Assembly: GCF_000305775.1 (NCBI RefSeq)
Contig: NC_018866.1
Location: 1,240,001-1,304,000 of the forward strand
Direction of reading: 5' to 3'
Source of the DNA: Dehalobacter sp. DCA
GTDB taxonomy: Bacteria > Bacillota > Desulfitobacteriia > Desulfitobacteriales > Syntrophobotulaceae
DNA length: 64,000 nucleotides
This document shows positions 1 to 64,000 of the stretch, one piece after another; the first letter of the stretch is position 1, and each line of letters begins with the position of its first letter. The notes below the pieces were generated by a model, which saw nothing but the letters and a program-made list of their open reading frames with translations, made no database searches and was not told the DNA's origin. Made by a program: the position numbers and the translations under genes.

Positions 1-188
1 CATCAGCGAACGAGGTTACGCTCCAACCAACGGATAAGCCGGTCCTTTGACATAAAAAGAATACATCACGTGTATATTGGTTAAATCGACGATGTATTCA
101 GGAAAGCTGTCGGCAGGAATAATGCCGACCTGGCTGTGCCCAAGATCTAAGGAAACTCTTTAATGTGTGTTGTTAGCGACATAGTCAT
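1..188 (-). pseudogene. N-terminal remnant of a QueG-like Fe-S reductase gene
   Basis: Read on the minus strand, an ATG at 188 behind an AGGAG site starts MTMSLTTHIKEF. After a one-base frameshift it continues SLDLGHSQVGIIPADSFPEYI and soon reaches a stop. This matches the N terminus of the intact QueG-like protein at 7752-8873 (IKEYGLSIGYTKVGITSADNFTEYV). Only about 50 residues remain and no Fe-S motif is present. A perfect 14-bp palindrome lies 43 bp upstream, as in front of the other copies. Family assignment rests on alignment by eye to the window's own paralogues. Confidence 0.6.
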
Positions 189-230
189 TTCTCCTCATTT
201 AATCAAATTGTATTATCGAGTCACCCTTAA

Positions 231-244
231 AGTGTATATACACT
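231..244. promoter_or_regulatory. MarR-type operator candidate (AGTGTATATACACT)
   Basis: This is a perfect 14-bp palindrome upstream of the QueG-like remnant that starts at 188. The same GTGTA-TACAC core recurs in front of other QueG-like and marR genes in the window. Binding by the local MarR proteins is inferred. Confidence 0.6.
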
Positions 245-339
245 CAATTAATGACAAAAGTGCTTCTCGAATAGCATATCTACCTAACTCCCTAACGCAG
301 ATATACAGTACCAGAGCTTCCATTCATTAGCCGTACTCA

Positions 340-825
340 GTAGAGGCTTGTGCCATTTCTTAAAAAATATGATCGCACAACAGATCTTCACAATAACCCC
401 TGTGGTTTACCCTCCCATGTCTCACGGGGTCCGTATTACCGGCCCTTACATTCCTTCGTTCTACCTTTCAGGGGATGGATCTCTTGCTGGGTCAAATGCC
501 CGTATGGTGTGAATTGCCCTGGCCCTTCCGTACTTCAATTATCCTCAAGTGTAAGAATAAGTTTAAATTAAGTATTAACAAATCAAATGGGTACGTTACT
601 TATGCAGCAAGTTGCTCTTAATGTTATGAGTCTTCCACATAAAGCAATCAGTGATTGTTTTTTCTTCAGGGGATTGATTTGCCTTGTGGTTAAATAACGG
701 TGTATTCTCTGGAATTCAGGGTTTTTGGCAACCAATGGTAAGACGCATCTAAATAGTAAAGCCCTCAGTTGAGGCCTACCTCGCTTGGTTAATGGTGCTT
801 TGCCTTTATTATTAAATCTTTCATT
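340..825 (-). mobile_element. IS110-family remnant (transposase C terminus and flanking noncoding DNA)
   Basis: On the minus strand 825-583 reads as ...PLTKRGRPQLRALLF, then VLPLVAKNPEF and LKKKQSLIALCGRLI. This is typical of the last third of IS110/IS116 transposases. No start or DEDD domain remains. The following 340-582 stretch has no credible gene. In IS1111-type members such a right-end noncoding stretch can encode the guide (bridge) RNA, but that is only a possibility here. Confidence 0.5.
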
Positions 826-933
826 TATAATACCTCCGTTAATTTCATACTATTCTTGCCCATTTTCTTTTTAAGCATATAACAGTATATTCACCAGCCT
901 GTACAGTCGGACAGTTCAATCTTTTAGTTAAAC

Positions 934-1542
934 TTATTTTCCCGGCCTTACCATTGTATAGCTTATAACGCCTGAATCAGATATCTTGTCTTCACTGGTT
1001 GTCTTAAAGCCATACCTGTAGTAAATATCCAGATTATCAATATCCTGAGTAGCCAGAAAACAGGGCAACCCCTCAGAATCAATTTTTGTCAGCTGCTTTC
1101 TTATAAGCTTTGAAGCAATTCCCACGCCTTGTTTTTCTGGCAGCACAACTATGGGTGACAAACTCCAAAAAGGCGGCTGTATGCTTCTTCTCTGAGCGGC
1201 GATCAGTACTTTGATAAAACCAATCCACCTATCCTTTACATCAGATGGCAGTTCATTAAGGGAGCCCTCGCCAGTTCTGCTTCCAGAATTGTTCGTATCA
1301 GCTGCCAGCTGTGATAGTATCCATGTGGCTGCTCCAATGATTTTGCCATCTTCTTTAGCTAGATATATTTCATCCCTGCCGAGGCTGTTTATTAATCTGA
1401 TCTGAAATATTTTCCTGAGAAATTCGGCCCTTACTGTGTCATCAGGGGCTATATATTTATGTAAAGTGCCATTTTGGAAAGCCTTTGCAGTAACTAATGA
1501 AACCTCCTCCAAATCCTTTTCTTCCATCAACCTGATTTCCAT
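934..1542 (-). CDS. GNAT-family N-acetyltransferase
   Basis: The protein of about 202 residues transfers an acetyl group from acetyl-CoA to an unknown acceptor. The acetyl-CoA loop appears as LSPIVVLPEKQGVGIASKL, and the C terminus has the usual IYYRYGFK fold-closing segment. I prefer the ATG at 1542 (MEIRLMEEKD) to the ATG at 1557 because a GGAGG site ends 8 bases before it and overlaps the alternative start. The gene follows a frameshifted marR on the same strand, with a 38-bp palindrome at 1689-1726 between them, so it may belong to that regulator's targets. Substrate cannot be told. Confidence 0.8.
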   Translation of the reverse strand: MEIRLMEEKDLEEVSLVTAKAFQNGTLHKYIAPDDTVRAEFLRKIFQIRLINSLGRDEIYLAKEDGKIIGAATWILSQLAADTNNSGSRTGEGSLNELPSDVKDRWIGFIKVLIAAQRRSIQPPFWSLSPIVVLPEKQGVGIASKLIRKQLTKIDSEGLPCFLATQDIDNLDIYYRYGFKTTSEDKISDSGVISYTMVRPGK

Positions 1543-1688
1543 ATACTTAACCTCCATTAATTAATCACATTTTTGATTTTACGGTTATTAAGGCGTTACC
1601 GATTTTTATTGCCTTTAGTAGCTACTAATTATGGCTGTTTTTTACACGAATCGTTGCCGTACCCCAACTAGGTTAAGTATTCATATAT

Positions 1689-1726
1689 ATTAATCATAAA
1701 GGTGTACATACACGTTTATGATTAAT
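1689..1726. promoter_or_regulatory. 38-bp near-perfect palindrome, MarR-type operator candidate
   Basis: Twelve-base arms ATTAATCATAAA and TTTATGATTAAT match perfectly. They enclose GTGTA-CA-TACAC with one mismatched pair. The site sits 2 bp beyond the stop of the marR-like gene (1728) and upstream of the acetyltransferase start at 1542. It contains the core seen at the other operator candidates and could also fold as a hairpin in RNA. Confidence 0.6.
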
Positions 1727-1727
1727 A

Positions 1728-2164
1728 TTAAGGCACTAATGCCTCGATTTTAGAAAGTAATAGCGTAAAAGTATTCATATCTTCCTTCCCTAAGTATTTT
1801 TCAATAAAATTTTGTGCTTCTAACCAAAGCGGTGCCGCTATTTCTAAAATTTCATGTCCTTTATCAGTAAGCTTTAGGCGACGATCCCGAGCACCCTTTG
1901 TTGCAATATCTATAATAAGGTCTCTCTTTTCTAATGGTTAAGATTCCTTACAATGGTAGTTCTATCTAGTCTAATCTCCAAAGCCAAACTACTCACGCTT
2001 ACAGGACCTAGACGCTTTATATTTCTAAGTAATAAATATTGACTTATCTTCAGCCCGCTTGATGCAAGAATTTCATCATAAAATTCAGTAATTGCTTGTG
2101 AAGCTCTTCGTAAATTAATACAATTACATGCTGTTGGTTGCTTTTTATAAATTGTCCTATTCAT
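1728..2164 (-). pseudogene. MarR-family regulator with one frameshift
   Basis: The ATG at 2164 (MNRTIYKKQPTACNC) follows an AGGATG site. The N-terminal half contains CNCINLRRAS and the winged-helix segment VSSLALEIRLDRTTIVRNL. Near 1937 the frame shifts by one base and then continues PLEKRDLIIDIATKGARDRR to a stop at 1728, giving a normal MarR length of about 145 residues. The paired cysteines (CxC) before the first helix are shared by all MarR proteins here and suggest thiol or metal sensing, an inference. It may be non-functional, or the shift may be a sequencing error. Confidence 0.75.
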
Positions 2165-2212
2165 ATAATCATCCTTTAATTTTCGTGTATCTGCACTAAT
2201 ATAATAGTACAA

Positions 2213-2559
2213 TAATTATATTTCATCGTCAATGAAATTATAAATATATAACCTTTAATATAATTTAAGGTTATTGACATTGATATAGTCTATGGTTTGG
2301 TGTTAGTATACTATTGTGGACACAGAAAGCCGAAAGAAAGACCTGATATTGGCATTATAAACAAAACAAAGATGTAGCACTACTTCAAGATATATTTACC
2401 CAACCAAAGTCAGAAGACCTGCCTTTGTTAATGAACGATTAACTCTACGAGCGATAGGGGGTTTCCATAAGTAAGTGTTGTATTCAGGGATATACATAGT
2501 TTCTTGGCACTCATCGTCAAGGAACTTTTTTAATTAGGAATAATAGGCAGGTGGAAAAA
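2213..2559. other. Intergenic region, no gene recognised
   Basis: The region holds a possible imperfect inverted repeat around TATATTTCAT/ATGAAATTATA (2205-2245), between the divergently oriented marR and lysR genes. I see no coherent reading frame in it. Confidence 0.5.
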
Positions 2560-3471
2560 ATGACACTTCAACAGCTTAAATATGCAATTGAAATCGCAAA
2601 CTGGGGCTCCTTTAATGAGGCTGCAAAGCGTTTATTCATATCTCAGCCCAGCCTTTCCAACGCAATAAAAGAATTGGAAGCAGAACTTAAGATAACGATT
2701 TTTGAACGCACCAATAAGGGAATTAGTATTTCTGTAGCGGGGGCAGAATTTCTTGGCTATGCACGGCAAGTATTGGAGCAAACAGAACTGTTGGAAAACC
2801 GTTACTTAGATGCGAAGCCATCTCCCCAGCATTTTTCTGTTTCAACCCAGCACTATGCTTTTTCTGTCAATGCCTTTGTAAATCTCATGAAAAAATACGC
2901 CTTGGAGGAATATGAGTTTACCCTAAGAGAAACAAAAACCTATGAAATTCTGGAGGATGTAAAAAAACTCCGCAGTGAAATCGGTATTTTGTATCTCAAT
3001 GAATTTAATTCAAAGGTCATCAATAAGCTTATGAAAGAAAACAATTTAAAGTTTACAGTATTATTTAAAGCTGCACCTCATGTTTTCATCAGTGCTAATA
3101 ATCCGCTGGCAAAGCAAGAGGGAGTTACGTTGGAGGATTTGGATTCGTATCCCTGCCTGTCCTTTGAACAAGGAGAGTACAATTCTTTTCATTTTTCAGA
3201 GGAGATATTGAGTACCTTATCTCATAAAAAGAGTATCCGTGTTAGCGATAGGGCAACTCTGTTTAATCTTCTGATCGGATTAAATGGATATACCATTTCA
3301 ACAGGCGTTTTAAATGCTGACCTTAACGGAAATAACATCATCGCTGTACCATTAAATATTAATGAAACCATTACTGTCGGATGGATTTCACATAAAAGTG
3401 TAGTGCTTAGCAGGCTTGCGACAGCTTATGTGCAAGAACTGGATAAAGTAATTATAAATCTAAAACTTTAG
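2560..3471 (+). CDS. LysR-family transcriptional regulator
   Basis: The protein of about 303 residues has the LysR N-terminal helix-turn-helix (MTLQQLKYAIEIAN, then FNEAAKRLFISQPSLSNAIKELE). A C-terminal type-2 periplasmic-binding-fold effector domain follows. The ATG at 2560 is preferred over GTG 2551 because AGGTGG lies just upstream, and this family usually begins MTLQQLKY. It is encoded alone, divergent from the frameshifted marR, with a broken recombinase downstream. The effector and target genes are unknown. It is one of the few intact genes in this part of the window. Confidence 0.85.
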   Translation: MTLQQLKYAIEIANWGSFNEAAKRLFISQPSLSNAIKELEAELKITIFERTNKGISISVAGAEFLGYARQVLEQTELLENRYLDAKPSPQHFSVSTQHYAFSVNAFVNLMKKYALEEYEFTLRETKTYEILEDVKKLRSEIGILYLNEFNSKVINKLMKENNLKFTVLFKAAPHVFISANNPLAKQEGVTLEDLDSYPCLSFEQGEYNSFHFSEEILSTLSHKKSIRVSDRATLFNLLIGLNGYTISTGVLNADLNGNNIIAVPLNINETITVGWISHKSVVLSRLATAYVQELDKVIINLKL

Positions 3472-3640
3472 AAACCCATTTACACGTCTAAGCTTAAATT
3501 ATATGCCTTGTTTCTTACGAAAATGCCCCTCTCCGGCGTCCTGACTCCGTATCCGTGCCTTAAAACTTAAGCTTTAAAGACATAGGGATGCCCGAGAACC
3601 ACTTTGGGATCTCTCGAATATTCCTTATTCAGAACCTAAC

Positions 3641-4489
3641 TTAACTGACTTTTAAAATTTGATATCCTTTTAATTGAAGCTGCCGAATAACTCGTTGTTC
3701 CCTCTCGCGTTCGCGTTCTGCTAAATATTCCGTGCCTAATTCCTTGTATGGCTCCTTGGTAAGCAAGATATGGTAAGCAATTCGAAGAATTAGATGACTA
3801 GGGCAAGCAACGCTTTTTTCTTTCGGTGACCACACTGTCGGAATTCTGCGTTCTTTAGCATCGTTAATTTGGGGAATTGCCATTCGGAGGTTAACGCTAC
3901 TAGATCCCTCTGAATGTAGGAAGCGAAAGAAACACCCTAATTTGTAAAGATACTGATTAATAGTTATTTTCTTAAGCCCTAGTATGGATGTAATAAACCC
4001 CGAAGCATGCTGTTTATTGATACCAGAACATGTAGAAACGTTTTGCATTGTTAAGTACTCAATAAAACACTTTACAATAAATACCTTTCTTTCTACCGTT
4101 TTAACTGTATTTCTGCTTTGATAGGAATACAAAACAAACCCGCGTATTGCATCTGTAAATCCATCCGGGCACGATGGTTGCTGCTTTTTTCTTTTTCTCA
4201 AAATAATGCCATATAATTGATAATCTCCAAGCATTCTGACTGCGCGAAGAGCAATTCTTGTTCCGTACGGAAATTCACCGGAATAATCTGCTGGGTATTT
4301 GTAGTATTCCAGGAGAAAGCTTTCACTTAGCTTTTCGGAAAAATGAAGTAAATCCTTTGCTTGTGTGTACGATAGGAGTTTTTGCCATACTGCGTTACAT
4401 TTCGATATAGTCACAGGACTATACCTAAGCCGCAATAACTCAGATGTTACTGCATTGATCAATTCAGGTAGATTCTTGGTTGATTCCAT
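3641..4489 (-). pseudogene. Tyrosine recombinase N-terminal part fused in frame to an IS110 transposase tail
   Basis: The ATG at 4489 follows GGAGGG. About 230 residues resemble the SAM-like core-binding region of a phage-type integrase and end in the hinge RRIPTVWSPKEK. The catalytic domain (R...HxxR...Y) is missing. From about 3805 to the stop the frame instead encodes AYHILLTKEPYKELGTEYL and a charged tail, typical of the extreme C terminus of IS110-family transposases. The single open frame is therefore a chimera made by insertion or deletion. A motif TTACTTTGCATAA lies 130 bp upstream (4619-4631) and matches the small element at 18859-19203. No recombinase activity is expected. Confidence 0.65.
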
Positions 4490-4907
4490 TAATAATCCCT
4501 CCAACATAAAATTTAGAGGCTCAAACATCTTGAACCTCTAAATCTATTTCCTTGATGGAGAGATATTATGCTGAGTATTTATGGTTACAACCTCTGATTT
4601 GATGCGGTTTATTACATTTTACTTTGCATAACTACTTTCTTCTCATAATCTGTTCATACTTACTACCGTTTCTATGTGCCTAGCTATAACCTATCTTTCA
4701 ATTAGAAAACACATGTCTAAGTACCCCTTATATGGAACTATTGTTCAAAAGTTGATTACCAATCTAAAAAATCATAAAATACCTAAATCCTTCTCCAAAC
4801 ATATGGGGAGGGCTTTCGTTATGTGCTTATTTATAGGTAAATATCTACCTTAAGGTACTGCCTTTTTAGCCCCTTCCCGTTTCCATCTGTTCGATCATAG
4901 CTAACTG

Positions 4908-4998
4908 CAACTCAACCCACCCAGCAAATCACTACCCGACACAGCACCTCTTTACCAAGCCGGTACACCTTTCCAAGATCTAGGAATGGGTGGGCGAC
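4908..4998 (-). repeat. Copy A of a structured repeat flanking the MFS gene
   Basis: About 90 bp here resemble 6275-6367 (shared pieces CAACCCACCCAGCAAATCA, CAAGCCG and GGGCGAC). On the minus strand both can form an inner hairpin (CACC-ATTCC with GGAA-AGGTG here), enclosed by CCCACCC pairing with GGGTGGG. The remaining 4530-5026 holds no recognisable gene. Confidence 0.45.
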
Positions 4999-5026
4999 CC
5001 TCAGTAATAAATTTTCAAGTTAAAAC

Positions 5027-6232
5027 TCACCTGCCTGGTTTATCCTCACGAATCGGAAGATTAACCAGCGCTGCAGCAGAAGCTAATACGATGTCAGCGT
5101 ACCACATCCACAGATAATTTCCATCATGATCCATTGCAATTCCCCCGAGCCAGGCACCCAAAAAACCTCCAATTTGGTGAGTCAGCAGCGTTAATCCAAA
5201 AAGTGTCGCCAAATATCTCGTACCAAAAAGTTTCCCAACAATACCTGCGGTTGGTGGTACTGTCGCCAACCATGTGAACCCCAGAGAAGCAGCAAATATA
5301 TAGAAGGTAAGCGGCGTTTTTGGGGAAATCAGAAACAATCCGATCATTACAGCACGACTGGCATACATAACGGAAAGTATATATTTCATACGATAACGTG
5401 TACCAAGGAACCCGGCAAATAGACTACCTGCAATATTGAACAAGCCGATGATCCCTAACGAGGTAGCTGATACACTTGCCGAATGACCCGATAAAGCAAC
5501 TTCCCCTGGCAAGTGGGTTACCAAAAATGCGACATGAAAACCACATGTGAAAAATCCTGCATGCAGGCATAAATAGCTAGGATTATGCATCGCTTGACGA
5601 ACTTGTTGCACTAGCCCTCCCTCATGTTTCTCAGAACTAACTAGCTTATCTGATGATAGGTCACTGCGCAACGACGATGCGATGGGAATAGTTAGAAGCG
5701 TTGTAGCCGCCATGGTGAGCATTGCAGCAACCCAGCCGAATCCACTAATAATGGCTTGTAATAACGGGGCGAAGATAAACTGTCCGAACGAACCGCCCGC
5801 ATTGATGAAACCGCCAGCAAAAGCGCGGCGCTCCATAGGTAGTTGTCGAGATGTGGCTCCGATTAAGGTTGAAAAACTTCCCGCTCCGGCACCTGCCGCA
5901 GTTAAAACACCCATAGTTAAGATTAGCGACCACTCCGAATTTACCATGGTGGTCAAAGCTAACCCCCCTGCAAGGATGAAAGCTCCCATAACTAGAACTC
6001 CATACGAACCTTTTTTGTCAGCGATTGCTCCGAATATTGGCTGGGCTAATCCCCAAATAAACTGCCCAATAGCAAGAGCAAAGCTTATGTTAACGATACT
6101 TAACCCCGTAGATGAATTGATCGGCAAAACGAAAAGCCCTGCGGATTGCCTAGCTCCCATCGTGATAGCCAGAATTGCTGCCGAACTTAACATTAGTATC
6201 CAAGGTGAACGAGTAGATTTCATCAGCGTCAT
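5027..6232 (-). CDS. Major facilitator superfamily transporter
   Basis: This membrane protein of 401 residues has about 12 hydrophobic segments. It shows the MFS loop between helices 2 and 3 (PIFGAIADKKG) and a long central loop near residues 190-215. It resembles monocarboxylate/OFA or YbfB-type uptake or efflux permeases, but the substrate cannot be read from the sequence. The start MTLMKSTRS lies 4 bases after GGAG. The gene stands alone, bracketed by a roughly 90-bp repeat upstream (in its leader) and downstream. Its GC-rich codon use, with that of the amidohydrolase remnant beside it, suggests the two arrived together from elsewhere. Confidence 0.8.
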   Translation of the reverse strand: MTLMKSTRSPWILMLSSAAILAITMGARQSAGLFVLPINSSTGLSIVNISFALAIGQFIWGLAQPIFGAIADKKGSYGVLVMGAFILAGGLALTTMVNSEWSLILTMGVLTAAGAGAGSFSTLIGATSRQLPMERRAFAGGFINAGGSFGQFIFAPLLQAIISGFGWVAAMLTMAATTLLTIPIASSLRSDLSSDKLVSSEKHEGGLVQQVRQAMHNPSYLCLHAGFFTCGFHVAFLVTHLPGEVALSGHSASVSATSLGIIGLFNIAGSLFAGFLGTRYRMKYILSVMYASRAVMIGLFLISPKTPLTFYIFAASLGFTWLATVPPTAGIVGKLFGTRYLATLFGLTLLTHQIGGFLGAWLGGIAMDHDGNYLWMWYADIVLASAAALVNLPIREDKPGR

Positions 6233-6274
6233 TAACTCCTTTAATTAATCGTTATCCTCGCCCCCGCGATATTA

Positions 6275-6367
6275 CAACTTCAACCCACCCAGCAAATCAA
6301 TCAACTTCCATAGCTTCTCTTTCCCAAGCCGTGATGCCCTTCCCTATCTGGGAATGGGCGGGGCGAC
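6275..6367 (-). ncRNA. Copy B of the structured repeat, in the leader of the MFS gene
   Basis: This copy lies about 40 bp before the MFS start, on the transcribed side. The inner hairpin reads GCCC-TTCCC / GGGAA-GGGC where copy A reads CACC-TTCC / GGAA-GGTG, so paired positions change together. It could be a regulatory leader RNA or a transposed repeat. I cannot match it to a known riboswitch class. Confidence 0.35.
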
Positions 6368-6413
6368 TGGATAGGAAATGTTGTACTTTGGGGCATTTTT
6401 GATTATCCAATGT

Positions 6414-7235
6414 CTACCCTTGGGTTGTGAGCTGAACACCACGATGCCACACGGCCCGTATGGAGAGCGTGTCGGCGATGTTGGTCAACGGGTCACCCTC
6501 AACCAGCAGCAAATCAGCGAGTGCTCCGGGGAAGATCCGCCCCCGGTCGGTGAGCTCGAACCGGCGTGCGGGGGTGGAGGTGGCTGAACGCAGCGCCTCG
6601 ATAGGCTTCAGTCCCGCAGCGACCAGCAGTTGCAGTTCATGGGGCAGGCTGGCACCGTGAGCAAGTCCGCCAAGGATTGGTATAGGTTCCGACACATCAG
6701 AGCCTGCTAAAATGTCCACACCTACTCCGTGGAGAGCTCTGATAGTTGCATAAGCATCTTCGAGCTTTCCTTGTGGATAGACGTTCATACTGCGAGAGAG
6801 GGAGTCGAGCCACTTCTTGCTAAGTCTTGCACGTACTCGTTCGTTGGCAGCCATCGTGGCTGCGCTATTACCAAAAGCAGTTGAGAGTGTCACCAAAGTA
6901 GGTATAATAAACGCACCCAATGATGCAATATCAGCTATAAGCTCTGGGGTTGGCGAGCAGTCAAAGAACAAGTGTCCCAGCCCATCCACTCCGGCGTCAA
7001 TAGCTTGCTTTGTCGCTTCGGCAGTCGTGACGTGGACGATAGCAAGCTTATCATGGCGATGCGCTTCATTCACGGCCGCATTCAGGATCTCATTATCTAG
7101 TACAGGAAGTCCGGGGAAACCACACATGTTCCGTCCTCAATAAATATTTTGATGTAGTCCGCTCCTCCGGCAATCTGCTTGGCGACGAATTTGACTGCCT
7201 CATCAGGGGTCTGGACAAACGGATAACGGAAGAAT
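6414..7235 (-). pseudogene. Amidohydrolase (imidazolonepropionase-like), truncated and frameshifted
   Basis: The main frame (7127-6414) carries the C-terminal two thirds of a metal-dependent amidohydrolase: the His of LAIVHVTT, the second His of DGLGHLFFD, the catalytic Asp region ILAGSDVSEP, and the C-terminal GALADLLLVEGDPL. Just upstream a different frame encodes TPDEAVKFVAKQIAGGADY followed by IKIFIEDGT, so one frameshift lies near 7128. The N-terminal third, including the HxH metal site, is absent. Only this short upstream piece is duplicated in the second copy of the large repeat (16177-16254). Confidence 0.75.
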
Positions 7236-7239
7236 AATC

Positions 7240-7405
7240 GTATAAGCAAGTTATTGCTCGAACTCATATATTGAGTTGGGTGACATTCCCGAATGTCATA
7301 CTTTGGGGCTGCATCGTTCCAACTAACAAGGTTTAGTTCTTTCGACCAGCCTTTTGCTGATTCTGAAAGAACTCCGATTGTTTCTTTGATTTCGAATTTG
7401 ATAAC
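7240..7405 (-). pseudogene. YdbC/PC4-like DNA-binding protein remnant
   Basis: The minus strand encodes FEIKETIGVLSESAKGW followed by KELNLVSWNDAAPKYDIRE. This is the body of the short PC4/p15-type single-strand DNA-binding proteins of Firmicutes. A TAA stands directly before it, no start codon survives, and the C terminus runs into foreign sequence. The second copy of the large repeat carries the same remnant at 16259-16424. Confidence 0.6.
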
Positions 7406-7475
7406 TTAATGAGTTAAAAAGGGATCTCATACTTACAAAATCTCAAATATTACGAAATTAATCCACTACCCTCTC

Positions 7476-7691
7476 TCACAAAACCTCTTTTAACAACTCC
7501 AATGCACTTTCTTCATCGGAATTATTGGTGCTAAGCTCGCCACGGAAGGCGCGGGCAAGGATTGAATGTTTCATAATGTCAATATTCCCTATTACATCAC
7601 ATAATTTTTTTGCCTTTTGCTCATTTCCAAGGAGTGTATCCAAAGAGCGGACAATTTCTCTTTGTTCTGCCTTTGGAGGAGGCGACACCAT
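7476..7691 (-). pseudogene. hsdS: HsdS (type I restriction specificity subunit) C-terminal tail
   Basis: The 71 residues contain PPKAEQREIVRSLDTLL and SILARAFRGEL, the conserved second spacer helix and C terminus of HsdS. The two target-recognition domains, and hsdM and hsdR, are not present, so this is a relic. An identical copy lies at 16495-16710. Confidence 0.75.
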
Positions 7692-7751
7692 ATATTTATG
7701 AAATTAACTCGAAATAAGAATGTTTTTAGCCCCAAGGATTGACTTTTAGCC

Positions 7752-8873
7752 CTAAGCTAACGCCTGCTTAATAGCTTTTTTAACATTGTCAGATGATTCA
7801 TTCGCAAGTCTACTTTCAAGTACACTCCTGGAATCTTGACCACCCATTTTCCCTAATGCCCAGGCAGAATACTCTCGAATCATCTCATCAGGGTTTACTA
7901 ACGCAATTTCTAAATCTTTGACATATTTTTGATCCTTTGAATTGCCCATAGCAACTGCAGCGTTTCGCATAAAATATCGTTTGTCTTTAATATAGTTATA
8001 CATGATTGGTTTAATTCTGTTCGTAAAAAATTCATCCGTCATGTTAAGAATTGCTGGCAACGTAATATCCTGCCCGATTTGCTCTATATATCTGTCGACT
8101 GCTTTAGGTGTCTTCAATTTCTTTTGATTGAGTGGACAAATATCCTGACATATATCACATTCATGTATTTTACACCCTATAGTTTCTCGTAATTCATAAG
8201 GAATGAACGCAGAGATAGAACCTCTTCCGTCTTGTGTCATCCAGTTGTTAAATGAAATACACTTTTTAGGATCCAGTTTAAATGGCTCATAGATTGCCTT
8301 TGTTGGACATGCATTTATGCATGCTTTACAATTGGGGGGACATTTACTTTCCATAGTAGGTTGATCATAATCCATTTCCATATCAACAACAATAGCGCTG
8401 ATGACAATATAAGAACCTGCATCATCTACATAAGCAAAGTTATTTTTACCAAAAGTTGTAACACCTGCTTGGGCAGCTGCCCATCTTGCCGGAATACCAA
8501 TGTCTGAGTTTACCATGCATCCATTATTAGATAAATAGCTTTTCATCAATTGCAGTCTTGAATAGGCTATCGTACCGGGGAGCGGATTATAACACCTGGC
8601 CAGATAGATTTTTCCTATCATTTTTTTAAGTTCTTCAGGAAAATCGTTCTGAAAATAATCCCATATTAAGACAATAACTGATTTCGCTTCTTGCATAATG
8701 TTTTTAGGTGTCGCTCCATGAACTGGATTTGTTGTAGTGAAGTTCAAAATATCATACTTATCACCTCTTGAAACAACTTCAGCCACATACTCTGTGAAGT
8801 TGTCGGCAGAAGTGATGCCGACTTTAGTGTATCCAATACTTAAACCATATTCTTTTATATCTTTTGATATCAT
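7752..8873 (-). CDS. QueG-like (epoxyqueuosine reductase family) Fe-S protein, repeat copy 1
   Basis: The intact protein has 373 residues and a GGAGGTGA site directly before ATG 8873. Residues 1-165 form the corrinoid-binding-like N-terminal domain, with DIGIPARWAAA (Asp124, at the position of the QueG active-site Asp) and FGKNN. Two 4Fe-4S clusters follow (C178-x3-C182-x2-C185-x3-C189P; C205; C239-x2-C242-x3-C246P). A HEAT-like C terminus contains YSAWALGKMGG. No Tat signal is seen, so it should be cytoplasmic. True QueG reduces epoxyqueuosine in tRNA. The number of divergent paralogues beside MarR genes argues that these act on another substrate, an inference. An operator-like palindrome lies 20 bp upstream. 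The repeat copy at 16771 encodes the same protein. Confidence 0.8.
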   Translation of the reverse strand: MISKDIKEYGLSIGYTKVGITSADNFTEYVAEVVSRGDKYDILNFTTTNPVHGATPKNIMQEAKSVIVLIWDYFQNDFPEELKKMIGKIYLARCYNPLPGTIAYSRLQLMKSYLSNNGCMVNSDIGIPARWAAAQAGVTTFGKNNFAYVDDAGSYIVISAIVVDMEMDYDQPTMESKCPPNCKACINACPTKAIYEPFKLDPKKCISFNNWMTQDGRGSISAFIPYELRETIGCKIHECDICQDICPLNQKKLKTPKAVDRYIEQIGQDITLPAILNMTDEFFTNRIKPIMYNYIKDKRYFMRNAAVAMGNSKDQKYVKDLEIALVNPDEMIREYSAWALGKMGGQDSRSVLESRLANESSDNVKKAIKQALA

Positions 8874-8892
8874 AGGTCACCTCCTCTCCAAA

Positions 8893-8908
8893 CGTGTAAT
8901 AGCACACG
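8893..8908. promoter_or_regulatory. Operator candidate (CGTGT-N6-ACACG)
   Basis: Five-base arms CGTGT/ACACG lie 20 bp before the start of the QueG-like gene at 8873. This is a variant of the GTGTA-TACAC palindrome family. Confidence 0.45.
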
Positions 8909-9002
8909 TGCTTATGCTCATAATAACTTATTTAGGAAGTCCTGTACTTCGTTTGCGGCATCCATTATGTATTTGTAATGTTTACTGATAAGCTTAACGA
9001 AT

Positions 9003-10008
9003 TCAGCATCCGACAATTTCTTCTTTTACCCTATTCGATCTTTCTCTATCCAGCCTGCATCGTAAGATATATTTTGCTTTATCCTCCCCTATGCGTCCTA
9101 GTGCCCAGGCAACTTAAAATCTTGTATATAATTGTACATAATCGGGTGAACTTTTTCTTTGTAAAAGTCCTCTGGCATATGGAGAATTTCATTAAGAGTG
9201 AAATTTTGTGATATCTCTTCAAGGAATTCGTCTTTCGGGAATTCGGACTTTAGTATTTTTTGATTTCTCCGACAGGCTTCCTGACATAAATCGCAGCCGT
9301 GCACATGAATTCCCATTTTCTCTCGTATTTCCTTGGGAATTACAGCGGGTATATTATTTTTTTCCTGCCTCATCCAGGCATTGAACCCCAGGCATTTATA
9401 AGGATTAAGTTTAAATGGCTCATATATAGCGCCCGTGGGGCAGGCATCCATACAAGCCCTGCAATTCGGAGGGCACCGGCAGTCCATCGTGGGCTGATCG
9501 TAATCCAGTTCCCGGTCAATCACTATTGTATAAATTGCAATAATGACCCAATCCCTCGCACGTAAGCGAAATTATTTTTGCCAAAGGTTGTTACTCCGGA
9601 TTTAGCGGCTGCCCAGCGGGCCGGAACGTTGATCTTTGTATTGACTTTGCATCCCTTTGAAATTAAAAATGCTTCCATAAGCTTAATTCTAGCTCCGTTA
9701 ATGCGGTTTTCAGGAGGGTGATACGATCTGGACAAATATATTCTCCCAATTTTGTCAGTCAAACTTTTAGGGAAATCCTTTTGAACATAATCCCATGCCA
9801 GGACAATTACGGATTTGGCGGAAGGCATAAACACTTTTGGGTCAGCGCTTTTCATGGGCACTTGCGGTTGTCGTATCAAGAAATCATAATGCTCATTCCG
9901 TGATTTTAATATTTCGGCATAACCAGCGAAATTATCTGCCGAAGTGCATCCAACTGTGCAATATCCTAGATCTAAAGCAAAACTTTTTATATCCTTGGTA
10001 AGAGACAT
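9003..10008 (-). pseudogene. Second QueG-like gene, frameshifted and internally deleted
   Basis: ATG 10008 begins MSLTKDIKSFALDLGYCTVG. A frameshift near 9530 separates the N-terminal 155 residues from the part with both Fe-S motifs (CPPNCRACMDACP and CDLCQEACRRNQ). After MYNYIQ the HEAT region is mostly deleted and rejoins out of frame as AWALGRIGEDKAKYIL, ending at 9003. The position of the QueG active-site Asp is Lys here (NTKINVPARW), and the Pro after the second cluster is Arg. It was probably divergent before it decayed. A perfect operator palindrome lies 20 bp upstream. Confidence 0.8.
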
Positions 10009-10028
10009 CTAGATCCCCCATTTTTCCG

Positions 10029-10040
10029 TGTGTATACACA
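10029..10040. promoter_or_regulatory. Operator candidate (TGTGTATACACA)
   Basis: This is a perfect 12-bp palindrome 20 bp upstream of the second QueG-like gene start at 10008. It is a 2-bp shorter variant of the consensus seen at 231, 38310 and 38890. Confidence 0.6.
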
Positions 10041-10082
10041 ATTTTTTTAAAAGATTTTTATACATTCATAATAGGAGTGCTG

Positions 10083-11570
10083 TCAATCAATCACGCCATC
10101 CTTAAAAATGCCCATTTGATAGAACCCGTTCACTTCGTTCTTGGTCCGGTAAGTTCCGTTTGCCGTTTCAAGAACCTTCTCAAAGAGTTCGTTCGCCAGA
10201 TCAGTACAGGATTCCCCGTTGAGGAGCCTGCCGGCATTGAAGTCGTTCCAACCGGGCTTTTTATTGTATAGAGTATTGTTGGTAGACAAGCGAAAGGTGG
10301 GGCCGATGTAGCCTGCTGGGGTTCCTCTGCCGGTGGTGAAGATGATCATTACCGCTCCTGCGGCCACCTGAGCGGTGATGCCGAAGAGATCGTTGCCTGG
10401 TCCAATCACGATGTTGAAGCCCTTCTCCCTAATCCTGTCGCCATGTGGAACCACATCCTCGATGACGCTTTTTCCTCCCTTCTGAATGCAACCGAGGGAT
10501 TTGTCGGCGAGGGTGGACAGTCCTCCCTCAATATTGCCCTGAGTGACATTGAGCTCAGGATTTTCCCCATACTTTCTGAAATAAGCCTTATAGTCTTCGA
10601 CCATCTTGACAATCTTTTGGAACACCCCTTCATTCCTGGCCCGGTTCATCAGGATATGCTCCGCGCCAAACATCTCAGGAACCTCGGTCAGGTTAATTGT
10701 AGCGCCGTATCGGTTAAGCATATCGGTCATCTCGCCTACAATTCTGTTTGCGGTAATGCCGGAGAATCCATCGGAGCCGCCGCAGTTGCAGCCGATGCTC
10801 AGCTTCTCAATGTTGAGGGCCTTCCTTTGATCCGCAGAAGCCAAGGTGTACAAGTTCTCGCAGAACTTCATGCCTGTCTCATACTCGTCTCCCTCATCTT
10901 GAAGTGTCATAAAGCGAACCCGTTCCTTGTCGTATTCGCCGATAAAAGGCATCATCTGCTTGAAATCGTTGACTTCACAGCCCAGCGACATGAACAACAC
11001 GCCTCCGAAATTTGCGTTCTTGGAAAGATTCGGAGCACCTTGCTGGTCATATTCAGATCTTCGCCCGATTGGTTGCATCCCGAGGCATGGAGCAGGGGCA
11101 TAAAGCCGTCAAAATTATCGCGACAGGGGTATTTGATGTTCATCATTTTTGCGAGTTTTTCAGCCGGACCATTTGCACAAAAAACCGTGGGGATAATCGC
11201 TCGCTATGTAGTTGCGAATCCCCGCTTCACCGCTGTTTCGTTCATACCCCATAAAAGTTTTATCGGAAAAACCTCTTTTCACGGAATTCTCATTATAGCG
11301 ATAAGTATAGATGTCCTTAGCCGTGCAGCCCACATTTTGGACATGCACCCACTGCCCCTTCTTGATATCGCTCTTACATACGCCGATAATTTCTCCATAT
11401 TTCAGAATCGGCTCCTGTTCCTTCATGTCTCTCAGCGCGATCTTGTGCGCAAAAGGGATATCATCTCTCAAGGTTATTTTTTCTCTTTCAAAATCCATTT
11501 ATTCGCCTTTTTTCAGATCTTCCAGCGCGATAGCTACGGAATCGTCCGGATGTATTTTTATTATCCGCAT
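10083..11570 (-). pseudogene. uxaA: UxaA-family hydro-lyase (altronate/galactarate dehydratase-like), broken
   Basis: ATG 11570 (MRIIKIHPDDSVAIALEDL) follows GGAGGG and begins the SAF domain. An in-frame TAA at 11499-11501 interrupts it, and the frame goes on with EREKITLRDDIPFAHKIAL. Frameshifts near 11190 and 11060 then break the body, which continues in three frames (GPAEKLAKMM, NFGGVLFMSLGCEVNDF, IGCNCGGSDGFSG, NVTQGNIEGGLSTL) to 10083. The C-terminal 330 residues are otherwise well conserved. The intact family dehydrates sugar acids. Here the reading frame is clearly lost. It lies between two QueG-like remnants on the same strand. Confidence 0.85.
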
Positions 11571-11615
11571 GTTTATCCCTCCAACTTATTTTTTTAGCCC
11601 GGTGCTCAACCTTGT

Positions 11616-11714
11616 TCAAAATTTCCATAGCGCAAATGACCCAATTCCTTGAAGATGAGCGAGATCATTTTCTCTGAAGATTATCGCCCCGACCTTGGTA
11701 GCTGGCCAGCGGTT
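11616..11714 (-). pseudogene. Third QueG-like remnant (central segment only)
   Basis: The minus strand reads RWPATKVGAIIFREND followed by LAHLQGIGSF, a degraded form of the RWAAAKSGVTTFGKNNFAYVRGIGS segment at 9523-9600. About 33 codons remain and the Fe-S motifs are gone. A GTGTA-TACAC palindrome follows at 11728-11741 and then a marR tail, so the original order marR, operator, QueG-like is still visible. Confidence 0.5.
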
Positions 11715-11727
11715 CCCTCTTTACACT

Positions 11728-11741
11728 CGTGTAAATACACG
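11728..11741. promoter_or_regulatory. Operator candidate (CGTGTAAATACACG)
   Basis: Six-base arms CGTGTA/TACACG lie around AA, between a marR tail and a QueG-like remnant. The location matches that at 18198-18209. Confidence 0.55.
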
Positions 11742-11757
11742 AATATCCTTAAAATTT

Positions 11758-11850
11758 TTATATGTCCGCGATTTGAGCAAGTAATTGAATAAGAAATTGG
11801 ACATTTTCCGACCCGATTTTTAACTCCACCCCCTTTTGTGCTTCTTCCTG
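11758..11850 (-). pseudogene. MarR C-terminal remnant
   Basis: The minus strand encodes QEEAQKGVELKIGSENVQFL and then IQLLAQIADI before a TAA. This nearly matches the last 30 residues of the intact MarR at 18227-18655. The rest was replaced by the transposase fragment that starts at about 11850. Confidence 0.65.
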
Positions 11851-12395
11851 TCGGTCGCAAAGTGCGTTTTGTGTTGGTGAAAACCGGTGAAAAAATAATG
11901 ATTTTAATGTGTTCCGATCTGACTCTGCACCCAGAGCAAATTATTGTGGCTTACAGTTATCGTTTTAAAATTGAAGTGTCTTTTAAAATGTTGAAACATG
12001 TCACCGGTAGTTTTGGTTATCATTTCTGGACAAAGGCTTTACCTAAGCTATCCAGACTTAAAACTAAAACGGATCTTTCCACTGTAAAAAAATTAGCCGA
12101 GAAGGAAAGGATTCTTGCGACGACAAGAGCTATCGAAGTGTTCACCTTCTTAAGTTGCATGGCCATGGGAATCTTGACGATAATTTCTCTTACCTTTCCA
12201 ACCTTAGTTTGGCTAAGGTTTTCGGGTTGGCTTCGGACTAGATCATCAGCACTTCCATCCGTAGAAACCGTTCGCTCGGTGATCCAGCAAGAGCTGTCTT
12301 GGAATTTTCGCAATCTCAGTCATTATGCAACTTTATCGAAAATCCAAGACTATCAACGACTGGAGTTTGATGTGCCTGAAAAGATACATGCTTGA
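11850..12395 (+). pseudogene. Transposase C-terminal fragment (DDE, IS4-like)
   Basis: The open frame contains PEQIIVAYSYRFKIEVSFK. This is the Y-x2-R-x3-E-x6-K signature that carries the last acidic residue of IS4-type DDE transposases, and a hydrophobic tail follows. The first two catalytic Asp residues and the N terminus are absent, and the 5' boundary cuts the marR remnant on the other strand. It cannot be active. Confidence 0.55.
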
Positions 12396-12448
12396 CATAG
12401 TTATAAGGGTTATTGGGCTAATTTCTCATGGGATATTTAGGAAGGTAC

Positions 12449-12772
12449 TTAGAACTCTTGAGTTACTTCTAATAGCTGTTTTATTGTATCAGTTTCTAGA
12501 GAAAGCTTCCACGACAAAGGGGTAAGGACTGAATCAAAATTGATATCACTAATGTAAGTTCCTTCACCAGAACGTATTTCTAATAATCCAAGCATTTCAA
12601 GAGCACATATGGCTTCCAGGACGGAAGCACGGCTTACCCGCAATCGTTCAGCCAACTCCCGCTCAGATAGTAATCGATCTCCCGGTTTCATTTTGCCCTC
12701 AACGACAAGTTTTCGAAGTTGCTCGGCAATTTATTCGTAGATTTTCCGAGTCTTAATGGGTTGAAGTTCCAA
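12449..12772 (-). pseudogene. FadR/GntR-type regulator, N-terminal fragment with an in-frame stop
   Basis: A TTG at 12772, nine bases after AAGGAG, starts LELQPIKTRKIYE. An in-frame TAA at 12731-12733 replaces what is normally Gln. The frame continues IAEQLRKLVVEGKMKPGDRLL and SERELAERLRVSRASVLEAI, the GntR winged helix. The sequence ends near residue 105, where the FadR-type ligand domain should begin. It is a relic. Confidence 0.7.
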
Positions 12773-13189
12773 TTTATCTCGCTCCTTATATTGACGGAAC
12801 CTTTTTAGATTTTGACCTTCACTTTCGATAAGTGAATTTAAATAACAGGAGTTATGCAGTTGATGGAAATATATAGATAATACATAACTCCAAGAAATCT
12901 TAAAAATATTTTAAAAAATCTACAAGAAAGACTTGACTTTTTCAGAAGCCCCCCATAATCGCGAAGGATGGCAGTTTGTCATTACTCTAGCGATTCGGGT
13001 GATTTCATGAAAAACCTTTGTAAACCGTCTTTCGAAAAAAGGATCATGGTCAAGGTGCTGGAATTCCGGTACTCAAAACAATCTGGGATTTGTTTGATCT
13101 CTCTCTGCTCTTTTCCCAATCCGGAATACGTAAGCATTCTGGAACTCCAACGTAGCTTCTAGCATTTGCGTACATCTGCGGTCTGATCC
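12773..13189. other. Intergenic debris, no gene recognised
   Basis: The region lies between the FadR fragment and the IS4-like transposase. The short open frames in it show no family features. Confidence 0.4.
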
Positions 13190-14463
13190 TTCATGTCGAT
13201 TCAGCCAATCAAAATGCTAAGTTTTCAACCGAAGCACCCTTCTTACGAGAACTACTTTCTAGAGAAATCATCTCCCAAAGCGCCTAAAGCCGGTTTCTTT
13301 CTAAGCCTTTTCTGTGGCTCCGGTTCTCTTTGGGCAGGCTTGCTCGATTACAGGAAAATGCGGATAGTAGACTGACTGATGGAGATATCATCGCCTTAGA
13401 TGATACCAAAGTTGAGCATCCTCACGGTAAAAAGATCCCCTTTCTTTGTTGGCTCTTTGACAGCTCGGATAAGCGCCATGTATGGTGCATTAATCTTGTG
13501 TCAACCCTAGCTGTCTTAAAGAATGGCCTTGAATATCCCATGCTGTGGCGCTTTTGGGTCAAAGCCAGTCAGGAGAATGAAAAACAAACCAAGCTTGATC
13601 TTGCGAAACAAATGCTCTTAGAGGTGCGCCAGGTGAACAATGCAAGGCTGTGGGTTGCTATGGATCGATGGTTTCTTTGCAAGAAGTTCCTGAAATGGCT
13701 TATGGATGAGAAGTTTGACTGGGTTACCAATGCCAAACGCAATACGGTGCTATTCAGGAAAATCTACGATCCCGTGCTTGGAAAGGATCATTACATCAAA
13801 CTTAATCCGAAACAATTACTTCGTGAAGTTTATCCCCGGATTCGGGTTCTTGGCAAAGGCTCCGTCCTCAGTATTCCGGACATTTATATCAAAATTCCCT
13901 ATGAGACCTTGACCCGAAAGGGAAAACCCATTACTAGGCAACGTTTTTTACCCATAGCCGCCATTGCAGCCACTTATGAGAAGCATGCAGCCAAGAGCAG
14001 CGTGATTCTTCAGGAAGAAGAATGCCCAGCAACCTTCAAGGATGCGTATCTCCTGATAAACAACAGAGTCGATGCACCGGAAGAAGCTGCTACTGCCTAT
14101 GCAAGGAGATGGAGAATCGAAGTATTTTACCGTATAGCTAAGCAGAATCTTGGATTAACATCGTGCTATGCTCAATTTGAAGCCGCCCATTTCGCCCATG
14201 TGGAGCTCTTGTTCACCGCGAAAACCCTTCTTTGTTACGCTGCCTGGGAGTGCAATAAAGAAGGCGCCGAACAAGCCCCATCCCTCTGCGAAGTGGTCAG
14301 GTACTTTTTCAACGCCGGCTGTCGGATCCACTGTTACGAGCAGTTGATCCAAGTCTATTTTGACACAGCAACCGAGCGTTTTTCAAGGCTTATTGATAAA
14401 TTTTGGCCTCAGTCTTTGGAACTCAGGTTATGGAGTTGGGAATATTATCCTAGAACTGCATAA
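13190..14463 (+). pseudogene. IS4-superfamily transposase with an in-frame stop
   Basis: From about 13190 the frame reads FSTEAPFLRELLSREIISQS. A TAA at 13285 interrupts it, and it then stays open to 14463 (377 residues from an internal Met). The DDE residues are visible: ALDDTKVEHPHG, WVAMDRWF, and ARRWRIEVFYRIAKQNLGL. Downstream reading through WEYYPRTA is complete. The terminal inverted repeats were not identified. Restart translation at 13330 would still include all three catalytic acids, so residual activity is not excluded. Confidence 0.65.
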
Positions 14464-14642
14464 CTACTGTAAATAACATGACTTTCTATTACAAAGTTTT
14501 TCCGGTAAACCAAAAATACATCTCTGATGGGGGAAAGAGAATGGAAAGAGTCAACTGGACCAATGAAAGAACTCATCTTCCTGAAAATTAATTATCCTCG
14601 ATGCACCTAGCAAGTGAATTTTACTCTTCAAAAAGTAAAATT

Positions 14643-15284
14643 CTAAAATCCTAAAGTCTCGCCCAGTATGATGACATGGATGTCGGTCAGTGGTGGACGT
14701 CTGCTTATTACTGTCGTAATATTACAGATTCGTTGAGGACTTTGGCAATCAACACACTCACCGAGCTTAACACACGGGTTCGGTAAATCATATTTTTTAT
14801 TATTCATCGGAGCAGCGTATGTTTTGATTCGTTTATTAGCTTCTTCAACGTCTTTGACGATCTTATTGGTACCCACTATAATAATAACTTTTTTCGGCCC
14901 AAACATCATCGCTCCCACTCGATTTCCGAATGCATCGCGATTCACAAGTTCACCGGTCTGGGTAATAGCATTACTTCCCGATAAAAATATGTCGCTTGTA
15001 AGTTGCTTATAACGTCTTTCAATTCTTTCCTCTGGTGTTAAGCCTTCTTGATTGTGATCAAATAACTTGTGGCCACGTTTTCCCAACAGATCCAAGAGAC
15101 CTAGATCAAGCACTGTCCTTGAGCCACCCACCCCAATCGTGGAACCAGTGGGGATGAGTTGTAAAACATAATCGATTGCCTCTTGTCGTGTGGTAACGTA
15201 CTTTGCATTGAAATGATTTCTGTTTAGAGCATCAACTACTTTTTGCCCGATAACTTCAGAACGCCATTTTGTTAAATCACTCAT
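14643..15284 (-). CDS. LUD-domain protein (LutC/YkgG-like, DUF162)
   Basis: The protein of about 213 residues begins MSDLTKWRSEVIGQKVVDAL. It contains the phosphate-loop-like IPTGSTIGVGGSRTVLDLG and SGSNAITQTGELVN. The C-terminal CVKLGECVDCQSPQRICN is Cys-rich and typical of the stand-alone DUF162/YkgG group. The start at 15284 has AGGAG 9-10 bases upstream. Family members take part in lactate oxidation complexes (LutABC), but no LutA or LutB is present, so the role is open. It lies directly downstream of a QueG-like fragment on the same strand and appears intact. Confidence 0.8.
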   Translation of the reverse strand: MSDLTKWRSEVIGQKVVDALNRNHFNAKYVTTRQEAIDYVLQLIPTGSTIGVGGSRTVLDLGLLDLLGKRGHKLFDHNQEGLTPEERIERRYKQLTSDIFLSGSNAITQTGELVNRDAFGNRVGAMMFGPKKVIIIVGTNKIVKDVEEANKRIKTYAAPMNNKKYDLPNPCVKLGECVDCQSPQRICNITTVISRRPPLTDIHVIILGETLGF

Positions 15285-15361
15285 ATTAATAATTCTCCTT
15301 CTCAATGATTTGAATTTTTAAATAACATAAACTTAAATTGAACGTTGTCTTTACCAAACCA

Positions 15362-15866
15362 TTATTTCATTTTCTCTAATGCTGAATCTATCTCTTTTTG
15401 AACAGCCTCTGATGTTTGCTTTTGATGATTTTTCTCAAGAATTCGTTTTGCAGCATTACCACCAATCTTTCCTAATGCCCATGCTGCATAGCTTCTAACT
15501 AACTCTTCAGGATCATCCATGGCAATCCCAAGGTCAGGGATCGCAGATGATTCGCCCAGATTTCCAAGAGCTATGGCAGCATTTCGCTGAAAATATTTTC
15601 GATCTTTTATATAGTTGTACATTAGCGGCTGTATTCTTGTGGTATAAAACTCATCCGTCATGTTAAGCATTTTTGAGAGACTGAAATCTTGTGCCACTTT
15701 CACCAAAAACTCATCATCCGGAAGTTTTGACTTAAGTTTTGTCTGATTGCGAGGACATACCTCTTGACAGATATCACACCCATGAACACGTGTCCCCATT
15801 TTCTCTCTGATCTCTGGAGGAATATGGCTCGTGAGTCCAGCTGGTTTCCAGCAATTTAGCCTCTGA
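15362..15866 (-). pseudogene. QueG-like gene, C-terminal fragment
   Basis: The frame from about 15866 reads LNCWKPAGLTSHIPPEIREK, then VHGCDICQEVCPRNQ (second Fe-S motif) and a complete HEAT-like end (AAIALGNLG, SYAAWALGKIGG). The N-terminal catalytic half and the first cluster motif are missing. It is a separate paralogue: similar to, but not identical with, the genes at 7752 and 9003. An internal Met at 15799 gives a 145-residue open frame, but no domain would be complete. Confidence 0.75.
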
Positions 15867-16176
15867 CTGGAATTTCACAGCCTTTTATTGTCAACTTTAA
15901 TTATTGTATGAATAACCCTCCTATTTATCTAATTTTCATTAAAAATGGCTACACCTTCCCCTTCCCCGAAATTATAGATCATAATTAAATTGGTTAATTT
16001 CTACGAGCTGCTAAAAACCAATTCGGCTTTATACTTCATCAGATATAGCCCTTTTAATAAGAGTCTTACTATTTCTCGTTGAGTTGTAAAGTGTTTTTCA
16101 GTCGTCTAAACAAAAACAATTGCATGATATTCGATGCGATAAATATCAAATAAAGCACAGCTTCTACGGCATTCCC
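15867..16176. other. AT-rich spacer, no gene recognised
   Basis: The region lies between the QueG-like fragment and the second copy of the large repeat. I see no coding or structured feature. Confidence 0.4.
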
Positions 16177-16494
16177 TCCGCTCCTCCGGCAATCTGCTTG
16201 GCGACGAATTTGACTGCCTCATCAGGGGTCTGGACAAACGGATAACGGAAGAATAAGCGTATAAGCAAGTTATTGCTCGAACTCATATATTGAGTTGGGT
16301 GACATTCCCGAATGTCATACTTTGGGGCTGCATCGTTCCAACTAACAAGGTTTAGTTCTTTCGACCAGCCTTTTGCTGATTCTGAAAGAACTCCGATTGT
16401 TTCTTTGATTTCGAATTTGATAACTTAATGAGTTAAAAAGGGATCTCATACTTACAAAATCTCAAATATTACGAAATTAATCCACTACCCTCTC

Positions 16495-16710
16495 TCACAA
16501 AACCTCTTTTAACAACTCCAATGCACTTTCTTCATCGGAATTATTGGTGCTAAGCTCGCCACGGAAGGCGCGGGCAAGGATTGAATGTTTCATAATGTCA
16601 ATATTCCCTATTACATCACATAATTTTTTTGCCTTTTGCTCATTTCCAAGGAGTGTATCCAAAGAGCGGACAATTTCTCTTTGTTCTGCCTTTGGAGGAG
16701 GCGACACCAT
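16495..16710 (-). pseudogene. hsdS: HsdS C-terminal tail, repeat copy 2
   Basis: It encodes the same 71 residues as 7476-7691 (PPKAEQREIVRSL, SILARAFRGEL) and is a restriction-system relic carried by the repeat. Confidence 0.75.
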
Positions 16711-16770
16711 ATATTTATGAAATTAACTCGAAATAAGAATGTTTTTAGCCCCAAGGATTGACTTTTAGCC

Positions 16771-17892
16771 CTAAGCTAACGCCTGCTTAATAGCTTTTTT
16801 AACATTGTCAGATGATTCATTCGCAAGTCTACTTTCAAGTACACTCCTGGAATCTTGACCACCCATTTTCCCTAATGCCCAGGCAGAATACTCTCGAATC
16901 ATCTCATCAGGGTTTACTAACGCAATTTCTAAATCTTTGACATATTTTTGATCCTTTGAATTGCCCATAGCAACTGCAGCGTTTCGCATAAAATATCGTT
17001 TGTCTTTAATATAGTTATACATGATTGGTTTAATTCTGTTCGTAAAAAATTCATCCGTCATGTTAAGAATTGCTGGCAACGTAATATCCTGCCCGATTTG
17101 CTCTATATATCTGTCGACTGCTTTAGGTGTCTTCAATTTCTTTTGATTGAGTGGACAAATATCCTGACATATATCACATTCATGTATTTTACACCCTATA
17201 GTTTCTCGTAATTCATAAGGAATGAACGCAGAGATAGAACCTCTTCCGTCTTGTGTCATCCAGTTGTTAAATGAAATACACTTTTTAGGATCCAGTTTAA
17301 ATGGCTCATAGATTGCCTTTGTTGGACATGCATTTATGCATGCTTTACAATTGGGGGGACATTTACTTTCCATAGTAGGTTGATCATAATCCATTTCCAT
17401 ATCAACAACAATAGCGCTGATGACAATATAAGAACCTGCATCATCTACATAAGCAAAGTTATTTTTACCAAAAGTTGTAACACCTGCTTGGGCAGCTGCC
17501 CATCTTGCCGGAATACCAATGTCTGAGTTTACCATGCATCCATTATTAGATAAATAGCTTTTCATCAATTGCAGTCTTGAATAGGCTATCGTACCGGGGA
17601 GCGGATTATAACACCTGGCCAGATAGATTTTTCCTATCATTTTTTTAAGTTCTTCAGGAAAATCGTTCTGAAAATAATCCCATATTAAGACAATAACTGA
17701 TTTCGCTTCTTGCATAATGTTTTTAGGTGTCGCTCCATGAACTGGATTTGTTGTAGTGAAGTTCAAAATATCATACTTATCACCTCTTGAAACAACTTCA
17801 GCCACATACTCTGTGAAGTTGTCGGCAGAAGTGATGCCGACTTTAGTGTATCCAATACTTAAACCATATTCTTTTATATCTTTTGATATCAT
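16771..17892 (-). CDS. QueG-like Fe-S protein, repeat copy 2
   Basis: The encoded 373-residue protein appears identical to that of 7752-8873, including Asp124, both cysteine motifs and the HEAT-like C terminus. The leader differs slightly: ATAGATCACCTCTCC here against ATAGGTCACCTCCTCTCC in copy 1 (plus strand), so the ribosome site here is weaker. An operator-like palindrome lies at 17909-17924. Conservation of both copies without a single frame lesion contrasts with the surrounding decay. This suggests either a recent duplication or selection. Confidence 0.8.
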   Translation of the reverse strand: MISKDIKEYGLSIGYTKVGITSADNFTEYVAEVVSRGDKYDILNFTTTNPVHGATPKNIMQEAKSVIVLIWDYFQNDFPEELKKMIGKIYLARCYNPLPGTIAYSRLQLMKSYLSNNGCMVNSDIGIPARWAAAQAGVTTFGKNNFAYVDDAGSYIVISAIVVDMEMDYDQPTMESKCPPNCKACINACPTKAIYEPFKLDPKKCISFNNWMTQDGRGSISAFIPYELRETIGCKIHECDICQDICPLNQKKLKTPKAVDRYIEQIGQDITLPAILNMTDEFFTNRIKPIMYNYIKDKRYFMRNAAVAMGNSKDQKYVKDLEIALVNPDEMIREYSAWALGKMGGQDSRSVLESRLANESSDNVKKAIKQALA

Positions 17893-17908
17893 AGATCACC
17901 TCTCCAAA

Positions 17909-17924
17909 CGTGTAATAGCACACG
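17909..17924. promoter_or_regulatory. Operator candidate (CGTGT-N6-ACACG), repeat copy 2
   Basis: Same site as 8893-8908, 17 bp before the start at 17892. Confidence 0.45.
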
Positions 17925-18018
17925 TACTTATGCTCATAATAACTTATTTAGGAAGTCCTGTACTTCGTTTGCGGCATCCATTATGTATTTGTAATGTTTA
18001 CTGATAAGCTTAACGAAT

Positions 18019-18174
18019 TCAGCATCCGACAATTTCTTCTTTTACCCTATTCGATCTTTCTCTATCCAGCCTGCATCGTAAGATATATTTCGCTTTATCC
18101 TCCCCTATGCGTCCTAGTGCCCAGGCAACTTAAAACCTTGTATATAATTGTACATAATCGGGTGACCTTTTTCT
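18019..18174 (-). pseudogene. C-terminal tail of the second QueG-like gene, repeat copy 2
   Basis: It carries the same end as 9003-9158 (YNYIQ... then AWALGRIGEDKAKYIL to a stop). Upstream it is fused at 18174/18175 to a leader with GGAGGG and an operator, so the body of this copy was deleted. Confidence 0.6.
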
Positions 18175-18197
18175 CAATTCAAATCCCTCCTTTATTC

Positions 18198-18209
18198 GTG
18201 TAATTACAC
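18198..18209. promoter_or_regulatory. Operator candidate (GTGTAATTACAC)
   Basis: A perfect 12-bp palindrome 18 bp beyond the marR stop, followed by GGAGGG. It once fronted a QueG-like gene. Confidence 0.6.
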
Positions 18210-18226
18210 TAATATTTTTAAAATTT

Positions 18227-18655
18227 TTATATGTCCTCAATTTTAGCAACTAATTGCGTGAGCAATTGGACATTTTCAGATCCGATTTTTAGCTCAATCC
18301 CCTTTTGTGCTTCTTCCCATAAAGGTCTACAGAGTTCCAACACCTTCGTTCCGGTCGATGTGACTTGAATTTGACGATTTCTGGTTCCTTCAGGAGAGAT
18401 ATCTTCAATAAACCTTTTTTGAAAAAGAGGTTTAATGTTACGGACCAATGTCGTTCGTTCCAAGCCGACATATTTAGCCAGTTCGCTCGTACTGCACACT
18501 CCTAACCGTTTTAAGTTTTTAAGCAGAGAGTATTGAGTTATTGTCAGTCCGCCGGATCTCAACATGTGGTCGTAATATTCCGTGATCGCATTAGACGCCC
18601 TTCTTAGGTTAATGCAGTTACATTGGCTCTTGGCACGTACTTTTTTTTCTCTCAT
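18227..18655 (-). CDS. MarR-family regulator with CxC motif
   Basis: The intact 142-residue protein has the N-terminal CNCINLRRASNAITEYYD, a winged helix (STSELAKYVGLERTTLVRNI) with a wing near EDISPEGTRNRQIQV, and a C-terminal dimer helix. MarR proteins bind palindromes as dimers and release DNA on ligand or thiol oxidation. The two cysteines spaced CxC are conserved in every MarR here and suggest redox or metal control, which is inferred. A 30-bp palindrome at 18678-18707 lies 23 bp upstream (autoregulation likely) and a second operator follows its stop, as if controlling the next gene. Confidence 0.85.
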   Translation of the reverse strand: MREKKVRAKSQCNCINLRRASNAITEYYDHMLRSGGLTITQYSLLKNLKRLGVCSTSELAKYVGLERTTLVRNIKPLFQKRFIEDISPEGTRNRQIQVTSTGTKVLELCRPLWEEAQKGIELKIGSENVQLLTQLVAKIEDI

Positions 18656-18677
18656 GATTTAATCTCCGAATTAAAAT

Positions 18678-18707
18678 AATCAAATAGTGTATATGCACTA
18701 TTTGATT
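18678..18707. promoter_or_regulatory. 30-bp palindrome upstream of marR
   Basis: Perfect 12-base arms AATCAAATAGTG/CACTATTTGATT enclose TATATG. The centre GTGTATATGCAC is the operator core with one changed base. Its position, 23 bp before the marR start, fits autorepression. Confidence 0.65.
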
Positions 18708-18774
18708 GTAGCATTGCGCTTTCCCGATGTCAAGGCAATCACACTGAGTGAATTGCCCTTCTGCCCCCGCAGTT

Positions 18775-19603
18775 TTAGACGGGTAGGATATGTTTCTCCA
18801 TAAACTGGTCGAACTTGTCCATATAGACGTTAGAAAGCAAAGGACTTAAAATTCCACCTTATGCAAAGTAAGCGACGAAAACCTTGTATTTACAGCTTTT
18901 CTGTTTGATTTACTTTGCATAATATCCAAGGCTACTTCAAATCTAAAACCCAGGTAAAGTTACGATTAGTCTTTGACCCAGCCAGACATACCACTATAAA
19001 CTGATACCAGGATACGTTTTCTTCTCCACTTTAATGATTCCACCAATATAGTATCTTGGAAGATTCGTACTTCCTTTTCAAATTAGCTTGGGGGATTATG
19101 CAAAGAAAATCAAAGAAGACATGAGGATTTATCGGCACTTCAGCAGTTTACTTTGCATAATAACTTTCTTCGCATAATGTGGATTATGCAAAGCTTAGCA
19201 TAATCCACCCTGCGGACACCCGCTTAGGGTAGTGAAATATTTCCAGTCTTCCATGTACCCACATTCCAGAAAGCGTTTCATCGGTCTCACGAAGCGATTG
19301 TCTTTCACTTTTTAGCCAGAATTCCGAGTAGAATGCTGTGATCGATACTACCAAAACAGTCGCGGATATCGCCTGCAACGAACCATTTTACACTTTCCCA
19401 ACCATCTTTAGCCCGAATAGAATCCAGTGCTGTGTGGCATCCCCGATTGGAACGGAAACCGTGAGAGGCGTTGCTGAATTGCGGACCAAAGTAGATATTC
19501 AGAATCAGACGAATGACTTCTCGGAGTAATTTGTCTGACCATGTTGGCAGTCCGAGAGGGCGTTGCTTCTTACTGCTCTTTTTCTTGACATATCAATGCT
19601 CTA
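18775..19603 (-). pseudogene. Group II intron reverse transcriptase fragment, interrupted by a small element
   Basis: From 19603 the minus strand reads SSKKQRPLGLPTWSDKL, REVIRLIL, SHGFRSNRGCHTALDSIRA and DIRDCFGSIDH. A lost base in an A-run is followed by FLECGYMEDWKYFTTLSGCP and QGG. It resumes beyond the 345-bp insert as ILSPLLSNVYMDKFDQFMEK. These are RT domains 0-4 of LtrA-like maturases. The YxDD motif, maturase and endonuclease domains are missing, and no intron RNA is evident. It cannot be mobile. Confidence 0.75.
18859..19203. mobile_element. 345-bp nonautonomous (MITE-like) element with TTATGC ends
   Basis: The ends are TTATGCAAAG and, inverted, TTATGCTAAG. The 6-bp sequence TCCACC flanks both sides (18853-18858 and 19204-19209). 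Removing the element plus one TCCACC restores the RT frame ...PQGG-ILSPLL. Three more copies of TTATGCAAAG in both orientations lie inside (18910-18922, 19096-19105, 19148-19160). No gene is encoded. The same motif with similar neighbouring bases sits at 4619-4640 before the broken tyrosine recombinase. Confidence 0.7.
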
Positions 19604-19647
19604 TCCTGCTTGTGGATAGATTGTTACATGCACTAGCTGTGCGCGCA

Positions 19648-19850
19648 ATAGATTCCTGTACTTTCCATCGCCACATGGGAACACTTTCGTTCCTCTAGCC
19701 AGTCAGCAAGAGTTAACAGTTCGGGCGTCGTCGTCCCAAACGTTCTGATCTCCTTTTTCGGCTTATGTTCCAAAGGACCAAAACAACACAGGCGACCACT
19801 GTTTCTTGATGTACATCCAAACCAACACAGCATTCCAAAACTGCTTCCAT
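19648..19850 (-). pseudogene. IS110-family transposase, N-terminal fragment
   Basis: ATG 19850 starts MEAVLECCVGLDVHQETVVA with the first catalytic Asp. After a frameshift it reads EIRTFGTTTPELLTLADWLE and SHVAMESTGIY (catalytic Glu), and stops where group II intron DNA begins. It is similar to the longer IS110 copy at 24411-25621. Confidence 0.75.
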
Positions 19851-20119
19851 TTAACGAAACCTCCTAATAAGGCGGGTGAACCCAACAATCGGAGTAATTT
19901 TAGTGAAATTTCTTACACGTGCTCAAGGCACATTTACCTGTGCTCATAGATTGTTGGAACCAGTTTATTTGTCGGGGTAAAATCCACCACAAAAAAGACG
20001 GCTTACAGAACCCCACCTTGTTAAGATTATTACCATTTATTAACGTTTAAAAAAGTTCATATTAATTTTCATTCTCCCTGTGAGCCGACAGGTTCATGGA
20101 AGTTTATTTAAAAAAACCC

Positions 20120-20166
20120 AAGACTATGGCTTGTTATAGTTTTATGTTATAACAAGCCATAGTCTT
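20120..20166. terminator. Strong hairpin between mobile debris and metH
   Basis: Perfect 19-base arms (AAGACTATGGCTTGTTATA and its complement) enclose a 9-base loop. A-rich sequence precedes it and a short TT run follows, so it may act as a terminator in either direction. It isolates metH from the debris upstream. Confidence 0.5.
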
Positions 20167-20292
20167 TTAAAGTTACCCTATATCTTTTTTATCATGCTAT
20201 AGTGAATGTATGAGTGCGACAGTAATTTGATTATTGTTTACGATGACAGATACATCTAAAATATTCACTCAAAATTAAGGGGGGGCTAACAA

Positions 20293-23200
20293 ATGAGATA
20301 TAATATCGAGGATTATTTAAAGGAAAGCATTCTTGTCCTGGATGGTGCGATGGGGACTTGTATCCAAGGATATAACTTGAATGAGCAAGAATATGCAGGA
20401 AGTTGTAATTGTCATAGAGGCCAAAAGGGGAATAATGACCTTTTGAATATTACTCATCCAGAGATTATTAAAGCTATTCATAAAAATTTTCTAGTTGCTG
20501 GGGCGGATATCATTGAAACAAATACCTTTAATGCCACTAGAATATCTCAAAAAGATTATGGTATGGAGGATAAGGTCTATGATCTTAACTTCCAAGGCGC
20601 AAGGCTAGCAAGAGAAGCGGCAGATCTTTTTACTCAAGTAGATCCAAGGAAACCGCGTTTTGTAGCCGGTTCAGTTGGGCCGACCAATAGAACAGCATCA
20701 CTTTCACCAGATGTTGAAAACCCAGGCATCAGAAATATTAGCTTTGATGAACTCGTACTTGCTTATGGAGAGCAGATACAGGGGCTTGTAGATGGTGGAG
20801 TAGATATTCTATTTGTTGAAACAATCTTTGATGCCTTAAATGCCAGAGCAGCAGTATTTGCAGCTGAAAGTGTCTTTGAGGAAAAAGGGTTAACACTGCC
20901 AATATTTATCTCAGGTACTATTGCAGATAAAAGTGGCCGTATTTTATCCGGTCAAACGCTTGAAGCTTTTGCACATACGATGAAGGGTGATGAAATACTT
21001 GGTATAGGGTTAAACTGTTCCTTTGGCGCCAAGGATTTAATTCCTATCATCAGATATCTTTCAAAAACACAAGATCGGTATGTAACATTTCATCCTAATG
21101 CAGGTCTGCCAAACTCCCTAGGGGAGTATGAGGAACGTCCGGAAGAAACGGCAGCCTTGGTAAAGGAATTGGCCGAGGAAGGGCATTTAAATATTGTCGG
21201 AGCATGCTGCGGTTCAACACCAGCGCATATTAAAGCGATCAGTGAAGCGGTTCGAGGGATCAAACCGAGAAAGATTCCTCTGATAGAAAAGGAGACTGTT
21301 TACTGTGGCCTTGAAGCTATCGTCATAAAGAAAGAAAACAATTTTGTGAATATTGGGGAAAGAACGAATGTTTCAGGATCAGCTAAGTTTGCAAGATTAA
21401 TTAGAGAGAAACAATATGAAGAAGCATTATTTGTGGCCAAGGAACAGGTGGAAAATGGAGCCCAAATTATCGACATAAACTTTGACGATGGGCTACTTGA
21501 TGCCTTAAGTGAAATGGATATATTTCTTAAGCTTCTGGCAAGCGAGCCAGAGATTTGCAGGGTTCCAGTGATGATCGATTCATCAAAATTTGAGGTTTTA
21601 GAAATAGGCTTAAAGGCAATTCAAGGTAAGGCAGTTGTGAATTCAATAAGCCTCAAAGAAGGGGAAGCGGAGTTTATTCGGCAAACAACGTTAATCAAAA
21701 GATATGGCGCAGGGATGGTAGTAATGGCTTTTGATGAACAAGGTCAGGCGGATACTTTTGAAAAGCGAATTGCAGTTTGTAAAAGAGCCTATGATATATT
21801 AGTGAATAAGGTGAAGTTTCCACCAACGGATATAATTTTTGACCCTAATATTTTAGCCATTGCCACGGGGATTGAAGAGCATAATAATTACGCGGTCGAT
21901 TTTATTAACACCGTAAAATGGATCAAGGAAAACCTTCCATTCGCCAAGGTAAGTGGTGGGATAAGTAATTTATCCTTCTCCTTTAGAGGAAACAATGCCA
22001 TCAGGGAAGCTATGCACTCCGTGTTTCTGTATCACGCTATTGCTGCAGGCATGGATATGGCTATTGTAAACCCCAGTATGATTCAAATTTACGATGAAAT
22101 AGATAAAGAGCTCCTGGAAAAGGTTGAAGATGTTGTACTAAATAAAACACCAGATTCTGCTGAAAAACTCTTAGAGTTTGCAGAACTTTACAAAGCATCA
22201 GGCGGGGACCAAGTTGAGAATAAACTTGCCTGGAGAGAGAAGGAATCCGAGGAACGATTAATCCATGCTTTAGTAAAAGGGATAGCAGAATATATTGAAG
22301 AAGACGTTGAAGACGTCAGAAGACAATATGACAGAGCAGAAAAGGTTATTGAAGGACCGCTAATGGATGGTATGAAAGTGGTTGGAGAATTATTTGGCGA
22401 AGGCAAAATGTTTCTCCCGCAGGTTGTTAAAAGCGCCAGAGTTATGAAAAAGGCTGTAGGCTTTTTATTACCCTACATTGAGGCAGAGAAGAAGAGTAAT
22501 GAAAGTAGAAGTGCAGGGAAAGTAGTCGTGGCAACGGTTAAGGGTGATGTGCATGATATTGGCAAGAACATCATTTCTGTCATTCTGTCTTGTAATAATT
22601 TTGAAGTTATCGATCTTGGCGTAATGGCCTCTTGCGAGGTAATTCTTCAAACTGCAAAAAAGGAAAAGGCAGATATCATCGCCCTGAGCGGACTTATTAC
22701 TCCCTCGTTAGATGAGATGTCTAATGTGGCGGAGGAAATGGAACGGCAAGGATTTACCATTCCCCTGATGATTGGTGGTGCAACAACCTCTAAGACTCAT
22801 ACAGCCTTAAAGATTGCCCCTAAATATTCAAAGGGTGTAGTGAATAGTATTGATGCTTCAAAAGCCGTAGAAGCCGCTAAAAAGCTGCTTAATAAAGATG
22901 AAAGAGAAAGGTATCTAACCCAAATAGGGGAAGAATACCAAACTATAAGAGAAAACTACGGAAAAATTGAAAGAAAGCTTGTGCCCTTAGAAGAAGCTAG
23001 GAAAAAGAAATTTAATATCGATTGGAATAAGGAAAGTATCAACATTCCAAATCTAATTGGCACCAAACATTTAAAAAATTTTCCCATCAGCGAGCTTAGA
23101 AAATATATCGATTGGTCTTTCTTCTTTGTGGCTTGGGATATGGGAATGGTGTATCCTAAAATTATGGAAGATCCTAAATATGGTGGAGAAGCTAAAAAAC

Positions 23201-23940
23201 TTTTTGCTGATGCCAATGAAATGTTAGATTTGCTAGAGAGGGAAGACATACTTACAGCCAATGCTGTTTTGGGTATTTTTCCTGCTAACTCTCTAGGAGA
23301 TGACCTTGAAATGTACCATAATGGAAGTGTTACAACCTTCAATATGTTAAGGCAGCAAGAGGTTTCCCAGGATAATGTCTATAGATGCCTTGCAGATTAT
23401 ATAGCCCCTAAGGATAGTGGGATAACTGATTATTTAGGTGGCTTTATTGTAACGGCAGGCGTTGGTGCGAAGGAGTATGCCGAAAAACTTAAAGAACAAG
23501 GTAATGACTACGGAGCAATCATGGTAAAACTTCTTGCTGATCGGTTAGCAGAAGCCTTTGCAGGGTTATTACATCTTCAGGTCAGAACGGATTATTGGGG
23601 ATACTCTCCAGATGAAAATCTCGAGCTTAAATCGCTATTAAAAGGGTCATTTAAGGGAATAAGACCAGCCTTTGGATATCCTTGTCTTAGGGATCATGCT
23701 GAAAAAACAAAGCTCTTTCAGCTTTTAGAGGGGGAAAGTAAGACTGGTATCACTTTAACAGGACATTATATGATGGATCCTGTTGCTAGTGTGTGCGGGC
23801 TGTACTTCGCCTCTGAAGTGGCAAAATATTTTGATATTCACAGAATTGATAAGGCTCAAGTGGATGATTACGCAAAGCGCAACAATAAAGAGCTTAAAGA
23901 GATTGAGAAGATGTTAACTACGATTTTGGCGTATAAATAA
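20293..23940 (+). CDS. metH: Cobalamin-dependent methionine synthase
   Basis: The 1215-residue protein transfers the methyl of 5-methyltetrahydrofolate through methylcobalamin to homocysteine. All modules are present. The homocysteine domain runs to about residue 325 and contains the zinc motif GACCGSTP. The pterin domain starts [17 protein letters not shown]. The B12 domain has GDVHDIGKN, with the axial His. The C-terminal activation domain includes RPAFGYP and [16 protein letters not shown]. Length is close to E. coli MetH (1227). The start ATG has GGGGGG 8 bases upstream. No SAM or cobalamin riboswitch was recognised upstream. It is intact although both neighbours are debris, so it is probably under selection. 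Confidence 0.97.
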
Positions 23941-23961
23941 GAAAATGGAGGCGGTAATTTA

Positions 23962-24186
23962 CTACCTAATATCCGCAAAGGCTCCTACATTTTTTCCTCC
24001 ACTGCTAATAGCAGAACGCGAACTTGAAAAGGAACTACGAGTTACATTTTTAGGATTGCCGCAATTACGAAACTTCTCGACCTCTTTAACAACAATTGCT
24101 CTTATACGATCTTCGTACTTCTCGGCAAATCTATCCCAGTGTCTCTCTTTATCAAAAAAAATCTGTCTCAAAATGTTATTTTCCAT
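23962..24186 (-). pseudogene. IS91-like (zinc-binding) transposase, N-terminal fragment
   Basis: ATG 24186 behind GGAG begins MENNILRQIFFDKERHWDRF, then IVVKEVEKFRNCGNPKN. This is the start of transposases with the N-terminal zinc domain of IS91 type. The sequence goes out of frame before the cysteine motifs. Confidence 0.5.
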
Positions 24187-24410
24187 AACTCCTTCATACC
24201 AAATTTGCAAGTAAAGGGGTACCCCAAAACTTATACTTTCTGCCCTGAAAATTACAAAAGTTGGGCTAAATGTTCGCTTTAGGAATTAGACAACACTAAA
24301 CTACACCCAAGGTTACCGTTTCAAAAGGATAAATATTAGAACTTTCCAACTCAAGAAACAAAGTTACCAGGGCTATTTTTCAATGTTCCTATAGTTTTTA
24401 TTGATGACTT

Positions 24411-25621
24411 TTATGCCGTTTGTTCTTGAACACTCACTAATAAACCAAAGGACTCTAGTCTTTTGATCGAATTCCTAACCAAGATGTCCTTCTTGCGTTC
24501 GTCAAAATAGTTAAATCCTAAATCCACATATTCTTGTTTCGCGTTAACAAGATATGTACTAGGGATAGTATTGTATGTCCTACAGCTATCGCCGCCTTAT
24601 TCTTTCCTCGTCGAGCGGCGACACGATGGTATTGAGCTGATAAGTAGGTGTTTTTCTGACGAGAAGCCGCTTTTGCTGCTTCAGTTAGGGCACTTCTTAG
24701 CTTCTTGTTTCCTTTACGCGTCTTAGTGGACTTTTTTTTCCCTGCGCTTTCATCATGACCTGGAGTCATCCCTGCCCATGAACATAAGTGTCCAGGCGTA
24801 GGGAAGCGAGACATATCTGTGCCAACTTCCGCTATTATCTGTTCAGCGGTTCGTCTTCCAACTCCAGGTATGGAATCCAATATCTTTAGTTCTTCCGTAA
24901 AAGGAGTCATACGTTTCTCGATTTCTTCGTCCAACTCGCTAATCAGTTCATTGAGGTAATCGATATGCGCTAATTGTTTCTCCATCATATGCAGTTGATG
25001 CGCTTCGAGTCGTCCTTCAAGAGCAAGTTTCAAATGTTCTTTTTTGTCCTTCAGCTTCTTGAGAGCAGAATCTGCCAAAATAGAAGTGTCTCTCTCTCCA
25101 TTGATCATGGCTTCCAGCATATTTCGTCCAGAGACACCTAAGACATTCGAAGCCACAGAGGAAAGTTTAATGTTACCTCCCTCTAATACCTTTTGGAGGC
25201 GATTTACTTCCCGAGTTCTTTCTTCGATGATGCTTCGTCGGTAGCGGACGATCTCTTTCAATTCTCTTTGCTCCCGGTCCGGTATATAACTTCCTTGAAC
25301 TAGACCATGACGTAGTATCCGCGCAATCCATTCGGCACCTTTAACATCTGTTTTACGTCCCGGCACCGCTTTTATATGCTGCGCATTGACACCATTGGAT
25401 GAAGGTTCTCCGGTTCTAATAGGTTATAAATGGGTTTCCAGTAGTCACCTGTGCTCTCCATCGCGACATGGGAACAGCGGCTGCTTTTGATCCAGTCCAC
25501 AAGTTCGATCAGATTCCGAGTCATTGTTGCAAATGTTCGAATCTCCTTTCGTGATGATGCAGGCTGTGATACTCTTTTTATGCACATCCAACCCGCAACA
25601 ACGTTCATGTAAGACTTCCAT
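24411..25621 (-). pseudogene. IS110-family transposase with several frameshifts
   Basis: ATG 25621 begins MEVLHERCCGLDVHKKSITA (first Asp). After a shift near 25555 it reads MTRNLIELVDWIKSSRCSHV and AMESTGDYW (Glu). After another near 25385 come PGRKTDVKGAEWIARILRHG (two Asp) and the Transposase_20 segment LDSIPGVGRRTAEQIIAEVG. After a third near 24550 the tail YVDLGFNYFDERKK reaches the stop at 24411. All DEDD positions survive in pieces. It would be about 400 residues if repaired. Confidence 0.8.
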
Positions 25622-25639
25622 ACCATAGCTTCTCCTTAG

Positions 25640-25940
25640 ACTGGTTTTGTTTAAGGCAGGTGCAACAACCAATAGGGGTTATTCTGCCCTGCGTGCTTCC
25701 CGAGGGAGCAACAATCTGCGATGCACCGGGTCGTTGTGGTCCGTCTGATACGCGGGCTCGCGACACCAAGAAAGTTCGACCTACCTTCGCCAGCCATAGT
25801 AGTAGTATGGACAAAATTTTTATTCATCAGTGGTGCCGCAAAGCGGCATGGGGGTCTGATACGTCGAGAAAACATGGCCACCTTAAAATACAAAATTATA
25901 GATGTGGCAGTCTATTGCATGAAATAGAGGTTGCGTAGAT
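25640..25940. other. Noncoding left end of the IS110 element
   Basis: About 300 bp upstream of the IS110 gene have no credible frame and several short hairpins (for example TGCCGC-AAAG-CGGCA at about 25840). In IS110-group elements this stretch can encode the bridge RNA that guides target choice. Assignment here is by position only. Confidence 0.35.
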
Positions 25941-26014
25941 CTGCGGGCCCCTTAATAAAGAAATTATTAGAACGATTCAAAGAATCCTCTTTTTGGTGTT
26001 CCTAAAAACAAGTT

Positions 26015-26054
26015 GAGAGTAAAATCAGCAATTACTTCTGTTGATTTTACTCTC
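26015..26054 (+). terminator. Hairpin with 13-bp perfect stem
   Basis: GAGAGTAAAATCA pairs with TGATTTTACTCTC around a 14-base loop, and CTATTTTT follows on the plus strand. It could be a terminator or an element end. Confidence 0.45.
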
Positions 26055-26111
26055 CTATTTTTGCTTGAAAGTGAAAAGAAGCTGTCTTTTCATGAATGTC
26101 CTTTGACATCA

Positions 26112-26807
26112 TTATGAGACAGCCCCATTGTTTCTGATCAGTTCCAGCAGCTGCTCTGTTCCGACGATCTCTCGGTCGAAGCCGTTATTATCCAGAAGCT
26201 GGCTTCTTTTCTTTTTTATAGCGGCAAGCTCTACATTCAGGGTGTTTAGCCGCTCTATAAATACTGCAGGGTCGATATACCCCTTCGATACCAATCTACT
26301 GAGTATATGACCCTGCTCTGTAAGCTCCATGATTCTGTTACTGCAGTCCCCGATTTCCTGCTCCTGCTGCTCGTCCATTCGAAGCTTTTTGAGCACTTCC
26401 AGCAGGGGAGTGAGGATTTCGGTATAATTGCTTTTGAGCTTGCCCCACATCATGCCGAAAGCCCATTGAACGTCATCCTCTCGGATTGCCTTTTGGCTAC
26501 ATTTGGTGTTGTCCAAAATGTGCTGGCGGCAGCACCATTGAATTTTCTCATAAGGCTTGCCTATGTAAATTTTCTGCCTTCGGAATATACCGCCGCATTC
26601 TCCGCATAAGATTTTGCTGCTGAAGGCGTACCGGCTTTGGTATTTCTCCGAATCGTCCATCCCCATCTGCTTTCTGCGGTATTCAAAGATTTCCCTGATC
26701 GCCTCCGCCTGTTCATGTGAGATAATGGGTTCATGGTTGTCCTCAATAAGGTATTGAGGAAGCTGACCCTTGTCTCTCTGTCGCTTAAACGGCAGCACCT
26801 CTGTGGT
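26112..26807 (-). pseudogene. Large serine recombinase, C-terminal part
   Basis: The frame carries the Recombinase domain (EDNHEPIISHEQAEAIREIF), the zinc beta-ribbon (SSKILCGECGGIFRR ... WCCRQHILDNTKCSQ) and a coiled-coil region. The catalytic resolvase domain with its Ser is absent and an in-frame TAA stands just upstream. It is a leftover of an integrative element, perhaps the one whose virD4 ghost lies at 27172-27261. Confidence 0.75.
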
Positions 26808-26941
26808 ACTTTAGATCGCAACTGCAACAATACAGGCAATTATAGATAATAAATGCCGTGTGAAACATCGCAGATCTATAACATAAACAAAAATTCATTC
26901 CTTTGCATATTCTAAAAAATTTATTATCGTTTACATAAAAA

Positions 26942-26974
26942 TCAAGACCTGCTGCAAAAATGGGCAGGTCTTGA
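26942..26974 (-). terminator. Intrinsic terminator downstream of the c-di-GMP riboswitch
   Basis: On the minus strand TCAAGACCTGC pairs with GCAGGTCTTGA (11 bp) and TTTTT follows. It lies 10-20 bases after the riboswitch core, the normal place for the expression platform. Confidence 0.75.
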
Positions 26975-26984
26975 CGCATGTAAT

Positions 26985-27075
26985 CTCACGGTAACCAGGC
27001 TGTCATAATGTTTAGAGCACCTTAGACCCTACGGCATTGCGTCCCTGCCTTTAGGCAGGTTTGCCCTTAACATTA
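26985..27075 (-). ncRNA. Cyclic di-GMP-I (GEMM) riboswitch
   Basis: The minus strand contains the class-I core in order: GGGCAAACC, a P2 hairpin (TGCCT-AAA-GGCA), GGGACGCAATGCC, the P3 segment, and GGTTACCG. These are the conserved ligand-binding and tetraloop-receptor parts of the GEMM fold. With the terminator at 26942-26974 it should control read-through in response to c-di-GMP. No intact gene follows. The next sequence is a serine recombinase fragment, so the regulated gene appears to have been lost. Confidence 0.85.
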
Positions 27076-27171
27076 TTTGTTTTTTAAATCTTTTAAAATA
27101 CCGCATAATTGCAGTTGATGCCACCCTTGGTGTATATCGTGGCAAAGTTCATACTGCAGATTCAAACATAT

Positions 27172-27261
27172 TCTAGATTCTGATATAAAAAGTTTACGGT
27201 ATTGCCGATATCCACAGCATCGGTCATCAAACATTGGACGTCATCATCGTCCAGAAACTCT
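27172..27261 (-). pseudogene. Degraded virD4 (coupling protein) remnant
   Basis: Directly after the fabF stop the minus strand reads LDDDDVQCLMTDAVDIGNTV and then NFLYQNLEYV. This aligns with LVDDDDIHCLMIGAAGVGKT... NFLYPNLEY of the VirD4 protein at 42227-44047. The Walker A motif is destroyed. It shows that an older conjugative element once lay here. Confidence 0.55.
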
Positions 27262-28418
27262 ATTTGATATACTTTTTTAAGAGCAATGAAGCGTTATGGC
27301 CACCAAATCCAAAACCATTTGATAAGGCATAATTTACTTCATGTTTGATTGCCTTATTAGGCACATAATCCAAATCGCAATCCTCATCTGGCACAGTTAA
27401 ATTGATCGTAGGAGGTATCATGCCCTCCTCTACAACTTTCAAAGTTATGATAGCTTCTATTCCTCCAGCTGCACCAAATAAATGACCTGTCATGGACTTT
27501 GTAGCATTGACTTTTATACGGTAGGCATCTTCTTTAAACAATGCTTTAATCGCCTTTGTTTCAGATTTATCTCCCTCTGGAGTACCTGTTGCGTGTGCGT
27601 TAATATAATCGACCTGTTTAGGTGATATTCCTGCCATATCAATCGCTGATTTCATTGCTCCTTCTGCCCCTTGATAATCGGGGCTTGTAATATGGTAGGC
27701 GTCAGTAGTCGCGCCGTATCCAACAATTTCACCAAGTATCTTAGCTCCGCGATTTTGGGCATGCTCCAATTCCTCCAGGAATAAAATTCCCGCACCTTCC
27801 GACATTACAAATCCATCCCTCAATTTATCAAAGGGACGGCTTGCCTGTTCTGGGTTCTCATTATTTGTGGACATCGCATGCATATTGGTAAATCCGGAAA
27901 ATGCAAATGTATTGATTGCTGCTTCAGATCCGCCAGCTATCACCGCATCTGTATAGCCGTGCTTGATACTTAAAAACGCTTCTCCAATAGCCTGATTGGA
28001 TGTTGCACAAGCCGATACCGGAGAAAAACTTGGCCCCGTAAAGCCTGTTTTAATGGCTATAATACCCGCTGCCATATTGCCGATCATCATAGGAACCATA
28101 AAAGGGGAAACATGCCTGTTTCCTCTGGTCATAAATTTTTCGTGATTTTTTATTATTGTCTTAATACCGCCAATACCTGAGCCTACATAGATACCGACTC
28201 TGTTTTTGTTAAAATTTATATCCTGTACATTTGCCATTTCAATTGCTTGTTTTGCTGCCGCATAAGCATATTGGATGAATAAATCATATCTATTTATCTC
28301 TTTTCCATCAAAGTAATCCTTGGAAGAAAAATCTTCGATATATCCGGCAATACGGGAAGGAATTTCCGAAAAAGACGAATCAGAAATCCTCTTTATTCCG
28401 CTCTTTCCGCTTGTGCTT
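27260..28418 (-). pseudogene. fabF: Beta-ketoacyl-ACP synthase II (FabF-like), 5' truncated
   Basis: The frame is open from about 28418 (KSGIKRISDSSFSEIPSRIA), after a TAA, to the stop at 27260. The catalytic triad is present: Cys in SACATSNQAIGEA, His in NAHATGTPEGD and His in SMTGHLFGAAG. About 25-30 N-terminal residues (usually VVVTGxGxVTPLG) are missing. An internal ATG at 28237 would give 325 residues but lacks part of the thiolase fold. The break is beside a short foreign stretch (KKDEITEYALRLIKHK at about 28400-28465). It is likely non-functional. Confidence 0.75.
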
Positions 28419-28519
28419 TATGAGGCGCAGAGCATATTCAGTAATTTCGTCTTTTTTTACAGTCACAATTTTAAATTTTACTCAATTTGCCTCAATTAAC
28501 TCCGTATTATTTGTATTTT

Positions 28520-28948
28520 CTAGATAACAGAATTGTTTCGAGAAAAGCTTTTGGTATAACCAGCGGCTTTTGCCGCATGACGCTGGGAAACTTCACCAAT
28601 AGGAAGAGGTTTTGACTGATCTCCTGGGAAGCTCGGGGCGGTCTCCATTGATTTGCAGTTAAATTTCCTCTCGACAAACCGGGCAACTTTGTGACTGGAG
28701 CTATGTATAAATTCCACGAAATCTATTCTACCGCCAGCCGCCACAACAAGATCTTCACTTTCACAGCTGGATCCTTCTCTAAATGCCATAACAATCAGAA
28801 AACTTACAATCAGGGAATATAGAATCCAGTTTCGGACTAAGTGGGCTATTATAGTCAGCGGCGTTACCAATTCGTACGTCATCAATACCCAAACTGAAAA
28901 CATAATCTCTTATATTTCCTTTATTTTATTCGCTTTGTTAATATCCAT
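28520..28948 (-). pseudogene. Divergent QueG-like gene, decayed and hit by IS1634
   Basis: ATG 28948 behind AGGAGG begins MDINKANKIKE. After shifts it reads IRDYVFSLGIDDVRIGNAAD, then IVMAFREGSSCESEDLVVAA, KVARFVERKFNCKSME and GEVSQRHAAKAAG with a degenerate GRNN. This follows the N-terminal half of QueG-like reductases of a subfamily different from the 7752 gene. It ends before the Fe-S motifs. The IS1634 element entered 16 bp upstream of its start and duplicated the ribosome site and first codons. Confidence 0.55.
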
Positions 28949-28963
28949 AATATATTACCTCCT
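28905..28963. repeat. 59-bp target-site duplication, left copy
   Basis: It is identical to 30998-31056 and flanks the IS1634 element. It contains the ribosome site and first 12 codons of the QueG-like gene at 28948. Confidence 0.9.
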
Positions 28964-30997
28964 CCTGACTTTAGGACTTATAAGACGAAAAACTGCTAGC
29001 ACTCAGCCCTGAAAACCGTTTAGATAGCGGAGTTCAGGGCTGATTTTTATGTAGAAAATATATTATATTTTGTCCTATTATGTCCTTTTATATTAGTTGC
29101 GATTATGGTATAATAGTTTTAGATATTTTTATCCAGAGGAGCCTTCTGTATGTACGTTGCCATAACAGGCTCGGGCAAGGCCCGGGTCATACAGTTTAGA
29201 GAAGATACCCGTATTCCGGGAACAACGAAGAAAAAGACGCATGTCGTGAAGACGATTGGTAACTATGAACGAATGCTCGCTGAGGATCCGGACATTATTG
29301 CCAAGCTTAAGGCTGAAGCAGCTGAACTGACAAGGGCAAAGAAGGAAACGACGCTCCTCTCGCTTTAAGCGTTACCGTTATGGACATCACATCACCTCAG
29401 GATGTTGTTCCTTCCTTCAGGTTCGGTCATGCGCTAATCAAACAGCTTTGGAGCACTATGGGGTTAGACGCCTTTTTTCTTGCTAATTGCGGAAAGCGCA
29501 ATGCTACAGCTGTTGGACAAGCTCTATTCTACCTTGTCGCCCATCGCTGCGCAGATCCTTGCAGTATCCATGCGAGTGCATTGGAACAGAATTCCTATGC
29601 GGGTATCCTTTCTCTTGGGATCGATGTCCTTTACGATGTTCTTGATGTACTCTCCCAGCAGAAAGAGGCCATCATAAGCCACCTTGCTGACTTCTTTGAA
29701 AAGAAAACCAGCCGCAGTGGTCCTGAAGCATACTATGACGTCACAACGTACGCTTTTGAGAGCACCCGCTGGGGCGAATTACGAATGTTTGGCTTCTCGA
29801 AGGATCACAAAAATAACGAAGTTCAGGTGGTCATGGGGCTGCTTTTGGACAACAACGGCATACCCATAACGTATGAACTTTTTCCAGGCAACACGATGGA
29901 TCAGTGTACTCTGACCCGATCGGTAGAGAAGCTTAAGAGTCTGTACAGGCTGGAAAAGATCACGGTGGTTGCCGACAGAGGACTCAACAGCGGCAGCAAT
30001 CTTGAGTACCTCTGCAAGGGTGGGCACGACTTCGTCATCAGCTATACTTTAAAGCGTTCTCCTGACTCCTTTAAGGAACTTGTATGGAACGACGAAGGAT
30101 GGCAAGATAGTGTGGACCTTGCCACAGGGGAGATAACCTCTCGTTCCAAGATCGTAGAGCAAATACTGGAGGTCAAGGTTCCCATAGATCAGGATGAGGA
30201 AAGTGCTGAAAAGAAAAAAAGAGGAAGGCCCAGGAAGTACACTATTGAAAAAATTCCCGTAAAGATACACTTAACCTGGTCGGCCAAACGGGCTAACAAA
30301 GACAGATCCGACAGGGAACGCGTACTAGAGAAGCTCAAGAAACGCCTTGACAAACCCTATCAGCTTAAGGCTGCAGTAAAACGGGGTTGCAATCAGTTTT
30401 TGCAGATGGAGCTTGACACAGAAGATTGGAAGCTGGATGAAGCAAAAATTGAGCAAGCCGCCCGCTATGATGGGTATTATGCGGTCATTACCAACAACCT
30501 GAACTTGAGCACAGATGAGGTTTCCAAGATATACGGAGGACTATGGAAGATCGAAGAGAGTTTTAGAATACTTAAGACTGACCTTAGAGCACGACCGGTT
30601 TTCGTATGGAATGACGAACATATTAAGGGGCACTTTGCCATGTGTTTCATCGCGTTATGCATACTCCGTTATGCACAGTACTTACTCGAACAATCAATGG
30701 GCAAGAGCGTTTCGGCCGCGCAAATCATGGAAGCAATACAGGACCCCCTTGCATTAGTTCAGGGAGAATACCCAAATAATATCGTTACCCCAACCCAAGT
30801 TTCCCAGACTTATCTCGATCTCGCATCGATACTCAAACTGACTCCTCTAAAGACAAACATGACACTGACCAAGTTCCGTTCATGCACAAAATTGGATCTA
30901 ACAATAAACCTAAAATAATAGGACAATTTAAAATCGCTGAATCTCTTGCGCATCAAGTGATTCAGCGATTTTTCGTCTTTTATCTTCTAAAGTCAGG
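28964..30997 (+). mobile_element. IS1634-family insertion sequence (about 2.03 kb)
   Basis: The terminal inverted repeats begin CCTGACTTTAG at 28964 and, inverted, at 30997. Similarity extends about 33 bp through AGACGAAAAA. The element encodes one transposase split over two frames. A 59-bp direct repeat borders it. Long, variable target duplications are known for IS1634-type elements. Confidence 0.9.
29150..30918 (+). CDS. IS1634-family transposase, split into two frames
   Basis: The first frame (29150-29368, 72 residues) has the usual N terminus (MYVAITGSGKARVIQFREDT, HVVKTIGNYERM, LAEDPDIIAKL). The second (ATG 29380, 512 residues) carries the DDE core: AYYDVTTYAFES, ITVVADRGLNSG and IYGGLWKIEESFRILKT. 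In most relatives these are one protein of about 580 residues. The switch falls at CTCTCGCTTTAAGC, where one base restores LSVTVMDITSPQD. It could be a mutation or programmed frameshifting. IS ends and target duplication are otherwise perfect, so the insertion looks recent. Confidence 0.85.
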
Positions 30998-31056
30998 ATC
31001 TCTTATATTTCCTTTATTTTATTCGCTTTGTTAATATCCATAATATATTACCTCCT
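30998..31056. repeat. 59-bp target-site duplication, right copy
   Basis: Right-hand copy of 28905-28963. Confidence 0.9.
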
Positions 31057-31205
31057 CGTATAATTGATTTAGTTCCACCCCACGAGTCCAAAAAACTAAT
31101 GGAACGTGGGGTATTTAAATGACCATAGAAAACTGGAAATTCAGTTAGTATGGTTAACATCAACAAGATGCGCGCAGGATAACGCATACTCCATGTAGCC
31201 ATCGT

Positions 31206-31334
31206 GCCTGTGGGCAGTGTGGACAAGTCAACCCCAAAGCATACTTCAAATTCAACTTGTCCAAAGCCTGTTGGGAAAGCTCTTTTAAGACAGACCCCAA
31301 AGTGCTTTTCCACAGGATGGCACTGCCCACAGGC
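31206..31334. repeat. Nested inverted repeat of unknown role
   Basis: The outer arms GCCTGTGGGCAGTG (31206-31219) and CACTGCCCACAGGC (31321-31334) match perfectly. Inner arms GGACAAGT/ACTTGTCC lie at 31221 and 31256. The neighbouring 31060-31780 has no credible gene. It may include the noncoding left end of the IS110 copy that follows. Confidence 0.5.
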
Positions 31335-31780
31335 TCAGGATGAGGAATACTTGATTTTGGGAAGGGGGTGCGGGGGAAACCCTTTTTGTTAGAGACTCTT
31401 TTGATGACTAACAAATGGCTTTTCCCCTTTAAAGGAACACACTTTCACTAAAAAGATTCCTCAGATCGTTCTTTAACAAAATAGTATTTAAGTTTGTTGG
31501 GATTTCAGGCAAAATGGTACCGTGAGGTTCGTTCTGGCAAGGCCTTCTCCTCCTTGAGGCTTTGACCTCTTTATTAAGTCTGACTGCCAGCCCACAATTT
31601 GAACTTTTAACTCGAAGGTTGCACAGCTTAAAGGGAATCCCCTCCGATGGTAGCAGATCGGCTGGATCCAAGGTCTTTTTAAGACAAGTGCTGATTCGGC
31701 GAGGTTGTTGACCTGTTGTGGTGCCTGGTCCCAACGTTAATCTTACACATTCTTCGGCTCAGAAAGTGAGGTGATTTTAC

Positions 31781-33021
31781 TTGAGTTTATTTGTCGGTAT
31801 TGATGTGAGTTCCAGTGATTTTAAAGTGCGAATCTTAGATGAGCGGGGTAATGAACCGGTAAAAAAACTGCGGGCTTTGAATGATCAGCCTGGTTGTGAG
31901 CAAGTTACCCGATATCTCTCTGAAGCCTGCGCTAAAGAGAATGAGGACCGGCTGGTTATTGGTTTAGAGGCCACTTCCGTGTACAGTTGGCCGTTACAAA
32001 TGTTCTTGGCGGAAGACCCTTGTTTAGCACCTTTACAGCCCCAAATCTATTCCTTTAACCCCAAGGTCGTTGCTAATTTCAAGAAAGCTTATGTGGACCT
32101 TCCGAAGAACGACTGGATTGATGCCTGGGTCATTGCCGAACGTTTACGCTTCGGCCGGCTCCCAGAAGGCTCTCAGGTTGATTTCCGCTACTTACCATTA
32201 CAGCGCCTCACTCGCTTTCGTTGTCATATGATTGAGATGATCTCCAGAGAGAAGAACTATTTTCTCACGAACTTGTTCTTGAAGTTTAGCACGCTTGCCC
32301 AAGGTACGGTTTTTAGCAACACTTTCGGCGCTACTTCTGAATCCTTGACACTTGAGTTTTTTTCTCCAGAAGAGGTTGCGGCTCGACCGCTTGATGAACT
32401 GATTGATTTCCTCATGGAGAAAGGAAAAAGTCATTTCGAGGATCCAGAAGCCAAAGCCAGAGAGTTGAAGGAAGCCGCCCGCAAGGCCCATCGACTACGT
32501 GGAAGCCTATTGCAACCCATTAACCTTATCCTGGCCACGAGCATCGAAACCATCCACACTTTAGAGAAGCAGGTAAAGAAAATCGATAAGGCGATCGAAG
32601 CAGAAATCAGGCATTTCTCTAATACGCTCATTACCGTTCCCGGTATTGGCCCAGTGCTTTCAGCTGGTATTATTGCTGAGATTGGAGACATCCGTCGTTT
32701 TCCAAATGAAGGAGCCTTAGCAAAGTTTATTGGGTTAACCTGGCGTTCTCACCAGTCAGGTGATTTTACAGCCGATGACACACCCTTAACCCGAACCGGC
32801 AACACCTACTTGCGCAGTTATATCATCCAGGCTGCTAATTAGTACGCCAAAAGGAACCGGAGTACAAAGCCTTCTACCAACGTAAATTCTCGGAAAGTAA
32901 GACTCACCATCATCGCCGTGCTCTAGTGCTTACTGCACGTAAACTCGTCCGTATGGTTGATGCTCTGCTACGCAGCAACCAAATCTATATGCCACATGGC
33001 AATAGGGGGAATGCAAACTAA
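31781..33021 (+). pseudogene. IS110-family transposase, nearly complete with one frameshift
   Basis: A TTG start (MSLFVGIDVSSSDFK) follows GAGGTG. The DEDD residues are present: GID, GLEATSVYSW and DLPKNDWIDAWVIAER. The Transposase_20 region (TVPGIGPVLSAGIIAEIGDI) and the C-terminal RTGNTYLRSYIIQAAN follow. At 32842 a frameshift separates the last 60 residues (RQKEPEYKAFYQRKFSESKT, ending at 33021). This copy belongs to a different IS110 branch from the one at 24411. Activity depends on whether the shift is real. Confidence 0.85.
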
Positions 33022-33272
33022 GCATGAACTACGATAATTGAAATCCCATTTTTGTAACTTTTTCCCATATCTTTTTGGGAATGAGATGGTTTCTTATTGT
33101 CTTTTTTACCCACTGATTATTAACTTACTGAAAAATTGACTCGCTTAGGGTCTTGACATATTACCGAAGGACTTACAAGATATGATATTACTTAGCACTG
33201 AATACTCTATCAGTGCTAAGGTATAAGTGTAGCCATCTGGTGGTCTTTGAACCATGCCAATGTAAGTTTATA
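33022..33272. terminator. Intergenic region with hairpin 33191-33220
   Basis: CTTAGCACTGA and TCAGTGCTAAG form an 11-bp perfect stem with an 8-base loop, without a U-run. It lies between the IS110 gene and the 3' end of the DUF2115 gene and may end transcription from either side. Nothing else was recognised. Confidence 0.4.
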
Positions 33273-33812
33273 TCAGTCATTTTTTAGTTCAGTTATATCT
33301 CTGCAAACACAATAAATGCATAAAGATAATTTTCCCTTAATTTGAGCTCTTCGCATAGGACAGTAATATTTATCGTTTTGCTTAATGATTTTCTCTGTTC
33401 CTTGCATAATCATTCCCAACGGGTGAAGCGGTTTTTTGCTTATGAAAGCCAAATAGGTTGAGATAATTCTAATATATTGTTTTAAGTCTATTTGTCCGGG
33501 AGCATTTTCGTCCATATAAATCTCTATACGATTCGAAAAATCTTCTATCAAATGTGGATTGATGTCCTCCGGATTATTTACATTTTCTTTTCTTATGATC
33601 TCGAAGTAATTACTTAAGTTATAGTTGGACATTAAATTACTTATATATTCTATACTACCTGGTTCAAAGACCTGATTAGTAGATTTATTGAGGTTTAGAA
33701 AGTTTTCGATATGTAGAGATTCGGCTTCATTTTTTATTATTATAAATAGATCCTGAGTATTCATAATTCTCGCCATTTTCAATTTAACAATTTCACGTTC
33801 ATTTTTTATCAT
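33273..33812 (-). CDS. DUF2115 (UPF0305) family protein
   Basis: The protein of about 179 residues ends in KPLHPLGMIM, then YYCPMRRAQIKGKLSLCIYC and VC. This cysteine pattern is the hallmark of DUF2115, best known from methanogenic archaea. The start MIKNEREIV at 33812 lies 6 bases after GGAGGT. The gene follows marR by 28 bp on the same strand, so they form an operon. The four cysteines suggest a metal or Fe-S site. No function is established for the family to my knowledge. Confidence 0.65.
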   Translation of the reverse strand: MIKNEREIVKLKMARIMNTQDLFIIIKNEAESLHIENFLNLNKSTNQVFEPGSIEYISNLMSNYNLSNYFEIIRKENVNNPEDINPHLIEDFSNRIEIYMDENAPGQIDLKQYIRIISTYLAFISKKPLHPLGMIMQGTEKIIKQNDKYYCPMRRAQIKGKLSLCIYCVCRDITELKND

Positions 33813-33840
33813 AAAGCACCTCCACAATAAGACAGATAAT

Positions 33841-34278
33841 TCAAATAGTCTCTATCTCAGATAATAATGCTGCGAGATTCTTTACATTATCTTTTCCAAG
33901 CCTTTGTTCAATAAATGCCTGGGCTTCCTGCCAAAGTAGCTCTGTTGAGTGATAGCGTTTTATACCTTCATCAGTCAATTGGAGGTGACGGTTACGTGTC
34001 CCTCTTGGTGAGATATCAATAATCAAGTCTTCTCTTTCAGGCGGCTCGAGATTTCTTACAAGAGTCGTTCGATCAAGTCCGACTTTCAAAGCTAAATCAC
34101 TTACGCAAACAGGACTCAAAAGTTTAATATTTTGTAGTAGTGAGAATTGACCAGCAGTTAACCCTTTTGGGGATAGTTTTTGATTATAAATTTTTGTTAT
34201 TACCAGAGAAGCCCGACGCAAATTTTGGCAGGCACACGTTGAGGGCCTTCTTTCAGTAATTTGGCTTTTCTTATCCAT
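33841..34278 (-). CDS. MarR-family regulator with CxC motif
   Basis: The intact 145-residue protein contains CACQNLRRASLVITKIYNQK, a winged helix (VSDLALKVGLDRTTLVRNLE) and the wing IDISPRGTRNRHLQL. It is a close relative of the MarR at 18227. It is the first gene of a marR-DUF2115 operon. A GTGTATATACTG site lies 25 bp before the start, so autoregulation is likely. Confidence 0.85.
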   Translation of the reverse strand: MDKKSQITERRPSTCACQNLRRASLVITKIYNQKLSPKGLTAGQFSLLQNIKLLSPVCVSDLALKVGLDRTTLVRNLEPPEREDLIIDISPRGTRNRHLQLTDEGIKRYHSTELLWQEAQAFIEQRLGKDNVKNLAALLSEIETI

Positions 34279-34302
34279 AAACTTCTCATCCTATACAAAT
34301 TG

Positions 34303-34314
34303 GTGTATATACTG
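34303..34314. promoter_or_regulatory. Operator candidate (GTGTATATACTG)
   Basis: Ten of 12 bases match the palindromic consensus GTGTATATACAC. It lies between the marR start (34278) and the upstream acetyltransferase. Confidence 0.5.
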
Positions 34315-34334
34315 TTTCTCCTTAACTGTAAGTA

Positions 34335-34943
34335 TTAATCTTCTTGGGGAAACCTGATACTTCTTGCTTTATATACTGCCTGGATAAAACCTCCGAATAC
34401 ATCGTGGCTGAAAGTAAACCCTTGGTTTAGATAGAAACGAAGCGCGGTGTCATTCCCATTGGAAACATAAATAAAAATCAGATATATATCATCAAAGCTT
34501 TCAAGCCACTCCATTGCCATGGTGAATAATCTTTTGCCAAGACCAATCCCACGGTACTCTGGCCGAAAAAATAGATTGCTCACACTACCAATCTTTTGAG
34601 GCTTGAGCCAGTCAGGATAGAACCCTTGCACTGTTTCTCCTTCCGAAACAGGAGCCCATACGGGAATACTGTTGTTCTTAGCGTTCATTTCATCAACGGT
34701 AGAAAAAATATATCCAATAGGAATACTATTGTGTTTTGCTACAATCACCTGTCTTCGAAGAGCTTCATTATAGGATTTTTTCATCCTAGTATCAAAGTTC
34801 ATATGATTAAATGCTTCAGGAATCAGCTTCGCCTTAGACTTTTGATAGGCCATTAGTTCACCGCACAAATCCCTACATTGCTCAATATCTCCATCATCAA
34901 GAATTTCCAAGGTAACATCGCTACCAATATACTGATTGTTCAT
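34335..34943 (-). CDS. GNAT-family N-acetyltransferase
   Basis: The 202-residue protein shows the acetyl-CoA site (VSNLFFRPEYRGIGLGKRLF) and C-terminal FYLNQGFTFS. Its start overlaps the stop of the upstream QueG-like gene by 4 bp (ATGA), so translation is coupled and the two belong to one operon. The substrate is unknown. Confidence 0.8.
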   Translation of the reverse strand: MNNQYIGSDVTLEILDDGDIEQCRDLCGELMAYQKSKAKLIPEAFNHMNFDTRMKKSYNEALRRQVIVAKHNSIPIGYIFSTVDEMNAKNNSIPVWAPVSEGETVQGFYPDWLKPQKIGSVSNLFFRPEYRGIGLGKRLFTMAMEWLESFDDIYLIFIYVSNGNDTALRFYLNQGFTFSHDVFGGFIQAVYKARSIRFPQED

Positions 34944-36007
34944 TTCATGCTCCTTTCCGGTGCAGGGAGCAATGTCTCTGCAAATAATTCACTACAAACA
35001 AGTTGCGCCATTTCGCGAATTTTCTCATTTTCATTTTTACAAGCCGCCAAAATATAAGTCTTATAGCGATCATCATAATTGTTGCGCATATAGTTTAATG
35101 CATTTACTTTCCATTTCCATAAATCATCAGGCTTCAAATAGAAAAATTTTGGCTGCACGTTCTGCTTGTAAAAGTCCTCATTCATACTCATGATCTTCTC
35201 AGGGATAAGATGTGGAGATATTTCAGATACACCTGGGAAATCCTCAATCCCCTCCAATTTACCTTTATTCATAGGGCATACTTCCTGGCATATGTCACAT
35301 CCATAAAGGCTATGGCCGAAGGTTTTGCTTAAAGGTTCGTTAGGCAGATCAAGTAACCCAATATTTGTCAGATACGAGACGCATTCAGTCGGTGACATGG
35401 CATACGGCGCAGAAAGTGAACCTGACGGGCAGGCTTTAATGCAGCGGTTACAGTTATCCGAACATTTCGGGAGGTCAACTTGCCCTATCAGTTCCAGCCT
35501 TTGGTCAATGATCCATCCCTGTAAAGTCACCCATGATCCGGATGATTTCGCATAGAAAAAATTGTTCCTGCGGATCATTCCGAGGCCTGCTTTCATCGCC
35601 GCCCATCGCAGGCCAATCAGCCCGAATTTGCGTTCATTGGCAAACCGGAGGCCCAGTGTCTGAATAAAGCTTTCCATTTCAAGGCCGGCCTGAAACTCCC
35701 GCGTGCTTTTATCAATACGGGTGTCAAACAAATAGTGTTTTCCGATGTTGCCCTGTATTTCCTCCGGAACAACGTATTTGCCGTACTGCTCGATGACTAT
35801 GACCACAGATTGTGCCCAAGAGAATGATTCTCGCGGATCAATCAGCCGGTACTGTCTTTGGTAGAATTTTTCGGACTGGGGGACTTTCTGCACGCGCTCG
35901 TGCATTCTCAGCCCATATTCGCTCAGCTTTTCGAGTGGGACTATGCCGCAATCCTCGTAACCCAATTCAAACGCTTTCTCTCGGATCATCTGCTCAAGAT
36001 TTGCCAT
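34940..36007 (-). CDS. Divergent QueG-like Fe-S reductase
   Basis: The intact protein has about 355 residues (start MANLEQMIREKAFELGYEDC, AGGTGA eight bases before). It keeps RWAAMKAGLG and RRNNFFY, and two cluster motifs (C182-x3-C186-x2-C189-x3-CP and YGCDICQEVCP). The QueG active-site Asp position is hydrophobic here (FGLIGLRW), so chemistry other than epoxyqueuosine reduction is likely. The C terminus has no clear HEAT AWALG motif. It sits 11 bp after a nitroreductase and overlaps an acetyltransferase, so its operon differs from the marR-linked copies. Confidence 0.8.
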   Translation of the reverse strand: MANLEQMIREKAFELGYEDCGIVPLEKLSEYGLRMHERVQKVPQSEKFYQRQYRLIDPRESFSWAQSVVIVIEQYGKYVVPEEIQGNIGKHYLFDTRIDKSTREFQAGLEMESFIQTLGLRFANERKFGLIGLRWAAMKAGLGMIRRNNFFYAKSSGSWVTLQGWIIDQRLELIGQVDLPKCSDNCNRCIKACPSGSLSAPYAMSPTECVSYLTNIGLLDLPNEPLSKTFGHSLYGCDICQEVCPMNKGKLEGIEDFPGVSEISPHLIPEKIMSMNEDFYKQNVQPKFFYLKPDDLWKWKVNALNYMRNNYDDRYKTYILAACKNENEKIREMAQLVCSELFAETLLPAPERSMK

Positions 36008-36018
36008 CACAATGTCAC

Positions 36019-36534
36019 CTACAAATTTTCATAGGCTACGATTTTTTCAAGGGTCTTTCGCCGTTTATCGTGATTTTCCGGAGTGATTGGCTCGTCGGCC
36101 GCATATCCAACCGCCAGAATATTGATCGGCTCCAAATTCTCGGGCATCTGAAACTCAGTTCTCAAAACAGCAGCGTCAAAAGCGCATATCCAACAGGTGC
36201 CTAATCCTAAGTCGGTCGCCTGCAGCATCATATGATCTGTCACGATGCTCGTGTCGATATCAATCATCGACTTGCCATCCTCCTTCACAGCGGCCTCTTT
36301 GTGATCGCCGCACGCGATAACCACAAGTGGCGCGCTGTAGATATTCGCCGCCTTTTTCACTTTTTCGAGCCCGGACGAGCTTTGGACAACGATCAGCTTA
36401 ATCGGGCGGCTATTGTGTGCCGAAGGTGCCACCCTTCCTGCCTCAAGAATTTTCTGCAGTTTTTCTGCCTCAACCTTTTCGCTTGTATATTTCCTTACGG
36501 AACGACGATTTGTCACAAGATTTAAAAAATCCAT
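36019..36534 (-). CDS. Nitroreductase-family FMN protein
   Basis: The 171-residue protein begins MDFLNLVTNRRSVRKYTSEK, the FMN-phosphate-binding start of the nitroreductase fold. It then has APSAHNSRPIKLIVV and ATDLGLGTCWICAFD. The family uses NAD(P)H to reduce nitro groups, quinones or flavins. It is followed 11 bp later by the QueG-like gene, which it might supply with electrons (inference). Confidence 0.88.
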   Translation of the reverse strand: MDFLNLVTNRRSVRKYTSEKVEAEKLQKILEAGRVAPSAHNSRPIKLIVVQSSSGLEKVKKAANIYSAPLVVIACGDHKEAAVKEDGKSMIDIDTSIVTDHMMLQATDLGLGTCWICAFDAAVLRTEFQMPENLEPINILAVGYAADEPITPENHDKRRKTLEKIVAYENL

Positions 36535-36551
36535 CTCTCATTTCTCCTTTA

Positions 36552-37178
36552 TTACCTGATAAAATTGGTTTGTATTTTTTCTTCCGCCTGGGGTGCGGGA
36601 ACGGCCTGTTTGCCTGCATCAATCACTTTCAGTTGCCACGCCATTGCCCTCGCATTTTTCCGAACCGTCTGTATGCCTTCCTTATCCTGCAGTACCTCTC
36701 CTTCAGAGAGCCCAAAGACGGTCATCCAATATTGAGACGGCGGCATTATCGTCTCGGAGAGCTCCAGATAATTCTGCAGCTGCCTATAAACATCCACTCC
36801 TCCGGCCCGCCTGACCACAGAAACCGCCGTCGCAACCTTGTACCTGAAATAGGCCCTGCTTGAAAAAAATACTCTGTCCAGAAATGCTTTTGTAGTGCCA
36901 GCGATGCCGCCAAAATACGTTGGCGACGCGAGAATAATCCCGTCGGCTTCGCGCATTCTCGCCGCAGTTTCGTTGACGGCATCGTCCTTGAAAACACATT
37001 GATTGCCCTGAGATTTGTTAAAGTATCCGCAGCCACTGCAGCCGTGAAGCAACTTGTCTCCAACTTGGATGACTTCTGTTTATATTCCTTGTTTATCAAG
37101 CTCTTCACTCATTAGGTTTAGGATTATCGCAGTATTCCCTGCGCTATTCGGACTTCCGTTAATTGCAATGACTTTCAT
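36552..37178 (-). pseudogene. Flavodoxin-fold NAD(P)H-dependent FMN reductase with one in-frame TAA
   Basis: ATG 37178 begins MKVIAINGSPNSAGNTAIIL, the phosphate loop of FMN reductases. TAA at 37080-37082 stands at codon 33, then the same frame continues TEVIQVGDKLLHGCSGCGYF. Next come ADGIILASPTYFGGIAGTTK and a complete C terminus. One substitution (for example GAA to TAA) explains the stop. The CSGC...C cysteines recall iron-sulfur flavoproteins but one ligand is missing. It leads a run of redox genes (nitroreductase, QueG-like), so loss or read-through would matter. Confidence 0.8.
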
Positions 37179-37365
37179 TATGTATACCACCTTTACTAAT
37201 TTTTAACAGCACTTTCGAAAACAAGCAAAAATCCATAGTACTTGATCCCTCCGATCTATAGTGAGAACACTCAATGATAATGTGTATAGCTTGCGTTATA
37301 AGGTAGTTGCCATAGCAAATAAGTCTGTTCTCTCAAGTGATTGGCCTGTGGACTTATTTGTCTTA

Positions 37366-37923
37366 TCAATAAAATATCATGCTGAAATAAGTTAACGTCT
37401 CGGGCCCATTATTATATTTAATACCGCAAACTTTGGCCGACTCCGTAACCAGAATTCCGTAGCTCTCTGTCGCAGGATGCATACGTTCAGGAAACCTGCA
37501 AGGCTTATCCGGATAGGTGCATGTATTGCATACCGTACACCCTTCCGTTGAAAGTACCAAAGCCACAGGATATTTTGATTGGAAGATTTTCGCGACTTTA
37601 TCGGTAACCCTCTCGTGCATTATTCTGTCGTCCTTCCATTCTTTAACATCAAACATATCTTTCAGATGGTACATTGTTGTGAATATGAACACATTCTCAT
37701 ACTCATTGCATCGCGCTTTACACTGCTCGACAGTTCCGACGGCCGGTGGACAGGCCCATGTGGTGCCATACATTCTGCATGTATTTTTTTCACAGATATT
37801 CCTTACTACATTGGAAAAAACGATATTTTCCGGCTTTGCAAATACGTGCTCAGCCAAATTGAGCTTTTCTTTCTGCAATAATATTTCACTTTCTATTATT
37901 AAAACGCTCCCTCTCTTGTCCAT
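37366..37923 (-). CDS. DUF2284 metal-binding protein
   Basis: The 185-residue protein has CRMYGTTWACPPAVG near residue 50 and EGCTVCNTCTYPDKPCRFPE near residue 127, the two cysteine blocks that define DUF2284. It probably binds an Fe-S cluster or another metal. Family members occur in anaerobes and methanogens beside corrinoid and redox genes. It is transcribed with its neighbours on the minus strand but spaced by about 190 bp from the reductase gene. Confidence 0.8.
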   Translation of the reverse strand: MDKRGSVLIIESEILLQKEKLNLAEHVFAKPENIVFSNVVRNICEKNTCRMYGTTWACPPAVGTVEQCKARCNEYENVFIFTTMYHLKDMFDVKEWKDDRIMHERVTDKVAKIFQSKYPVALVLSTEGCTVCNTCTYPDKPCRFPERMHPATESYGILVTESAKVCGIKYNNGPETLTYFSMIFY

Positions 37924-37971
37924 CTTGTTTTATTACAATTGATATTGTTAAAGGTATGGTATCTCTTGCTA

Positions 37972-38283
37972 TTAAGTAATCTCTATAACCACATTCCGGG
38001 GCAGAGCAAGTCCGCAGGCAACTTCAATGGCTTTTATAACTCCACAGGGAACAGGGCAAGCACCATGGGGACAATACTCCCGAAATGAACTATAAACCAG
38101 ACCTTCGCCGATTTTCCCAAAGCATTCTTTATATGCATCAACTTGTTTAAGTTCACTTTTTAGAGTACTGAAGTTGGGACATTCTGAATCGATCAAAAGT
38201 TGAGCATGTCGGCCATCATCAGATAGTGCATCTACTGTTGTGCAAAAGCCACAGATACCAGCATGAATTTTGATTTGTGCCAT
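37972..38283 (-). CDS. Small Cys-rich protein (DUF6951-like)
   Basis: The 103-residue protein has the spaced pattern HAGICGFCTTV, SECPNFSTL, EYCPHGACPVPCGVIKAIEV and CGLALPRNVVIEI. This is a conserved small family of clostridia and methanogens with a likely metal site. Function is unknown. A perfect 14-bp operator palindrome lies 26 bp upstream, so it is a probable target of the local MarR proteins. Confidence 0.6.
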   Translation of the reverse strand: MAQIKIHAGICGFCTTVDALSDDGRHAQLLIDSECPNFSTLKSELKQVDAYKECFGKIGEGLVYSSFREYCPHGACPVPCGVIKAIEVACGLALPRNVVIEIT

Positions 38284-38309
38284 ATGAAATTCATCTCCGT
38301 TCTAATTAA

Positions 38310-38323
38310 TGTGTATATACACA
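38310..38323. promoter_or_regulatory. Operator candidate (TGTGTATATACACA)
   Basis: A perfect 14-bp palindrome, 26 bp before the small Cys protein and about 100 bp beyond the marR stop at 38420. Confidence 0.7.
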
Positions 38324-38419
38324 CTTAATACATAATAAAACGCTGACTTTTATTTATCAGCAACAATAGTTTAGGCTTGTTTGTAAATTCAACGAAACTT
38401 GACTAAATCCATGTAGATT

Positions 38420-38856
38420 TCACGAATCCAAAGATTCCAGCTTTTGAAGAATAGTATCAAACATACGTATTTCCTCATCTGAGAGCAGTTTTTTATCGCC
38501 TGCTGCGCCTGTTCCCAGTGAGGGCGGGCCTCGTCCAACGATTTCAAACCTTTTGTTGTCAATGTAATCGTATATGCTTTTGAGTGCTTTCCGCTAATAC
38601 TTTCAACGAACTCTTTATCTTCAAGCAACTTTATATTTCTAACGAGAGTTGTGTGGTCTAAGCGGCAAGCTTCTGACAAATCTACCATAGTGATTGATCC
38701 CACGCTTTTCATTTTTACCAATAGTGCGTATTGAGTTGCTTTAAGCCCACTCGGCTCTAAAATCTTGTCATAGAAGTGGGTTACTGCTCGTGATGCACGT
38801 CTCATTTTGTTGCATTGGCATTCGTTAGGTCCAAAATACATATCTACATCTACCAT
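38420..38856 (-). pseudogene. MarR-family regulator, frameshifted in an A-run
   Basis: ATG 38856 begins MVDVDMYFGPNECQCNKMRR. The winged helix is MVDLSEACRLDHTTLVRNIK. After QAIKN an A-run near 38485 has probably lost one base. The other frame gives LLSDEEIRMFDTILQKLESL and a stop at 38420, restoring normal length. Read literally the protein has 155 residues with an aberrant tail. The DNA-binding part is whole. An operator palindrome lies 33 bp upstream. Confidence 0.75.
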
Positions 38857-38889
38857 AATTTCACCTACAAAAATATGATCTTATTTTTA

Positions 38890-38901
38890 GTGTATATACA
38901 C
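38890..38901. promoter_or_regulatory. Operator candidate (GTGTATATACAC)
   Basis: A perfect 12-bp palindrome 33 bp before the marR start, between it and the dehydrogenase gene end. Confidence 0.7.
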
Positions 38902-38999
38902 ATATCGTATTATAACAATGCGCTTTAAGTATGTCAAGTGAGAATAGAAAAATAAATAAGCTATCAGAAACCGACTTATTTGACAATGCTTTTGTTTTT

Positions 39000-39929
39000 T
39001 TAGCGCCATATTATATCAGGATCGATGTTATCACAATCAGCAGTACCAGTAACATTCATAATCATCTGAAGTTCCTCGGTTATTCCTTCAATAACCTTCC
39101 TTACACCATCGGCACCATCGGAAGCCAGACCGGTCATAACCGCCCTTCCGACTGAAACAGCCTTTGCACCAAGCGCCAAGGCTTTAAATGCATCAGTTCC
39201 GGTACTGATGCTGCAATCAACAAAAATAGGTATTCTCCGGTCGATGATCTTTGCAATGCGCGGCAAAATCATAAGGGGAGGCACCGCATAATCCAAAACG
39301 GAGCCGCTATGATGGGAAACAACAATCGCTGCCGCACCCACTTCCAATGCTTTTTTAGCGTCTTGCTCACTGAGAACCCCTTTTAATACAAAGGGCAATT
39401 TAGTCGCCTTTACATAGCTTTTGATATCATCCTGTGTTTTTGGACTCACAGGATAAGATTGGGCATAACCTTTATTTTTTTTGCTTCCAAACACGAAGTC
39501 TATATCCATCCCAACAGCCAAAGCACCGTATTTTTCCGCCTGAAATATTTTTTCAAATATCAAGTCTTTGTCTGAATATGGCTTAATGATTTTGACGGTC
39601 TTTGCCCCTGTCTCAATTATTGCCTTTAGTTCCTGTTCATTGCCGATGCCAGACCACATCACTGCGCCAGCCGCCGCTCCTTTTGCAACCTCAACCATCC
39701 CGTTTGGACGAATATTATCCAGTCCCGACAAAGCGGCTACCATCACGGGAGTCGCGAAAGATTCTCCAAAAAGCCCCATCTTTGATGAAGATTCTATAGA
39801 ATCTATTACTCGCATTTCGATCAGCAACGAGTCGATATAGTCACGTGTTATCCTGGAAGAATTACCCGGAGCCGCTGTATATCTACTGCTCATTCCTTTT
39901 TCTTGCAGCTTTTTTTCTCCGTCATTCAT
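39000..39929 (-). CDS. FMN-dependent alpha-hydroxy-acid dehydrogenase/oxidase-like
   Basis: The 309-residue TIM-barrel protein contains the FMN-binding Lys segment LPFVLKGVLSEQDAKKAL, the catalytic His region IVVSHHSGSVLD, and the phosphate site FVDCSISTGTDAFKALALGA with KAVSVGRAVMTG. Family enzymes oxidise L-lactate, glycolate or similar acids, with electrons passing to an acceptor. It is shorter at the N terminus than lactate oxidase (about 350). The substrate is unknown. It is transcribed toward the marR gene, with no operator recognised upstream. Confidence 0.8.
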   Translation of the reverse strand: MNDGEKKLQEKGMSSRYTAAPGNSSRITRDYIDSLLIEMRVIDSIESSSKMGLFGESFATPVMVAALSGLDNIRPNGMVEVAKGAAAGAVMWSGIGNEQELKAIIETGAKTVKIIKPYSDKDLIFEKIFQAEKYGALAVGMDIDFVFGSKKNKGYAQSYPVSPKTQDDIKSYVKATKLPFVLKGVLSEQDAKKALEVGAAAIVVSHHSGSVLDYAVPPLMILPRIAKIIDRRIPIFVDCSISTGTDAFKALALGAKAVSVGRAVMTGLASDGADGVRKVIEGITEELQMIMNVTGTADCDNIDPDIIWR

Positions 39930-40120
39930 ATAAATACCTCCGTTTGAATATTTCAGCCATATCGACTGATAGTGCAGAGAAAGCCGGTTTTCATCGCTTA
40001 TTGCAGCACCTTTCGGAATTTACAGATTCCAGCTAATCGGCTTATTATACATTTCTGTTTGATGTGTCAAAAAACAAAGCTTATATTAGAGCACGCCTTT
40101 GCCGGCGAGAATGAGAAAAT

Positions 40121-40711
40121 TCAATCTTTGCTGATATTTTGACACATTTCAATTATGACATTCTTAAAATAATCTAAAGAAATCGGTTCAATATCAATGG
40201 ACACTTGAGTATAATCAAAAAACTCCAATATTTCTTCGTCAGAAATATTGGATACCCCGCTGTCAAGCACAAGAATCTCATACGATCCGAAATTTATCCT
40301 GGCATCAACCGGGTCCCATCCCTGTCCTTGCTGAAATATTTCATGCCAGTATTTTAACCAGCCGCTGGTCATATAAAAAACATTATACGCGCTATCTATC
40401 TCTTTTTTTCTTTCTGGATCGAATAACAACTCGATACAGTTATGCGCTTCTGGATAAGTGGCTCTGAAATCCCTGGCTATTTGAGATAATTCCTGATGAC
40501 ACATGCTTCCATAAAGCAGCAATGTTTTTTGATTTTTGAGAGATTCCAGACCGTTAACAATTCCTGTCTTCAATTTTTTATTGTCAACATGCAATGCAGG
40601 CGGCACAAAATTAATGACTATATTTTGATTAAGTAAATCCAGCTTGACTTCCGGCAGAATTTTTTCAATTTCTGGCTGAAAAATACCACAGGATAATATA
40701 TGCACAACCAT
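40121..40711 (-). CDS. DUF1638-family protein
   Basis: The 196-residue protein matches the DUF1638 layout: CGIFQPEIEKI near the N terminus, PPALHVDNKKLK, LLYGSMCHQE, and YMTSGWLKYWHEIFQQGQGW. A C-terminal FFDYTQVSIDIEPISLDYF follows. The family occurs in methanogens and anaerobes, often near corrinoid methyltransferases. Its function is not established. It lies about 190 bp upstream of the dehydrogenase on the same strand. Confidence 0.65.
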   Translation of the reverse strand: MVVHILSCGIFQPEIEKILPEVKLDLLNQNIVINFVPPALHVDNKKLKTGIVNGLESLKNQKTLLLYGSMCHQELSQIARDFRATYPEAHNCIELLFDPERKKEIDSAYNVFYMTSGWLKYWHEIFQQGQGWDPVDARINFGSYEILVLDSGVSNISDEEILEFFDYTQVSIDIEPISLDYFKNVIIEMCQNISKD

Positions 40712-40801
40712 GTTCTACACAACTCCTTAGATATCCCTTCTTTTTGTTATGAGCCCAACAAAAAGAAGGGATATTTATGTTGTCATATATTGATAATTTT
40801 T

Positions 40802-41107
40802 TTATATTAGCGCATCTACTCCGGTAGGGATGAAAATAAGTTGCTTATCTTTTGCCTCCGCCGTGCCTGTGAGTCGATAACCTTTAGGCCCCCCATCCAT
40901 GGTTGCCCCTACCACCCATGCATTTTTATTTGATGCTAGATTCTTTTGTGTGATCTCCATCTTATAAATACCGAAGACCACTGTGTCACTTACTACTTGG
41001 CCTTTACCTGCAATAATAGGATGAGGGGTTCCGTTTGCATCTACCGTAACAAGCGAGAGAAATGCCGATCCTTCAATAACTTTCTTTACATCTTCATTGA
41101 TAACCAT
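40802..41107 (-). CDS. PPOX-fold (pyridoxamine 5'-phosphate oxidase-like) flavoprotein
   Basis: The 101-residue split-barrel protein begins INEDVKKVIEGSAFLSLVTV and has VFGIYKMEITQKNLASNK and PKGYRLTGTAEA. This group binds FMN or F420 and reduces small molecules or scavenges flavin. It is divergent from the hxlR gene with 122 bp between, so HxlR is its likely regulator. Confidence 0.75.
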   Translation of the reverse strand: MVINEDVKKVIEGSAFLSLVTVDANGTPHPIIAGKGQVVSDTVVFGIYKMEITQKNLASNKNAWVVGATMDGGPKGYRLTGTAEAKDKQLIFIPTGVDALI

Positions 41108-41140
41108 ATTTTCGCCTCCATAAAAATTATATGATAGCTA

Positions 41141-41169
41141 TTCACTCTGTTATTGCTATCTAGTATAAT
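41141..41169 (+). promoter_or_regulatory. Sigma-A-type promoter candidate for hxlR
   Basis: TTCACT (41141-41146) and TATAAT (41164-41169) are spaced by 17 bases, about 60 bp upstream of the HxlR start in the divergent intergenic region. Confidence 0.45.
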
Positions 41170-41229
41170 AATACTACTGCGCTATTTCATTTTCAAGAAC
41201 GCAGAATATAATGAGTAGGTGCGGAAAAT

Positions 41230-41616
41230 ATGATCAAAGTAATCGATCAAAGTAATCGGCCTTGTAAAGATAATTGCCCATGTATGGACTATTGTCCATT
41301 GGGAAGTGCTCTAAGGGTGGTAGGTGGAAAATGGAAGATACCAATTTTATGTGCCCTTCATCAGGATGGTACGACAAGGTACAATGAACTGAAACGTAAG
41401 ATTAGAGGTATAACAAATACTATGTTAGCGAGTTCATTAAAAGAGTTGGAGGAAAATGGCCTTATACATCGTGAACAACATATGGAGATGCCGGTGCGAG
41501 TAGAATATACATTAACCGACATTTGCCGTGACTTAATGCCGATTCTAAAGCAACTTGCACATTGGGGAGTTCAGGTTCATACGTCGGAATCGCCACAGGC
41601 ACATACTACTGAATAA
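41230..41616 (+). CDS. HxlR-family transcriptional regulator
   Basis: The 128-residue winged-helix protein contains CPLGSALRVVGGKWKIPILC, RYNELKRKIRGITNTMLASS and a basic wing (EMPVRVEYTLT). Extra N-terminal cysteines (CKDNCPCMDYC) suggest thiol or electrophile sensing, known for relatives such as HypR and YodB. It is divergent to the PPOX-fold gene, its probable target. A terminator hairpin lies 300 bp downstream at 41915. Confidence 0.88.
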   Translation: MIKVIDQSNRPCKDNCPCMDYCPLGSALRVVGGKWKIPILCALHQDGTTRYNELKRKIRGITNTMLASSLKELEENGLIHREQHMEMPVRVEYTLTDICRDLMPILKQLAHWGVQVHTSESPQAHTTE

Positions 41617-41914
41617 AATATCAGAATAATAAATCTCTGGAATTCATATAATGCTTCTCCGCCTATACAAACCTGATACTCCGAAAATTCCGATCTTAAC
41701 CACAGAGGATGCACCTCTTTGTTTTGTGCCTTTCTTGGCCGATCGACACATCACTATTTTATTGCCTGGCGTCTCATTTTTCAAAGTTCAGATATTTCCC
41801 TTACAGAAATGCTCCTAAATTATTATTATTTCTCTGGTGTTAGATATTTCCTTAAAATGAGAAGTTCACTTTGACGGCTCACCATGAACCCTTCCATGGT
41901 TCATAGAAAGTACA
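41617..41914. other. Boundary region between the redox cluster and the conjugative element
   Basis: No gene is recognised here. The junction of the element must lie in or near this stretch, but I see no clear attachment-site repeat. Confidence 0.35.
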
Positions 41915-41947
41915 GACCTTCCCCTTGGCGGGGAAGGTCATTTTTTA
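41915..41947 (+). terminator. Intrinsic terminator
   Basis: GACCTTCCCC and GGGGAAGGTC form a perfect 10-bp stem around TTGGC, followed by ATTTTTT on the plus strand. It faces the leftmost gene of the conjugative element and would stop plus-strand transcription entering it. Confidence 0.75.
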
Positions 41948-41952
41948 GTCGT

Positions 41953-42222
41953 TCAGCTTGAATCCAGCTGCTGAATATAGTACAAATTACTGCTCTTGCC
42001 ACCGTTTTCCCGCCACCGCTGCTCCTTGCGCAGACGGCCACTTTGCTCAAGGTCGGCTATGGCGCGCTTGACAGTACTGCGAGACAGCTTCAGCTCTCTG
42101 GCGATGGTACCAATCGCAGGGTAGCATTTGCCGTCCTTGTCGGCACGGTCATGCAGGTACATATAGACAGCCCTCGCCCGATGCGGCAGTTCCGAGGTAT
42201 AAACAGATGTAAAGTAACCCAC
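41953..42222 (-). CDS. Small winged-helix protein of the conjugative element
   Basis: The protein of about 89 residues has an HTH_36-type domain (AIGTIARELKLSRSTVKRAI), as in plasmid/ICE replication or control proteins. I chose GTG 42222 because AGGAG lies 8 bases upstream and it leaves 4 bp after the VirD4 stop. The ATG further upstream would overlap virD4. It is the last gene of the transfer operon in this direction. Confidence 0.65.
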   Translation of the reverse strand: MGYFTSVYTSELPHRARAVYMYLHDRADKDGKCYPAIGTIARELKLSRSTVKRAIADLEQSGRLRKEQRWRENGGKSSNLYYIQQLDSS

Positions 42223-42226
42223 AGCT

Positions 42227-44047
42227 TCATCTCCTTTCAGGTTCCTGCTTTTGCACAAACTGTTCAAAGGTTATACCCTGAACAGGCGTATGCACCGGGC
42301 CGCCCGACGCAGCTGCTTCTGTTTCAGCTTCCTCCGGCACCTCCACACAGGCGGAATGGCGCAGGATGATTTCTTCCTCCACCTTGTGCCTGTCGGCATA
42401 CTCTACCTGTCTGGCCGATTGTTCGGCGATCTCATACGGCTTGCCGAAGGTAATACCCCATTCCTTGAACAGCTTCAGCCGGGTGCGAATCGGATAGGCG
42501 CCGGTCTTGGTGACGATAAACCGGCCTTTGGGCATGGACTTAAGCTCATCGGGTGTCATCAGCGGACGTTCGATCATCTGCAGACTCTGGGACGGATCGT
42601 TTTTACCCCGGCTGACCGAGCCGCTCATGACCGTCTTGCTTCCCATGGCTTTCGACAAAATCTGCGCCGACTCGCTGTTAGGAGCAAAGCCGCCGAACAC
42701 CGTGTCCTGGCAGTTGTCGATGATGATGGCCGAACCCTCTCTGCCATAGTTTTTCTCCAACTGAGCGAAGGATTGTATGATCGCTACTATTGACACCCGC
42801 CTCGAACGACTGGCGCTGAACATCATCTCAGCAGACTCAATTTTGGGTATGGTCCCGATCTCGTCGAGGAACATCATCACCCGGTTGGGGAGCTTGCCGC
42901 CATGCTCGTCGGCCACCGACAGGATCTCGCGGTAGAGCTGCTGGACGATCAGGCTGATGATGAAATATTTTGTGTTATCTTCCTCCGGCATGACAAGGAA
43001 GATGGCGCTTTTTTTGGTGCAGAACCTCTCCGCGTCGATTGCCGTGTCAAAGCACAGGATCTGCTCCAGCTCGGAATCCAGAAAGGCATTGAGCCGGGAG
43101 AGCGCGGTTGAGAGGACGCTCTGCATGGCCTGCTCCGCCGAGTTGAGCGCCGCACCCGCAAACCACTTGGTCTTATGCTCGTCCGGCAGGTGGGCAAGGA
43201 GCAGTTGGAACAAAGTCCTGCCCTTGACGCCGCTGGGCACCAGCAGATCCTGTATGAGTTTGAACACCGATACGATGTGCCTCTGCTTCGGCTCACAGTA
43301 TTCGGCGATAAGCAGTATTACGGAGGTCAGCAGACCTTCCGCCGCGTCGTAGAAGAAGGCATTTTGTCCGGCCATCGCCGTATCGAAGCCTCCGGAGGAG
43401 ATGATGGTCTTGGCGGTGATCTTGGCATATTTCTCCGCTCTGGCCTTGTATGCCAGGTTCTGAGGGTTTTTCAGATAGGCGTCCATATACCTGTTGACCA
43501 GATGGAGCAGATTGTTGCCGTCCGAGCGGGTGGGGTTTCTCAGGTCGATGACCGCCACCTCATAGCCGTAGCAGTCCTTGGCGATCCCGGCGTAGTTGCG
43601 GTAGAGGTCGCCCTTGGTGTCGGTGCAGAGCCAGCTCATGCCGCAGGCACAGGCGTATTCCAGATTCGGATAGAGGAAGTTTGCGGTCTTGCCGACGCCG
43701 GCCGCGCCGATCATCAGGCAGTGGATATCGTCATCGTCTACCAGCGCATACCCGTGTGGAGCGGTATCGTCAAACAAAGGCGCTTTCCTCCAGCCGACGA
43801 TAAGGCCCTGCTCTTTCGGGAGGCTTTCGCCCTTCCGCCATTTTTCAGGCTCATAGGGAACCTCGGTATATGTCTTTTTGATCTCCCGCTTGGTTGCCCA
43901 GCGCGCTGTGCCGTGCTGACCGTCGCCGACCGTTTTGGACTTGATGCCGTTCAGGGTATAGTAATGCGCTATGAGCGATAACAGCCCGATCACGCCGAAC
44001 ATGGTCAGTCCGGCTGCGGTCAGGATTACGATTTGGGATGTCTGCAA
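42227..44047 (-). CDS. virD4: VirD4-like type IV coupling protein
   Basis: The 606-residue membrane ATPase recruits the relaxase-DNA complex to the secretion channel. An N-terminal hydrophobic segment spans residues 7-28. Walker A is GAAGVGKT (114-121) and Walker B is NRVMMFLDEIGTI. The C-terminal third is variable and acidic. It fits VirD4 proteins of Tn1549-like elements in size and order. It lies 13 bp downstream of the primase gene. Confidence 0.93.
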   Translation of the reverse strand: MQTSQIVILTAAGLTMFGVIGLLSLIAHYYTLNGIKSKTVGDGQHGTARWATKREIKKTYTEVPYEPEKWRKGESLPKEQGLIVGWRKAPLFDDTAPHGYALVDDDDIHCLMIGAAGVGKTANFLYPNLEYACACGMSWLCTDTKGDLYRNYAGIAKDCYGYEVAVIDLRNPTRSDGNNLLHLVNRYMDAYLKNPQNLAYKARAEKYAKITAKTIISSGGFDTAMAGQNAFFYDAAEGLLTSVILLIAEYCEPKQRHIVSVFKLIQDLLVPSGVKGRTLFQLLLAHLPDEHKTKWFAGAALNSAEQAMQSVLSTALSRLNAFLDSELEQILCFDTAIDAERFCTKKSAIFLVMPEEDNTKYFIISLIVQQLYREILSVADEHGGKLPNRVMMFLDEIGTIPKIESAEMMFSASRSRRVSIVAIIQSFAQLEKNYGREGSAIIIDNCQDTVFGGFAPNSESAQILSKAMGSKTVMSGSVSRGKNDPSQSLQMIERPLMTPDELKSMPKGRFIVTKTGAYPIRTRLKLFKEWGITFGKPYEIAEQSARQVEYADRHKVEEEIILRHSACVEVPEEAETEAAASGGPVHTPVQGITFEQFVQKQEPERR

Positions 44048-44060
44048 TGCGACCCCTCCT

Positions 44061-45494
44061 TTACATGGTCATAGAAAAATTTACTGCCTGCTCCTGCGAC
44101 GGGAGCATCGACGGAAGCTCTTGCTCAGCAAACATAATAGTTTTGACGCTGTCCAGCGCAAGGCGCTGATAGGAGGACAGGAGCTTTTCCTTATCCGCCA
44201 GTGTCCGGATGCCCGGGGCCTGAAGCTGGCGGCATATTTCCGTTACATCCTGGCGCAGCTGTTCCGCCTTAGCGCGAAGCCAGCCTCTATCCTCATGGGG
44301 ACGGTAGCTTTCCTGCAGCTTTTGGATGAGCTGCTCCATTGTCGCAGGCTGTTCCATCTGGTTAAGCTGCCTTTGCATGGCAGCCAGCGAGCCGGCAGCC
44401 ATACACTGCAGGCATTCCCGAACAGCGTCCGTGTTTAGATCTACTGTTTTGCCGGAAGCAAGAAACGGCTCCACCGCCTCGGCGCACTCTGCGAGGAAGG
44501 AGTCAATGTCCTTATGCGTTGAGAGGGCTTTGCACAAATCATGCAGTTCACCGACAACCTTCGGCAGAAGCTCCAGCTTCGGATGCACCTGTGCCGGGAT
44601 GGGACTGACACCGTTATTGGCTTTCAGATCCTCATTCCAGTCCTTGTGCTGCGATTGCATTACGAAAACATCCGTATATCCCTTCTCCAACAGGATATCC
44701 TTCAGGCGTCCGCTGGCTTCGATGCCTGCTTCGTCATGGTCCAGGCACAGCACGACGCTTTTCAGATGAGGATTCAGCTCCAGCTGACGGAGCATGGCGT
44801 GTTCCGACACGCCGTCCAGCGTGACATAGCTGTGCCGCCGCCAGTCCTTCCGGTTCAGTGTGATGAAGGACAGCATATCCACCGGCGCCTCGAACACATG
44901 GAGGACACCGCTCTCTCCGATCCAGTGGAAGCTGTATTTCGGATCGCTGCCCTCCACGTTTCCTTTATAAGGTTCGCCCTGGGTGTAAGTGCCGCGCTTG
45001 TGAGCGTGGCGGGGGACGCTGTTTTCACCCAGCCCGATAAACACCGCGTTGTGATATTCCTTGTCCTCATAGATCAGCTTTTCATGGGCGAAGCGGGACA
45101 GCACCTCACGGTCAATGAACCGCCGCTTTATCAGATAGGCAAATACCCGGCGCATATCGTGATTGGCTTCCGGAAGAGTGAATTTCTTACGGGGAGCAGG
45201 CGCGCTCTTGACCGTCTGGTTCCACTCCACGCCGCAGTCCTCTCCAAGCAGATAATTTACCGCTTCGGGAAAGCTCATATCATAGAACTGCTGGACGAAG
45301 TCAATGGCGTGACCGCCTTCTTTGCGGGAGTGACGGAACCATTGATTACCGCGCACGGTCACGCTGTCATGACGCTTCCAGCGCCACTCCCGGCCGGAAC
45401 GCACAAGCTGCTCTCCCTGACGCTGAAGGAAATCTACCAGGTCGACTGAGTTGGCCTGCTGCTTCTGTTCGTCTGTAAAATGAATGTATGCCAA
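44061..45494 (-). CDS. DUF3991/TOPRIM primase-like protein
   Basis: The 477-residue protein begins with a CHC2-like fold lacking an obvious zinc motif (DSVTVRGNQWFRHSRKEGGH). It then has DUF3991 and a TOPRIM domain (VFEAPVDMLSFITL ... VVLCLDHDEAGIEASGRLKD). Such proteins prime DNA synthesis on the transferred strand. The C-terminal 150 residues are helical, and the very end (QAVNFSMTM) resembles the tail shared by other proteins of this element. Confidence 0.85.
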   Translation of the reverse strand: MAYIHFTDEQKQQANSVDLVDFLQRQGEQLVRSGREWRWKRHDSVTVRGNQWFRHSRKEGGHAIDFVQQFYDMSFPEAVNYLLGEDCGVEWNQTVKSAPAPRKKFTLPEANHDMRRVFAYLIKRRFIDREVLSRFAHEKLIYEDKEYHNAVFIGLGENSVPRHAHKRGTYTQGEPYKGNVEGSDPKYSFHWIGESGVLHVFEAPVDMLSFITLNRKDWRRHSYVTLDGVSEHAMLRQLELNPHLKSVVLCLDHDEAGIEASGRLKDILLEKGYTDVFVMQSQHKDWNEDLKANNGVSPIPAQVHPKLELLPKVVGELHDLCKALSTHKDIDSFLAECAEAVEPFLASGKTVDLNTDAVRECLQCMAAGSLAAMQRQLNQMEQPATMEQLIQKLQESYRPHEDRGWLRAKAEQLRQDVTEICRQLQAPGIRTLADKEKLLSSYQRLALDSVKTIMFAEQELPSMLPSQEQAVNFSMTM

Positions 45495-45538
45495 AGTGCA
45501 TTCCTCCTTTGTCAGCGCTTGCGCTTACCGCATCGGCG

Positions 45539-45569
45539 AAAAAAAGCCACCCGCCGATAAGCGGATGGC
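45539..45569 (-). terminator. Intrinsic terminator after the relaxase gene
   Basis: On the minus strand GCCATCCGC pairs with GCGGGTGGC around TTATCG, followed by TTTTTTT. It separates the mob genes from the primase-virD4 operon. Confidence 0.75.
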
Positions 45570-45656
45570 CTGCGTGACGCCAGGCTGATTTTTTCGGGAA
45601 ACGGTTCTTTTTTCTGAATATCTTGATTGAGGCTTTTGCATGAAAACCCTCCCTTG

Positions 45657-48335
45657 TTAATAGGTTGTATGCCTTAGCTCATGATCGTCCGGAGCGTGAC
45701 CCTGGGCAATCTTCTTCTCGCGTATCCTGCGCCGGAGCTTGCTGTCGGTCTGCATGCCGGGACCGCCGGAGAACCTTTTCTGCTCATCGCGGAATATCCT
45801 GCTTAAGTGATGCAGGAGCCTTGTCGCCGCCAGGAAGAGAGGAGGATCACGGAAGACGTCCGGACGGTCGAGGAAAAACTGCGCATAAATGTTGCCCTGT
45901 GCTGCAGACAGCGTGAGCCAGCGCATGGCGGCTTCATGGTCGCGGGGAACATCCCTGCCCATGAGATACAGCTTGCCGAGCGCGTACTGGCTATACTGAT
46001 TGCCCAGCTCTGCAGACATGGTCAGCCATCTGACGGCGGCTTCCACATCCTTGGGCATATCCTCTCCCAGCAGATAGAGCTTGCCGAGCTGATACTGAGC
46101 GAATGAATTGTTCTGTTCCGCTGCTTTCGTGAACAGCTCCACCGCTTTAGCGATGTCTTTCTCCACATAGAGACCGTCACTGTAGAGCTTGCCCAGGGCA
46201 AACTGAGCCAGGCCGTTGCCGTTATCCGCAGCCTTGGTTAACCACAGGACAGCCTTTTCCGGATTTCTGTGTCCGCCGTCCTCGTCGAGATAAACCTTGC
46301 CCAGCATATACTGCGCATGGACGTTGCCGAGGCGGGCAGCCTTTTCAAAGTACGCGATTGCCGCTTCCACATCCTTATCCGTTCCGGTTCCGGTAAAGAG
46401 CATCTGCCCAAGGCGGTATTGGAGCTTATCGTCATGGCTTTGTTCCTCCAAACGCTTAAAGCCGTAAAAGGCTTCCTCAAAATTCAGCTCCGCTTCCTTG
46501 GCGTCCTTCTCTGTGCCGATACCGTCCCGGTACATTTTCGCCAGCTCGTAATTGGCGTAGGGAACATGCTGGGCGGCGGATTTACCGTAGAGCCGGAACG
46601 CTTTTTCGTAGTCCTGTTCCACGCCTTGCCCCCGGTAGTACAGACCGGCGAGAGAATATTGGGCATACTTGTGATTGCGGGAAGCCGCCATTTCAAACCA
46701 TCCGGCCACTTCCTCATAGTCCCGCTCCGTGCCAAGTCCCGCCGCGTGCATTTTGCCGATGCGGTATTCCACATAGCGGCTATTCCTGTTCGCTTCGATG
46801 TCCATGAACGCGGAGAGCGCTTTTTCGTACCAGCCAAATGCGATATCGACGTCCATATCGACGCCAAGCCCGTCGGCGTACATCCTGCCGAGGTCGTGCA
46901 TGGCGAGAGCGTTCCCGGCTTCAGCTTCCTCCAGAAACAAACAGAGAGCCTTCTCAAAGTCAGGCTCCAGTTCATCGCTGCCATAGAGAAAAACACGGGC
47001 TTCCTTGTAGCGGGCACTCCATTTGATATGCGGTCTGCCGGATTCACCTTCATTGAAATCCGGACGGGAGGAACCCTCGGGAGCAGAGCACGGTATATTT
47101 CCATTGTCCTCTGGCGCTTCATCTATGCCCGTTTGGTATTCATCCTCCGGCGACAGGGCTTCGGATTCTACCGCCGCTTCATGTATATCCTCCGCCGACT
47201 CATCGCCCTCCAAGGTGAAATGCTGACCGCCGATATTCACGGCTTCCGCAATCACCATATTTTTTATGTGTTTGAATTCCTTTTGCCGTGAGAGCGGAAC
47301 GGGATCGGGGAGCTTATTCATATATGTCCGCAAAACTTCATTGCGAAGCTCTTGCCATTTCGCGTAGGCTTCCGCCACCCGAGTGTCCTTCGCCAGTTCA
47401 TCCACAATCTGATCCACGACGGCTTTTAGAGGCGCCTTGAGATAGCCGCACTGCTTTTTGCCGGAGGTATGCTTCAGACGCTCCGCCAGATGAAAGAGCA
47501 GGGACTCAATAGTTTCGTTATCATAAACACTACCGCTCATTCTGCTGATGATTTCTCTTAGGACTTCGCGGCTGTGCTCGGCAAGCGTATTTCTCTGTTC
47601 GGTCTGTCCTGAATATATTTGAATGAGATCCTGCTGAAGGATTTCCCTTGCCAGGCTACTCCGCATCTTTTCGATGGCTGGTTTGGTGACATACCCCTCG
47701 CGGGGATTCACCGAATAAACCAGCATGTGACAGTGGGGATGATGCCCTTCGTTGTGAAAGGCGGCGTACCAGCGCAGGTTTTCCGGAGCGATCTTCATCT
47801 GCTCGGCGAAGATATTCCGCTGCTTGCGGATGAGCGCCATCCACGCGGCGGCATTGTCATACCCCAGCCGTGCAGCGTCCTCCCGCCGCAGAGATATGAT
47901 GGGCGTCCATACATTGCCAGTGTGTTCACCGACCTCCCTCATCACCCTTGACAGCACCAGCAGATCATCCGTATCGGAGAACAGCCCATGTGTTCCCAGC
48001 TTTTCAGCACGGGGACGGGTAGCGATGTAGCTGACATAGGTTTCCTGATGTGACAACTGATCCATATTCTGATCCAACGCCGCGGTGATAAACTCCGAGG
48101 CGTTTTCTACGGTTGGCTGCTTGATATAGTCCTCATATTCAAACAAATCTGCTGTATCCGGAAACTGTGAGAGGATGTCTGCGATGAGCTGCTCCTGTTT
48201 TTCTGTGGCAGGGCGTTCGCGGAGGGCGGGAGAGATTATCTCCGCGCCATCCCGCGTCGCGACGTATTCCACAAGGTTTTCAAGATGTACCGCGGCGTTT
48301 TTAATGTATCTGCATTTAAAGACAATTCTCGGCAT
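45657..48335 (-). CDS. MobP-type relaxase with C-terminal Sel1-like repeats
   Basis: The 892-residue protein nicks oriT and pilots the strand. The N-terminal relaxase domain holds the three-His metal motif HNEGHHPHCHMLVYS (residues 194-208). Tyr100, Tyr103 and Tyr190 are visible candidates for catalysis. From about residue 455 to 860 nine or more 36-residue Sel1 repeats follow (pattern AQYxLGKLYLxG). These are TPR-like and bind partner proteins. The acidic linker lies at about 380-450. It starts 2 bp after the accessory gene, so they are co-translated. Confidence 0.9.
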   Translation of the reverse strand: MPRIVFKCRYIKNAAVHLENLVEYVATRDGAEIISPALRERPATEKQEQLIADILSQFPDTADLFEYEDYIKQPTVENASEFITAALDQNMDQLSHQETYVSYIATRPRAEKLGTHGLFSDTDDLLVLSRVMREVGEHTGNVWTPIISLRREDAARLGYDNAAAWMALIRKQRNIFAEQMKIAPENLRWYAAFHNEGHHPHCHMLVYSVNPREGYVTKPAIEKMRSSLAREILQQDLIQIYSGQTEQRNTLAEHSREVLREIISRMSGSVYDNETIESLLFHLAERLKHTSGKKQCGYLKAPLKAVVDQIVDELAKDTRVAEAYAKWQELRNEVLRTYMNKLPDPVPLSRQKEFKHIKNMVIAEAVNIGGQHFTLEGDESAEDIHEAAVESEALSPEDEYQTGIDEAPEDNGNIPCSAPEGSSRPDFNEGESGRPHIKWSARYKEARVFLYGSDELEPDFEKALCLFLEEAEAGNALAMHDLGRMYADGLGVDMDVDIAFGWYEKALSAFMDIEANRNSRYVEYRIGKMHAAGLGTERDYEEVAGWFEMAASRNHKYAQYSLAGLYYRGQGVEQDYEKAFRLYGKSAAQHVPYANYELAKMYRDGIGTEKDAKEAELNFEEAFYGFKRLEEQSHDDKLQYRLGQMLFTGTGTDKDVEAAIAYFEKAARLGNVHAQYMLGKVYLDEDGGHRNPEKAVLWLTKAADNGNGLAQFALGKLYSDGLYVEKDIAKAVELFTKAAEQNNSFAQYQLGKLYLLGEDMPKDVEAAVRWLTMSAELGNQYSQYALGKLYLMGRDVPRDHEAAMRWLTLSAAQGNIYAQFFLDRPDVFRDPPLFLAATRLLHHLSRIFRDEQKRFSGGPGMQTDSKLRRRIREKKIAQGHAPDDHELRHTTY

Positions 48336-48337
48336 GG

Positions 48338-48751
48338 CTATTTCCTGTCTATAGATTTTGCGACATCTTCAAAGGTCACCGCGCCAATGGACTTCTTCAC
48401 GTCCTCGACGCATTTGCCGCGCAGCGTGTGAAGGGAGGCGGGGTTGTAGTCCGCGTTGAACGCTATGACATTCATTATCATGGACATCTCCACCGCCAGC
48501 TTGAAGATGAGGCGCGCCATACGGTTTTCGAGGCTGTCCATCATGCCAGTCATGGCCGAGGTGATAGCCGCCGGCAGGAAGCGCATGCCCTCCTCCGCCG
48601 AGATATATCCGGTGTAAAACTTGATGGCCTTTTCAATGAATTCGCTCTGGCTCTGGCAGTTGTCTTTTTTGTACCAGTCCTTCACCAGCTTTCGGGTTTC
48701 CGGATAGATCCACAGGGCAAATTTATTCTTTAGCTTGTTTTCTTCTGTCAT
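48338..48751 (-). CDS. Relaxosome accessory protein (RHH/MobC-like)
   Basis: The 137-residue protein begins with a ribbon-helix-helix-like segment (NKFALWIYPETRKLVKDWYK, SQSEFIEKAIKFY), the usual oriT-binding part. Its C-terminal half has Met-rich helices. Its stop is 2 bp from the relaxase start and a probable oriT lies just upstream. Identification rests on position and the RHH motif. Confidence 0.65.
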   Translation of the reverse strand: MTEENKLKNKFALWIYPETRKLVKDWYKKDNCQSQSEFIEKAIKFYTGYISAEEGMRFLPAAITSAMTGMMDSLENRMARLIFKLAVEMSMIMNVIAFNADYNPASLHTLRGKCVEDVKKSIGAVTFEDVAKSIDRK

Positions 48752-48759
48752 GCTGCTGC

Positions 48760-49320
48760 CTCCAATCGTAATAAAAGGAGCCGCAACCCCTGTCGCAGCC
48801 CCTATGTAAATCCTTTATTTACGGCGTTTTTCGAACTCACCTTCGTTTTACAACCCCGCAAGCGACTCCAAGGGGTAAAATCTGACCCCGGAGAAAAACG
48901 TCCTTCGACCCGCGTTGCGGGGCGATGTGAGCCGGAGCGGGGAAGCTCTGCGACCCCGCTCCTTTAACCCGCACCGTTTTCGACCCCATGGTTCCCCTCT
49001 GCAAATGGAAGGTGATTTCCATGCTCAAGCCTGTCTTTTTGCTCTCCCCCTCACAAAGCCCCAAAACGCGGCTTGAAACTGCCCATTGGTATTGGGGTGC
49101 CACCCTTGCCCGGAAAATCGCACACAGGGCGACATACCCTCCGACAAAGGGCCGTCCTTCCTCGTCCATAAGTATACGTCAAGCCGATATGGAAAGGTCA
49201 ATATTTCTTTTGCATAGTCCCTTTCTCTGTGATGCTTTAGGTTCAAATTTTCAGGGCATCTCTTGTAACATAACGCAATAAATGGTAAATTAACGTATTA
49301 ACAAAGTTGTTTTAAAGGTG
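48760..49320. other. Probable origin of transfer region
   Basis: This 560-bp noncoding stretch separates the minus-strand mob genes from a plus-strand gene. It holds inverted repeats GGAGCGGGG/CCCCGCTCC (48934-48942, 48954-48962) and CCCGC/GCGGG (48908-48920), and several CGACCCC/CGACCC words. Location and structure fit oriT. The nick site cannot be fixed by eye. The open frames in it look spurious. Confidence 0.5.
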
Positions 49321-49329
49321 GGGTGAACG

Positions 49330-50592
49330 ATGATATGCACCTTAATGAACAAACGCACTCCTTTGGTGGAACTGGATATAGACGATGATACTGCCTCTAT
49401 CCTGAAGGTCTTTGAGGTAATTCATCCGGAGCACCTTCCGGTTGGCATCACCATTACCAAGGGGCTTCCGGATAGAATAAGTCTGAACGATTGGTGGCTG
49501 GGACGTTCCATTCCTTCCAACCGTTCCGGTATCCGTGAGGCTCTTGACATCATGAATATATCTTACACGGAGCAGCTACTTACAAAATGTTATGGCCTGA
49601 GTCTTACCGATCAGTATTGGATCAGTTCAAAAGCTCATCCCCTTGATTGGGATCGCCTTAACTTTTTTCAGAACCAATTTTCAGATGATGTGGGCAATGC
49701 ACTCTTTGGAAAGGCTTCCCCTCATGAGGAGCTTGACTTGATGTCTCCCTGCAATACTTGCGATGGGTGGCTCCGAAAAAAGTGGAAAATCATTGACGGA
49801 AAACGTTGCCTGATCAAGTCCGGAAGCAATCCATTCCAACAGGAACCGCTCAATGAGTTGCTGGCAACTTCTTTGCATCAGCGCTTAAGCCATGCCGCTT
49901 ATGTACCATACAGCCTCATTTGGGAAAATGAAATCCCCTACAGCGTATGTGAAAATTTCATTACGCCTGAGACAGAACTGGTCAGTGCTTACAGCATTTT
50001 TAAGAGTGAAAAGAAGCACAATCATCACTCCTTGTACGAGCATTTTCTGCTTTGCTGTGAACACCTTGGCATCCCCGGCATGAAGGAATTTCTGAATTAT
50101 CTGCTGGCTTTTGACTTTCTCATGGCCAACACAGACCGCCATTTTGGAAACTTTGGTGCTGTCCGGAATGTGGATACCCTTACATGGCTGGGAGCAGCGC
50201 CTGTCTTTGACAGCGGCACAAGCCTCTGGCATGATCAGGTCTCAAGGGTAATTCATCCGAATGGTGATGTGCCAAGCCATCCGTTTAAACCGATGCATGC
50301 CGAGCAGATCGTTTTGGCCGGCAGCCTTGACTGGATTGATTTTTCCGCGCTCCGGGATATCGACGAGGAGTTTCGAATCCTTCTTTCCGCTTCGCCGTAT
50401 ATTGATGAGCCGCGTACAGATAAGTTGTGCAATGGTTTGAAAGGGCGTGTGCGGCAACTCGAACAACTTGCTTTGGAGCAGAAACATCAAGTAACCGTCA
50501 GCCATCCGAAGGAGACAACAGAGGTTCATCCGGAATCACAGGACTTTGAAAAAAACTATAATGCATATTATGTGACTGCCCTAAAAGGATAG
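49330..50592 (+). CDS. HipA-like kinase family protein of the element
   Basis: The 420-residue protein has a HipA/phosphatidylinositol-kinase-like core. The catalytic loop is FLMANTDRHFGNFGAVRN and the metal-binding APVFDSGTSLWHD follows. The N terminus (LNDWWLGRSIPSNRSGIREA) is shared by relatives often labelled excisionase in clostridial elements, a label not supported by these motifs. It is the only plus-strand gene beside oriT and has no HipB-like partner next to it. It may be a toxin-like or regulatory Ser/Thr kinase. Confidence 0.7.
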   Translation: MICTLMNKRTPLVELDIDDDTASILKVFEVIHPEHLPVGITITKGLPDRISLNDWWLGRSIPSNRSGIREALDIMNISYTEQLLTKCYGLSLTDQYWISSKAHPLDWDRLNFFQNQFSDDVGNALFGKASPHEELDLMSPCNTCDGWLRKKWKIIDGKRCLIKSGSNPFQQEPLNELLATSLHQRLSHAAYVPYSLIWENEIPYSVCENFITPETELVSAYSIFKSEKKHNHHSLYEHFLLCCEHLGIPGMKEFLNYLLAFDFLMANTDRHFGNFGAVRNVDTLTWLGAAPVFDSGTSLWHDQVSRVIHPNGDVPSHPFKPMHAEQIVLAGSLDWIDFSALRDIDEEFRILLSASPYIDEPRTDKLCNGLKGRVRQLEQLALEQKHQVTVSHPKETTEVHPESQDFEKNYNAYYVTALKG

Positions 50593-50613
50593 GACAGTCA
50601 CTTTTTTCTGCGC

Positions 50614-50862
50614 TTATTGCTCGTCCTCTGCAGCATTTTTTTGTGCTGCAGCCAAGCTGGATGGTCTTGCTGGCTTCGGTTGATCGTCTGCCTCGCGGCT
50701 TTCGATGTACTCACGGACGGGAGCCGGAACATATTTTTCATAGAACTTCTGCATCACTTCGTCCAGTTCCGTTTCGATGGACGCTTCCTTTTTGGCCATG
50801 TATTGCTTTAAGGCTCCGAGCTTTTCGCTATCGAAGCTGATTTGCAAGGTCGCTTTCTTCAA
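50614..50862 (-). CDS. DUF6103-like small protein
   Basis: The 82-residue protein (MKKATLQISFDSEKLGALKQ ... EKYVPAPVREYIES) is paralogous to the N-terminal 60 residues of the protein at 52056-52481. It is the last gene of a tight five-gene minus-strand operon. It lacks the Met-rich tail carried by its paralogue. Role unknown. Confidence 0.6.
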   Translation of the reverse strand: MKKATLQISFDSEKLGALKQYMAKKEASIETELDEVMQKFYEKYVPAPVREYIESREADDQPKPARPSSLAAAQKNAAEDEQ

Positions 50863-50874
50863 TGTACTTTCCTC

Positions 50875-51420
50875 CTATAAACTTATTTTTTGCACCTGTG
50901 GTGCTTCATCATTTGCTTCCTCCTGGGGAGAAAGCTCTAGCTGCGCATCATACATTTTTTCAATTTGCTTTGCAAAATGGTTTATATTCACATAGCTCTG
51001 ACTGTTGTTCTTTTTGCGGAGCGATCCGGAGTAGGCATCAACAATAGCCGTGATCGGCAATGTTAATCGAGCAGCTTCTCCATGATTGTCATAGAGAAAG
51101 CCAAGACTGCCTGTGTCGAAATTTGCTTCGATATGGGCATCTTGGCTTTCTCCGTCCTCAATCTTTTTAACGGCTTCTGCAAATTCTCTGTCCTCCAGAG
51201 CATGAAACAGATTATAGCTTTTGCCTTTGAGTGCTACAAAGTTATAGTCTTTATCCAACGCTTGAAGCACAGATGTCCTGCTTCCTTTCGGAAGGTTTCT
51301 CTTTACTTGCTCCGAGGTATGGAGAAGTTTTGCTGCCGAGAGCAAGCTACCGGCATTTTGGGCAATGTAATTGCGGCTTTGCCCATTCTCCGTAATGGTA
51401 TATATTCCATGCTGCAACAT
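50875..51420 (-). CDS. Hypothetical protein with the element's C-terminal tail
   Basis: I do not recognise this 181-residue protein. It is soluble and mixed alpha/beta in appearance, with ANFDTGSLGFLYDNHGEAAR at about 95-115. Its end is EEANDEAPQVQKISL, which fits the acidic-then-alternating-hydrophobic tail seen in six other proteins of the element. It lies 12-13 bp from both neighbours, so it is co-transcribed with them. Confidence 0.6.
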   Translation of the reverse strand: MLQHGIYTITENGQSRNYIAQNAGSLLSAAKLLHTSEQVKRNLPKGSRTSVLQALDKDYNFVALKGKSYNLFHALEDREFAEAVKKIEDGESQDAHIEANFDTGSLGFLYDNHGEAARLTLPITAIVDAYSGSLRKKNNSQSYVNINHFAKQIEKMYDAQLELSPQEEANDEAPQVQKISL

Positions 51421-51432
51421 GTCGCCACCCTC

Positions 51433-52047
51433 CTATAAACGCATATTCATGCCTTGATCTTCTTCCTCGCATTCATCAGATTCCTCGGTAAAATTCTCCG
51501 GCCATACATCAAAAAGTGATAGTTGCTCATTGTCCCTCGGTTTTAAGGATTTGACACGCTCTGCACATTCGAGGAAGGATTCAATATAGCCCTCCGGATT
51601 TTCATGCCGCCGCATGGATATTAAATCATCCGCAGCGATTGCTTGCTCCAGCCCTTTCACATAATTGATCACATTTCGAATGCTAGTCGTTTTGATATCC
51701 TTTGGATCAAGCCGTTCTACATGAGATAATAAGAATTGATAGTTCTCATCTTTTTTATAGAGCTGTATCACTTTTTTTGCATTCGACCAGATTTCCTCGC
51801 TCCTTGCCATGTAATCCTGGGAGACTTCAGGCGGTGCCTCTCGATAGAAGATAGCCGGGTAGTTTTGCGGCTCATAGGATTCCTCAATCTTTTGTTTGTA
51901 GTGGCTGATGTGATTGCGCACAAGGTTTAAATTGCAGCCGTCCGACCAGAAGGGATCATGACCTCCAAATTTATAGAGCGCCTCCCATCGATCGAACGCC
52001 TGCTGTAGTTCTGCTTCAAGATTCTGCGGATGCTTTTCCTTCTTCAT
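51433..52047 (-). CDS. Hypothetical protein ending EEEDQGMNMRL
   Basis: This 204-residue helical protein is of unknown family. A QLSLFDVWPENF segment precedes a strongly acidic stretch (EESDECEEED) and the tail QGMNMRL. The middle of the operon places it among cargo or accessory genes between the M23/VirB4 block and oriT. Confidence 0.6.
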   Translation of the reverse strand: MKKEKHPQNLEAELQQAFDRWEALYKFGGHDPFWSDGCNLNLVRNHISHYKQKIEESYEPQNYPAIFYREAPPEVSQDYMARSEEIWSNAKKVIQLYKKDENYQFLLSHVERLDPKDIKTTSIRNVINYVKGLEQAIAADDLISMRRHENPEGYIESFLECAERVKSLKPRDNEQLSLFDVWPENFTEESDECEEEDQGMNMRL

Positions 52048-52055
52048 TGGACTGC

Positions 52056-52481
52056 CTACAAGCTCATACTCATGCCCTGATTTTCTTCCTCGACTTCTTC
52101 CGACCCGGCAGTCTGTTCCTGTTGCGATTCGGCCTGTGCGGCAGCAGCCAGCTCCTTTTCACGCTGGCGCTTGCTTTGTCTTAGCTGCTTTTCCGAGTAT
52201 TTTTCCTCGTCCACTTTGACTTCCTGCTCGGGAGCATTCCCCTCTGCTTTGATCTCCTGCTTGACAACATCCTCTTCTACTTCGACCTCCTGTTTGGGAG
52301 CCTCGCTCCCGGACTGGCTTTCCACATACTCTCGTACTTGTACGGGAACCATCTTTTCATAGAGCCTGTCGAGGTGGACCTGCAGTTCATTCTCTACGTT
52401 CAGTTCTTTCTTGGCCATATAAAACCGCAGTGCATTGAGCTTGTCGGCATCAAAGGATACCTGTAAATTTGTTTTTTCCAT
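52056..52481 (-). CDS. DUF6103-like protein with extended acidic region and GMSMSL tail
   Basis: Residues 1-60 (MEKTNLQVSFDADKLNALRF ... YEKMVPVQVREYVES) match the small protein at 50614. It is followed by about 70 Glu/Lys/Gln-rich residues that look disordered or coiled-coil, and the end EEENQGMSMSL. The paralogue without the extension lies three genes downstream, so duplication was followed by gain or loss of the tail. Confidence 0.65.
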   Translation of the reverse strand: MEKTNLQVSFDADKLNALRFYMAKKELNVENELQVHLDRLYEKMVPVQVREYVESQSGSEAPKQEVEVEEDVVKQEIKAEGNAPEQEVKVDEEKYSEKQLRQSKRQREKELAAAAQAESQQEQTAGSEEVEEENQGMSMSL

Positions 52482-52495
52482 GGGTTCATTCCTCC

Positions 52496-53545
52496 TTAAA
52501 ATGATATAGAGGTAAATCCAGTAGCTTCATCGATTTGCTCTTTGGTGAAGCTCTCTGGAGTAAGAAATTCTTGCGTATATTCTTCAATTTGTTCCTCAGT
52601 TAATGAGATAAACTCACCTTCATCGTTATAACCCGCAATAAAAAAGTTGCCGACGAGGATGTCATTGCCCAGGGAGCGGTTGCCCTCCATTTCTAACAGC
52701 TTGCCTTCTTCATTGCAGACAAGGGAAACATAGGACGCTAAATTTACCGCCTGAATGTTCCCTCCAACCGCTTTCTGCATGGAGGCAAGATCATTGCCGA
52801 TCTCCGCAACATAAGGAGTCTCATGCGGCTCAACCATTAAGACTTTTATTTTTTGATGTTCTGGTTGTGGTTCACTACTAGTTTCAGCCAATGTTGCTTC
52901 CGGCTTCTCCGTTACCCATTTTTCATAGTCCTGCACGGAGCAATATCCGGCAAGCATGTATGAAAAGTCCGATAGCCTTTGAGGTTTTACATCGCTGACC
53001 TCTATTTGCAGGCCATATTCACCAGTAAATATCCGGTGCACATCAGCCTCCAAAATGTCAGCCCAGTCCTTCTTTCCGGCATCGGTCAGGGTATCATTTT
53101 TCAACTCGCATAGGGTAGCCAGATCTATATCTTCATCGCTGTGAATGAGATGGATGTCCTCCCAGGGCATCGACATTAAATCTTTCAGCTTAAGGCCGCG
53201 AGCTACTGTTTTTTTCTCTGCTGATTGTTCCTGCTCCATAACTGCCGCTAATAACAAAGAGGCATTCGGCAGGAATGCAGCATAACGGGCATAGTCATAT
53301 CCCTCTCCTTGGACAAGGATACCGTCATCTCTTTCTTCTCCCACCACTAAAATGCAGTGGCATGTGCCATTCTCGCCAAAATGTTGCAGGTCTTTGTTAT
53401 CCCTTATAAAGTCATAGTCAGCCAGCATATTTTTGGAAAATTTATCGTATTCGTGAGACGTAAGTACAACAACTTTTTCAATAACGCAGTTCTTAGGCTC
53501 AAAGTCATCCAATTTTCTATTAAAGACCGCTTTGGTTGTTAACAT
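52496..53545 (-). CDS. DUF3846-domain protein (with DUF6329-like N terminus)
   Basis: I chose ATG 53545 (MLTTKAVFNRKLDDFEPKNC) behind GAAAGGGTG, giving 349 residues. The longer frame upstream lacks a ribosome site. The N-terminal 150 residues resemble DUF6329. DUF3846 lies near residues 235-325 (IKVLMVEPHETPYVAEI ... LVGNFFIAGYNDEGEF). It ends IDEATGFTSISF, a variant of the shared tail. It is the first gene of the five-gene operon. Such genes are common in Tn1549-like elements, and their functions are unknown. Confidence 0.65.
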   Translation of the reverse strand: MLTTKAVFNRKLDDFEPKNCVIEKVVVLTSHEYDKFSKNMLADYDFIRDNKDLQHFGENGTCHCILVVGEERDDGILVQGEGYDYARYAAFLPNASLLLAAVMEQEQSAEKKTVARGLKLKDLMSMPWEDIHLIHSDEDIDLATLCELKNDTLTDAGKKDWADILEADVHRIFTGEYGLQIEVSDVKPQRLSDFSYMLAGYCSVQDYEKWVTEKPEATLAETSSEPQPEHQKIKVLMVEPHETPYVAEIGNDLASMQKAVGGNIQAVNLASYVSLVCNEEGKLLEMEGNRSLGNDILVGNFFIAGYNDEGEFISLTEEQIEEYTQEFLTPESFTKEQIDEATGFTSISF

Positions 53546-53727
53546 AGTTTCACCCTTTCTTTTATGGTAGATAGTTTCGTGGGTTTTTTTCTTATTGATC
53601 CGCACCCCAAAGTGATGGTGCGACCCGGGGTTATGGTCTGTGGAGTCAACCTTGACGATTATATCGCCTTGGCTCGCAATTTGGAGCAGCAGCCTGATTC
53701 TTTGATTCAGAAAGCTTTCAAAGCAAA

Positions 53728-53752
53728 ATAAAAAAGCCATCCCTTTCGAGAT
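53728..53752 (-). terminator. Intrinsic terminator after the fic gene
   Basis: On the minus strand GGTCATC and GGATGGC can pair (with one G-U) around TCGAAAG, followed by TTTTTT. It lies just after the fic stop at 53781. Confidence 0.5.
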
Positions 53753-53780
53753 GACCTTTGCTTCCCTATTATTCTGTTGG

Positions 53781-54581
53781 TTACATGCTCTGGATAAAAT
53801 CTGACAAGCCTTTGCGTTTCAGTTTCATGCCGTCGGCAAGAGCCAGCGCCTTTTCCCAAGTTTTTCCCGTTTCATTCTTGAGAAACTCACACAGAGGATT
53901 TAATTCCTCGGCTTCATCATGCTTTTGCAGGCACTCATAATATATCCGCTTATCCTCGTCATAGACGATAAGGGGTGGGTGGCTATGTGTCATGAGATAG
54001 TAATTCATGAGCGTCCTGCCGACACGTCCGTTTCCGTCTGCGAAGGGATGGATAAACTCAAACCTCGCGTGAAGATAAGCGGCGGCTTTCAAAACATCCT
54101 TACCCTCACACGCATTTGCTTCGGTAATCAGTTCCGTCAGATCCTTTTCCACATTTTCTACAGCGGAGCCGACCTCGATGCCAGTTACATAGTCGTGCTT
54201 TTTAAACTCTCCAGGTCGTTCCTCATTTACAATATACCTGCGCTCATCGTATGTCCCGCCAGTGAGAACCTTGTGAATTTCCTTGACCAGCTCTATGCTG
54301 AGAGGCTCTTTTTTTACGATTTTTTCTTTCAAAACCTCGTAACATAGCTTCTGATTTTGTTGTTCAAACAGAGCACGGGGACTTCCGGTATAGTTCACAA
54401 CTCTGCCATTTTCAAAGATTTCCTTTGTATCGTAATAGGTGATTTCCTCGTTCTCAATCTTTCCGGAGTGAAACGCAAACAAGACTCGGAAACTGTCAAG
54501 GTATTTATCCAGAGCGGCTGCGGACGCAATTTTGTGCGACCGCCACAGCCCGACAACCCGGCTATATTGCTCCAAGCGCAT
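53781..54581 (-). CDS. Fic-domain protein with built-in inhibitory motif (class II)
   Basis: The 266-residue protein carries the Fic active site HPFADGNGRVGR (His178). Upstream it has SGKIEN (39-44), which fits the (S/T)xxxE(G/N) inhibitory helix placed N-terminal in class II Fic proteins. Such enzymes transfer AMP from ATP to Ser/Thr/Tyr of target proteins, with the Glu blocking activity until released. No separate antitoxin gene is adjacent, as expected. It lies between the M23 hydrolase and the five-gene operon and ends at its own terminator. Confidence 0.88.
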   Translation of the reverse strand: MRLEQYSRVVGLWRSHKIASAAALDKYLDSFRVLFAFHSGKIENEEITYYDTKEIFENGRVVNYTGSPRALFEQQNQKLCYEVLKEKIVKKEPLSIELVKEIHKVLTGGTYDERRYIVNEERPGEFKKHDYVTGIEVGSAVENVEKDLTELITEANACEGKDVLKAAAYLHARFEFIHPFADGNGRVGRTLMNYYLMTHSHPPLIVYDEDKRIYYECLQKHDEAEELNPLCEFLKNETGKTWEKALALADGMKLKRKGLSDFIQSM

Positions 54582-54668
54582 TTCTCCTTTCTCAGATTAC
54601 CGGTTTCATTATACCGCAGTTTTAATAAACAGCCACCCAGACTCCCGATGTATTTTCTCAATGATGCC

Positions 54669-55742
54669 TTACGGCAGATAACTTCTTGGATTCTGTGGTG
54701 TGCCGTCAACAATAACTTCTAAATGCAAGTGATTTCCGGTCGATTTGCCTGTCGAACCTACTTGTGCAATAACCTCACCCTGCCTTACCGCCTGCCCCTC
54801 GGTCACAAGGATTTTAGAGCAATGACCATATAAAGTAACGATGCCTCCGCCATGATCGATTGCCAGGTGGTATCCGTAGCCGGTGGTTCTATAGCGGATA
54901 AACAGGACAGTGCCTCCATTGGCAGCATGGATATCGGTGCCTTTCGGCGCGCCCAGGTCAATTCCTGAGTGAAAATTTTCAACAGTGGGATGAAAAGGAT
55001 CACGCAGGTATCCAAATTCGGAGGTCACCATGCTGCGCCAACTGCTGCCGAGGGGACTGATAAAGTCGCCGCCAATAAAGGGAACCTCAGCAGGGTTTGC
55101 AGTGATGGTGTTGACCCAATTCTGGAGTCCATCCCCTTCTGTGGGAATGTCGCCATAGAGGATGCGGTTGTAAATCTCCGAGGCATTGGCCTTGTCCTCA
55201 CTGGTGATTGTCCTGCCGAGTGTACTTTCCAGGTTTGAGTAAATCTCCGGCAAGGAGGTTAGCGGGATGGCCACCTTAGAGCTGCCACCTGTTGCTTCAT
55301 CGGACCGGGTTTCGTACCGCACGAAGCAATCTACAAACGCACGGTAGTCATCGCTGTCCCTAGAGGGACTGCCCGAGCCAAAAAACAGAGCATAAAAAAT
55401 TGCCTTGACTCTTGTGCTGTCAAGACTTCCGCTTTCAAGCTCCGTACTTATATTCCCTATGGCAGTGTCAAGCTCCGAGAAGCTGTCCCGCATGTTTCGG
55501 ATGTAGTCGGCGTAATCCGCAGGCATCTGCGAGGAGATTGCACCTCCGTGAAAGGTCAGATTAATGGCAGCATTGTTATGACTTGCTGTGGCAGAGAGCA
55601 GGCTCATAATCACAACCACCATTAGAATAACGGGAGTCAGCAGAGCGGCGATGATGGCACCGATCACCTTCCACGTCCGTTTGTCGGTCCCGGCTGGGAT
55701 AGCAGCCCTGGCAATCAGGGCAAGGGTTGCGGGATCAGCCAA
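54669..55742 (-). CDS. M23-type cell-wall hydrolase of the transfer apparatus
   Basis: The 357-residue protein has one N-terminal membrane segment (about residues 25-50). A linker domain follows, then a C-terminal lysostaphin-like peptidase with FHSGIDLGAPKG (His and Asp zinc ligands) and GNHLHLEVIV (HxH). It would open peptidoglycan for the conjugation channel. Translation likely starts at TTG 55742, eight bases after GGAGG, and overlaps the small upstream gene by 8 bp. Position after virB4 matches CwlT/VirB1 partners. Confidence 0.85.
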   Translation of the reverse strand: MADPATLALIARAAIPAGTDKRTWKVIGAIIAALLTPVILMVVVIMSLLSATASHNNAAINLTFHGGAISSQMPADYADYIRNMRDSFSELDTAIGNISTELESGSLDSTRVKAIFYALFFGSGSPSRDSDDYRAFVDCFVRYETRSDEATGGSSKVAIPLTSLPEIYSNLESTLGRTITSEDKANASEIYNRILYGDIPTEGDGLQNWVNTITANPAEVPFIGGDFISPLGSSWRSMVTSEFGYLRDPFHPTVENFHSGIDLGAPKGTDIHAANGGTVLFIRYRTTGYGYHLAIDHGGGIVTLYGHCSKILVTEGQAVRQGEVIAQVGSTGKSTGNHLHLEVIVDGTPQNPRSYLP

Positions 55743-55884
55743 GGTTCATCCCTCCCAATTGTTCCGGGGCTTCTGCCTGTACATGGCTTTGCTTGATATC
55801 GTAGGACTCACGCCACAGTTCCAGCTCGTTGTTTTCCTTTGCATACTCGATGGAGGGGTAGTACACAGGGGTATTGGCAAACAT
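55735..55884 (-). CDS. 49-residue hypothetical protein
   Basis: ATG 55884, nine bases after AGGAGG, encodes MFANTPVYYPSIEYAKENNE and ends EQLGGMNLG. Its stop overlaps the TTG start of the M23 gene, so the two are coupled. It fills the gap between virB4 and the hydrolase. The family is not recognised. Confidence 0.6.
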   Translation of the reverse strand: MFANTPVYYPSIEYAKENNELELWRESYDIKQSHVQAEAPEQLGGMNLG

Positions 55885-55924
55885 GAATTTTTGCCTCCTT
55901 TCCGTTAATTTTTAGCTGCAACGG

Positions 55925-57745
55925 TTACCGTCCTCCCGCCGTGCCGAACAATTTTTCCTTATATTCCGGTGCAGAAACCATGAGGTTGTACCTCTCGTTG
56001 CCGCATTTATAGAGGCAGACACCCCGCTGCGGATAACGGATGAGGTTGTATTCACTCTGTTCAAGCTGCAGGGTATCCATATAAAACTTTGCATCAATGT
56101 TTCCGGCGTTGAACAAGAAGGCGTGAGTCGGGATGCTGAACAGGGGCTTCGTGTATTCTCTGATTCCATCCAGGTTGAAGTCTTCCAGGTTCTGCGAGGC
56201 AAGGATGACGGCGCTGTCTTTCTTACGAACTCGCTTCATAAAATTGCGGATGTACTCAATGGCTGTAAGGTTGGAGAGGAAGAGGTACAGCTCATCAATG
56301 CTGGCTACCGTGCTGCCTGCCGTCAGCAGCTGGTTGGACATGAAAGAGAGTACGTTGAAAAGCAGAGCGTTTTTGATGTTCTTGCTGGCCTGCAGCAATC
56401 CTTTTACGCCAAAGGTGATGAAGTGGCTGTCGGTGATATTCGTGTGTCCGTCAAAGAATTTGCTCTCCGCACCCACGCAAAGCGAGTGGAGTCCAAGGCA
56501 GATTTCCTGCAGGGTTTCTGCAGTGTAGAGCTGTTTGTGGCTGCTGTCATAGCTTTGATACTCCCCTTCTATCAGCTTATACAAGTCGGACAGGATAGGA
56601 TAATCCTTGGGTGTCAGCCGGTCAAAGTTGGTATGGTCGGTAATGTTCCACTTGTCATAGAGCTTGGTAAGCATGATTTCAATGGTGTCAATCTGCCTGT
56701 CATTAAAGTCCTTGTAGCTACGAAAGAAATCCTTCAGGAAGGAGATGTGCTGCGACAGCTTGGAGGCACAGCGGAAGGCCTGGGGTGCTTCCTTGTCCTC
56801 CGGCGATCCGTTTTCATCCCATGTCTTAGGCTCTAGTACATTGATAATGTACTCGCCGGACATCAAGTCGATAAAGCAGCCGCCCAGGTTGAGGGTTAAA
56901 TCCTCATATTCATGTTCAGGGTCAAGGACAATGACCTTCATACCGCTTTGCCTCATATTGCAAAGGATGAGCTTCATAAGGTAACTTTTGCCTTGACCGG
57001 AGTTCCCCAGGATGAGAATGTTGGCATTGGTTTTGTCGTCGGTCCTCTTGTTAAAATCTACAATGATATTGCTTCCAAACTTATCCCTTCCAAGGTAGAA
57101 TCCATTGGCATCGGTTTTCCCTGAGTAATTGAAAGGATACAGATTGGCCACGCTGGAAGCGGGGAGTACCCTCTCGAACTGGTCGCCAAATATGTTGTAG
57201 CCGCTTGGCATCACCGCAATAAACCCTTGCTGCTGACGGAGCATGAGCCGATCCACATTGAGCTTGGAACGGATCAACTCGGTCAATACTTCGGTTTGAA
57301 GCTCCTTTAAGTGGTCAAGATCGGAGGCTGACAACTCAATATATACCGCCGAGTGCAGGAGCGGCTCCCGGTTCCGATGCATGGCGGCAACGATATTTGC
57401 AACGTCCTGCAGGTTGCTTTCGGCAGTGACGGTCTGCTGCAGGTCATTGGTGTTGCTCTGCTTCAGCCTGTTCTTGTTGGCCGCATTACTGATAATTTTC
57501 TTTTCCTCAATCGGGGTTACATGGCGGGTATAAATCTTTAAGGTGATGCCATCCTTTTCTCCAAGGTGGCGCAGGATGGCCTGCTCATCGGTGGCGGTAG
57601 GGTATTCTCGTAACGCCCAGACGCAGCGGTAGGTGTTGCCGCAGATGAAGTGATCGGTGTTAAACTTGATCACCGAGGGGGCGATCATGTCCAAAAACTC
57701 TTGGATACGAACATCGTCTTGCGGGGGTGATTGAGTTTTGAGCAT
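55925..57745 (-). CDS. virB4: VirB4-like conjugation ATPase
   Basis: The 606-residue protein powers the secretion channel. It begins MLKTQSPPQDDVRIQEFLDM. Walker A is GNSGQGKS (247-254), and VIVLDPEHEYEDL and the arginine-rich FMKRVRKKDSAVILASQNLE follow. It is shorter than full VirB4 because the N-terminal part is a separate gene in this family (60840-61430). A second, truncated copy of its first 48 codons lies at 58958-59131, with a DUF4365 gene between the two. Confidence 0.93.
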   Translation of the reverse strand: MLKTQSPPQDDVRIQEFLDMIAPSVIKFNTDHFICGNTYRCVWALREYPTATDEQAILRHLGEKDGITLKIYTRHVTPIEEKKIISNAANKNRLKQSNTNDLQQTVTAESNLQDVANIVAAMHRNREPLLHSAVYIELSASDLDHLKELQTEVLTELIRSKLNVDRLMLRQQQGFIAVMPSGYNIFGDQFERVLPASSVANLYPFNYSGKTDANGFYLGRDKFGSNIIVDFNKRTDDKTNANILILGNSGQGKSYLMKLILCNMRQSGMKVIVLDPEHEYEDLTLNLGGCFIDLMSGEYIINVLEPKTWDENGSPEDKEAPQAFRCASKLSQHISFLKDFFRSYKDFNDRQIDTIEIMLTKLYDKWNITDHTNFDRLTPKDYPILSDLYKLIEGEYQSYDSSHKQLYTAETLQEICLGLHSLCVGAESKFFDGHTNITDSHFITFGVKGLLQASKNIKNALLFNVLSFMSNQLLTAGSTVASIDELYLFLSNLTAIEYIRNFMKRVRKKDSAVILASQNLEDFNLDGIREYTKPLFSIPTHAFLFNAGNIDAKFYMDTLQLEQSEYNLIRYPQRGVCLYKCGNERYNLMVSAPEYKEKLFGTAGGR

Positions 57746-57775
57746 AATTCTCTCCTTTCTGTTTTAAATTTGGAT

Positions 57776-57806
57776 ATCAAAAAGCCGCCACGATATGTGA
57801 CGGCTT
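57776..57806 (-). terminator. Hairpin upstream of virB4
   Basis: On the minus strand AAGCCGTCA pairs with TGGCGGCTT (one G-U) and TTTTT follows. A similar but distinct hairpin stands in the same place before the truncated virB4 start (59170-59208). Confidence 0.55.
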
Positions 57807-57897
57807 GGAGGAAAATAATTTACTTTTACAGCGTTTCATGATAAATATTTTATTAAAGATATGCTTTGTCTATAATCGGTAGTTGGAAGGAGTTTAT

Positions 57898-58874
57898 ATG
57901 GGAATTTTTCATAATGATCAGATCGATCGTATAGGAATATCACATTGCGAAAACGCAATTACCAAAATAGGTTTGATTTTTAGAGAACAACCAATTCGAG
58001 ACTATGGAATAGATGCGCAAATTGAAACTATAAATCCAAAACTGCATACGCATCAGGAAAACTTGTAGCCGCACAAATCAAAACAGGCCATAGCTATTTT
58101 TCCGAAATTCAAAAGGGACACGTAATATTTAGGGGAGAAAACAAACATTATGACTATTGGCTCAAACACTCATTACCAGTTATACTAATCTTATATAACC
58201 CTGATACTGATGAGTGTATTTGGGAGCATGTTAATTCTCAAACTACTAGAAGAACACAATCGGGATGGTTAATCAGCGTTCCCAGGAATCAGAAATTATG
58301 TGAATGCAAGGAATTAATCGAAAATATTTCTGAAAACCTGTCAGATTATGAGAAAAAACTTCTTACTTTAATATTAGCTATGCCTTGGATGGACGCCATT
58401 AATAATGGTGACGATGTCATTCTTGAGGCAGATGAGTGGGTTAATAAATCATCAGGGCGTGGCTCGTTCATATTGAAGATTATAGACAGTAATCAAAAAG
58501 AAAAGATAGTAATTGAATGGCCGTATGCATATTTTGGTATGCAGAGTTATGAAGATGTATTTAGACGATTGTTTCCTTGGGCAGATATTCATATTGATGA
58601 TGACTTTTATTATGATTATGAAGTAGATGAATATAAGAAGAGCAATTGTCCTTATGATAATGAAACTGGTGAGTATCTGTATTTTGATCACGAAGAATTT
58701 GAAGAGTGGAGGAATGAATTGCCGGATATTCGTGCATATAGCAATTCTTCGGGTGAAGTTGATCATTACCGCTTAAAACTGACATTAAATAGGATTGGTG
58801 AAATCTTCTTAGAATTGGATAATTTCCTTGAAACTGAATCGTTTTATAATCTCAATGAGAATGATATTAAATAG
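57898..58874 (+). pseudogene. DUF4365 (PD-(D/E)xK-like) protein with one frameshift
   Basis: ATG 57898 behind GGAAGGAG begins MGIFHNDQIDRIGISHCENA and has the DUF4365 core REQPIRDYGIDAQIE. An A-run near 58031-58034 seems to lack one base. The next frame continues ASGKLVAAQIKTGHSYFSEI, HYDYWLKHSLPVILILYNPD and runs to 58874. The D...E...QIK arrangement resembles the PD-(D/E)xK nuclease site, and the family is frequent in defence loci. It is oriented against all its neighbours and has much lower GC. Whether the shift is real decides if it is functional. Confidence 0.7.
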
Positions 58875-58957
58875 ATTGATATAGTTTTAATTATGAGCCC
58901 TGAACCTACCAAACCGCCCATTATGCATACTATCCATCTACTTACTATTTTCGTCGT

Positions 58958-59131
58958 CTATAACAAACAGATCGGATATTCTCGTAACGCCCAGAAGCAT
59001 CTATAGGTGTTGCTGCAAATGAAGTAGTCGGTGTTAAACTTGATCACGGATGGTGCGATCATATCAAGGAATTCCTGGATGCGGACATCATCCTGCACAG
59101 GCGTTGGTGTACCAAGTTTTCTTTTTACCAT
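58958..59131 (-). pseudogene. virB4: Truncated second copy of the virB4 5' end
   Basis: ATG 59131 begins MVKRKLGTPTPVQDDVRIQE, then FLDMIAPSVIKFNTDYFICS and NTYRCFWALREYP. This matches residues 10-49 of VirB4 at 55925-57745 with few changes. It stops soon after (ICLL). Together with the DUF4365 gene it marks an insertion that displaced and duplicated the virB4 start. Confidence 0.85.
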
Positions 59132-59169
59132 AGACTTTCACTTCTTTCTGCTTGAATTTGAATATAAAA

Positions 59170-59208
59170 AAGCTGCTTGCTCTATTGATACAATAAAGCA
59201 AGCAGCTT
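59170..59208 (-). terminator. Intrinsic terminator
   Basis: AAGCTGCTTGCT and AGCAAGCAGCTT form a perfect 12-bp stem. On the minus strand TTTTTTAT follows. It ends transcription from the fic-antitoxin pair upstream. Confidence 0.8.
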
Positions 59209-59232
59209 CTTTTATCGGATGATATATGAAAA

Positions 59233-59260
59233 GGGAGCATTAGCCTAAACTAATACTCCC
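59233..59260 (-). terminator. Second hairpin after fic
   Basis: GGGAGTATTAG and CTAATGCTCCC (minus strand, one G-U) enclose TTTAGG, followed by TTTT. It is in tandem with the terminator at 59170-59208. Confidence 0.6.
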
Positions 59261-59312
59261 TTGCCTCTTTTTGGCAGTCATCCTCATTCTAAGTTTTGAT
59301 GATGATTTGAAT

Positions 59313-59948
59313 TTATTCCATGAAAGTTTGAGTCATGTTATTCTCCAACAGAGGTTCGGTTATTGCAGTGAAAATCTCATTCATTTTATTATAATCACAC
59401 AGGAAAGAAGCGGCACTAGCTTCAATCATTTGCTTGTCGGTCACCTGAGAAAAGTCCACACTATAGCCTGCGTTTTCGGCCAGATAGTCAATAAAGAGTC
59501 TTTGCGTTCTGCCATTTCCTTCTCTGAAGGGGTGAAGGACATTGATTTCACTAAGATAATATGCAAGACGGAGCGGGACTTCATCTTTGGAGGCATCTTT
59601 CAAATAATACTCTTTTTTTAGCTTCTTGAAGAGCGAATCAGCATTTGGTTCTATAAACTCACAGTTGCAAAACATATTGCCTTTTGCTATGTTTACCCAT
59701 CTGATTTCGCCTGCCCATTCGTAGATATCACCAAATATATACTTGTGAATCTTTCTTAAATGGAGTAGATCAAAATCGCCTTTTATAACACTTACTTTTG
59801 CATTGGCAATTCTCAAAGAGGTTATTTCTCTTTCAGCTATGTGCAGCTTTTCTGCATCCTCAATACCCAGCTTGTTTATAAGCACATTTGAATGGGGGTA
59901 ACAATATCTGTGATCCCACTCATAGCTGTAATCATAATTGTTGTTCAT
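59313..59948 (-). CDS. Fic toxin (class I)
   Basis: The 211-residue protein has the active site HPFREGNGRTQR (His139) and the flap region FCNCEFIEPN. It lacks its own inhibitory motif. The partner encoded just upstream supplies it and overlaps by 17 bp. It would AMPylate a host protein when free. It stands between a HE​PN gene and two terminators inside the transfer region, so it probably stabilises the element. Confidence 0.9.
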   Translation of the reverse strand: MNNNYDYSYEWDHRYCYPHSNVLINKLGIEDAEKLHIAEREITSLRIANAKVSVIKGDFDLLHLRKIHKYIFGDIYEWAGEIRWVNIAKGNMFCNCEFIEPNADSLFKKLKKEYYLKDASKDEVPLRLAYYLSEINVLHPFREGNGRTQRLFIDYLAENAGYSVDFSQVTDKQMIEASAASFLCDYNKMNEIFTAITEPLLENNMTQTFME

Positions 59949-60123
59949 GGCTATAGCCCCTGACAGCCGTGTGCTTTTTTATGAGTTCAGCTATCGTTTC
60001 TTCAACCAGTTTATCATTACCTACGCAATGTCTGATTCTATCTTTATCAGTCTGCGTAAGCGGCATGCCTTCCATTGACATTGAGCCGTTAACCTCATCA
60101 ATGAGCTTTTCCAAATCTCTCAT
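59932..60123 (-). CDS. VbhA-like Fic antitoxin
   Basis: The 63-residue helical protein carries SMSMEG (Ser14...Glu18-Gly19), the (S/T)xxxE(G/N) inhibitory motif of class I Fic antitoxins. It overlaps the start of the fic gene by 17 bp. Confidence 0.85.
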   Translation of the reverse strand: MRDLEKLIDEVNGSMSMEGMPLTQTDKDRIRHCVGNDKLVEETIAELIKKHTAVRGYSHEQQL

Positions 60124-60276
60124 ATGAACACCACCTACCTATATATTATACTATATTTTCACTAAAAATTAAAACTGTCTATCAGCTTCTTTGTTTGGGA
60201 TGTGGACGCCATCTGGCGACCTGACAGCCGTAGCTTTGTCGGTACGATTTTAGGCTTGGAGTTCATAATGAATGTG

Positions 60277-60732
60277 TCAGGTTAGTTGCTGCCCTGCTGC
60301 ATTTTCCTGCTGCTCTTTTTGTTCATCGTCCTTATGTGTAATTTCCTCGGCAAGCTGAAGCCTTTGAAGTACGAATGCCATTACACGGTCAGCATCAGCA
60401 ATGGCTGTTTTCATATCGTTGTTTGAAATTTGCATCTCGAAAGGATATATCGGCTCGCCATATCGCGCAAGTCTCTCCCAAGGCCCCATCAACCCCTCAA
60501 AAGCCTTGTCGAATTTCAGGCACATGCTGCATAACCTTTCTAAGTCTTGAGTCTGAGACGGTTCTACATTTTGATATAGGAGATATCCCTTTAGCGCTTC
60601 TTCGGCGGCCTGTTCGCTGTGATAACAGACAATTTCCAAGGGAACCGGACGCATACCCAAGAGATGCTTTGCGCAACTGATATCTTTGTTTGCAAAATCA
60701 AGCCATCCTTTGACTCTATTGATTCTCTCCAT
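60277..60732 (-). CDS. HEPN-domain protein without a partner gene
   Basis: ATG 60732 (MERINRVKGWLDFANKDISC) has AGGAG 8 bases upstream. The protein of about 151 residues has the HEPN pattern AKHLLGMRPVPLEIVCYHSE, QAAEEALKGYLLY and ARYGEPIYP. HEPN proteins are often RNase toxins paired with a nucleotidyltransferase. No such gene is next to this one, although a paralogue at 63438 has one. The C terminus is Gln/Glu-rich and lacks the GMxM tail. Confidence 0.75.
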   Translation of the reverse strand: MERINRVKGWLDFANKDISCAKHLLGMRPVPLEIVCYHSEQAAEEALKGYLLYQNVEPSQTQDLERLCSMCLKFDKAFEGLMGPWERLARYGEPIYPFEMQISNNDMKTAIADADRVMAFVLQRLQLAEEITHKDDEQKEQQENAAGQQLT

Positions 60733-60839
60733 ATAACATGCTCCTTTCTCAGTCAGTTGTTTTTTCAATGGGTCCTATAGTTTGCTTCATCTCCCTTCTT
60801 TTGGCTGATTATATTACAAAACCATTGCGCACTGGACGG

Positions 60840-61430
60840 TTAGTCACCTAAAATCACCCACCTTTGCCCGTCAAAGTCCTCGAACCTTTCGGTGGTCACG
60901 TTCTGCTCGAAGTACACTGCCAGGATTCGTTTGATATCCTCGCTTCCGGATCGCTTCACAGAGAAGCCCTGCTCACGCAAGGTTTTTTCGATGCGGTTTA
61001 AGTACGGGAATATTTCTTTTTGCTTTTCATCCTTAAGCCGTATGATAATAAGAAACTCACGGGCGGTTGCCATCTGCACCTGTATCCTATCGAGGAAACC
61101 CAGGTCAGCCTCCAGCAGCTTGCGGACGGTGGGGCTGCCCTCCTGTTCGATGCGTTCCCGGAGAAACTGCTTGTTGTCCTCGAAATTTTCACGGGAATTC
61201 AGGCAGCACATTTCGATCTCCGCCATGCCTTTCAGCACGGTCATGAGGGCATAGATTCTTGCGGAGATGCTGGCTTCCGACTGGACCGAGATATTGCTCG
61301 GCTTGATGATAAAATATACAAGTTCTCCGTGCCCATAGGTCTGCAGACTGTAATCGGTAATGTCTTTTGTGCCAATGAGCTGCCGTGTAGAAAGCTTTTG
61401 CTTGGCTATCTTTTTTTCTTTTCTGCTCAT
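60840..61430 (-). CDS. Conjugation protein, VirB4 N-terminal-like
   Basis: The protein of about 196 residues starts at ATG 61430 (MSRKEKKIAKQKLSTRQLIG), overlapping the PrgI stop by 4 bp. It has DYSLQTYGHGELVYFIIKPS and resembles the N-terminal domain of VirB4 ATPases, which is encoded separately in this family of elements. No Walker motif is present. It is presumed to dock with VirB4 at the membrane. Confidence 0.65.
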   Translation of the reverse strand: MSRKEKKIAKQKLSTRQLIGTKDITDYSLQTYGHGELVYFIIKPSNISVQSEASISARIYALMTVLKGMAEIEMCCLNSRENFEDNKQFLRERIEQEGSPTVRKLLEADLGFLDRIQVQMATAREFLIIIRLKDEKQKEIFPYLNRIEKTLREQGFSVKRSGSEDIKRILAVYFEQNVTTERFEDFDGQRWVILGD

Positions 61431-61693
61431 TTTTCCGTGTACCTCCATTCATACATTTGCTGCTTGGTGATAAAAAAGCCACAGGCATACTTGATAAAAT
61501 CGAGGATAGAGGTGTCCTCAAACCGGATAGTCAGGAAGCCGTAAAGAGCAGTCGCCACTATCGGCAACAGGAGGCCGAGCTGTGCCAGCGCAAAAACAGA
61601 GATAAGACACCCGATACCGATGATGCCGATATCTTGAAGCTGCCACAGCCACAGCACCGCTTTGGATTTTAAATTATCGGGGTAGATATACAT
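61427..61693 (-). CDS. PrgI-family membrane protein
   Basis: The 88-residue protein has two hydrophobic helices (about residues 22-40 and 42-58) and the typical start MYIYPDNLKSKAVLWLWQLQ. PrgI/VirB3-like proteins form part of the inner-membrane channel. It is followed directly by the VirB4 N-terminal-like gene. Confidence 0.85.
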   Translation of the reverse strand: MYIYPDNLKSKAVLWLWQLQDIGIIGIGCLISVFALAQLGLLLPIVATALYGFLTIRFEDTSILDFIKYACGFFITKQQMYEWRYTEK

Positions 61694-61706
61694 GGTTCAG
61701 CCCTCC

Positions 61707-62270
61707 TTACAGCTTCATGCCCATGCCGGAAGATGGCTCTTCATCCAGCTCTAGCTCCATTTTCTTAGGGAAGTAGGAGACATTTACCGTTCTAATGTTA
61801 TTCATAAGCACATTTGCTTTCTCAGCAGCTTCCTCACAAGTGTCAAAGGTCATGGGTTTCCCGTCTGATTTCAGCCAAGCCTCCGCAGCTCCACAGATGG
61901 AAGCAGCGTTGCGTTTTGCCCAAATACCCCATTGCTTCATATTCATTACTCCTTGGTTTTCAATAAATTTGATGTACCTTATTTTGATGCTGAGCCTTTG
62001 GGCATCCGCAATCTCTCGTCCCATTCCCTCAGATATCCGGTCACCGAAGACCCACAGCTCATCGCAGGAGAGAAGGAAGCGCAAGCCCATTTCAATTCCT
62101 TTTTTTCTTTATTCCGGATTACTGTCATGTAAAAATAAAGGAAACAAGAGGTGGGGAGCAATTGGAGCCACACCGGCGCTTGCAGCAAAGCGGCAGTACT
62201 CTATCGCCATCCTGGTATTGTGCTCGATATTCCCAGCGTAGGGCGAGGCAATATATACGAGTTTCATCAT
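61707..62270 (-). pseudogene. DUF7768-like (deoxyribosyltransferase-fold) gene fused to a tail-bearing domain, one in-frame TAA
   Basis: ATG 62270 begins MMKLVYIASPYAGNIEHNTR, then APIAPHLLFPLFLH. TAA at 62109-62111 interrupts it, and the frame continues RKKGIEMGLRFLLSCDELWV, FGDRISEGMGREIADAQ. From about MNMKQWGIWAKRN a second, unrelated domain follows, ending LDEEPSSGMGMKL. The first part resembles nucleoside 2-deoxyribosyltransferase-like DUF4406/DUF7768 proteins. The start overlaps the TrbL-like stop. The ORF after the stop could still be made from the internal ATG 62090. Confidence 0.7.
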
Positions 62271-63127
62271 TTCGCCACTGCCTGCACTACCGTTCTGGTA
62301 ATGTTCACCGCAGACTGGGCCGCATAGATGGTGCTCATGAGGTTGGCCTTGGTGGAAGTGTCCAACCCAAACTGTCCGGCGATCCTTGGTATCTCAGATG
62401 CTGCCAGCATTAGGCCGAGACCGAGGAGCATATTCTGATTCCACACCAAGAGTCCGGCGATGAGGATGGTTGCCTGCAAAAATGCGGTGAGGCACAAGCC
62501 TACCACCTGTTTGCTCCAGGATACAAAGCCGTCGATGTATCCACGGGGTACCGAGAACATATACAGGCTCCCTACTGCAATCTGGATCAGCAGGATGCCG
62601 CCACGCTTCAGGTTGGCAAAAAACACTTTAATCACAGCGTAGCCCATGAGGATAACGCAAAAAATGCCGAGGATTGGATTCAGTCCAAGCCCCCCTAAGT
62701 TGGTAAGGGCTCCAATAGCCATGGTGCTGATGCCTCCGCTAGCTCCCATCAGGTTTGAGATTCCCGAAGTAAAGCTGCCCTGCAGCGTAACAGATAACTT
62801 GTATAGCTCCACCGGCACAATGGTGAACAGGTTCACAGCCATAAAACCCTTGATGGCGTTCAAGGCAGTATCTTTTATGCTTGCCCGACCCGACTGTGCT
62901 TCGATGGCACATTCAAACAGTGCTACCACCAGTCCGGTTCCATACAAAGCCCAGGCCAGATAACTAAATAATGTTACGATGGCCTGCACCCAAGTCATGC
63001 CGAACAGATCGGCTCCCATATTGCCCATCATGGAAAAGAAATCACCGAGGAAGCCGATCAGTTGCTGATATATCCAGTCCATAATCTGTCCAAGGACAAG
63101 ATTTGCAGCAAAATCCCATATAAACAT
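62267..63127 (-). CDS. VirB6/TrbL-like integral membrane conjugation protein
   Basis: The 286-residue protein has about six hydrophobic segments and begins MFIWDFAANLVLGQIMDWIY. Gly-rich stretches follow (MGASGGISTMAIGALTNLGG), as in TrbL/VirB6 channel proteins of Tn1549-like elements. It is the first recognised gene of the block TrbL, DUF7768, PrgI, VirB4 N-terminal part. Confidence 0.82.
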   Translation of the reverse strand: MFIWDFAANLVLGQIMDWIYQQLIGFLGDFFSMMGNMGADLFGMTWVQAIVTLFSYLAWALYGTGLVVALFECAIEAQSGRASIKDTALNAIKGFMAVNLFTIVPVELYKLSVTLQGSFTSGISNLMGASGGISTMAIGALTNLGGLGLNPILGIFCVILMGYAVIKVFFANLKRGGILLIQIAVGSLYMFSVPRGYIDGFVSWSKQVVGLCLTAFLQATILIAGLLVWNQNMLLGLGLMLAASEIPRIAGQFGLDTSTKANLMSTIYAAQSAVNITRTVVQAVAK

Positions 63128-63219
63128 TGAGCGCCTCCTTTCATTAAAAATAAACGCCGCATCGTTTAACGATGTGCTTTTCGGAAGTTCCTTTTATTAT
63201 TCAAAAAAAACCACGCTTA

Positions 63220-63403
63220 ATTACTTTAGATTAGCGTGTTCTTCTATTTGATATACCTGGATTTTCTTGCTCTCTTCGTTGCAACACACAAAGAGCAGTG
63301 GCATTTTTATTAACGAAATCCCTTCAAATACCGGATAATCCTCTTCAAACTGCTGGATCGTCTCTGAAATATCATCCTCAATAAAGAAGCGCCAAATGAC
63401 TTC
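63220..63403 (-). pseudogene. Short reading frame without a start (hypothetical, partial)
   Basis: The minus strand encodes VIWRFFIEDDISETIQQFEE, DYPVFEGISLIKMPLLFVCC and ends EEHANLK. An upstream stop and no start codon make it a likely 5'-truncated gene. A hairpin (GCGTCAAATGA/TCATTTGGCGC, 63390-63415) covers the break. Family not recognised. Confidence 0.4.
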
Positions 63404-63437
63404 TCATTTGACGCAAAGGTTTGAGTTTGAATTGTAG

Positions 63438-63863
63438 CTATTCCATTGTCATCCCCTGTTCCTGAGCTTCGTGCTGCTCCTCAGTCATAGCGTGAGTAAT
63501 AAAATCCATGATGTGTTCCGCTGATTTTATTGCCTTATGCATATCCGCTTCTGTTACTTCGATTTCTTCAGGATAACGCACACGAACGCCGAAGGGAGTC
63601 AGCCTGCTACAATCCTCGGCAATTCCATCGAATCCCTTATCCTTTAAAGCACATAGGCGGCATAGCTCGCCTAAATCATGAATGCGCGGTGCTTCTTCAT
63701 CGTGCATCAGCAAAAATGCTTTCAACATCTTTTCAGCAGACTGCTCGCAATGATAACAGATAATCTCCAACCGAAACGGATATAAGGATAACAGATGCTT
63801 TGCCGCAGTGAGATCATCGGCGGCAAATTCAAGCCATCGCCTGCACAGGCTGCTGATCTCCAT
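63438..63863 (-). CDS. HEPN-domain toxin-like protein (HepT-like)
   Basis: The 141-residue protein (MEISSLCRRWLEFAADDLTA) has HEPN features AKHLLSLYPFRLEIICYHCE, QSAEKMLKAFLLM and RVRYP. It is paralogous to the protein at 60277. It overlaps the 3' end of a nucleotidyltransferase gene by 35 bp, the arrangement of HEPN-MNT toxin-antitoxin pairs, in which MNT adds AMP to the HEPN protein. Its last residues EQGMTME resemble the tail found on other proteins of the element. Confidence 0.82.
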   Translation of the reverse strand: MEISSLCRRWLEFAADDLTAAKHLLSLYPFRLEIICYHCEQSAEKMLKAFLLMHDEEAPRIHDLGELCRLCALKDKGFDGIAEDCSRLTPFGVRVRYPEEIEVTEADMHKAIKSAEHIMDFITHAMTEEQHEAQEQGMTME

Positions 63864-64000
63864 ATAAAATCACCCCGTTTCTAAATATCGTGCGCTCAAT
63901 CGTGGGTAATGTTTTGCGCTGTTCAAAATTGCTTTGGGTGCCCACAAGGATATCCGCAGGCCGTTTCTTTACATGGTACAGGGCGTGCCCAATGGTTTGC
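63829..64000 (-). CDS. MNT-type nucleotidyltransferase, C-terminal part (runs off the window)
   Basis: The minus-strand frame from the edge reads QTIGHALYHVKKRPADILVG, then QRKTLPTIERTIFRNGVILY and ends at 63829. This is the C-terminal region of small nucleotidyltransferases that pair with HEPN proteins. The GSxxxGxxxxxSDxD active site would lie outside the window. It overlaps the HEPN start, so the two are co-translated. Confidence 0.6.
   Translation of the reverse strand, partial: QTIGHALYHVKKRPADILVGTQSNFEQRKTLPTIERTIFRNGVILYGDQQPVQAMA

Follow-up and report, generated by a model that had tools for sequence, protein, structure and literature searches.

Gene content of the cluster

The DNA analysed here (the window) is a stretch of 64,000 nucleotides of the Dehalobacter sp. 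DCA genome, in which positions 33273-41616 hold a cluster of putative redox and regulatory genes. The gene identities and positions originally predicted hold, with corrections: Pfam matches, all above the gathering cut-offs unless noted otherwise, confirm DUF2115, DUF2284, DUF1638, DUF6951, a nitroreductase, an FMN_dh fold, PNPOx_N and HxlR.

33273-33827, minus: DUF2115 protein of 184 aa, closing the packed half-operon (PF09888, 141.7 bits)
33841-34278, minus: MarR1 regulator with N-terminal CxC motif (weak NCBIfam MarR matches; alignment)
34335-34943, minus: GNAT acetyltransferase, absent from the original prediction (PF00583, 44.7 bits)
34940-36010, minus: QueG-like protein, QueG fold with two predicted [4Fe-4S] sites (Fer4_16; Foldseek; alignments)
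36019-36534, minus: nitroreductase-family protein (PF00881, 99.8 bits)
36552-37178, minus: flavodoxin-like NADPH-dependent FMN reductase gene, interrupted (translation; PF03358)
37366-37923, minus: DUF2284 metal-binding protein (PF10050, 164 bits)
37972-38283, minus: DUF6951, previously listed as a small Cys-rich protein (PF22263, 127.6 bits)
38389-38856, minus: MarR2 regulator with C-terminal frameshift (Pfam MarR_2)
39000-39929, minus: FMN_dh-fold protein lacking both substrate arginines (PF01070, 214 bits; alignment to lactate oxidase)
40121-40711, minus: DUF1638 protein, subgroup A (PF07796, 99 bits)
40802-41107, minus: PNPOx-fold flavoprotein (PF01243, PNPOx_N, 30 bits against a cut-off of 28)
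41230-41616, plus: divergent HxlR regulator with N-terminal Cys cluster (PF01638, 99 bits)

The flavodoxin, nitroreductase, QueG-like, GNAT, MarR1 and DUF2115 genes are tightly packed in this order, with gaps of 17, 8, -4, 56 and 13 bp. DUF6951 and DUF2284 form a second pair separate from this packed half, the DUF1638, PNPOx, FMN_dh and MarR2 genes lie at intervals of about 90-190 bp, and HxlR points the other way: this spacing argues against one transcription unit for the whole cluster. Two genes are broken. Translation of the flavodoxin gene from its start at 37178 meets an in-frame TAA at codon 33, because of which the 166-aa ORF listed earlier represents only the downstream part; the predicted flavodoxin-like reductase was thus correct as to family, but its gene is interrupted. 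MarR2 is frameshifted close to its C terminus, with the missing tail continuing in another frame.

In case of the FMN_dh-fold protein, alignment to lactate oxidase revealed that the active-site His is kept (SHHSGS) and that both arginines binding the substrate carboxylate are replaced (HGARQ to HSGSV, VRRG to ISTG). Assignment as an FMN-dependent 2-hydroxy-acid dehydrogenase, which calls for the His and two Arg, was rejected, since the missing arginines leave that label unsupported. The family also served as negative control for the corrinoid-neighbourhood counts given below: within 1.5 kb, none of its 28 related loci contains corrinoid genes or another family of the cluster. The original prediction had joined the genes into a single electron chain, in which an organic-acid dehydrogenase would feed the QueG-like Fe-S/corrinoid reductase by way of flavodoxin and nitroreductase, and every protein type named in it does lie within 8.3 kb. 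Set against this, the lost arginines, the empty neighbourhoods of the FMN_dh family, the interrupted flavodoxin and the separability of the two halves of the cluster (see below) leave such a chain with hardly any credibility.

The host mobile element

Judged by its context, the cluster is mosaic cargo on a MobL-type conjugative element in Dehalobacter, with the following region downstream of HxlR:

42227-48335, minus: conjugation genes, namely T4SS coupling protein, toprim/DUF3991 primase-like protein and MobL relaxase (Pfam)

This region is about 91% identical in nucleotide sequence to a sister element, and the relaxase, coupling protein and mating-pore genes that characterise an ICE are represented by Pfam matches to MobL, T4SS-DNA_transf/TraG and TrbL. 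The site-specific recombinase is present within the window only as a 228-aa fragment, with longer recombinase ORFs on the sister element, and a search for plasmid relatives of DUF2115 and of the element found none. Probable rdhA/rdhB genes at about 1219-1220 kb and rumA at 1416 kb stand on either side of the window, which is rich in IS and conjugative genes; this resembles the nested recombinase island that has been described for Dehalobacter between rdhB and rumA (PMC11578063), and the host site appears to be this published, genus-wide integration hotspot. The passages of that paper considered here describe RDase and mec cargo and do not mention MarR/QueG-like cargo.

Such surroundings raise the possibility that the cluster is decaying island debris, thrown together by IS and the conjugative element and serving no present joint function. 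The sister element lacks the equivalent of 28322-37285, and with it the entire flavodoxin-to-DUF2115 half, and carries a deletion that joins FMN_dh to DUF6951; IS110 and IS4-type (DDE) transposases lie on both sides of the cluster; a decayed paralogous cluster (QueG-like/DUF1638/DUF2115/DUF1638/MarR) occupies genome positions 1237.9-1240.2 kb, broken MarR and QueG-like copies are found in the 0-19 kb region of the window, and the flavodoxin stop and the MarR2 frameshift fit the same picture. Nevertheless, comparison with the sister element indicates purifying selection on HxlR, PNPOx, DUF1638 (dN/dS 0.23) and DUF2284 (dN/dS 0.32), the four values spanning 0.16-0.32; the QueG-like protein is a full-length ORF with every cluster cysteine, the operators before DUF6951 and MarR2 are intact, and the MarR/QueG-like pair with its operator is intact in many genomes. 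We consider debris an improbable account. DUF1638 and PNPOx form a conserved pair (13 of 20 related loci). The FMN_dh-like, PNPOx and HxlR genes probably do not belong to a module and are only adjacent to it on the element. A common operator ties part of the gene set together.

MarR regulators and their candidate operator

MarR1 has no Pfam match and aligns with MarR2 and other MarR proteins, being 49% identical to a third MarR of the window. The sensor cysteines proposed for these regulators are conserved (CxC in 24 of 26 sequences, the longer CxCxNxRRA motif in 22 of 26). Regulators of this CxC type have in common a palindrome with the 12-bp core GTGTATATACAC: in other genomes the exact core stands upstream of 17 of 21 MarR genes and 16 of 32 QueG-like genes, versus only 4 of 863 other ORFs, and the window contains four sites against 0.11 expected. 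The relevant features are:

231-244: perfect copy of the MarR operator, preceding the decayed paralogous cluster on its upstream side (sequence search; PWM)
18227-18655, minus: third MarR, same subfamily, with operator at 18686-18699, adjoining a HEAT-type QueG-like gene (16771-17892)
34300-34317: degenerate form of the MarR operator, 22 bp before MarR1 (PWM 10.8, background level)
38310-38323: MarR operator with core GTGTATATACAC, about 27 bp in front of the DUF6951-DUF2284 pair (PWM 24.2)
38889-38902: MarR operator upstream of MarR2, directly downstream of a sigma-70 promoter (38937-38909, 12/12 consensus)

The typical arrangement consists of two copies, one before MarR and one between MarR and the QueG-like gene, and in the 964 kb scanned of the 3.07 Mb genome all matches scoring above 15 lie in the island or at the other MarR/QueG-like pair. 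The same palindrome is thus found at regulator and target genes, as in a MarR regulon, and binding of MarR to it is what we infer from this distribution. Elsewhere the site also precedes corrinoid-linked genes, with MarR, site, DUF2115 and DUF1638 in succession in genome G083, DUF2284 in G034 and DUF3786-DUF1638 in G012. Most copies of the families are without it (operator found at 0/51 DUF1638, 1/33 DUF2284 and 0/30 DUF6951 copies elsewhere), and recruitment is therefore occasional. A palindromic site common to most CxC MarR genes, half of the QueG-like genes and a few corrinoid-linked DUF genes is the new element of this analysis; a literature search with the operator sequence returned nothing relevant. 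A second repeat, CAAATAAGTC, near DUF2284 and MarR2 was discarded: it has three exact copies and is not above chance with one mismatch.

The QueG-like protein, the DUF families and a possible corrinoid module

The prediction of a divergent QueG-like protein was well founded. The protein matches TIGR00276 with 104.2 bits, below the cut-off of 200, contains Fer4_16 and in a Foldseek search of its predicted structure matches QueG over its full length (5d08/5d6s, TM about 0.65-0.69; the model is of moderate quality, pLDDT 68, and poor across the cluster region). It resembles QueG, a class III cobamide/2x[4Fe-4S] enzyme (5d08, 5d6s, 5t8y), in whole-length fold, in its N-terminal nitroreductase-type region, ferredoxin region and C-terminal alpha-helical repeat, and in the eight invariant cluster cysteines (C183, C187, C190, C194, C210, C238, C241, C245). 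Unlike in QueG, the catalytic Asp (Asp130 St/Asp134 Bs) aligns with K128, or with Asn in Dehalobacter paralogues, and the Asp-Tyr-His motif, present in one canonical QueG, was seen in none of 35 aligned QueG-like proteins from two MarR-linked clades, in a region where the alignment is less certain; a further difference is the MarR partner with its conserved operator. On its residues and family score, assignment as an epoxyqueuosine reductase was rejected. The cobamide/ferredoxin core is common to RdhA (e.g. PceA, 4uqu), with a weak match in sequence and fold; the protein is shorter, has a MarR partner in place of RdhB/CRP-FNR and scores 24.3 bits with TIGR02486 against a cut-off of 160, and RdhA membership was hence rejected. 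Such a reductase would be expected to bind a base-off cobamide along with two [4Fe-4S] clusters. Apart from one phage paper without relevance, a literature search on QueG-like proteins led only to QueG.

The nearly invariant CxC motif invites an explanation as inducible reductive detoxification, in which MarR would sense an electrophile (an epoxide, an organohalide or a nitro-/quinone-type aromatic), the QueG-like reductase, nitroreductase and FMN reductase would destroy it, and the corrinoid-linked DUFs would be bystanders. Dehalogenation and epoxide reduction are both established functions of the class III cobamide fold (PMC4646009), the nitroreductase is packed against the QueG-like gene, a divergent nitroreductase and MarR share an operator-bearing intergenic region in genomes G011 and G014, and HEAT-type QueG-like/MarR pairs occur without corrinoid neighbours (0/21). 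Detoxification nonetheless leaves the operator-linked DUF2115-DUF1638, DUF2284, DUF6951-DUF2284 and DUF3786-DUF1638 genes unexplained, its flavodoxin partner is interrupted here, and the Tyr common to QueG and RdhA was not seen in this clade (at a point of uncertain alignment); we regard it as unlikely, if still a serious candidate.

The proposed corrinoid link of the DUF families is borne out by their neighbourhoods: corrinoid-methyltransferase genes lie within 1.5 kb of DUF1638 in 19 of 30 loci and of DUF2284 in 18 of 28, compared to 0 of 28 for the FMN_dh control, and in Phaeobacter DUF1638 mutants require methionine, consistent with a role in B12 reactivation (PMC5764234). The DUF6951-DUF2284 pair is conserved in other genomes, where it closes RACo-MtrH-corrinoid protein-UroD operons. 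DUF2115 is rare (5 of 398 Bacillota genomes), and DUF1638 lies within 10 kb of four of its seven copies there, a proximity that exceeds chance. As to the predicted co-occurrence, DUF1638 and DUF2115 stand together with a QueG-like or MarR gene in three further loci, and the paralogous QueG-like/DUF1638/DUF2115/DUF1638 set recurs in genome G026 besides the decayed copy; close QueG-like genes in other genomes, however, retain MarR as sole partner. Corrinoid protein and UroD methyltransferase genes adjoin the QueG-like/MarR pair in two Dehalobacter-group genomes, the only such cases among close loci and from one lineage; the window cluster itself contains no methyltransferase or corrinoid protein gene. 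The families were also thought typical of strict anaerobes and shared with methanogens: they are corrinoid-linked, but ordinary Clostridia frequently carry DUF2284 and DUF1638, which are therefore not specific to methanogen-like anaerobes. Sequence searches for solved structures of DUF2115, DUF6951, DUF1638 and DUF2284 gave nothing significant, and a single-sequence AlphaFold model of DUF1638 (pLDDT 37) was left out of the evidence.

Our tentative preference, which we hold to be possible rather than probable, is an inducible cobamide-dependent reductase module that serves or uses corrinoid systems. Its core would be a two-gene regulatory module of CxC MarR repressor and QueG-fold reductase, with MarR binding the palindrome AGTGTATATACACT before its own gene and before the reductase gene until an inducer or oxidant acts on it and the reductase is made. 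Co-induced behind the same operator would be DUF6951-DUF2284 here and DUF2115-DUF1638, DUF2284 or DUF3786-DUF1638 elsewhere. The reductase may then pass low-potential electrons via its clusters to the cobamide and in this way service corrinoid proteins (reduction or reactivation), or it may use the cobamide on the inducing compound; both the inducer and the corrinoid-service reaction are presumed. What the sequences show directly is the identity of the genes, the operator with its distribution, the loss of the QueG catalytic residues with retention of the cluster cysteines, the link of DUF1638 and DUF2284 to loci for corrinoid methyltransferases and the mobile-element context. The two broken genes and the degenerate site at MarR1 count against a module.

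The accessory set of RACo/RamA-type corrinoid activase loci (Phaeobacter, PMC5764234; Ruegeria glycine betaine, PMC12478193) likewise has DUF1638, DUF2284 and DUF6951, but in the present cluster RACo is missing, the RACo genes of the genome lying elsewhere, and a QueG-like Fe-S protein is found instead. A broader proposal, which we think rather improbable, is that MarR-linked QueG-fold proteins form a new and widespread class III cobamide/[4Fe-4S] reductase group, neither dehalogenases nor epoxyqueuosine reductases, acting with DUF1638, DUF2115, DUF2284 and DUF6951 as inducible corrinoid-protein activators and hence as a second route beside ATP-driven RACo/RamA.

Anaerobes that dechlorinate solvents or use methyl groups need their cobalt cofactors kept reduced, and several of the proteins linked to this task have no assigned job. 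The conserved switch would place a B12-type reductase and DUF proteins under one regulator, offering a direct handle on their function via the inducer and the genes that respond to it, and a branch of apparent cobamide enzymes without the known catalytic residues travels on mobile DNA in a genus of importance for bioremediation.

A QueG-fold protein distinct from QueG

The original prediction of a redox cluster at window positions 33273-41616 held for every protein family it listed, each being found at its coordinates, but it had overlooked a GNAT gene, which adjoins MarR1 (33841-34278). The label of FMN hydroxy-acid dehydrogenase is not supported: the FMN_dh-fold protein keeps the histidine, but neither of the two arginines for binding the substrate carboxylate remains. 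The QueG-like protein (34940-36010) has QueG as its top match over the full length, both in sequence (E 2.6e-33 with a 7-sequence profile) and in fold (Foldseek E ~1e-10, TM 0.65-0.69, for a model with a pLDDT of 68 and a weak ferredoxin region), and its eight cluster cysteines are invariant. However, the QueG catalytic Asp is replaced by Lys128 and the Asp-Tyr-His motif is not present; both features are seen in the canonical QueG of the alignment and are kept neither in the clade of close relatives nor in a second MarR-linked, HEAT-type clade (including window 16771-17892). The protein reaches 104 bits where the QueG cut-off is 200, and 24 bits where the dehalogenase cut-off is 160. Identity as QueG was thus rejected on score and residues, and the protein is therefore QueG-fold yet not QueG; the modelled fold suggests that it may bind cobamide.

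A shared operator and MarR subfamily

Inspection of upstream regions revealed the palindrome AGTGTATATACACT ahead of MarR genes. With up to two mismatches it occurs in 18 of 26 MarR upstream regions versus 4/457 other ORFs, and in other genomes the exact core GTG[T/C]ATAT[A/G]CAC precedes 17/21 MarR, 16/32 QueG-like and 4/863 other genes; as the matrix was derived from such sites, the MarR and QueG-like counts are partly circular, which does not affect the background, the scan of the own genome or the DUF targets. The commonest arrangement is site-MarR-site-QueG-like. Across the 964 kb scanned of the own genome, matches scoring >15 are confined to this island and the second MarR-QueG-like pair. 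The window holds four sites (0.11 expected), and further sites precede DUF genes elsewhere:

Operator sites in the window and in other searched genomes
231-244: ahead of a decayed cluster
Window: ahead of the MarR at 18.6 kb
Window: ahead of the DUF6951-DUF2284 pair
Window: ahead of MarR2
Genome G083: ahead of DUF2115-DUF1638
Genome G034: ahead of DUF2284
Genome G012: ahead of DUF3786-DUF1638

The MarR subfamily carries CxC ahead of the first helix in 24/26 members (CxCxNxRRA in 22/26). No mention of the operator was found in the literature searched. A sigma-70 promoter (12/12 consensus, extended -10; 38909-38937) directly precedes the MarR2 operator, and an operator-like site at 1699-1716 lies between a broken MarR and another GNAT gene (934-1557). 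On a Clostridium contig (L045, 18639-20008), an operator and then a 279-aa gene (weak 4Fe-4S match) come after a second MarR of the subfamily, the 279-aa gene being possibly a further regulon member.

Gene neighbourhoods and the corrinoid link

Co-occurrence of the cluster's families, the check proposed with the original prediction, gave a mixed picture: DUF2115, rare at 5/398 Bacillota genomes, is paired with DUF1638 in three further loci, but QueG-like genes close to that of the window (55-60% identity), from Dehalobacter, Clostridium and Desulfosporosinus-like genomes, retain only the adjoining MarR and no further cluster gene. Even MarR is absent beside some QueG-like relatives, e.g. in Sulfurospirillum.

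Loci pairing DUF2115 with DUF1638
G026: DUF1638-DUF1638-DUF2115-Fe-S protein
G083: MarR-DUF2115-DUF1638
Own genome, adjoining the window on its left: decayed QueG-like/DUF1638/DUF2115/DUF1638/MarR set

The last of these, a paralogous cluster at genome 1237.9-1240.2 kb (stretch L003 18002-20000 plus the window start), has a perfect operator (231-244) in front of a QueG-like gene, a DUF1638 fragment, a DUF2115 gene with a TAG, an intact DUF1638 gene and a MarR fragment. The DUF1638-PNPOx pair is conserved in 13/20 loci of the order, with a Crp-type gene frequently next in line (Pfam confirmed one of these); in the window, the intergenic region of this pair contains a 21-nt inverted repeat (95% complementary, 8-nt loop; 40728-40777). 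DUF6951-DUF2284 is likewise a conserved pair, terminal in operons for RACo, pterin-binding, corrinoid and UroD-type methyltransferase proteins.

Counting corrinoid-protein, UroD-type, MtrH-type and RACo genes within 1.5 kb, such neighbours were found at 19/30 DUF1638 and 18/28 DUF2284 loci, and at 0/28 FMN_dh and 0/21 HEAT-type QueG-like loci. MarR and QueG-like genes lie immediately upstream of corrinoid-protein and UroD methyltransferase genes in two Dehalobacter-group genomes. A link of DUF1638 to B12 is already known, as is the QueG fold: methionine synthesis in Phaeobacter requires DUF1638 and a RamA-like protein, which was attributed to B12 reactivation (PMC5764234; cf. PMC12478193). For a MarR/operator/QueG-like module lacking the catalytic residues of QueG, and for its occasional recruitment of DUF2115, DUF2284, DUF6951 and DUF1638, no description was found in the literature searched.

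Mobile setting and proposed function

The same element, at ~91% nucleotide identity, is present in another genome of the genus (G055), in the order HxlR, PNPOx, DUF1638, a deletion-fused FMN_dh piece-DUF6951 piece, and DUF2284; window 28322-37285 (flavodoxin to DUF2115, with IS elements) is missing from it. Conjugation genes adjoin (coupling protein, primase-like protein, MobL relaxase, TrbL). The predicted cluster thus consists of at least two segments that are separable and carried on a mobile element. The setting, within a single contig of 3,069,953 bases (window at 1240001-1304000), fits the known Dehalobacter integration hotspot, placed between an rdhB gene and rumA (PMC11578063): rumA lies at 1416 kb, and ORFs at ~1219-1220 kb resemble the end of an rdhA and a small anchor of the rdhB type, as judged by eye without a model.

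The island also holds a full-length methionine synthase of the B12-dependent type that includes its own activation domain (20293-23940), and a direct 2-kb duplication (7158-9158 and 16177-18174; 99.55% identity) that carries a HEAT-type QueG-like gene and is flanked by more broken MarR and QueG-like copies. HipA-like and Fic-domain proteins interspersed with the conjugation genes (49330-50592 and 53781-54581) are possible toxin-antitoxin cargo.

Decay without joint function is a possibility for the cluster: an in-frame TAA interrupts its flavodoxin gene at codon 33, and MarR2 is frameshifted close to the C terminus. Between the window and G055 copies, dN/dS values of 0.16-0.32 for HxlR, PNPOx, DUF1638 and DUF2284 indicate purifying selection. 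The main rival to the best-supported reading is inducible detoxification together with the nitroreductase. Best supported of the readings considered is a putative MarR-controlled cobamide reductase, a reading for which the DNA signature and the gene associations are seen in the sequences. The CxC MarR would bind the operator and repress its own gene and that of a reductase with cobamide and Fe-S clusters, along with corrinoid-linked accessory proteins in certain genomes. On induction by a putative inducing compound, low-potential electrons would pass via two clusters to the cobamide, which, once reduced, may either maintain corrinoid protein activity or act on the inducing compound itself.

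Follow-up and report, generated by a model that had tools for sequence, protein, structure and literature searches.

Why should proteins of one conjugative element that resemble each other nowhere else end in the same few residues? The question is raised by seven proteins encoded in a 64,000-nucleotide stretch of Dehalobacter sp. DCA DNA (the window), in which all features given below with coordinates lie on the reverse strand. The original prediction had assigned them a shared tail, and all seven C termini are present as letters at the positions given there. The bodies of the proteins, with the last 12 residues removed, contain no similar pair at E 0.1; when nine proteins were compared, the two DUF6103 paralogues and the two HEPN paralogues were the only similar pairs.

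One motif, an acid/Gln run leading into G-M-x-M, with [ML]xM near the end, fits five of the seven tails. The DUF3991/Toprim primase-like protein (44061..45494; Pfam) ends in EQAVNFSMTM (codons 44064-44093), a segment with pLDDT below 50, and 47 of its 71 relatives have the motif. A 204-residue protein with no family assigned (51433..52047) ends in EEEDQGMNMRL (codons 51436-51468), its relatives in GMNMSL, GISLGM, TMSMNF and GMIMSM. One DUF6103 paralogue (52056..52481; PF19598) carries EEENQGMSMSL (codons 52059-52091). The protein at 61707..62090, whose frame comprises the last part of DUF7768 only (profile positions 59-98 of 98), carries EEPSSGMGMKL (codons 61710-61742), and its relatives end in GINMKL and GMSMKL. 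The HEPN protein (63438..63863) ends in QEQGMTME (codons 63441-63464), a tail that we did not find among the relatives checked. The other two tails are variants: closest relatives keep the variant ends, and the motif appears in more distant ones. They are QVQKISL (full read PQVQKISL; codons 50878-50898) on a 181-residue protein with no family assigned (50875..51420), with distant relatives ending in FKMGM and GMDLQL, and DEATGFTSISF (codons 52499-52531) on the DUF3846/DUF6329 protein (52496..53740), with DUF6329 relatives ending in DMQMKQL and PGMELKL.

The tail behaves as a module, as had been predicted: DUF6103, HEPN and SpoVG proteins each occur with and without it, and tails are exchanged between element families. 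In the window, the second DUF6103 paralogue (50614..50862) has no tail and serves as an internal control, and a HEPN paralogue (60277..60768; end ENAAGQQLT) does not match the regular expression. Both Fic proteins of the window fall outside the strict motif, with ends FME and FIQSM. The SpoVG tail is present in 12 of 12 element copies, which are mutually related, and in 0 of 8 chromosomal ones (p 8e-6). The element itself is of the MobP3/CD1115-VirD4 type rather than Tn1549-like, as it had first been called, and continues for 33 kb or more beyond the window's upstream edge; nine of its 14 matches to a broad regular expression lie in this upstream part, where the tagged proteins include ArdA, SpoVG, YodL and DUF3848 proteins, among others.

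The apparatus families examined are free of the tail. The VirD4-like coupling protein of the CD1115 family (42227..44047; NF045973), which we propose as the tag reader, the VirB4-type ATPase (55925..57745) and a multispanning membrane protein that is VirB6-like by position (62267..63127) are untagged. Among families named by likeness to the window proteins, tags were found on 0/71 VirD4 relatives, 0/17 and then 0/39 VirB4 proteins and 0/49 peptidases; the VirB6-like protein gave 0/17. DNA methylases (D12 type in this element, MT-A70 in Tn1549) and MobC also have no tag. The MobP3 relaxase with Sel1 repeats (45657..48335; NF041499) ends in ELRHTTY. Some of its relatives end in EQTMSL or PGMTMTM, but only 4/18 and then 3/72 type I relaxases are tagged; elsewhere, relaxases end in Arg (Monoglobus) or TQEL (Tn1549). 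Since the tag is rare on the relaxase, the one certain substrate, the relaxase must have another signal.

The enrichment originally expected is borne out when proteins are counted: [MF]x[MI]x[LMF] at the very end matches 35 of the 565 proteins in 17 related stretches, as against none of 389 from the host (p 1e-8), many of the stretches being near copies, so that protein counts are non-independent. By family the same pattern gives 2/136 against 0/324 (p 0.09). The wider expression [ML]xMx{0,3} at the C terminus, which we shall call type I, matches 93/565 proteins and 14/136 families, against 3/389 and 3/324 in the host. Set beforehand and applied to 77 fresh loci (80 minus L225, L227 and L266, which repeat the discovery set; minus-strand proteins excluded), it matched 86/641 element-side and 3/387 host proteins, in a set that may still overlap the discovery genomes elsewhere. 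Controls at internal positions were flat (7/641 and 1/641), and 82/524 soluble proteins were tagged compared with 4/120 with a membrane span. An amidoligase family (PF12224; end SPGLSMSM) is tagged in 37/37 members and the DUF6329 family in 7/7. The shared tail is real and more widespread than first stated.

Some matches resemble false positives. A two-span membrane family has its own hydrophobic end, YIWxILGM (12/14 by the broader expression), and in type I elements the ParM-like actin has a conserved end, NADGYKLLMG, matching in 5/7 and then 7/15 cases, of which GYKLLMG looks like the family's own terminus rather than a tag. Two further tests failed. A motif-agnostic pairwise test per element, with one tail per family, yielded z values from -2.6 to 3.5, mostly non-significant, and position-wise residue enrichment over all families was diluted by passenger genes. 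Column conservation of the tail relative to its linker is weak for type I (0.59 at position -3, 0.25-0.46 elsewhere in the last 12 positions), and the amidoligase codons have no sharp signature, the non-synonymous share being 0.83 for the final six codons, 0.81 for the six preceding them, and 0.93 and 0.88 further inward.

Other elements carry tails of different chemistry. The type II tag, a basic run leading into E-x-E-R, was scored with one fixed expression, which matched 39/152 proteins in the discovery set and 34/105 in seven further stretches, against 7/389 in the host; by family the counts were 12/57 against 7/335 (p 7e-7). Its column conservation is clear, with 0.86 identity at the last residue and 0.35 and 0.25 at positions -5 and -6. 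An annotated Monoglobus element, with groups sorted by hand, has Arg ends on 12/27 proteins (among them ParA, ParB, SNF2, primase, DUF3846, relaxase, PcfB and an ArdC-like protein) compared with 0/9 apparatus or envelope proteins (p 0.001). The type III tag, E-E-E-W/M-E-L, occurs on 13/243 proteins and 1/389 host proteins. In Tn1549, a single example element, 5 of the 19 proteins read have an LEL/LEV-like tail (PcfB GLEL, YodL-ArdA GLEVE, a 314-residue protein NELEV, VLP HLEL and the relaxase TQEL). Tags are not universal across VirD4 systems: in more distant ones, the type II expression matched 6/158 proteins (VirD4 at 43-51%) and 4/362 (about 36%), against the same 7/389 in the host, and a shared tail was not evident in four other annotated plasmid stretches.

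Homologous proteins (primase, ParB, Fic, DUF3848, YodL) switch tail with the element, and membrane proteins do not. For 10 hand-picked cargo families, similarity over the last eight residues was 5.96 between unrelated proteins of the same element type and 1.89 between homologues across types, while 15 apparatus families gave 0.12 and 7.98, respectively. The labels were assigned manually by someone who could see the tails, and cover 25 of 48 cross-type families; as permuted values exceeded the observed one in 0 of 500 runs for cargo and likewise for apparatus, the contrast is informative in its sign only. Without hand labels, 34 soluble families retain a small same-type excess at the C-terminal end (0.57, against 0.22 and 0.19 for the next two 8-mers inward), and 14 membrane families give 0.29. 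The same-type similarity declines inward and is concentrated in the last ~8 residues. Tags are common to unrelated proteins, and differ between element families on homologous ones.

The class of tag follows the clade of the coupling protein, each type falling within one VirD4 clade, in a tree in which some long branches make placement unsure, from which the type I stretches L180 and L182, having yielded another protein, were dropped, and which lacks the type III VirD4 of E23. Three rows labelled 'other' (E20, E21 and L131) fall in clades I and II and have similar tails (6 of 104 proteins in E20 and E21). In ten rows the VirD4 tails are acidic, with a net charge of -5 to -8 over the last 20 residues, opposite to the basic type II tags; this charge match is suggestive, and for type I tags no clear charge complement was found in VirD4. 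Substrates of the Agrobacterium VirB/VirD4 system (VirE2/VirF) have a basic C terminus.

We consider that the tails are probably family-specific C-terminal signals that bring proteins destined for the recipient to the type IV coupling machinery which the element itself encodes. Soluble proteins useful early in the recipient would bear the tag in their last 6-10 residues, often behind a flexible Q/E/P-rich linker; candidate cargo comprises primase, ArdA/ArdC, YodL and DUF38xx polyvalent-type domains, SpoVG, amidoligase, Fic, ParA/ParB and, in some elements, the relaxase. Binding of the tag would fall to the matching coupling machinery, VirD4 or a small adaptor at VirD4 being the most likely reader, and the bound protein would then be passed through the mating channel. 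With its own tag chemistry in each element clade, co-resident elements need not mix their cargo. We infer the binding by VirD4 or an adaptor, the translocation and the function in the recipient. A type IV secretion signal, one of the readings first offered, appears to fit the sequence patterns best, because proteins that would act early in the recipient (primase, ArdA, ArdC, ParA/ParB, Fic, YodL) are tagged and the class of tag tracks the coupling-protein clade. We know of no role in the recipient for SpoVG, DUF6103, amidoligase or HEPN proteins, which are also tagged kinds.

An explanation that needs no secretion is a docking peptide, by which tags would gather accessory proteins on an element-encoded scaffold inside the donor or on the transferred DNA, for example a replication factor or the relaxosome. 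In single-stranded DNA-binding protein (SSB), a flexible linker and an acidic-hydrophobic tip form such a docking peptide; the tags, too, are short, acidic-hydrophobic and C-terminal, primase, ParB, SpoVG and relaxase are nucleic-acid proteins, and any element-encoded hub is compatible with class-specific tags. However, the relaxosome protein MobC and the DNA methylases are untagged, ArdA, amidoligase, Fic and YodL share no evident DNA-processing hub, and the tagged set resembles kinds of protein known to be translocated, as far as the available part of the source goes (PMC8406263). We regard docking without secretion as unlikely. The analogy to the SSB tip drawn at the outset is a loose resemblance only, as the tail sequences differ; a hub-binding tag in the broader sense is possible, and a VirD4 signal would itself be one.

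Another of the original readings, a degron at the C terminus by which donor or recipient would dispose of proteins that act early, is improbable. Short hydrophobic C-terminal peptides can serve as protease signals, but a host protease would follow a single recognition rule per host, and the tag classes differ between elements of one genome: types I and II coexist in Dehalobacter sp. DCA (G000, one contig), and types I, II and III in another assembly (G153; ~20 contigs, 5% contamination). Acidic-hydrophobic and Arg-ended tags also have no common chemistry. The coexistence of classes makes an element-encoded tag reader more likely.

Barely credible is an artefact at the DNA level, in which a ribosome site, a recombination sequence or base composition at 3' gene ends reads as similar peptides. 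In its favour is the close spacing of the genes: among 65 type II genes with an Arg end, 40 overlap the following start or lie no more than 15 bases from it. But visible ribosome-like sites fall downstream of the stop, type II elements keep the terminal Arg while its codons vary freely (CGA 15, AGA 13, CGT 12, CGG 9, AGG 9, CGC 7) with all three stops in use (TGA 28, TAA 25, TAG 12), codons differ among the type I tails, in which L, I or F also replaces M, and internal controls are flat. A Shine-Dalgarno or ribosome-site origin of the tails is ruled out by the six Arg codons, the three stops and the position of the sites after the stop.

The secretion-signal reading has parallels. C-terminal charged or hydrophobic type IV signals are already known, and Dot/Icm effectors (the RalF end, the E-block) and Agrobacterium VirB/VirD4 substrates also have short C-terminal signals on unrelated soluble proteins, read by a coupling-protein complex, as is proposed here, according to the portions of these sources at hand (PMC7251119; PMC11288057). 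Types I and III share with them an acidic plus hydrophobic character, type II a basic one. In contrast to those systems, the present tags belong to Gram-positive conjugative elements, are known from sequence alone, and give many cargo types an almost uniform motif at the extreme C terminus, with a class that varies on homologues by element family. Relaxases, the SogL primase, ParM, FicT, ParA, ParB and SSB are translocated elsewhere, and the conjutome of the F plasmid pED208 co-transfers ParA, ParB, SSB and PsiB, kinds that overlap the tagged set (PMC8406263). The available text names no shared motif; the signals are C-terminal or internal and variable, and the substrates also cross heterologous systems (in the part available of PMC11288057). 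Polyvalent proteins (Iyer et al. 2017) draw on the same pool (ArdA, ArdC-N, YodL, Toprim primase, SNF2, M78, LPD) and have been proposed to enter recipients; the accessible portion of that paper describes ArdC-N as a 'header' located N-terminally, mentions no tag at the C terminus, and has 0 occurrences of the wording 'secretion signal' (PMC5512222). In searches that covered open-access papers, we found no earlier account of cargo proteins of Gram-positive elements sharing a tag at the C terminus. The SSB tip likewise combines a flexible linker with acidic-hydrophobic residues, but the present tag sits on many unrelated proteins and its class is element-specific; two SSBs on annotated plasmids end in DDDLPF, unlike the tag, and no SSB family with a DDDIPF-like tip on an OB fold was found among the tagged proteins scanned.

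The simplest interpretation of the shared tails is that they act as address labels, by which proteins would be sent into the recipient alongside DNA. To our knowledge, the proteins that enter the recipient in Gram-positive conjugation have hardly been mapped. We give about even chances to a more general scheme, a bar code of Gram-positive conjugative elements, in which a clade-specific C-terminal address tag would be read by the element's own coupling machinery, captured genes would be re-tagged, and the tag alone would list the delivered proteins. The list on this scheme holds primase, antirestriction, partition, Fic, amidoligase, nucleotidase and RadC proteins and many with no assigned function. 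If the tag is a ticket, the proteins delivered together with the DNA could be catalogued from sequence in several large families of elements, that of Tn1549 perhaps included. Many proteins without known function would gain candidate roles, anti-defence proteins could act ahead of the expression of their own genes, and short peptides would become probes of the transfer machine.

All seven tails predicted to be alike are present in the window, on the primase (44061), 50875, 51433, 52056 (DUF6103), 52496 (DUF3846/DUF6329), 61707 and the HEPN protein 63438, and these proteins indeed share no other homology once the last 12 residues are cut off. A single consensus describes them in part: five match the strict motif, but VQKISL and GFTSISF are variants, which are retained in close relatives; distant relatives end in FKMGM, GMDLQL, DMQMKQL or PGMELKL. 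Beyond the window, the same element encodes a DUF3848 protein (KGMRLC), two SpoVG proteins (RMQMGSI and GMQMG), a YodL protein (GQSMNL), a protein without family (SMRMNL), a DUF6075 protein (ARMMQIN) and four ArdA-domain proteins (SGMQIN, QGQQMI, QKMGGM and QRMGGM). The strict expression matches 9 of the 63 minus-strand genes of the window element and a broader one 14 of 63, at least two of which (YIWTILGM, KEVFGI) look accidental. Structure prediction for the primase gives the tail (residues 465-477) as a low-confidence end (pLDDT < 50).

The integrative conjugative element that carries the tails occupies the minus strand from about 42 kb of the window, which is G000:C1:1240001-1304000 of the source genome, with at least 33 kb more beyond it (loci L004 and L005). 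It encodes a CD1115-family VirD4 coupling protein (42227..44047, -), a MobP3 relaxase that contains Sel1 repeats, and a VirB4 (55925-57745, -) whose nearest models are Mbov_0397/CD1110, with scores under their cut-offs. The element is related to Tn1549 but is no copy of it. The beginning of the VirB4 gene recurs some 1.2 kb upstream in a short, truncated frame (58958-59131, -), and a plus-strand gene (58380-58874) sits in between; the arrangement resembles an insertion that duplicated one end. A DUF7768 domain is apparently split between the frames at 62109-62270 and 61707-62090 (-); relatives 189-194 amino acids long are single frames. Between relaxase and accessory genes, on the opposite strand, lies an untagged 420-amino-acid protein (49330-50592, +) whose match to HipA_C is weak (E 5e-4, under the cut-off). 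Two Tad-pilus-like operons seem to be encoded beside the transfer genes in L004 and L005 (G000:C1:1302001-1342000 of the source genome), judged from their similarity to the TadA/CpaB genes annotated in loci L168 and L299.

An enrichment over host proteins is seen with an expression wider than the one proposed. In a discovery set of 17 related stretches (E02-E18), found through primase homology, [ML]xMx{0,3}$ matches 93/565 proteins and 14/136 families, against 3/389 and 3/324 in host stretches; 20 residues further in, as an internal control, 2/136 families match. The expressions were written down before the validation scan of genomes, which gave 80 named loci, including Desulfosporosinus, Pelotomaculum, Lacrimispora, Tissierella and Flavonifractor. 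After dereplication, the motif ends 86/641 plus-strand proteins (15/285 families) of 77 validation loci, compared with 3/387 host proteins (3/335 families) and with 7/641 and 1/641 in internal controls; it is found on 82/524 soluble proteins and 4/120 with a membrane span. Counted by family before dereplication, with names from profile scans or likeness to window proteins, it ends 37/37 amidoligases, 4/4 members of the 51433 family, 47/71 primases, 25/75 DUF6103, 12/28 DUF6329/DUF3846 and 3/72 relaxases, and none of 39 VirB4, 71 VirD4 or 49 peptidases. The amidoligase (PF12224; for example L063:11954-12988 (+) and L211 685 (+)), with its type I tail throughout, occurs in 37 of the 77 validation loci and was not seen in the window's element.

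Some stretches found via short primases have different ends, common among themselves. The type II tag, a basic run followed by E-x-E-R, belongs to elements present in two copies at 58-95 kb of the source genome and also in other genera. Its pre-set expression matches 39/152 discovery proteins, 34/105 in seven further stretches and 7/389 in host (by family 11/62, 12/57 and 7/335); bearers are primase, ParB, ArdC-N, DUF3849, DUF3801/PcfB, a giant protein and, via a terminal Arg, ParA. The pattern recurs in an annotated Monoglobus element, with terminal Arg in 12/27 proteins and 0/9 apparatus or envelope proteins. The two elements of the source genome (L079/L078, G000:C1:58-95 kb) lie back to back in opposite orientation, and the giant gene of one is broken by a transposase-like gene. 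The type III tag, an acidic run with W/M followed by E-L, is found on NT5C-like, YodL-ArdC, Fic, RadC and primase proteins; one further stretch has the ends EDEEWEL, EEEIAV, AAIEMF and EELEME. Tn1549 itself shows PcfB GLEL, YodL-ArdA GLEVE, a 314-residue protein NELEV, VLP HLEL and relaxase TQEL, with VirD4, VirB6, VirB4 and C40 ending unlike this set; being a single example, seen after the idea had formed, it is a lead. The type II expression is not above host in stretches with a VirD4 43-51% like that of type II (6/158) or near 36% (4/362), and four annotated plasmids have no evident shared tag. In an Enterococcus faecalis pheromone-type plasmid (L171), MobP2, DUF3991 and SNF2 end in GYSR, AMSR and YLSH, perhaps another tag class, of three proteins only. 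In a Bacillus pumilus plasmid (L301), RQV[QD]FRE ends both DUF3991 and a 177-residue protein.

The tail is a module. As originally argued from DUF6103, forms with and without it coexist in the window, and the same holds for HEPN. The eight best chromosomal SpoVG copies, from eight genomes, stop within 10 residues past the match and lack the tail, which is also absent at four more SpoVG places; 12 other copies have 25-36 extra residues, rich in Q, E and P and ending in GMQM, RMQM, GMRM or PVMGG. Of these 12, ten lie inside the retrieved element stretches, and the remaining two are located 5 and 25 kb upstream of such stretches. Among 48 homologous families present in more than one element type, primases end in NFSMTM (I), KNPLHER/NSMER/RSFAR (II) or EEMEL/EEAEL (III), DUF3848 proteins in KGMRLC or KHGEPER, ParB in REQER (II) or GEEMIE (III), and Fic in TQTFME (I) or DDEWELEP (III); several channel and pilus proteins retain ends of their own (SLGGMF, SMGGLF, TLGKLF; MFNYGG), whatever the element type. 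With cargo and apparatus labels assigned by hand with tails visible, last-8 similarity in 10 cargo families is 5.96 for unrelated proteins within a type, compared with 1.89 for homologues from different types; the corresponding values in 15 apparatus families are 0.12 and 7.98. The cargo same-type value drops inward to 2.26 and then 1.67 in the following 8-mers. Without labels, 34 soluble families show a small same-type excess peaking at the C end (0.57; then 0.22, 0.19 and 0.01).

The tag class is probably not set by host factors, since two classes coexist in one contig of the source genome and three in one assembly (G153, with 5% contamination). Types I, II and III each fall within one VirD4 clade, and three differently labelled rows within clades I and II (stretches E20, E21 and L131) have similar tails. 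The type II VirD4 ends strongly acidic, facing basic tags; type I VirD4 ends show no clear charge complement to theirs.

The simplest account is that the tails are a clade-specific type IV recruitment signal, for which we infer binding and transfer. Several points count against it: the type I relaxase mostly lacks the tag, as does the ParM-like actin, and there are tagged proteins to which no role in the recipient is ascribed and related systems in which no tag is evident. In Gram-negative type IV systems, the known C-terminal signals are hydrophobic, acidic or basic in character; the tails here differ in the many cargo types, the near-uniform motif, class switching and the setting in Gram-positive conjugation. 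The listings, abstracts and passages searched report no shared C-terminal tags of this sort, and passages of a 2025 nomenclature review mention none (PMC12857230). Proteins translocated elsewhere include relaxases, SogL primase, ParM and FicT, and also ParA, ParB, SSB and PsiB (PMC8406263), and recipient entry has already been proposed for polyvalent proteins with these domains (PMC5512222). Many tag bearers would be useful immediately in a recipient.
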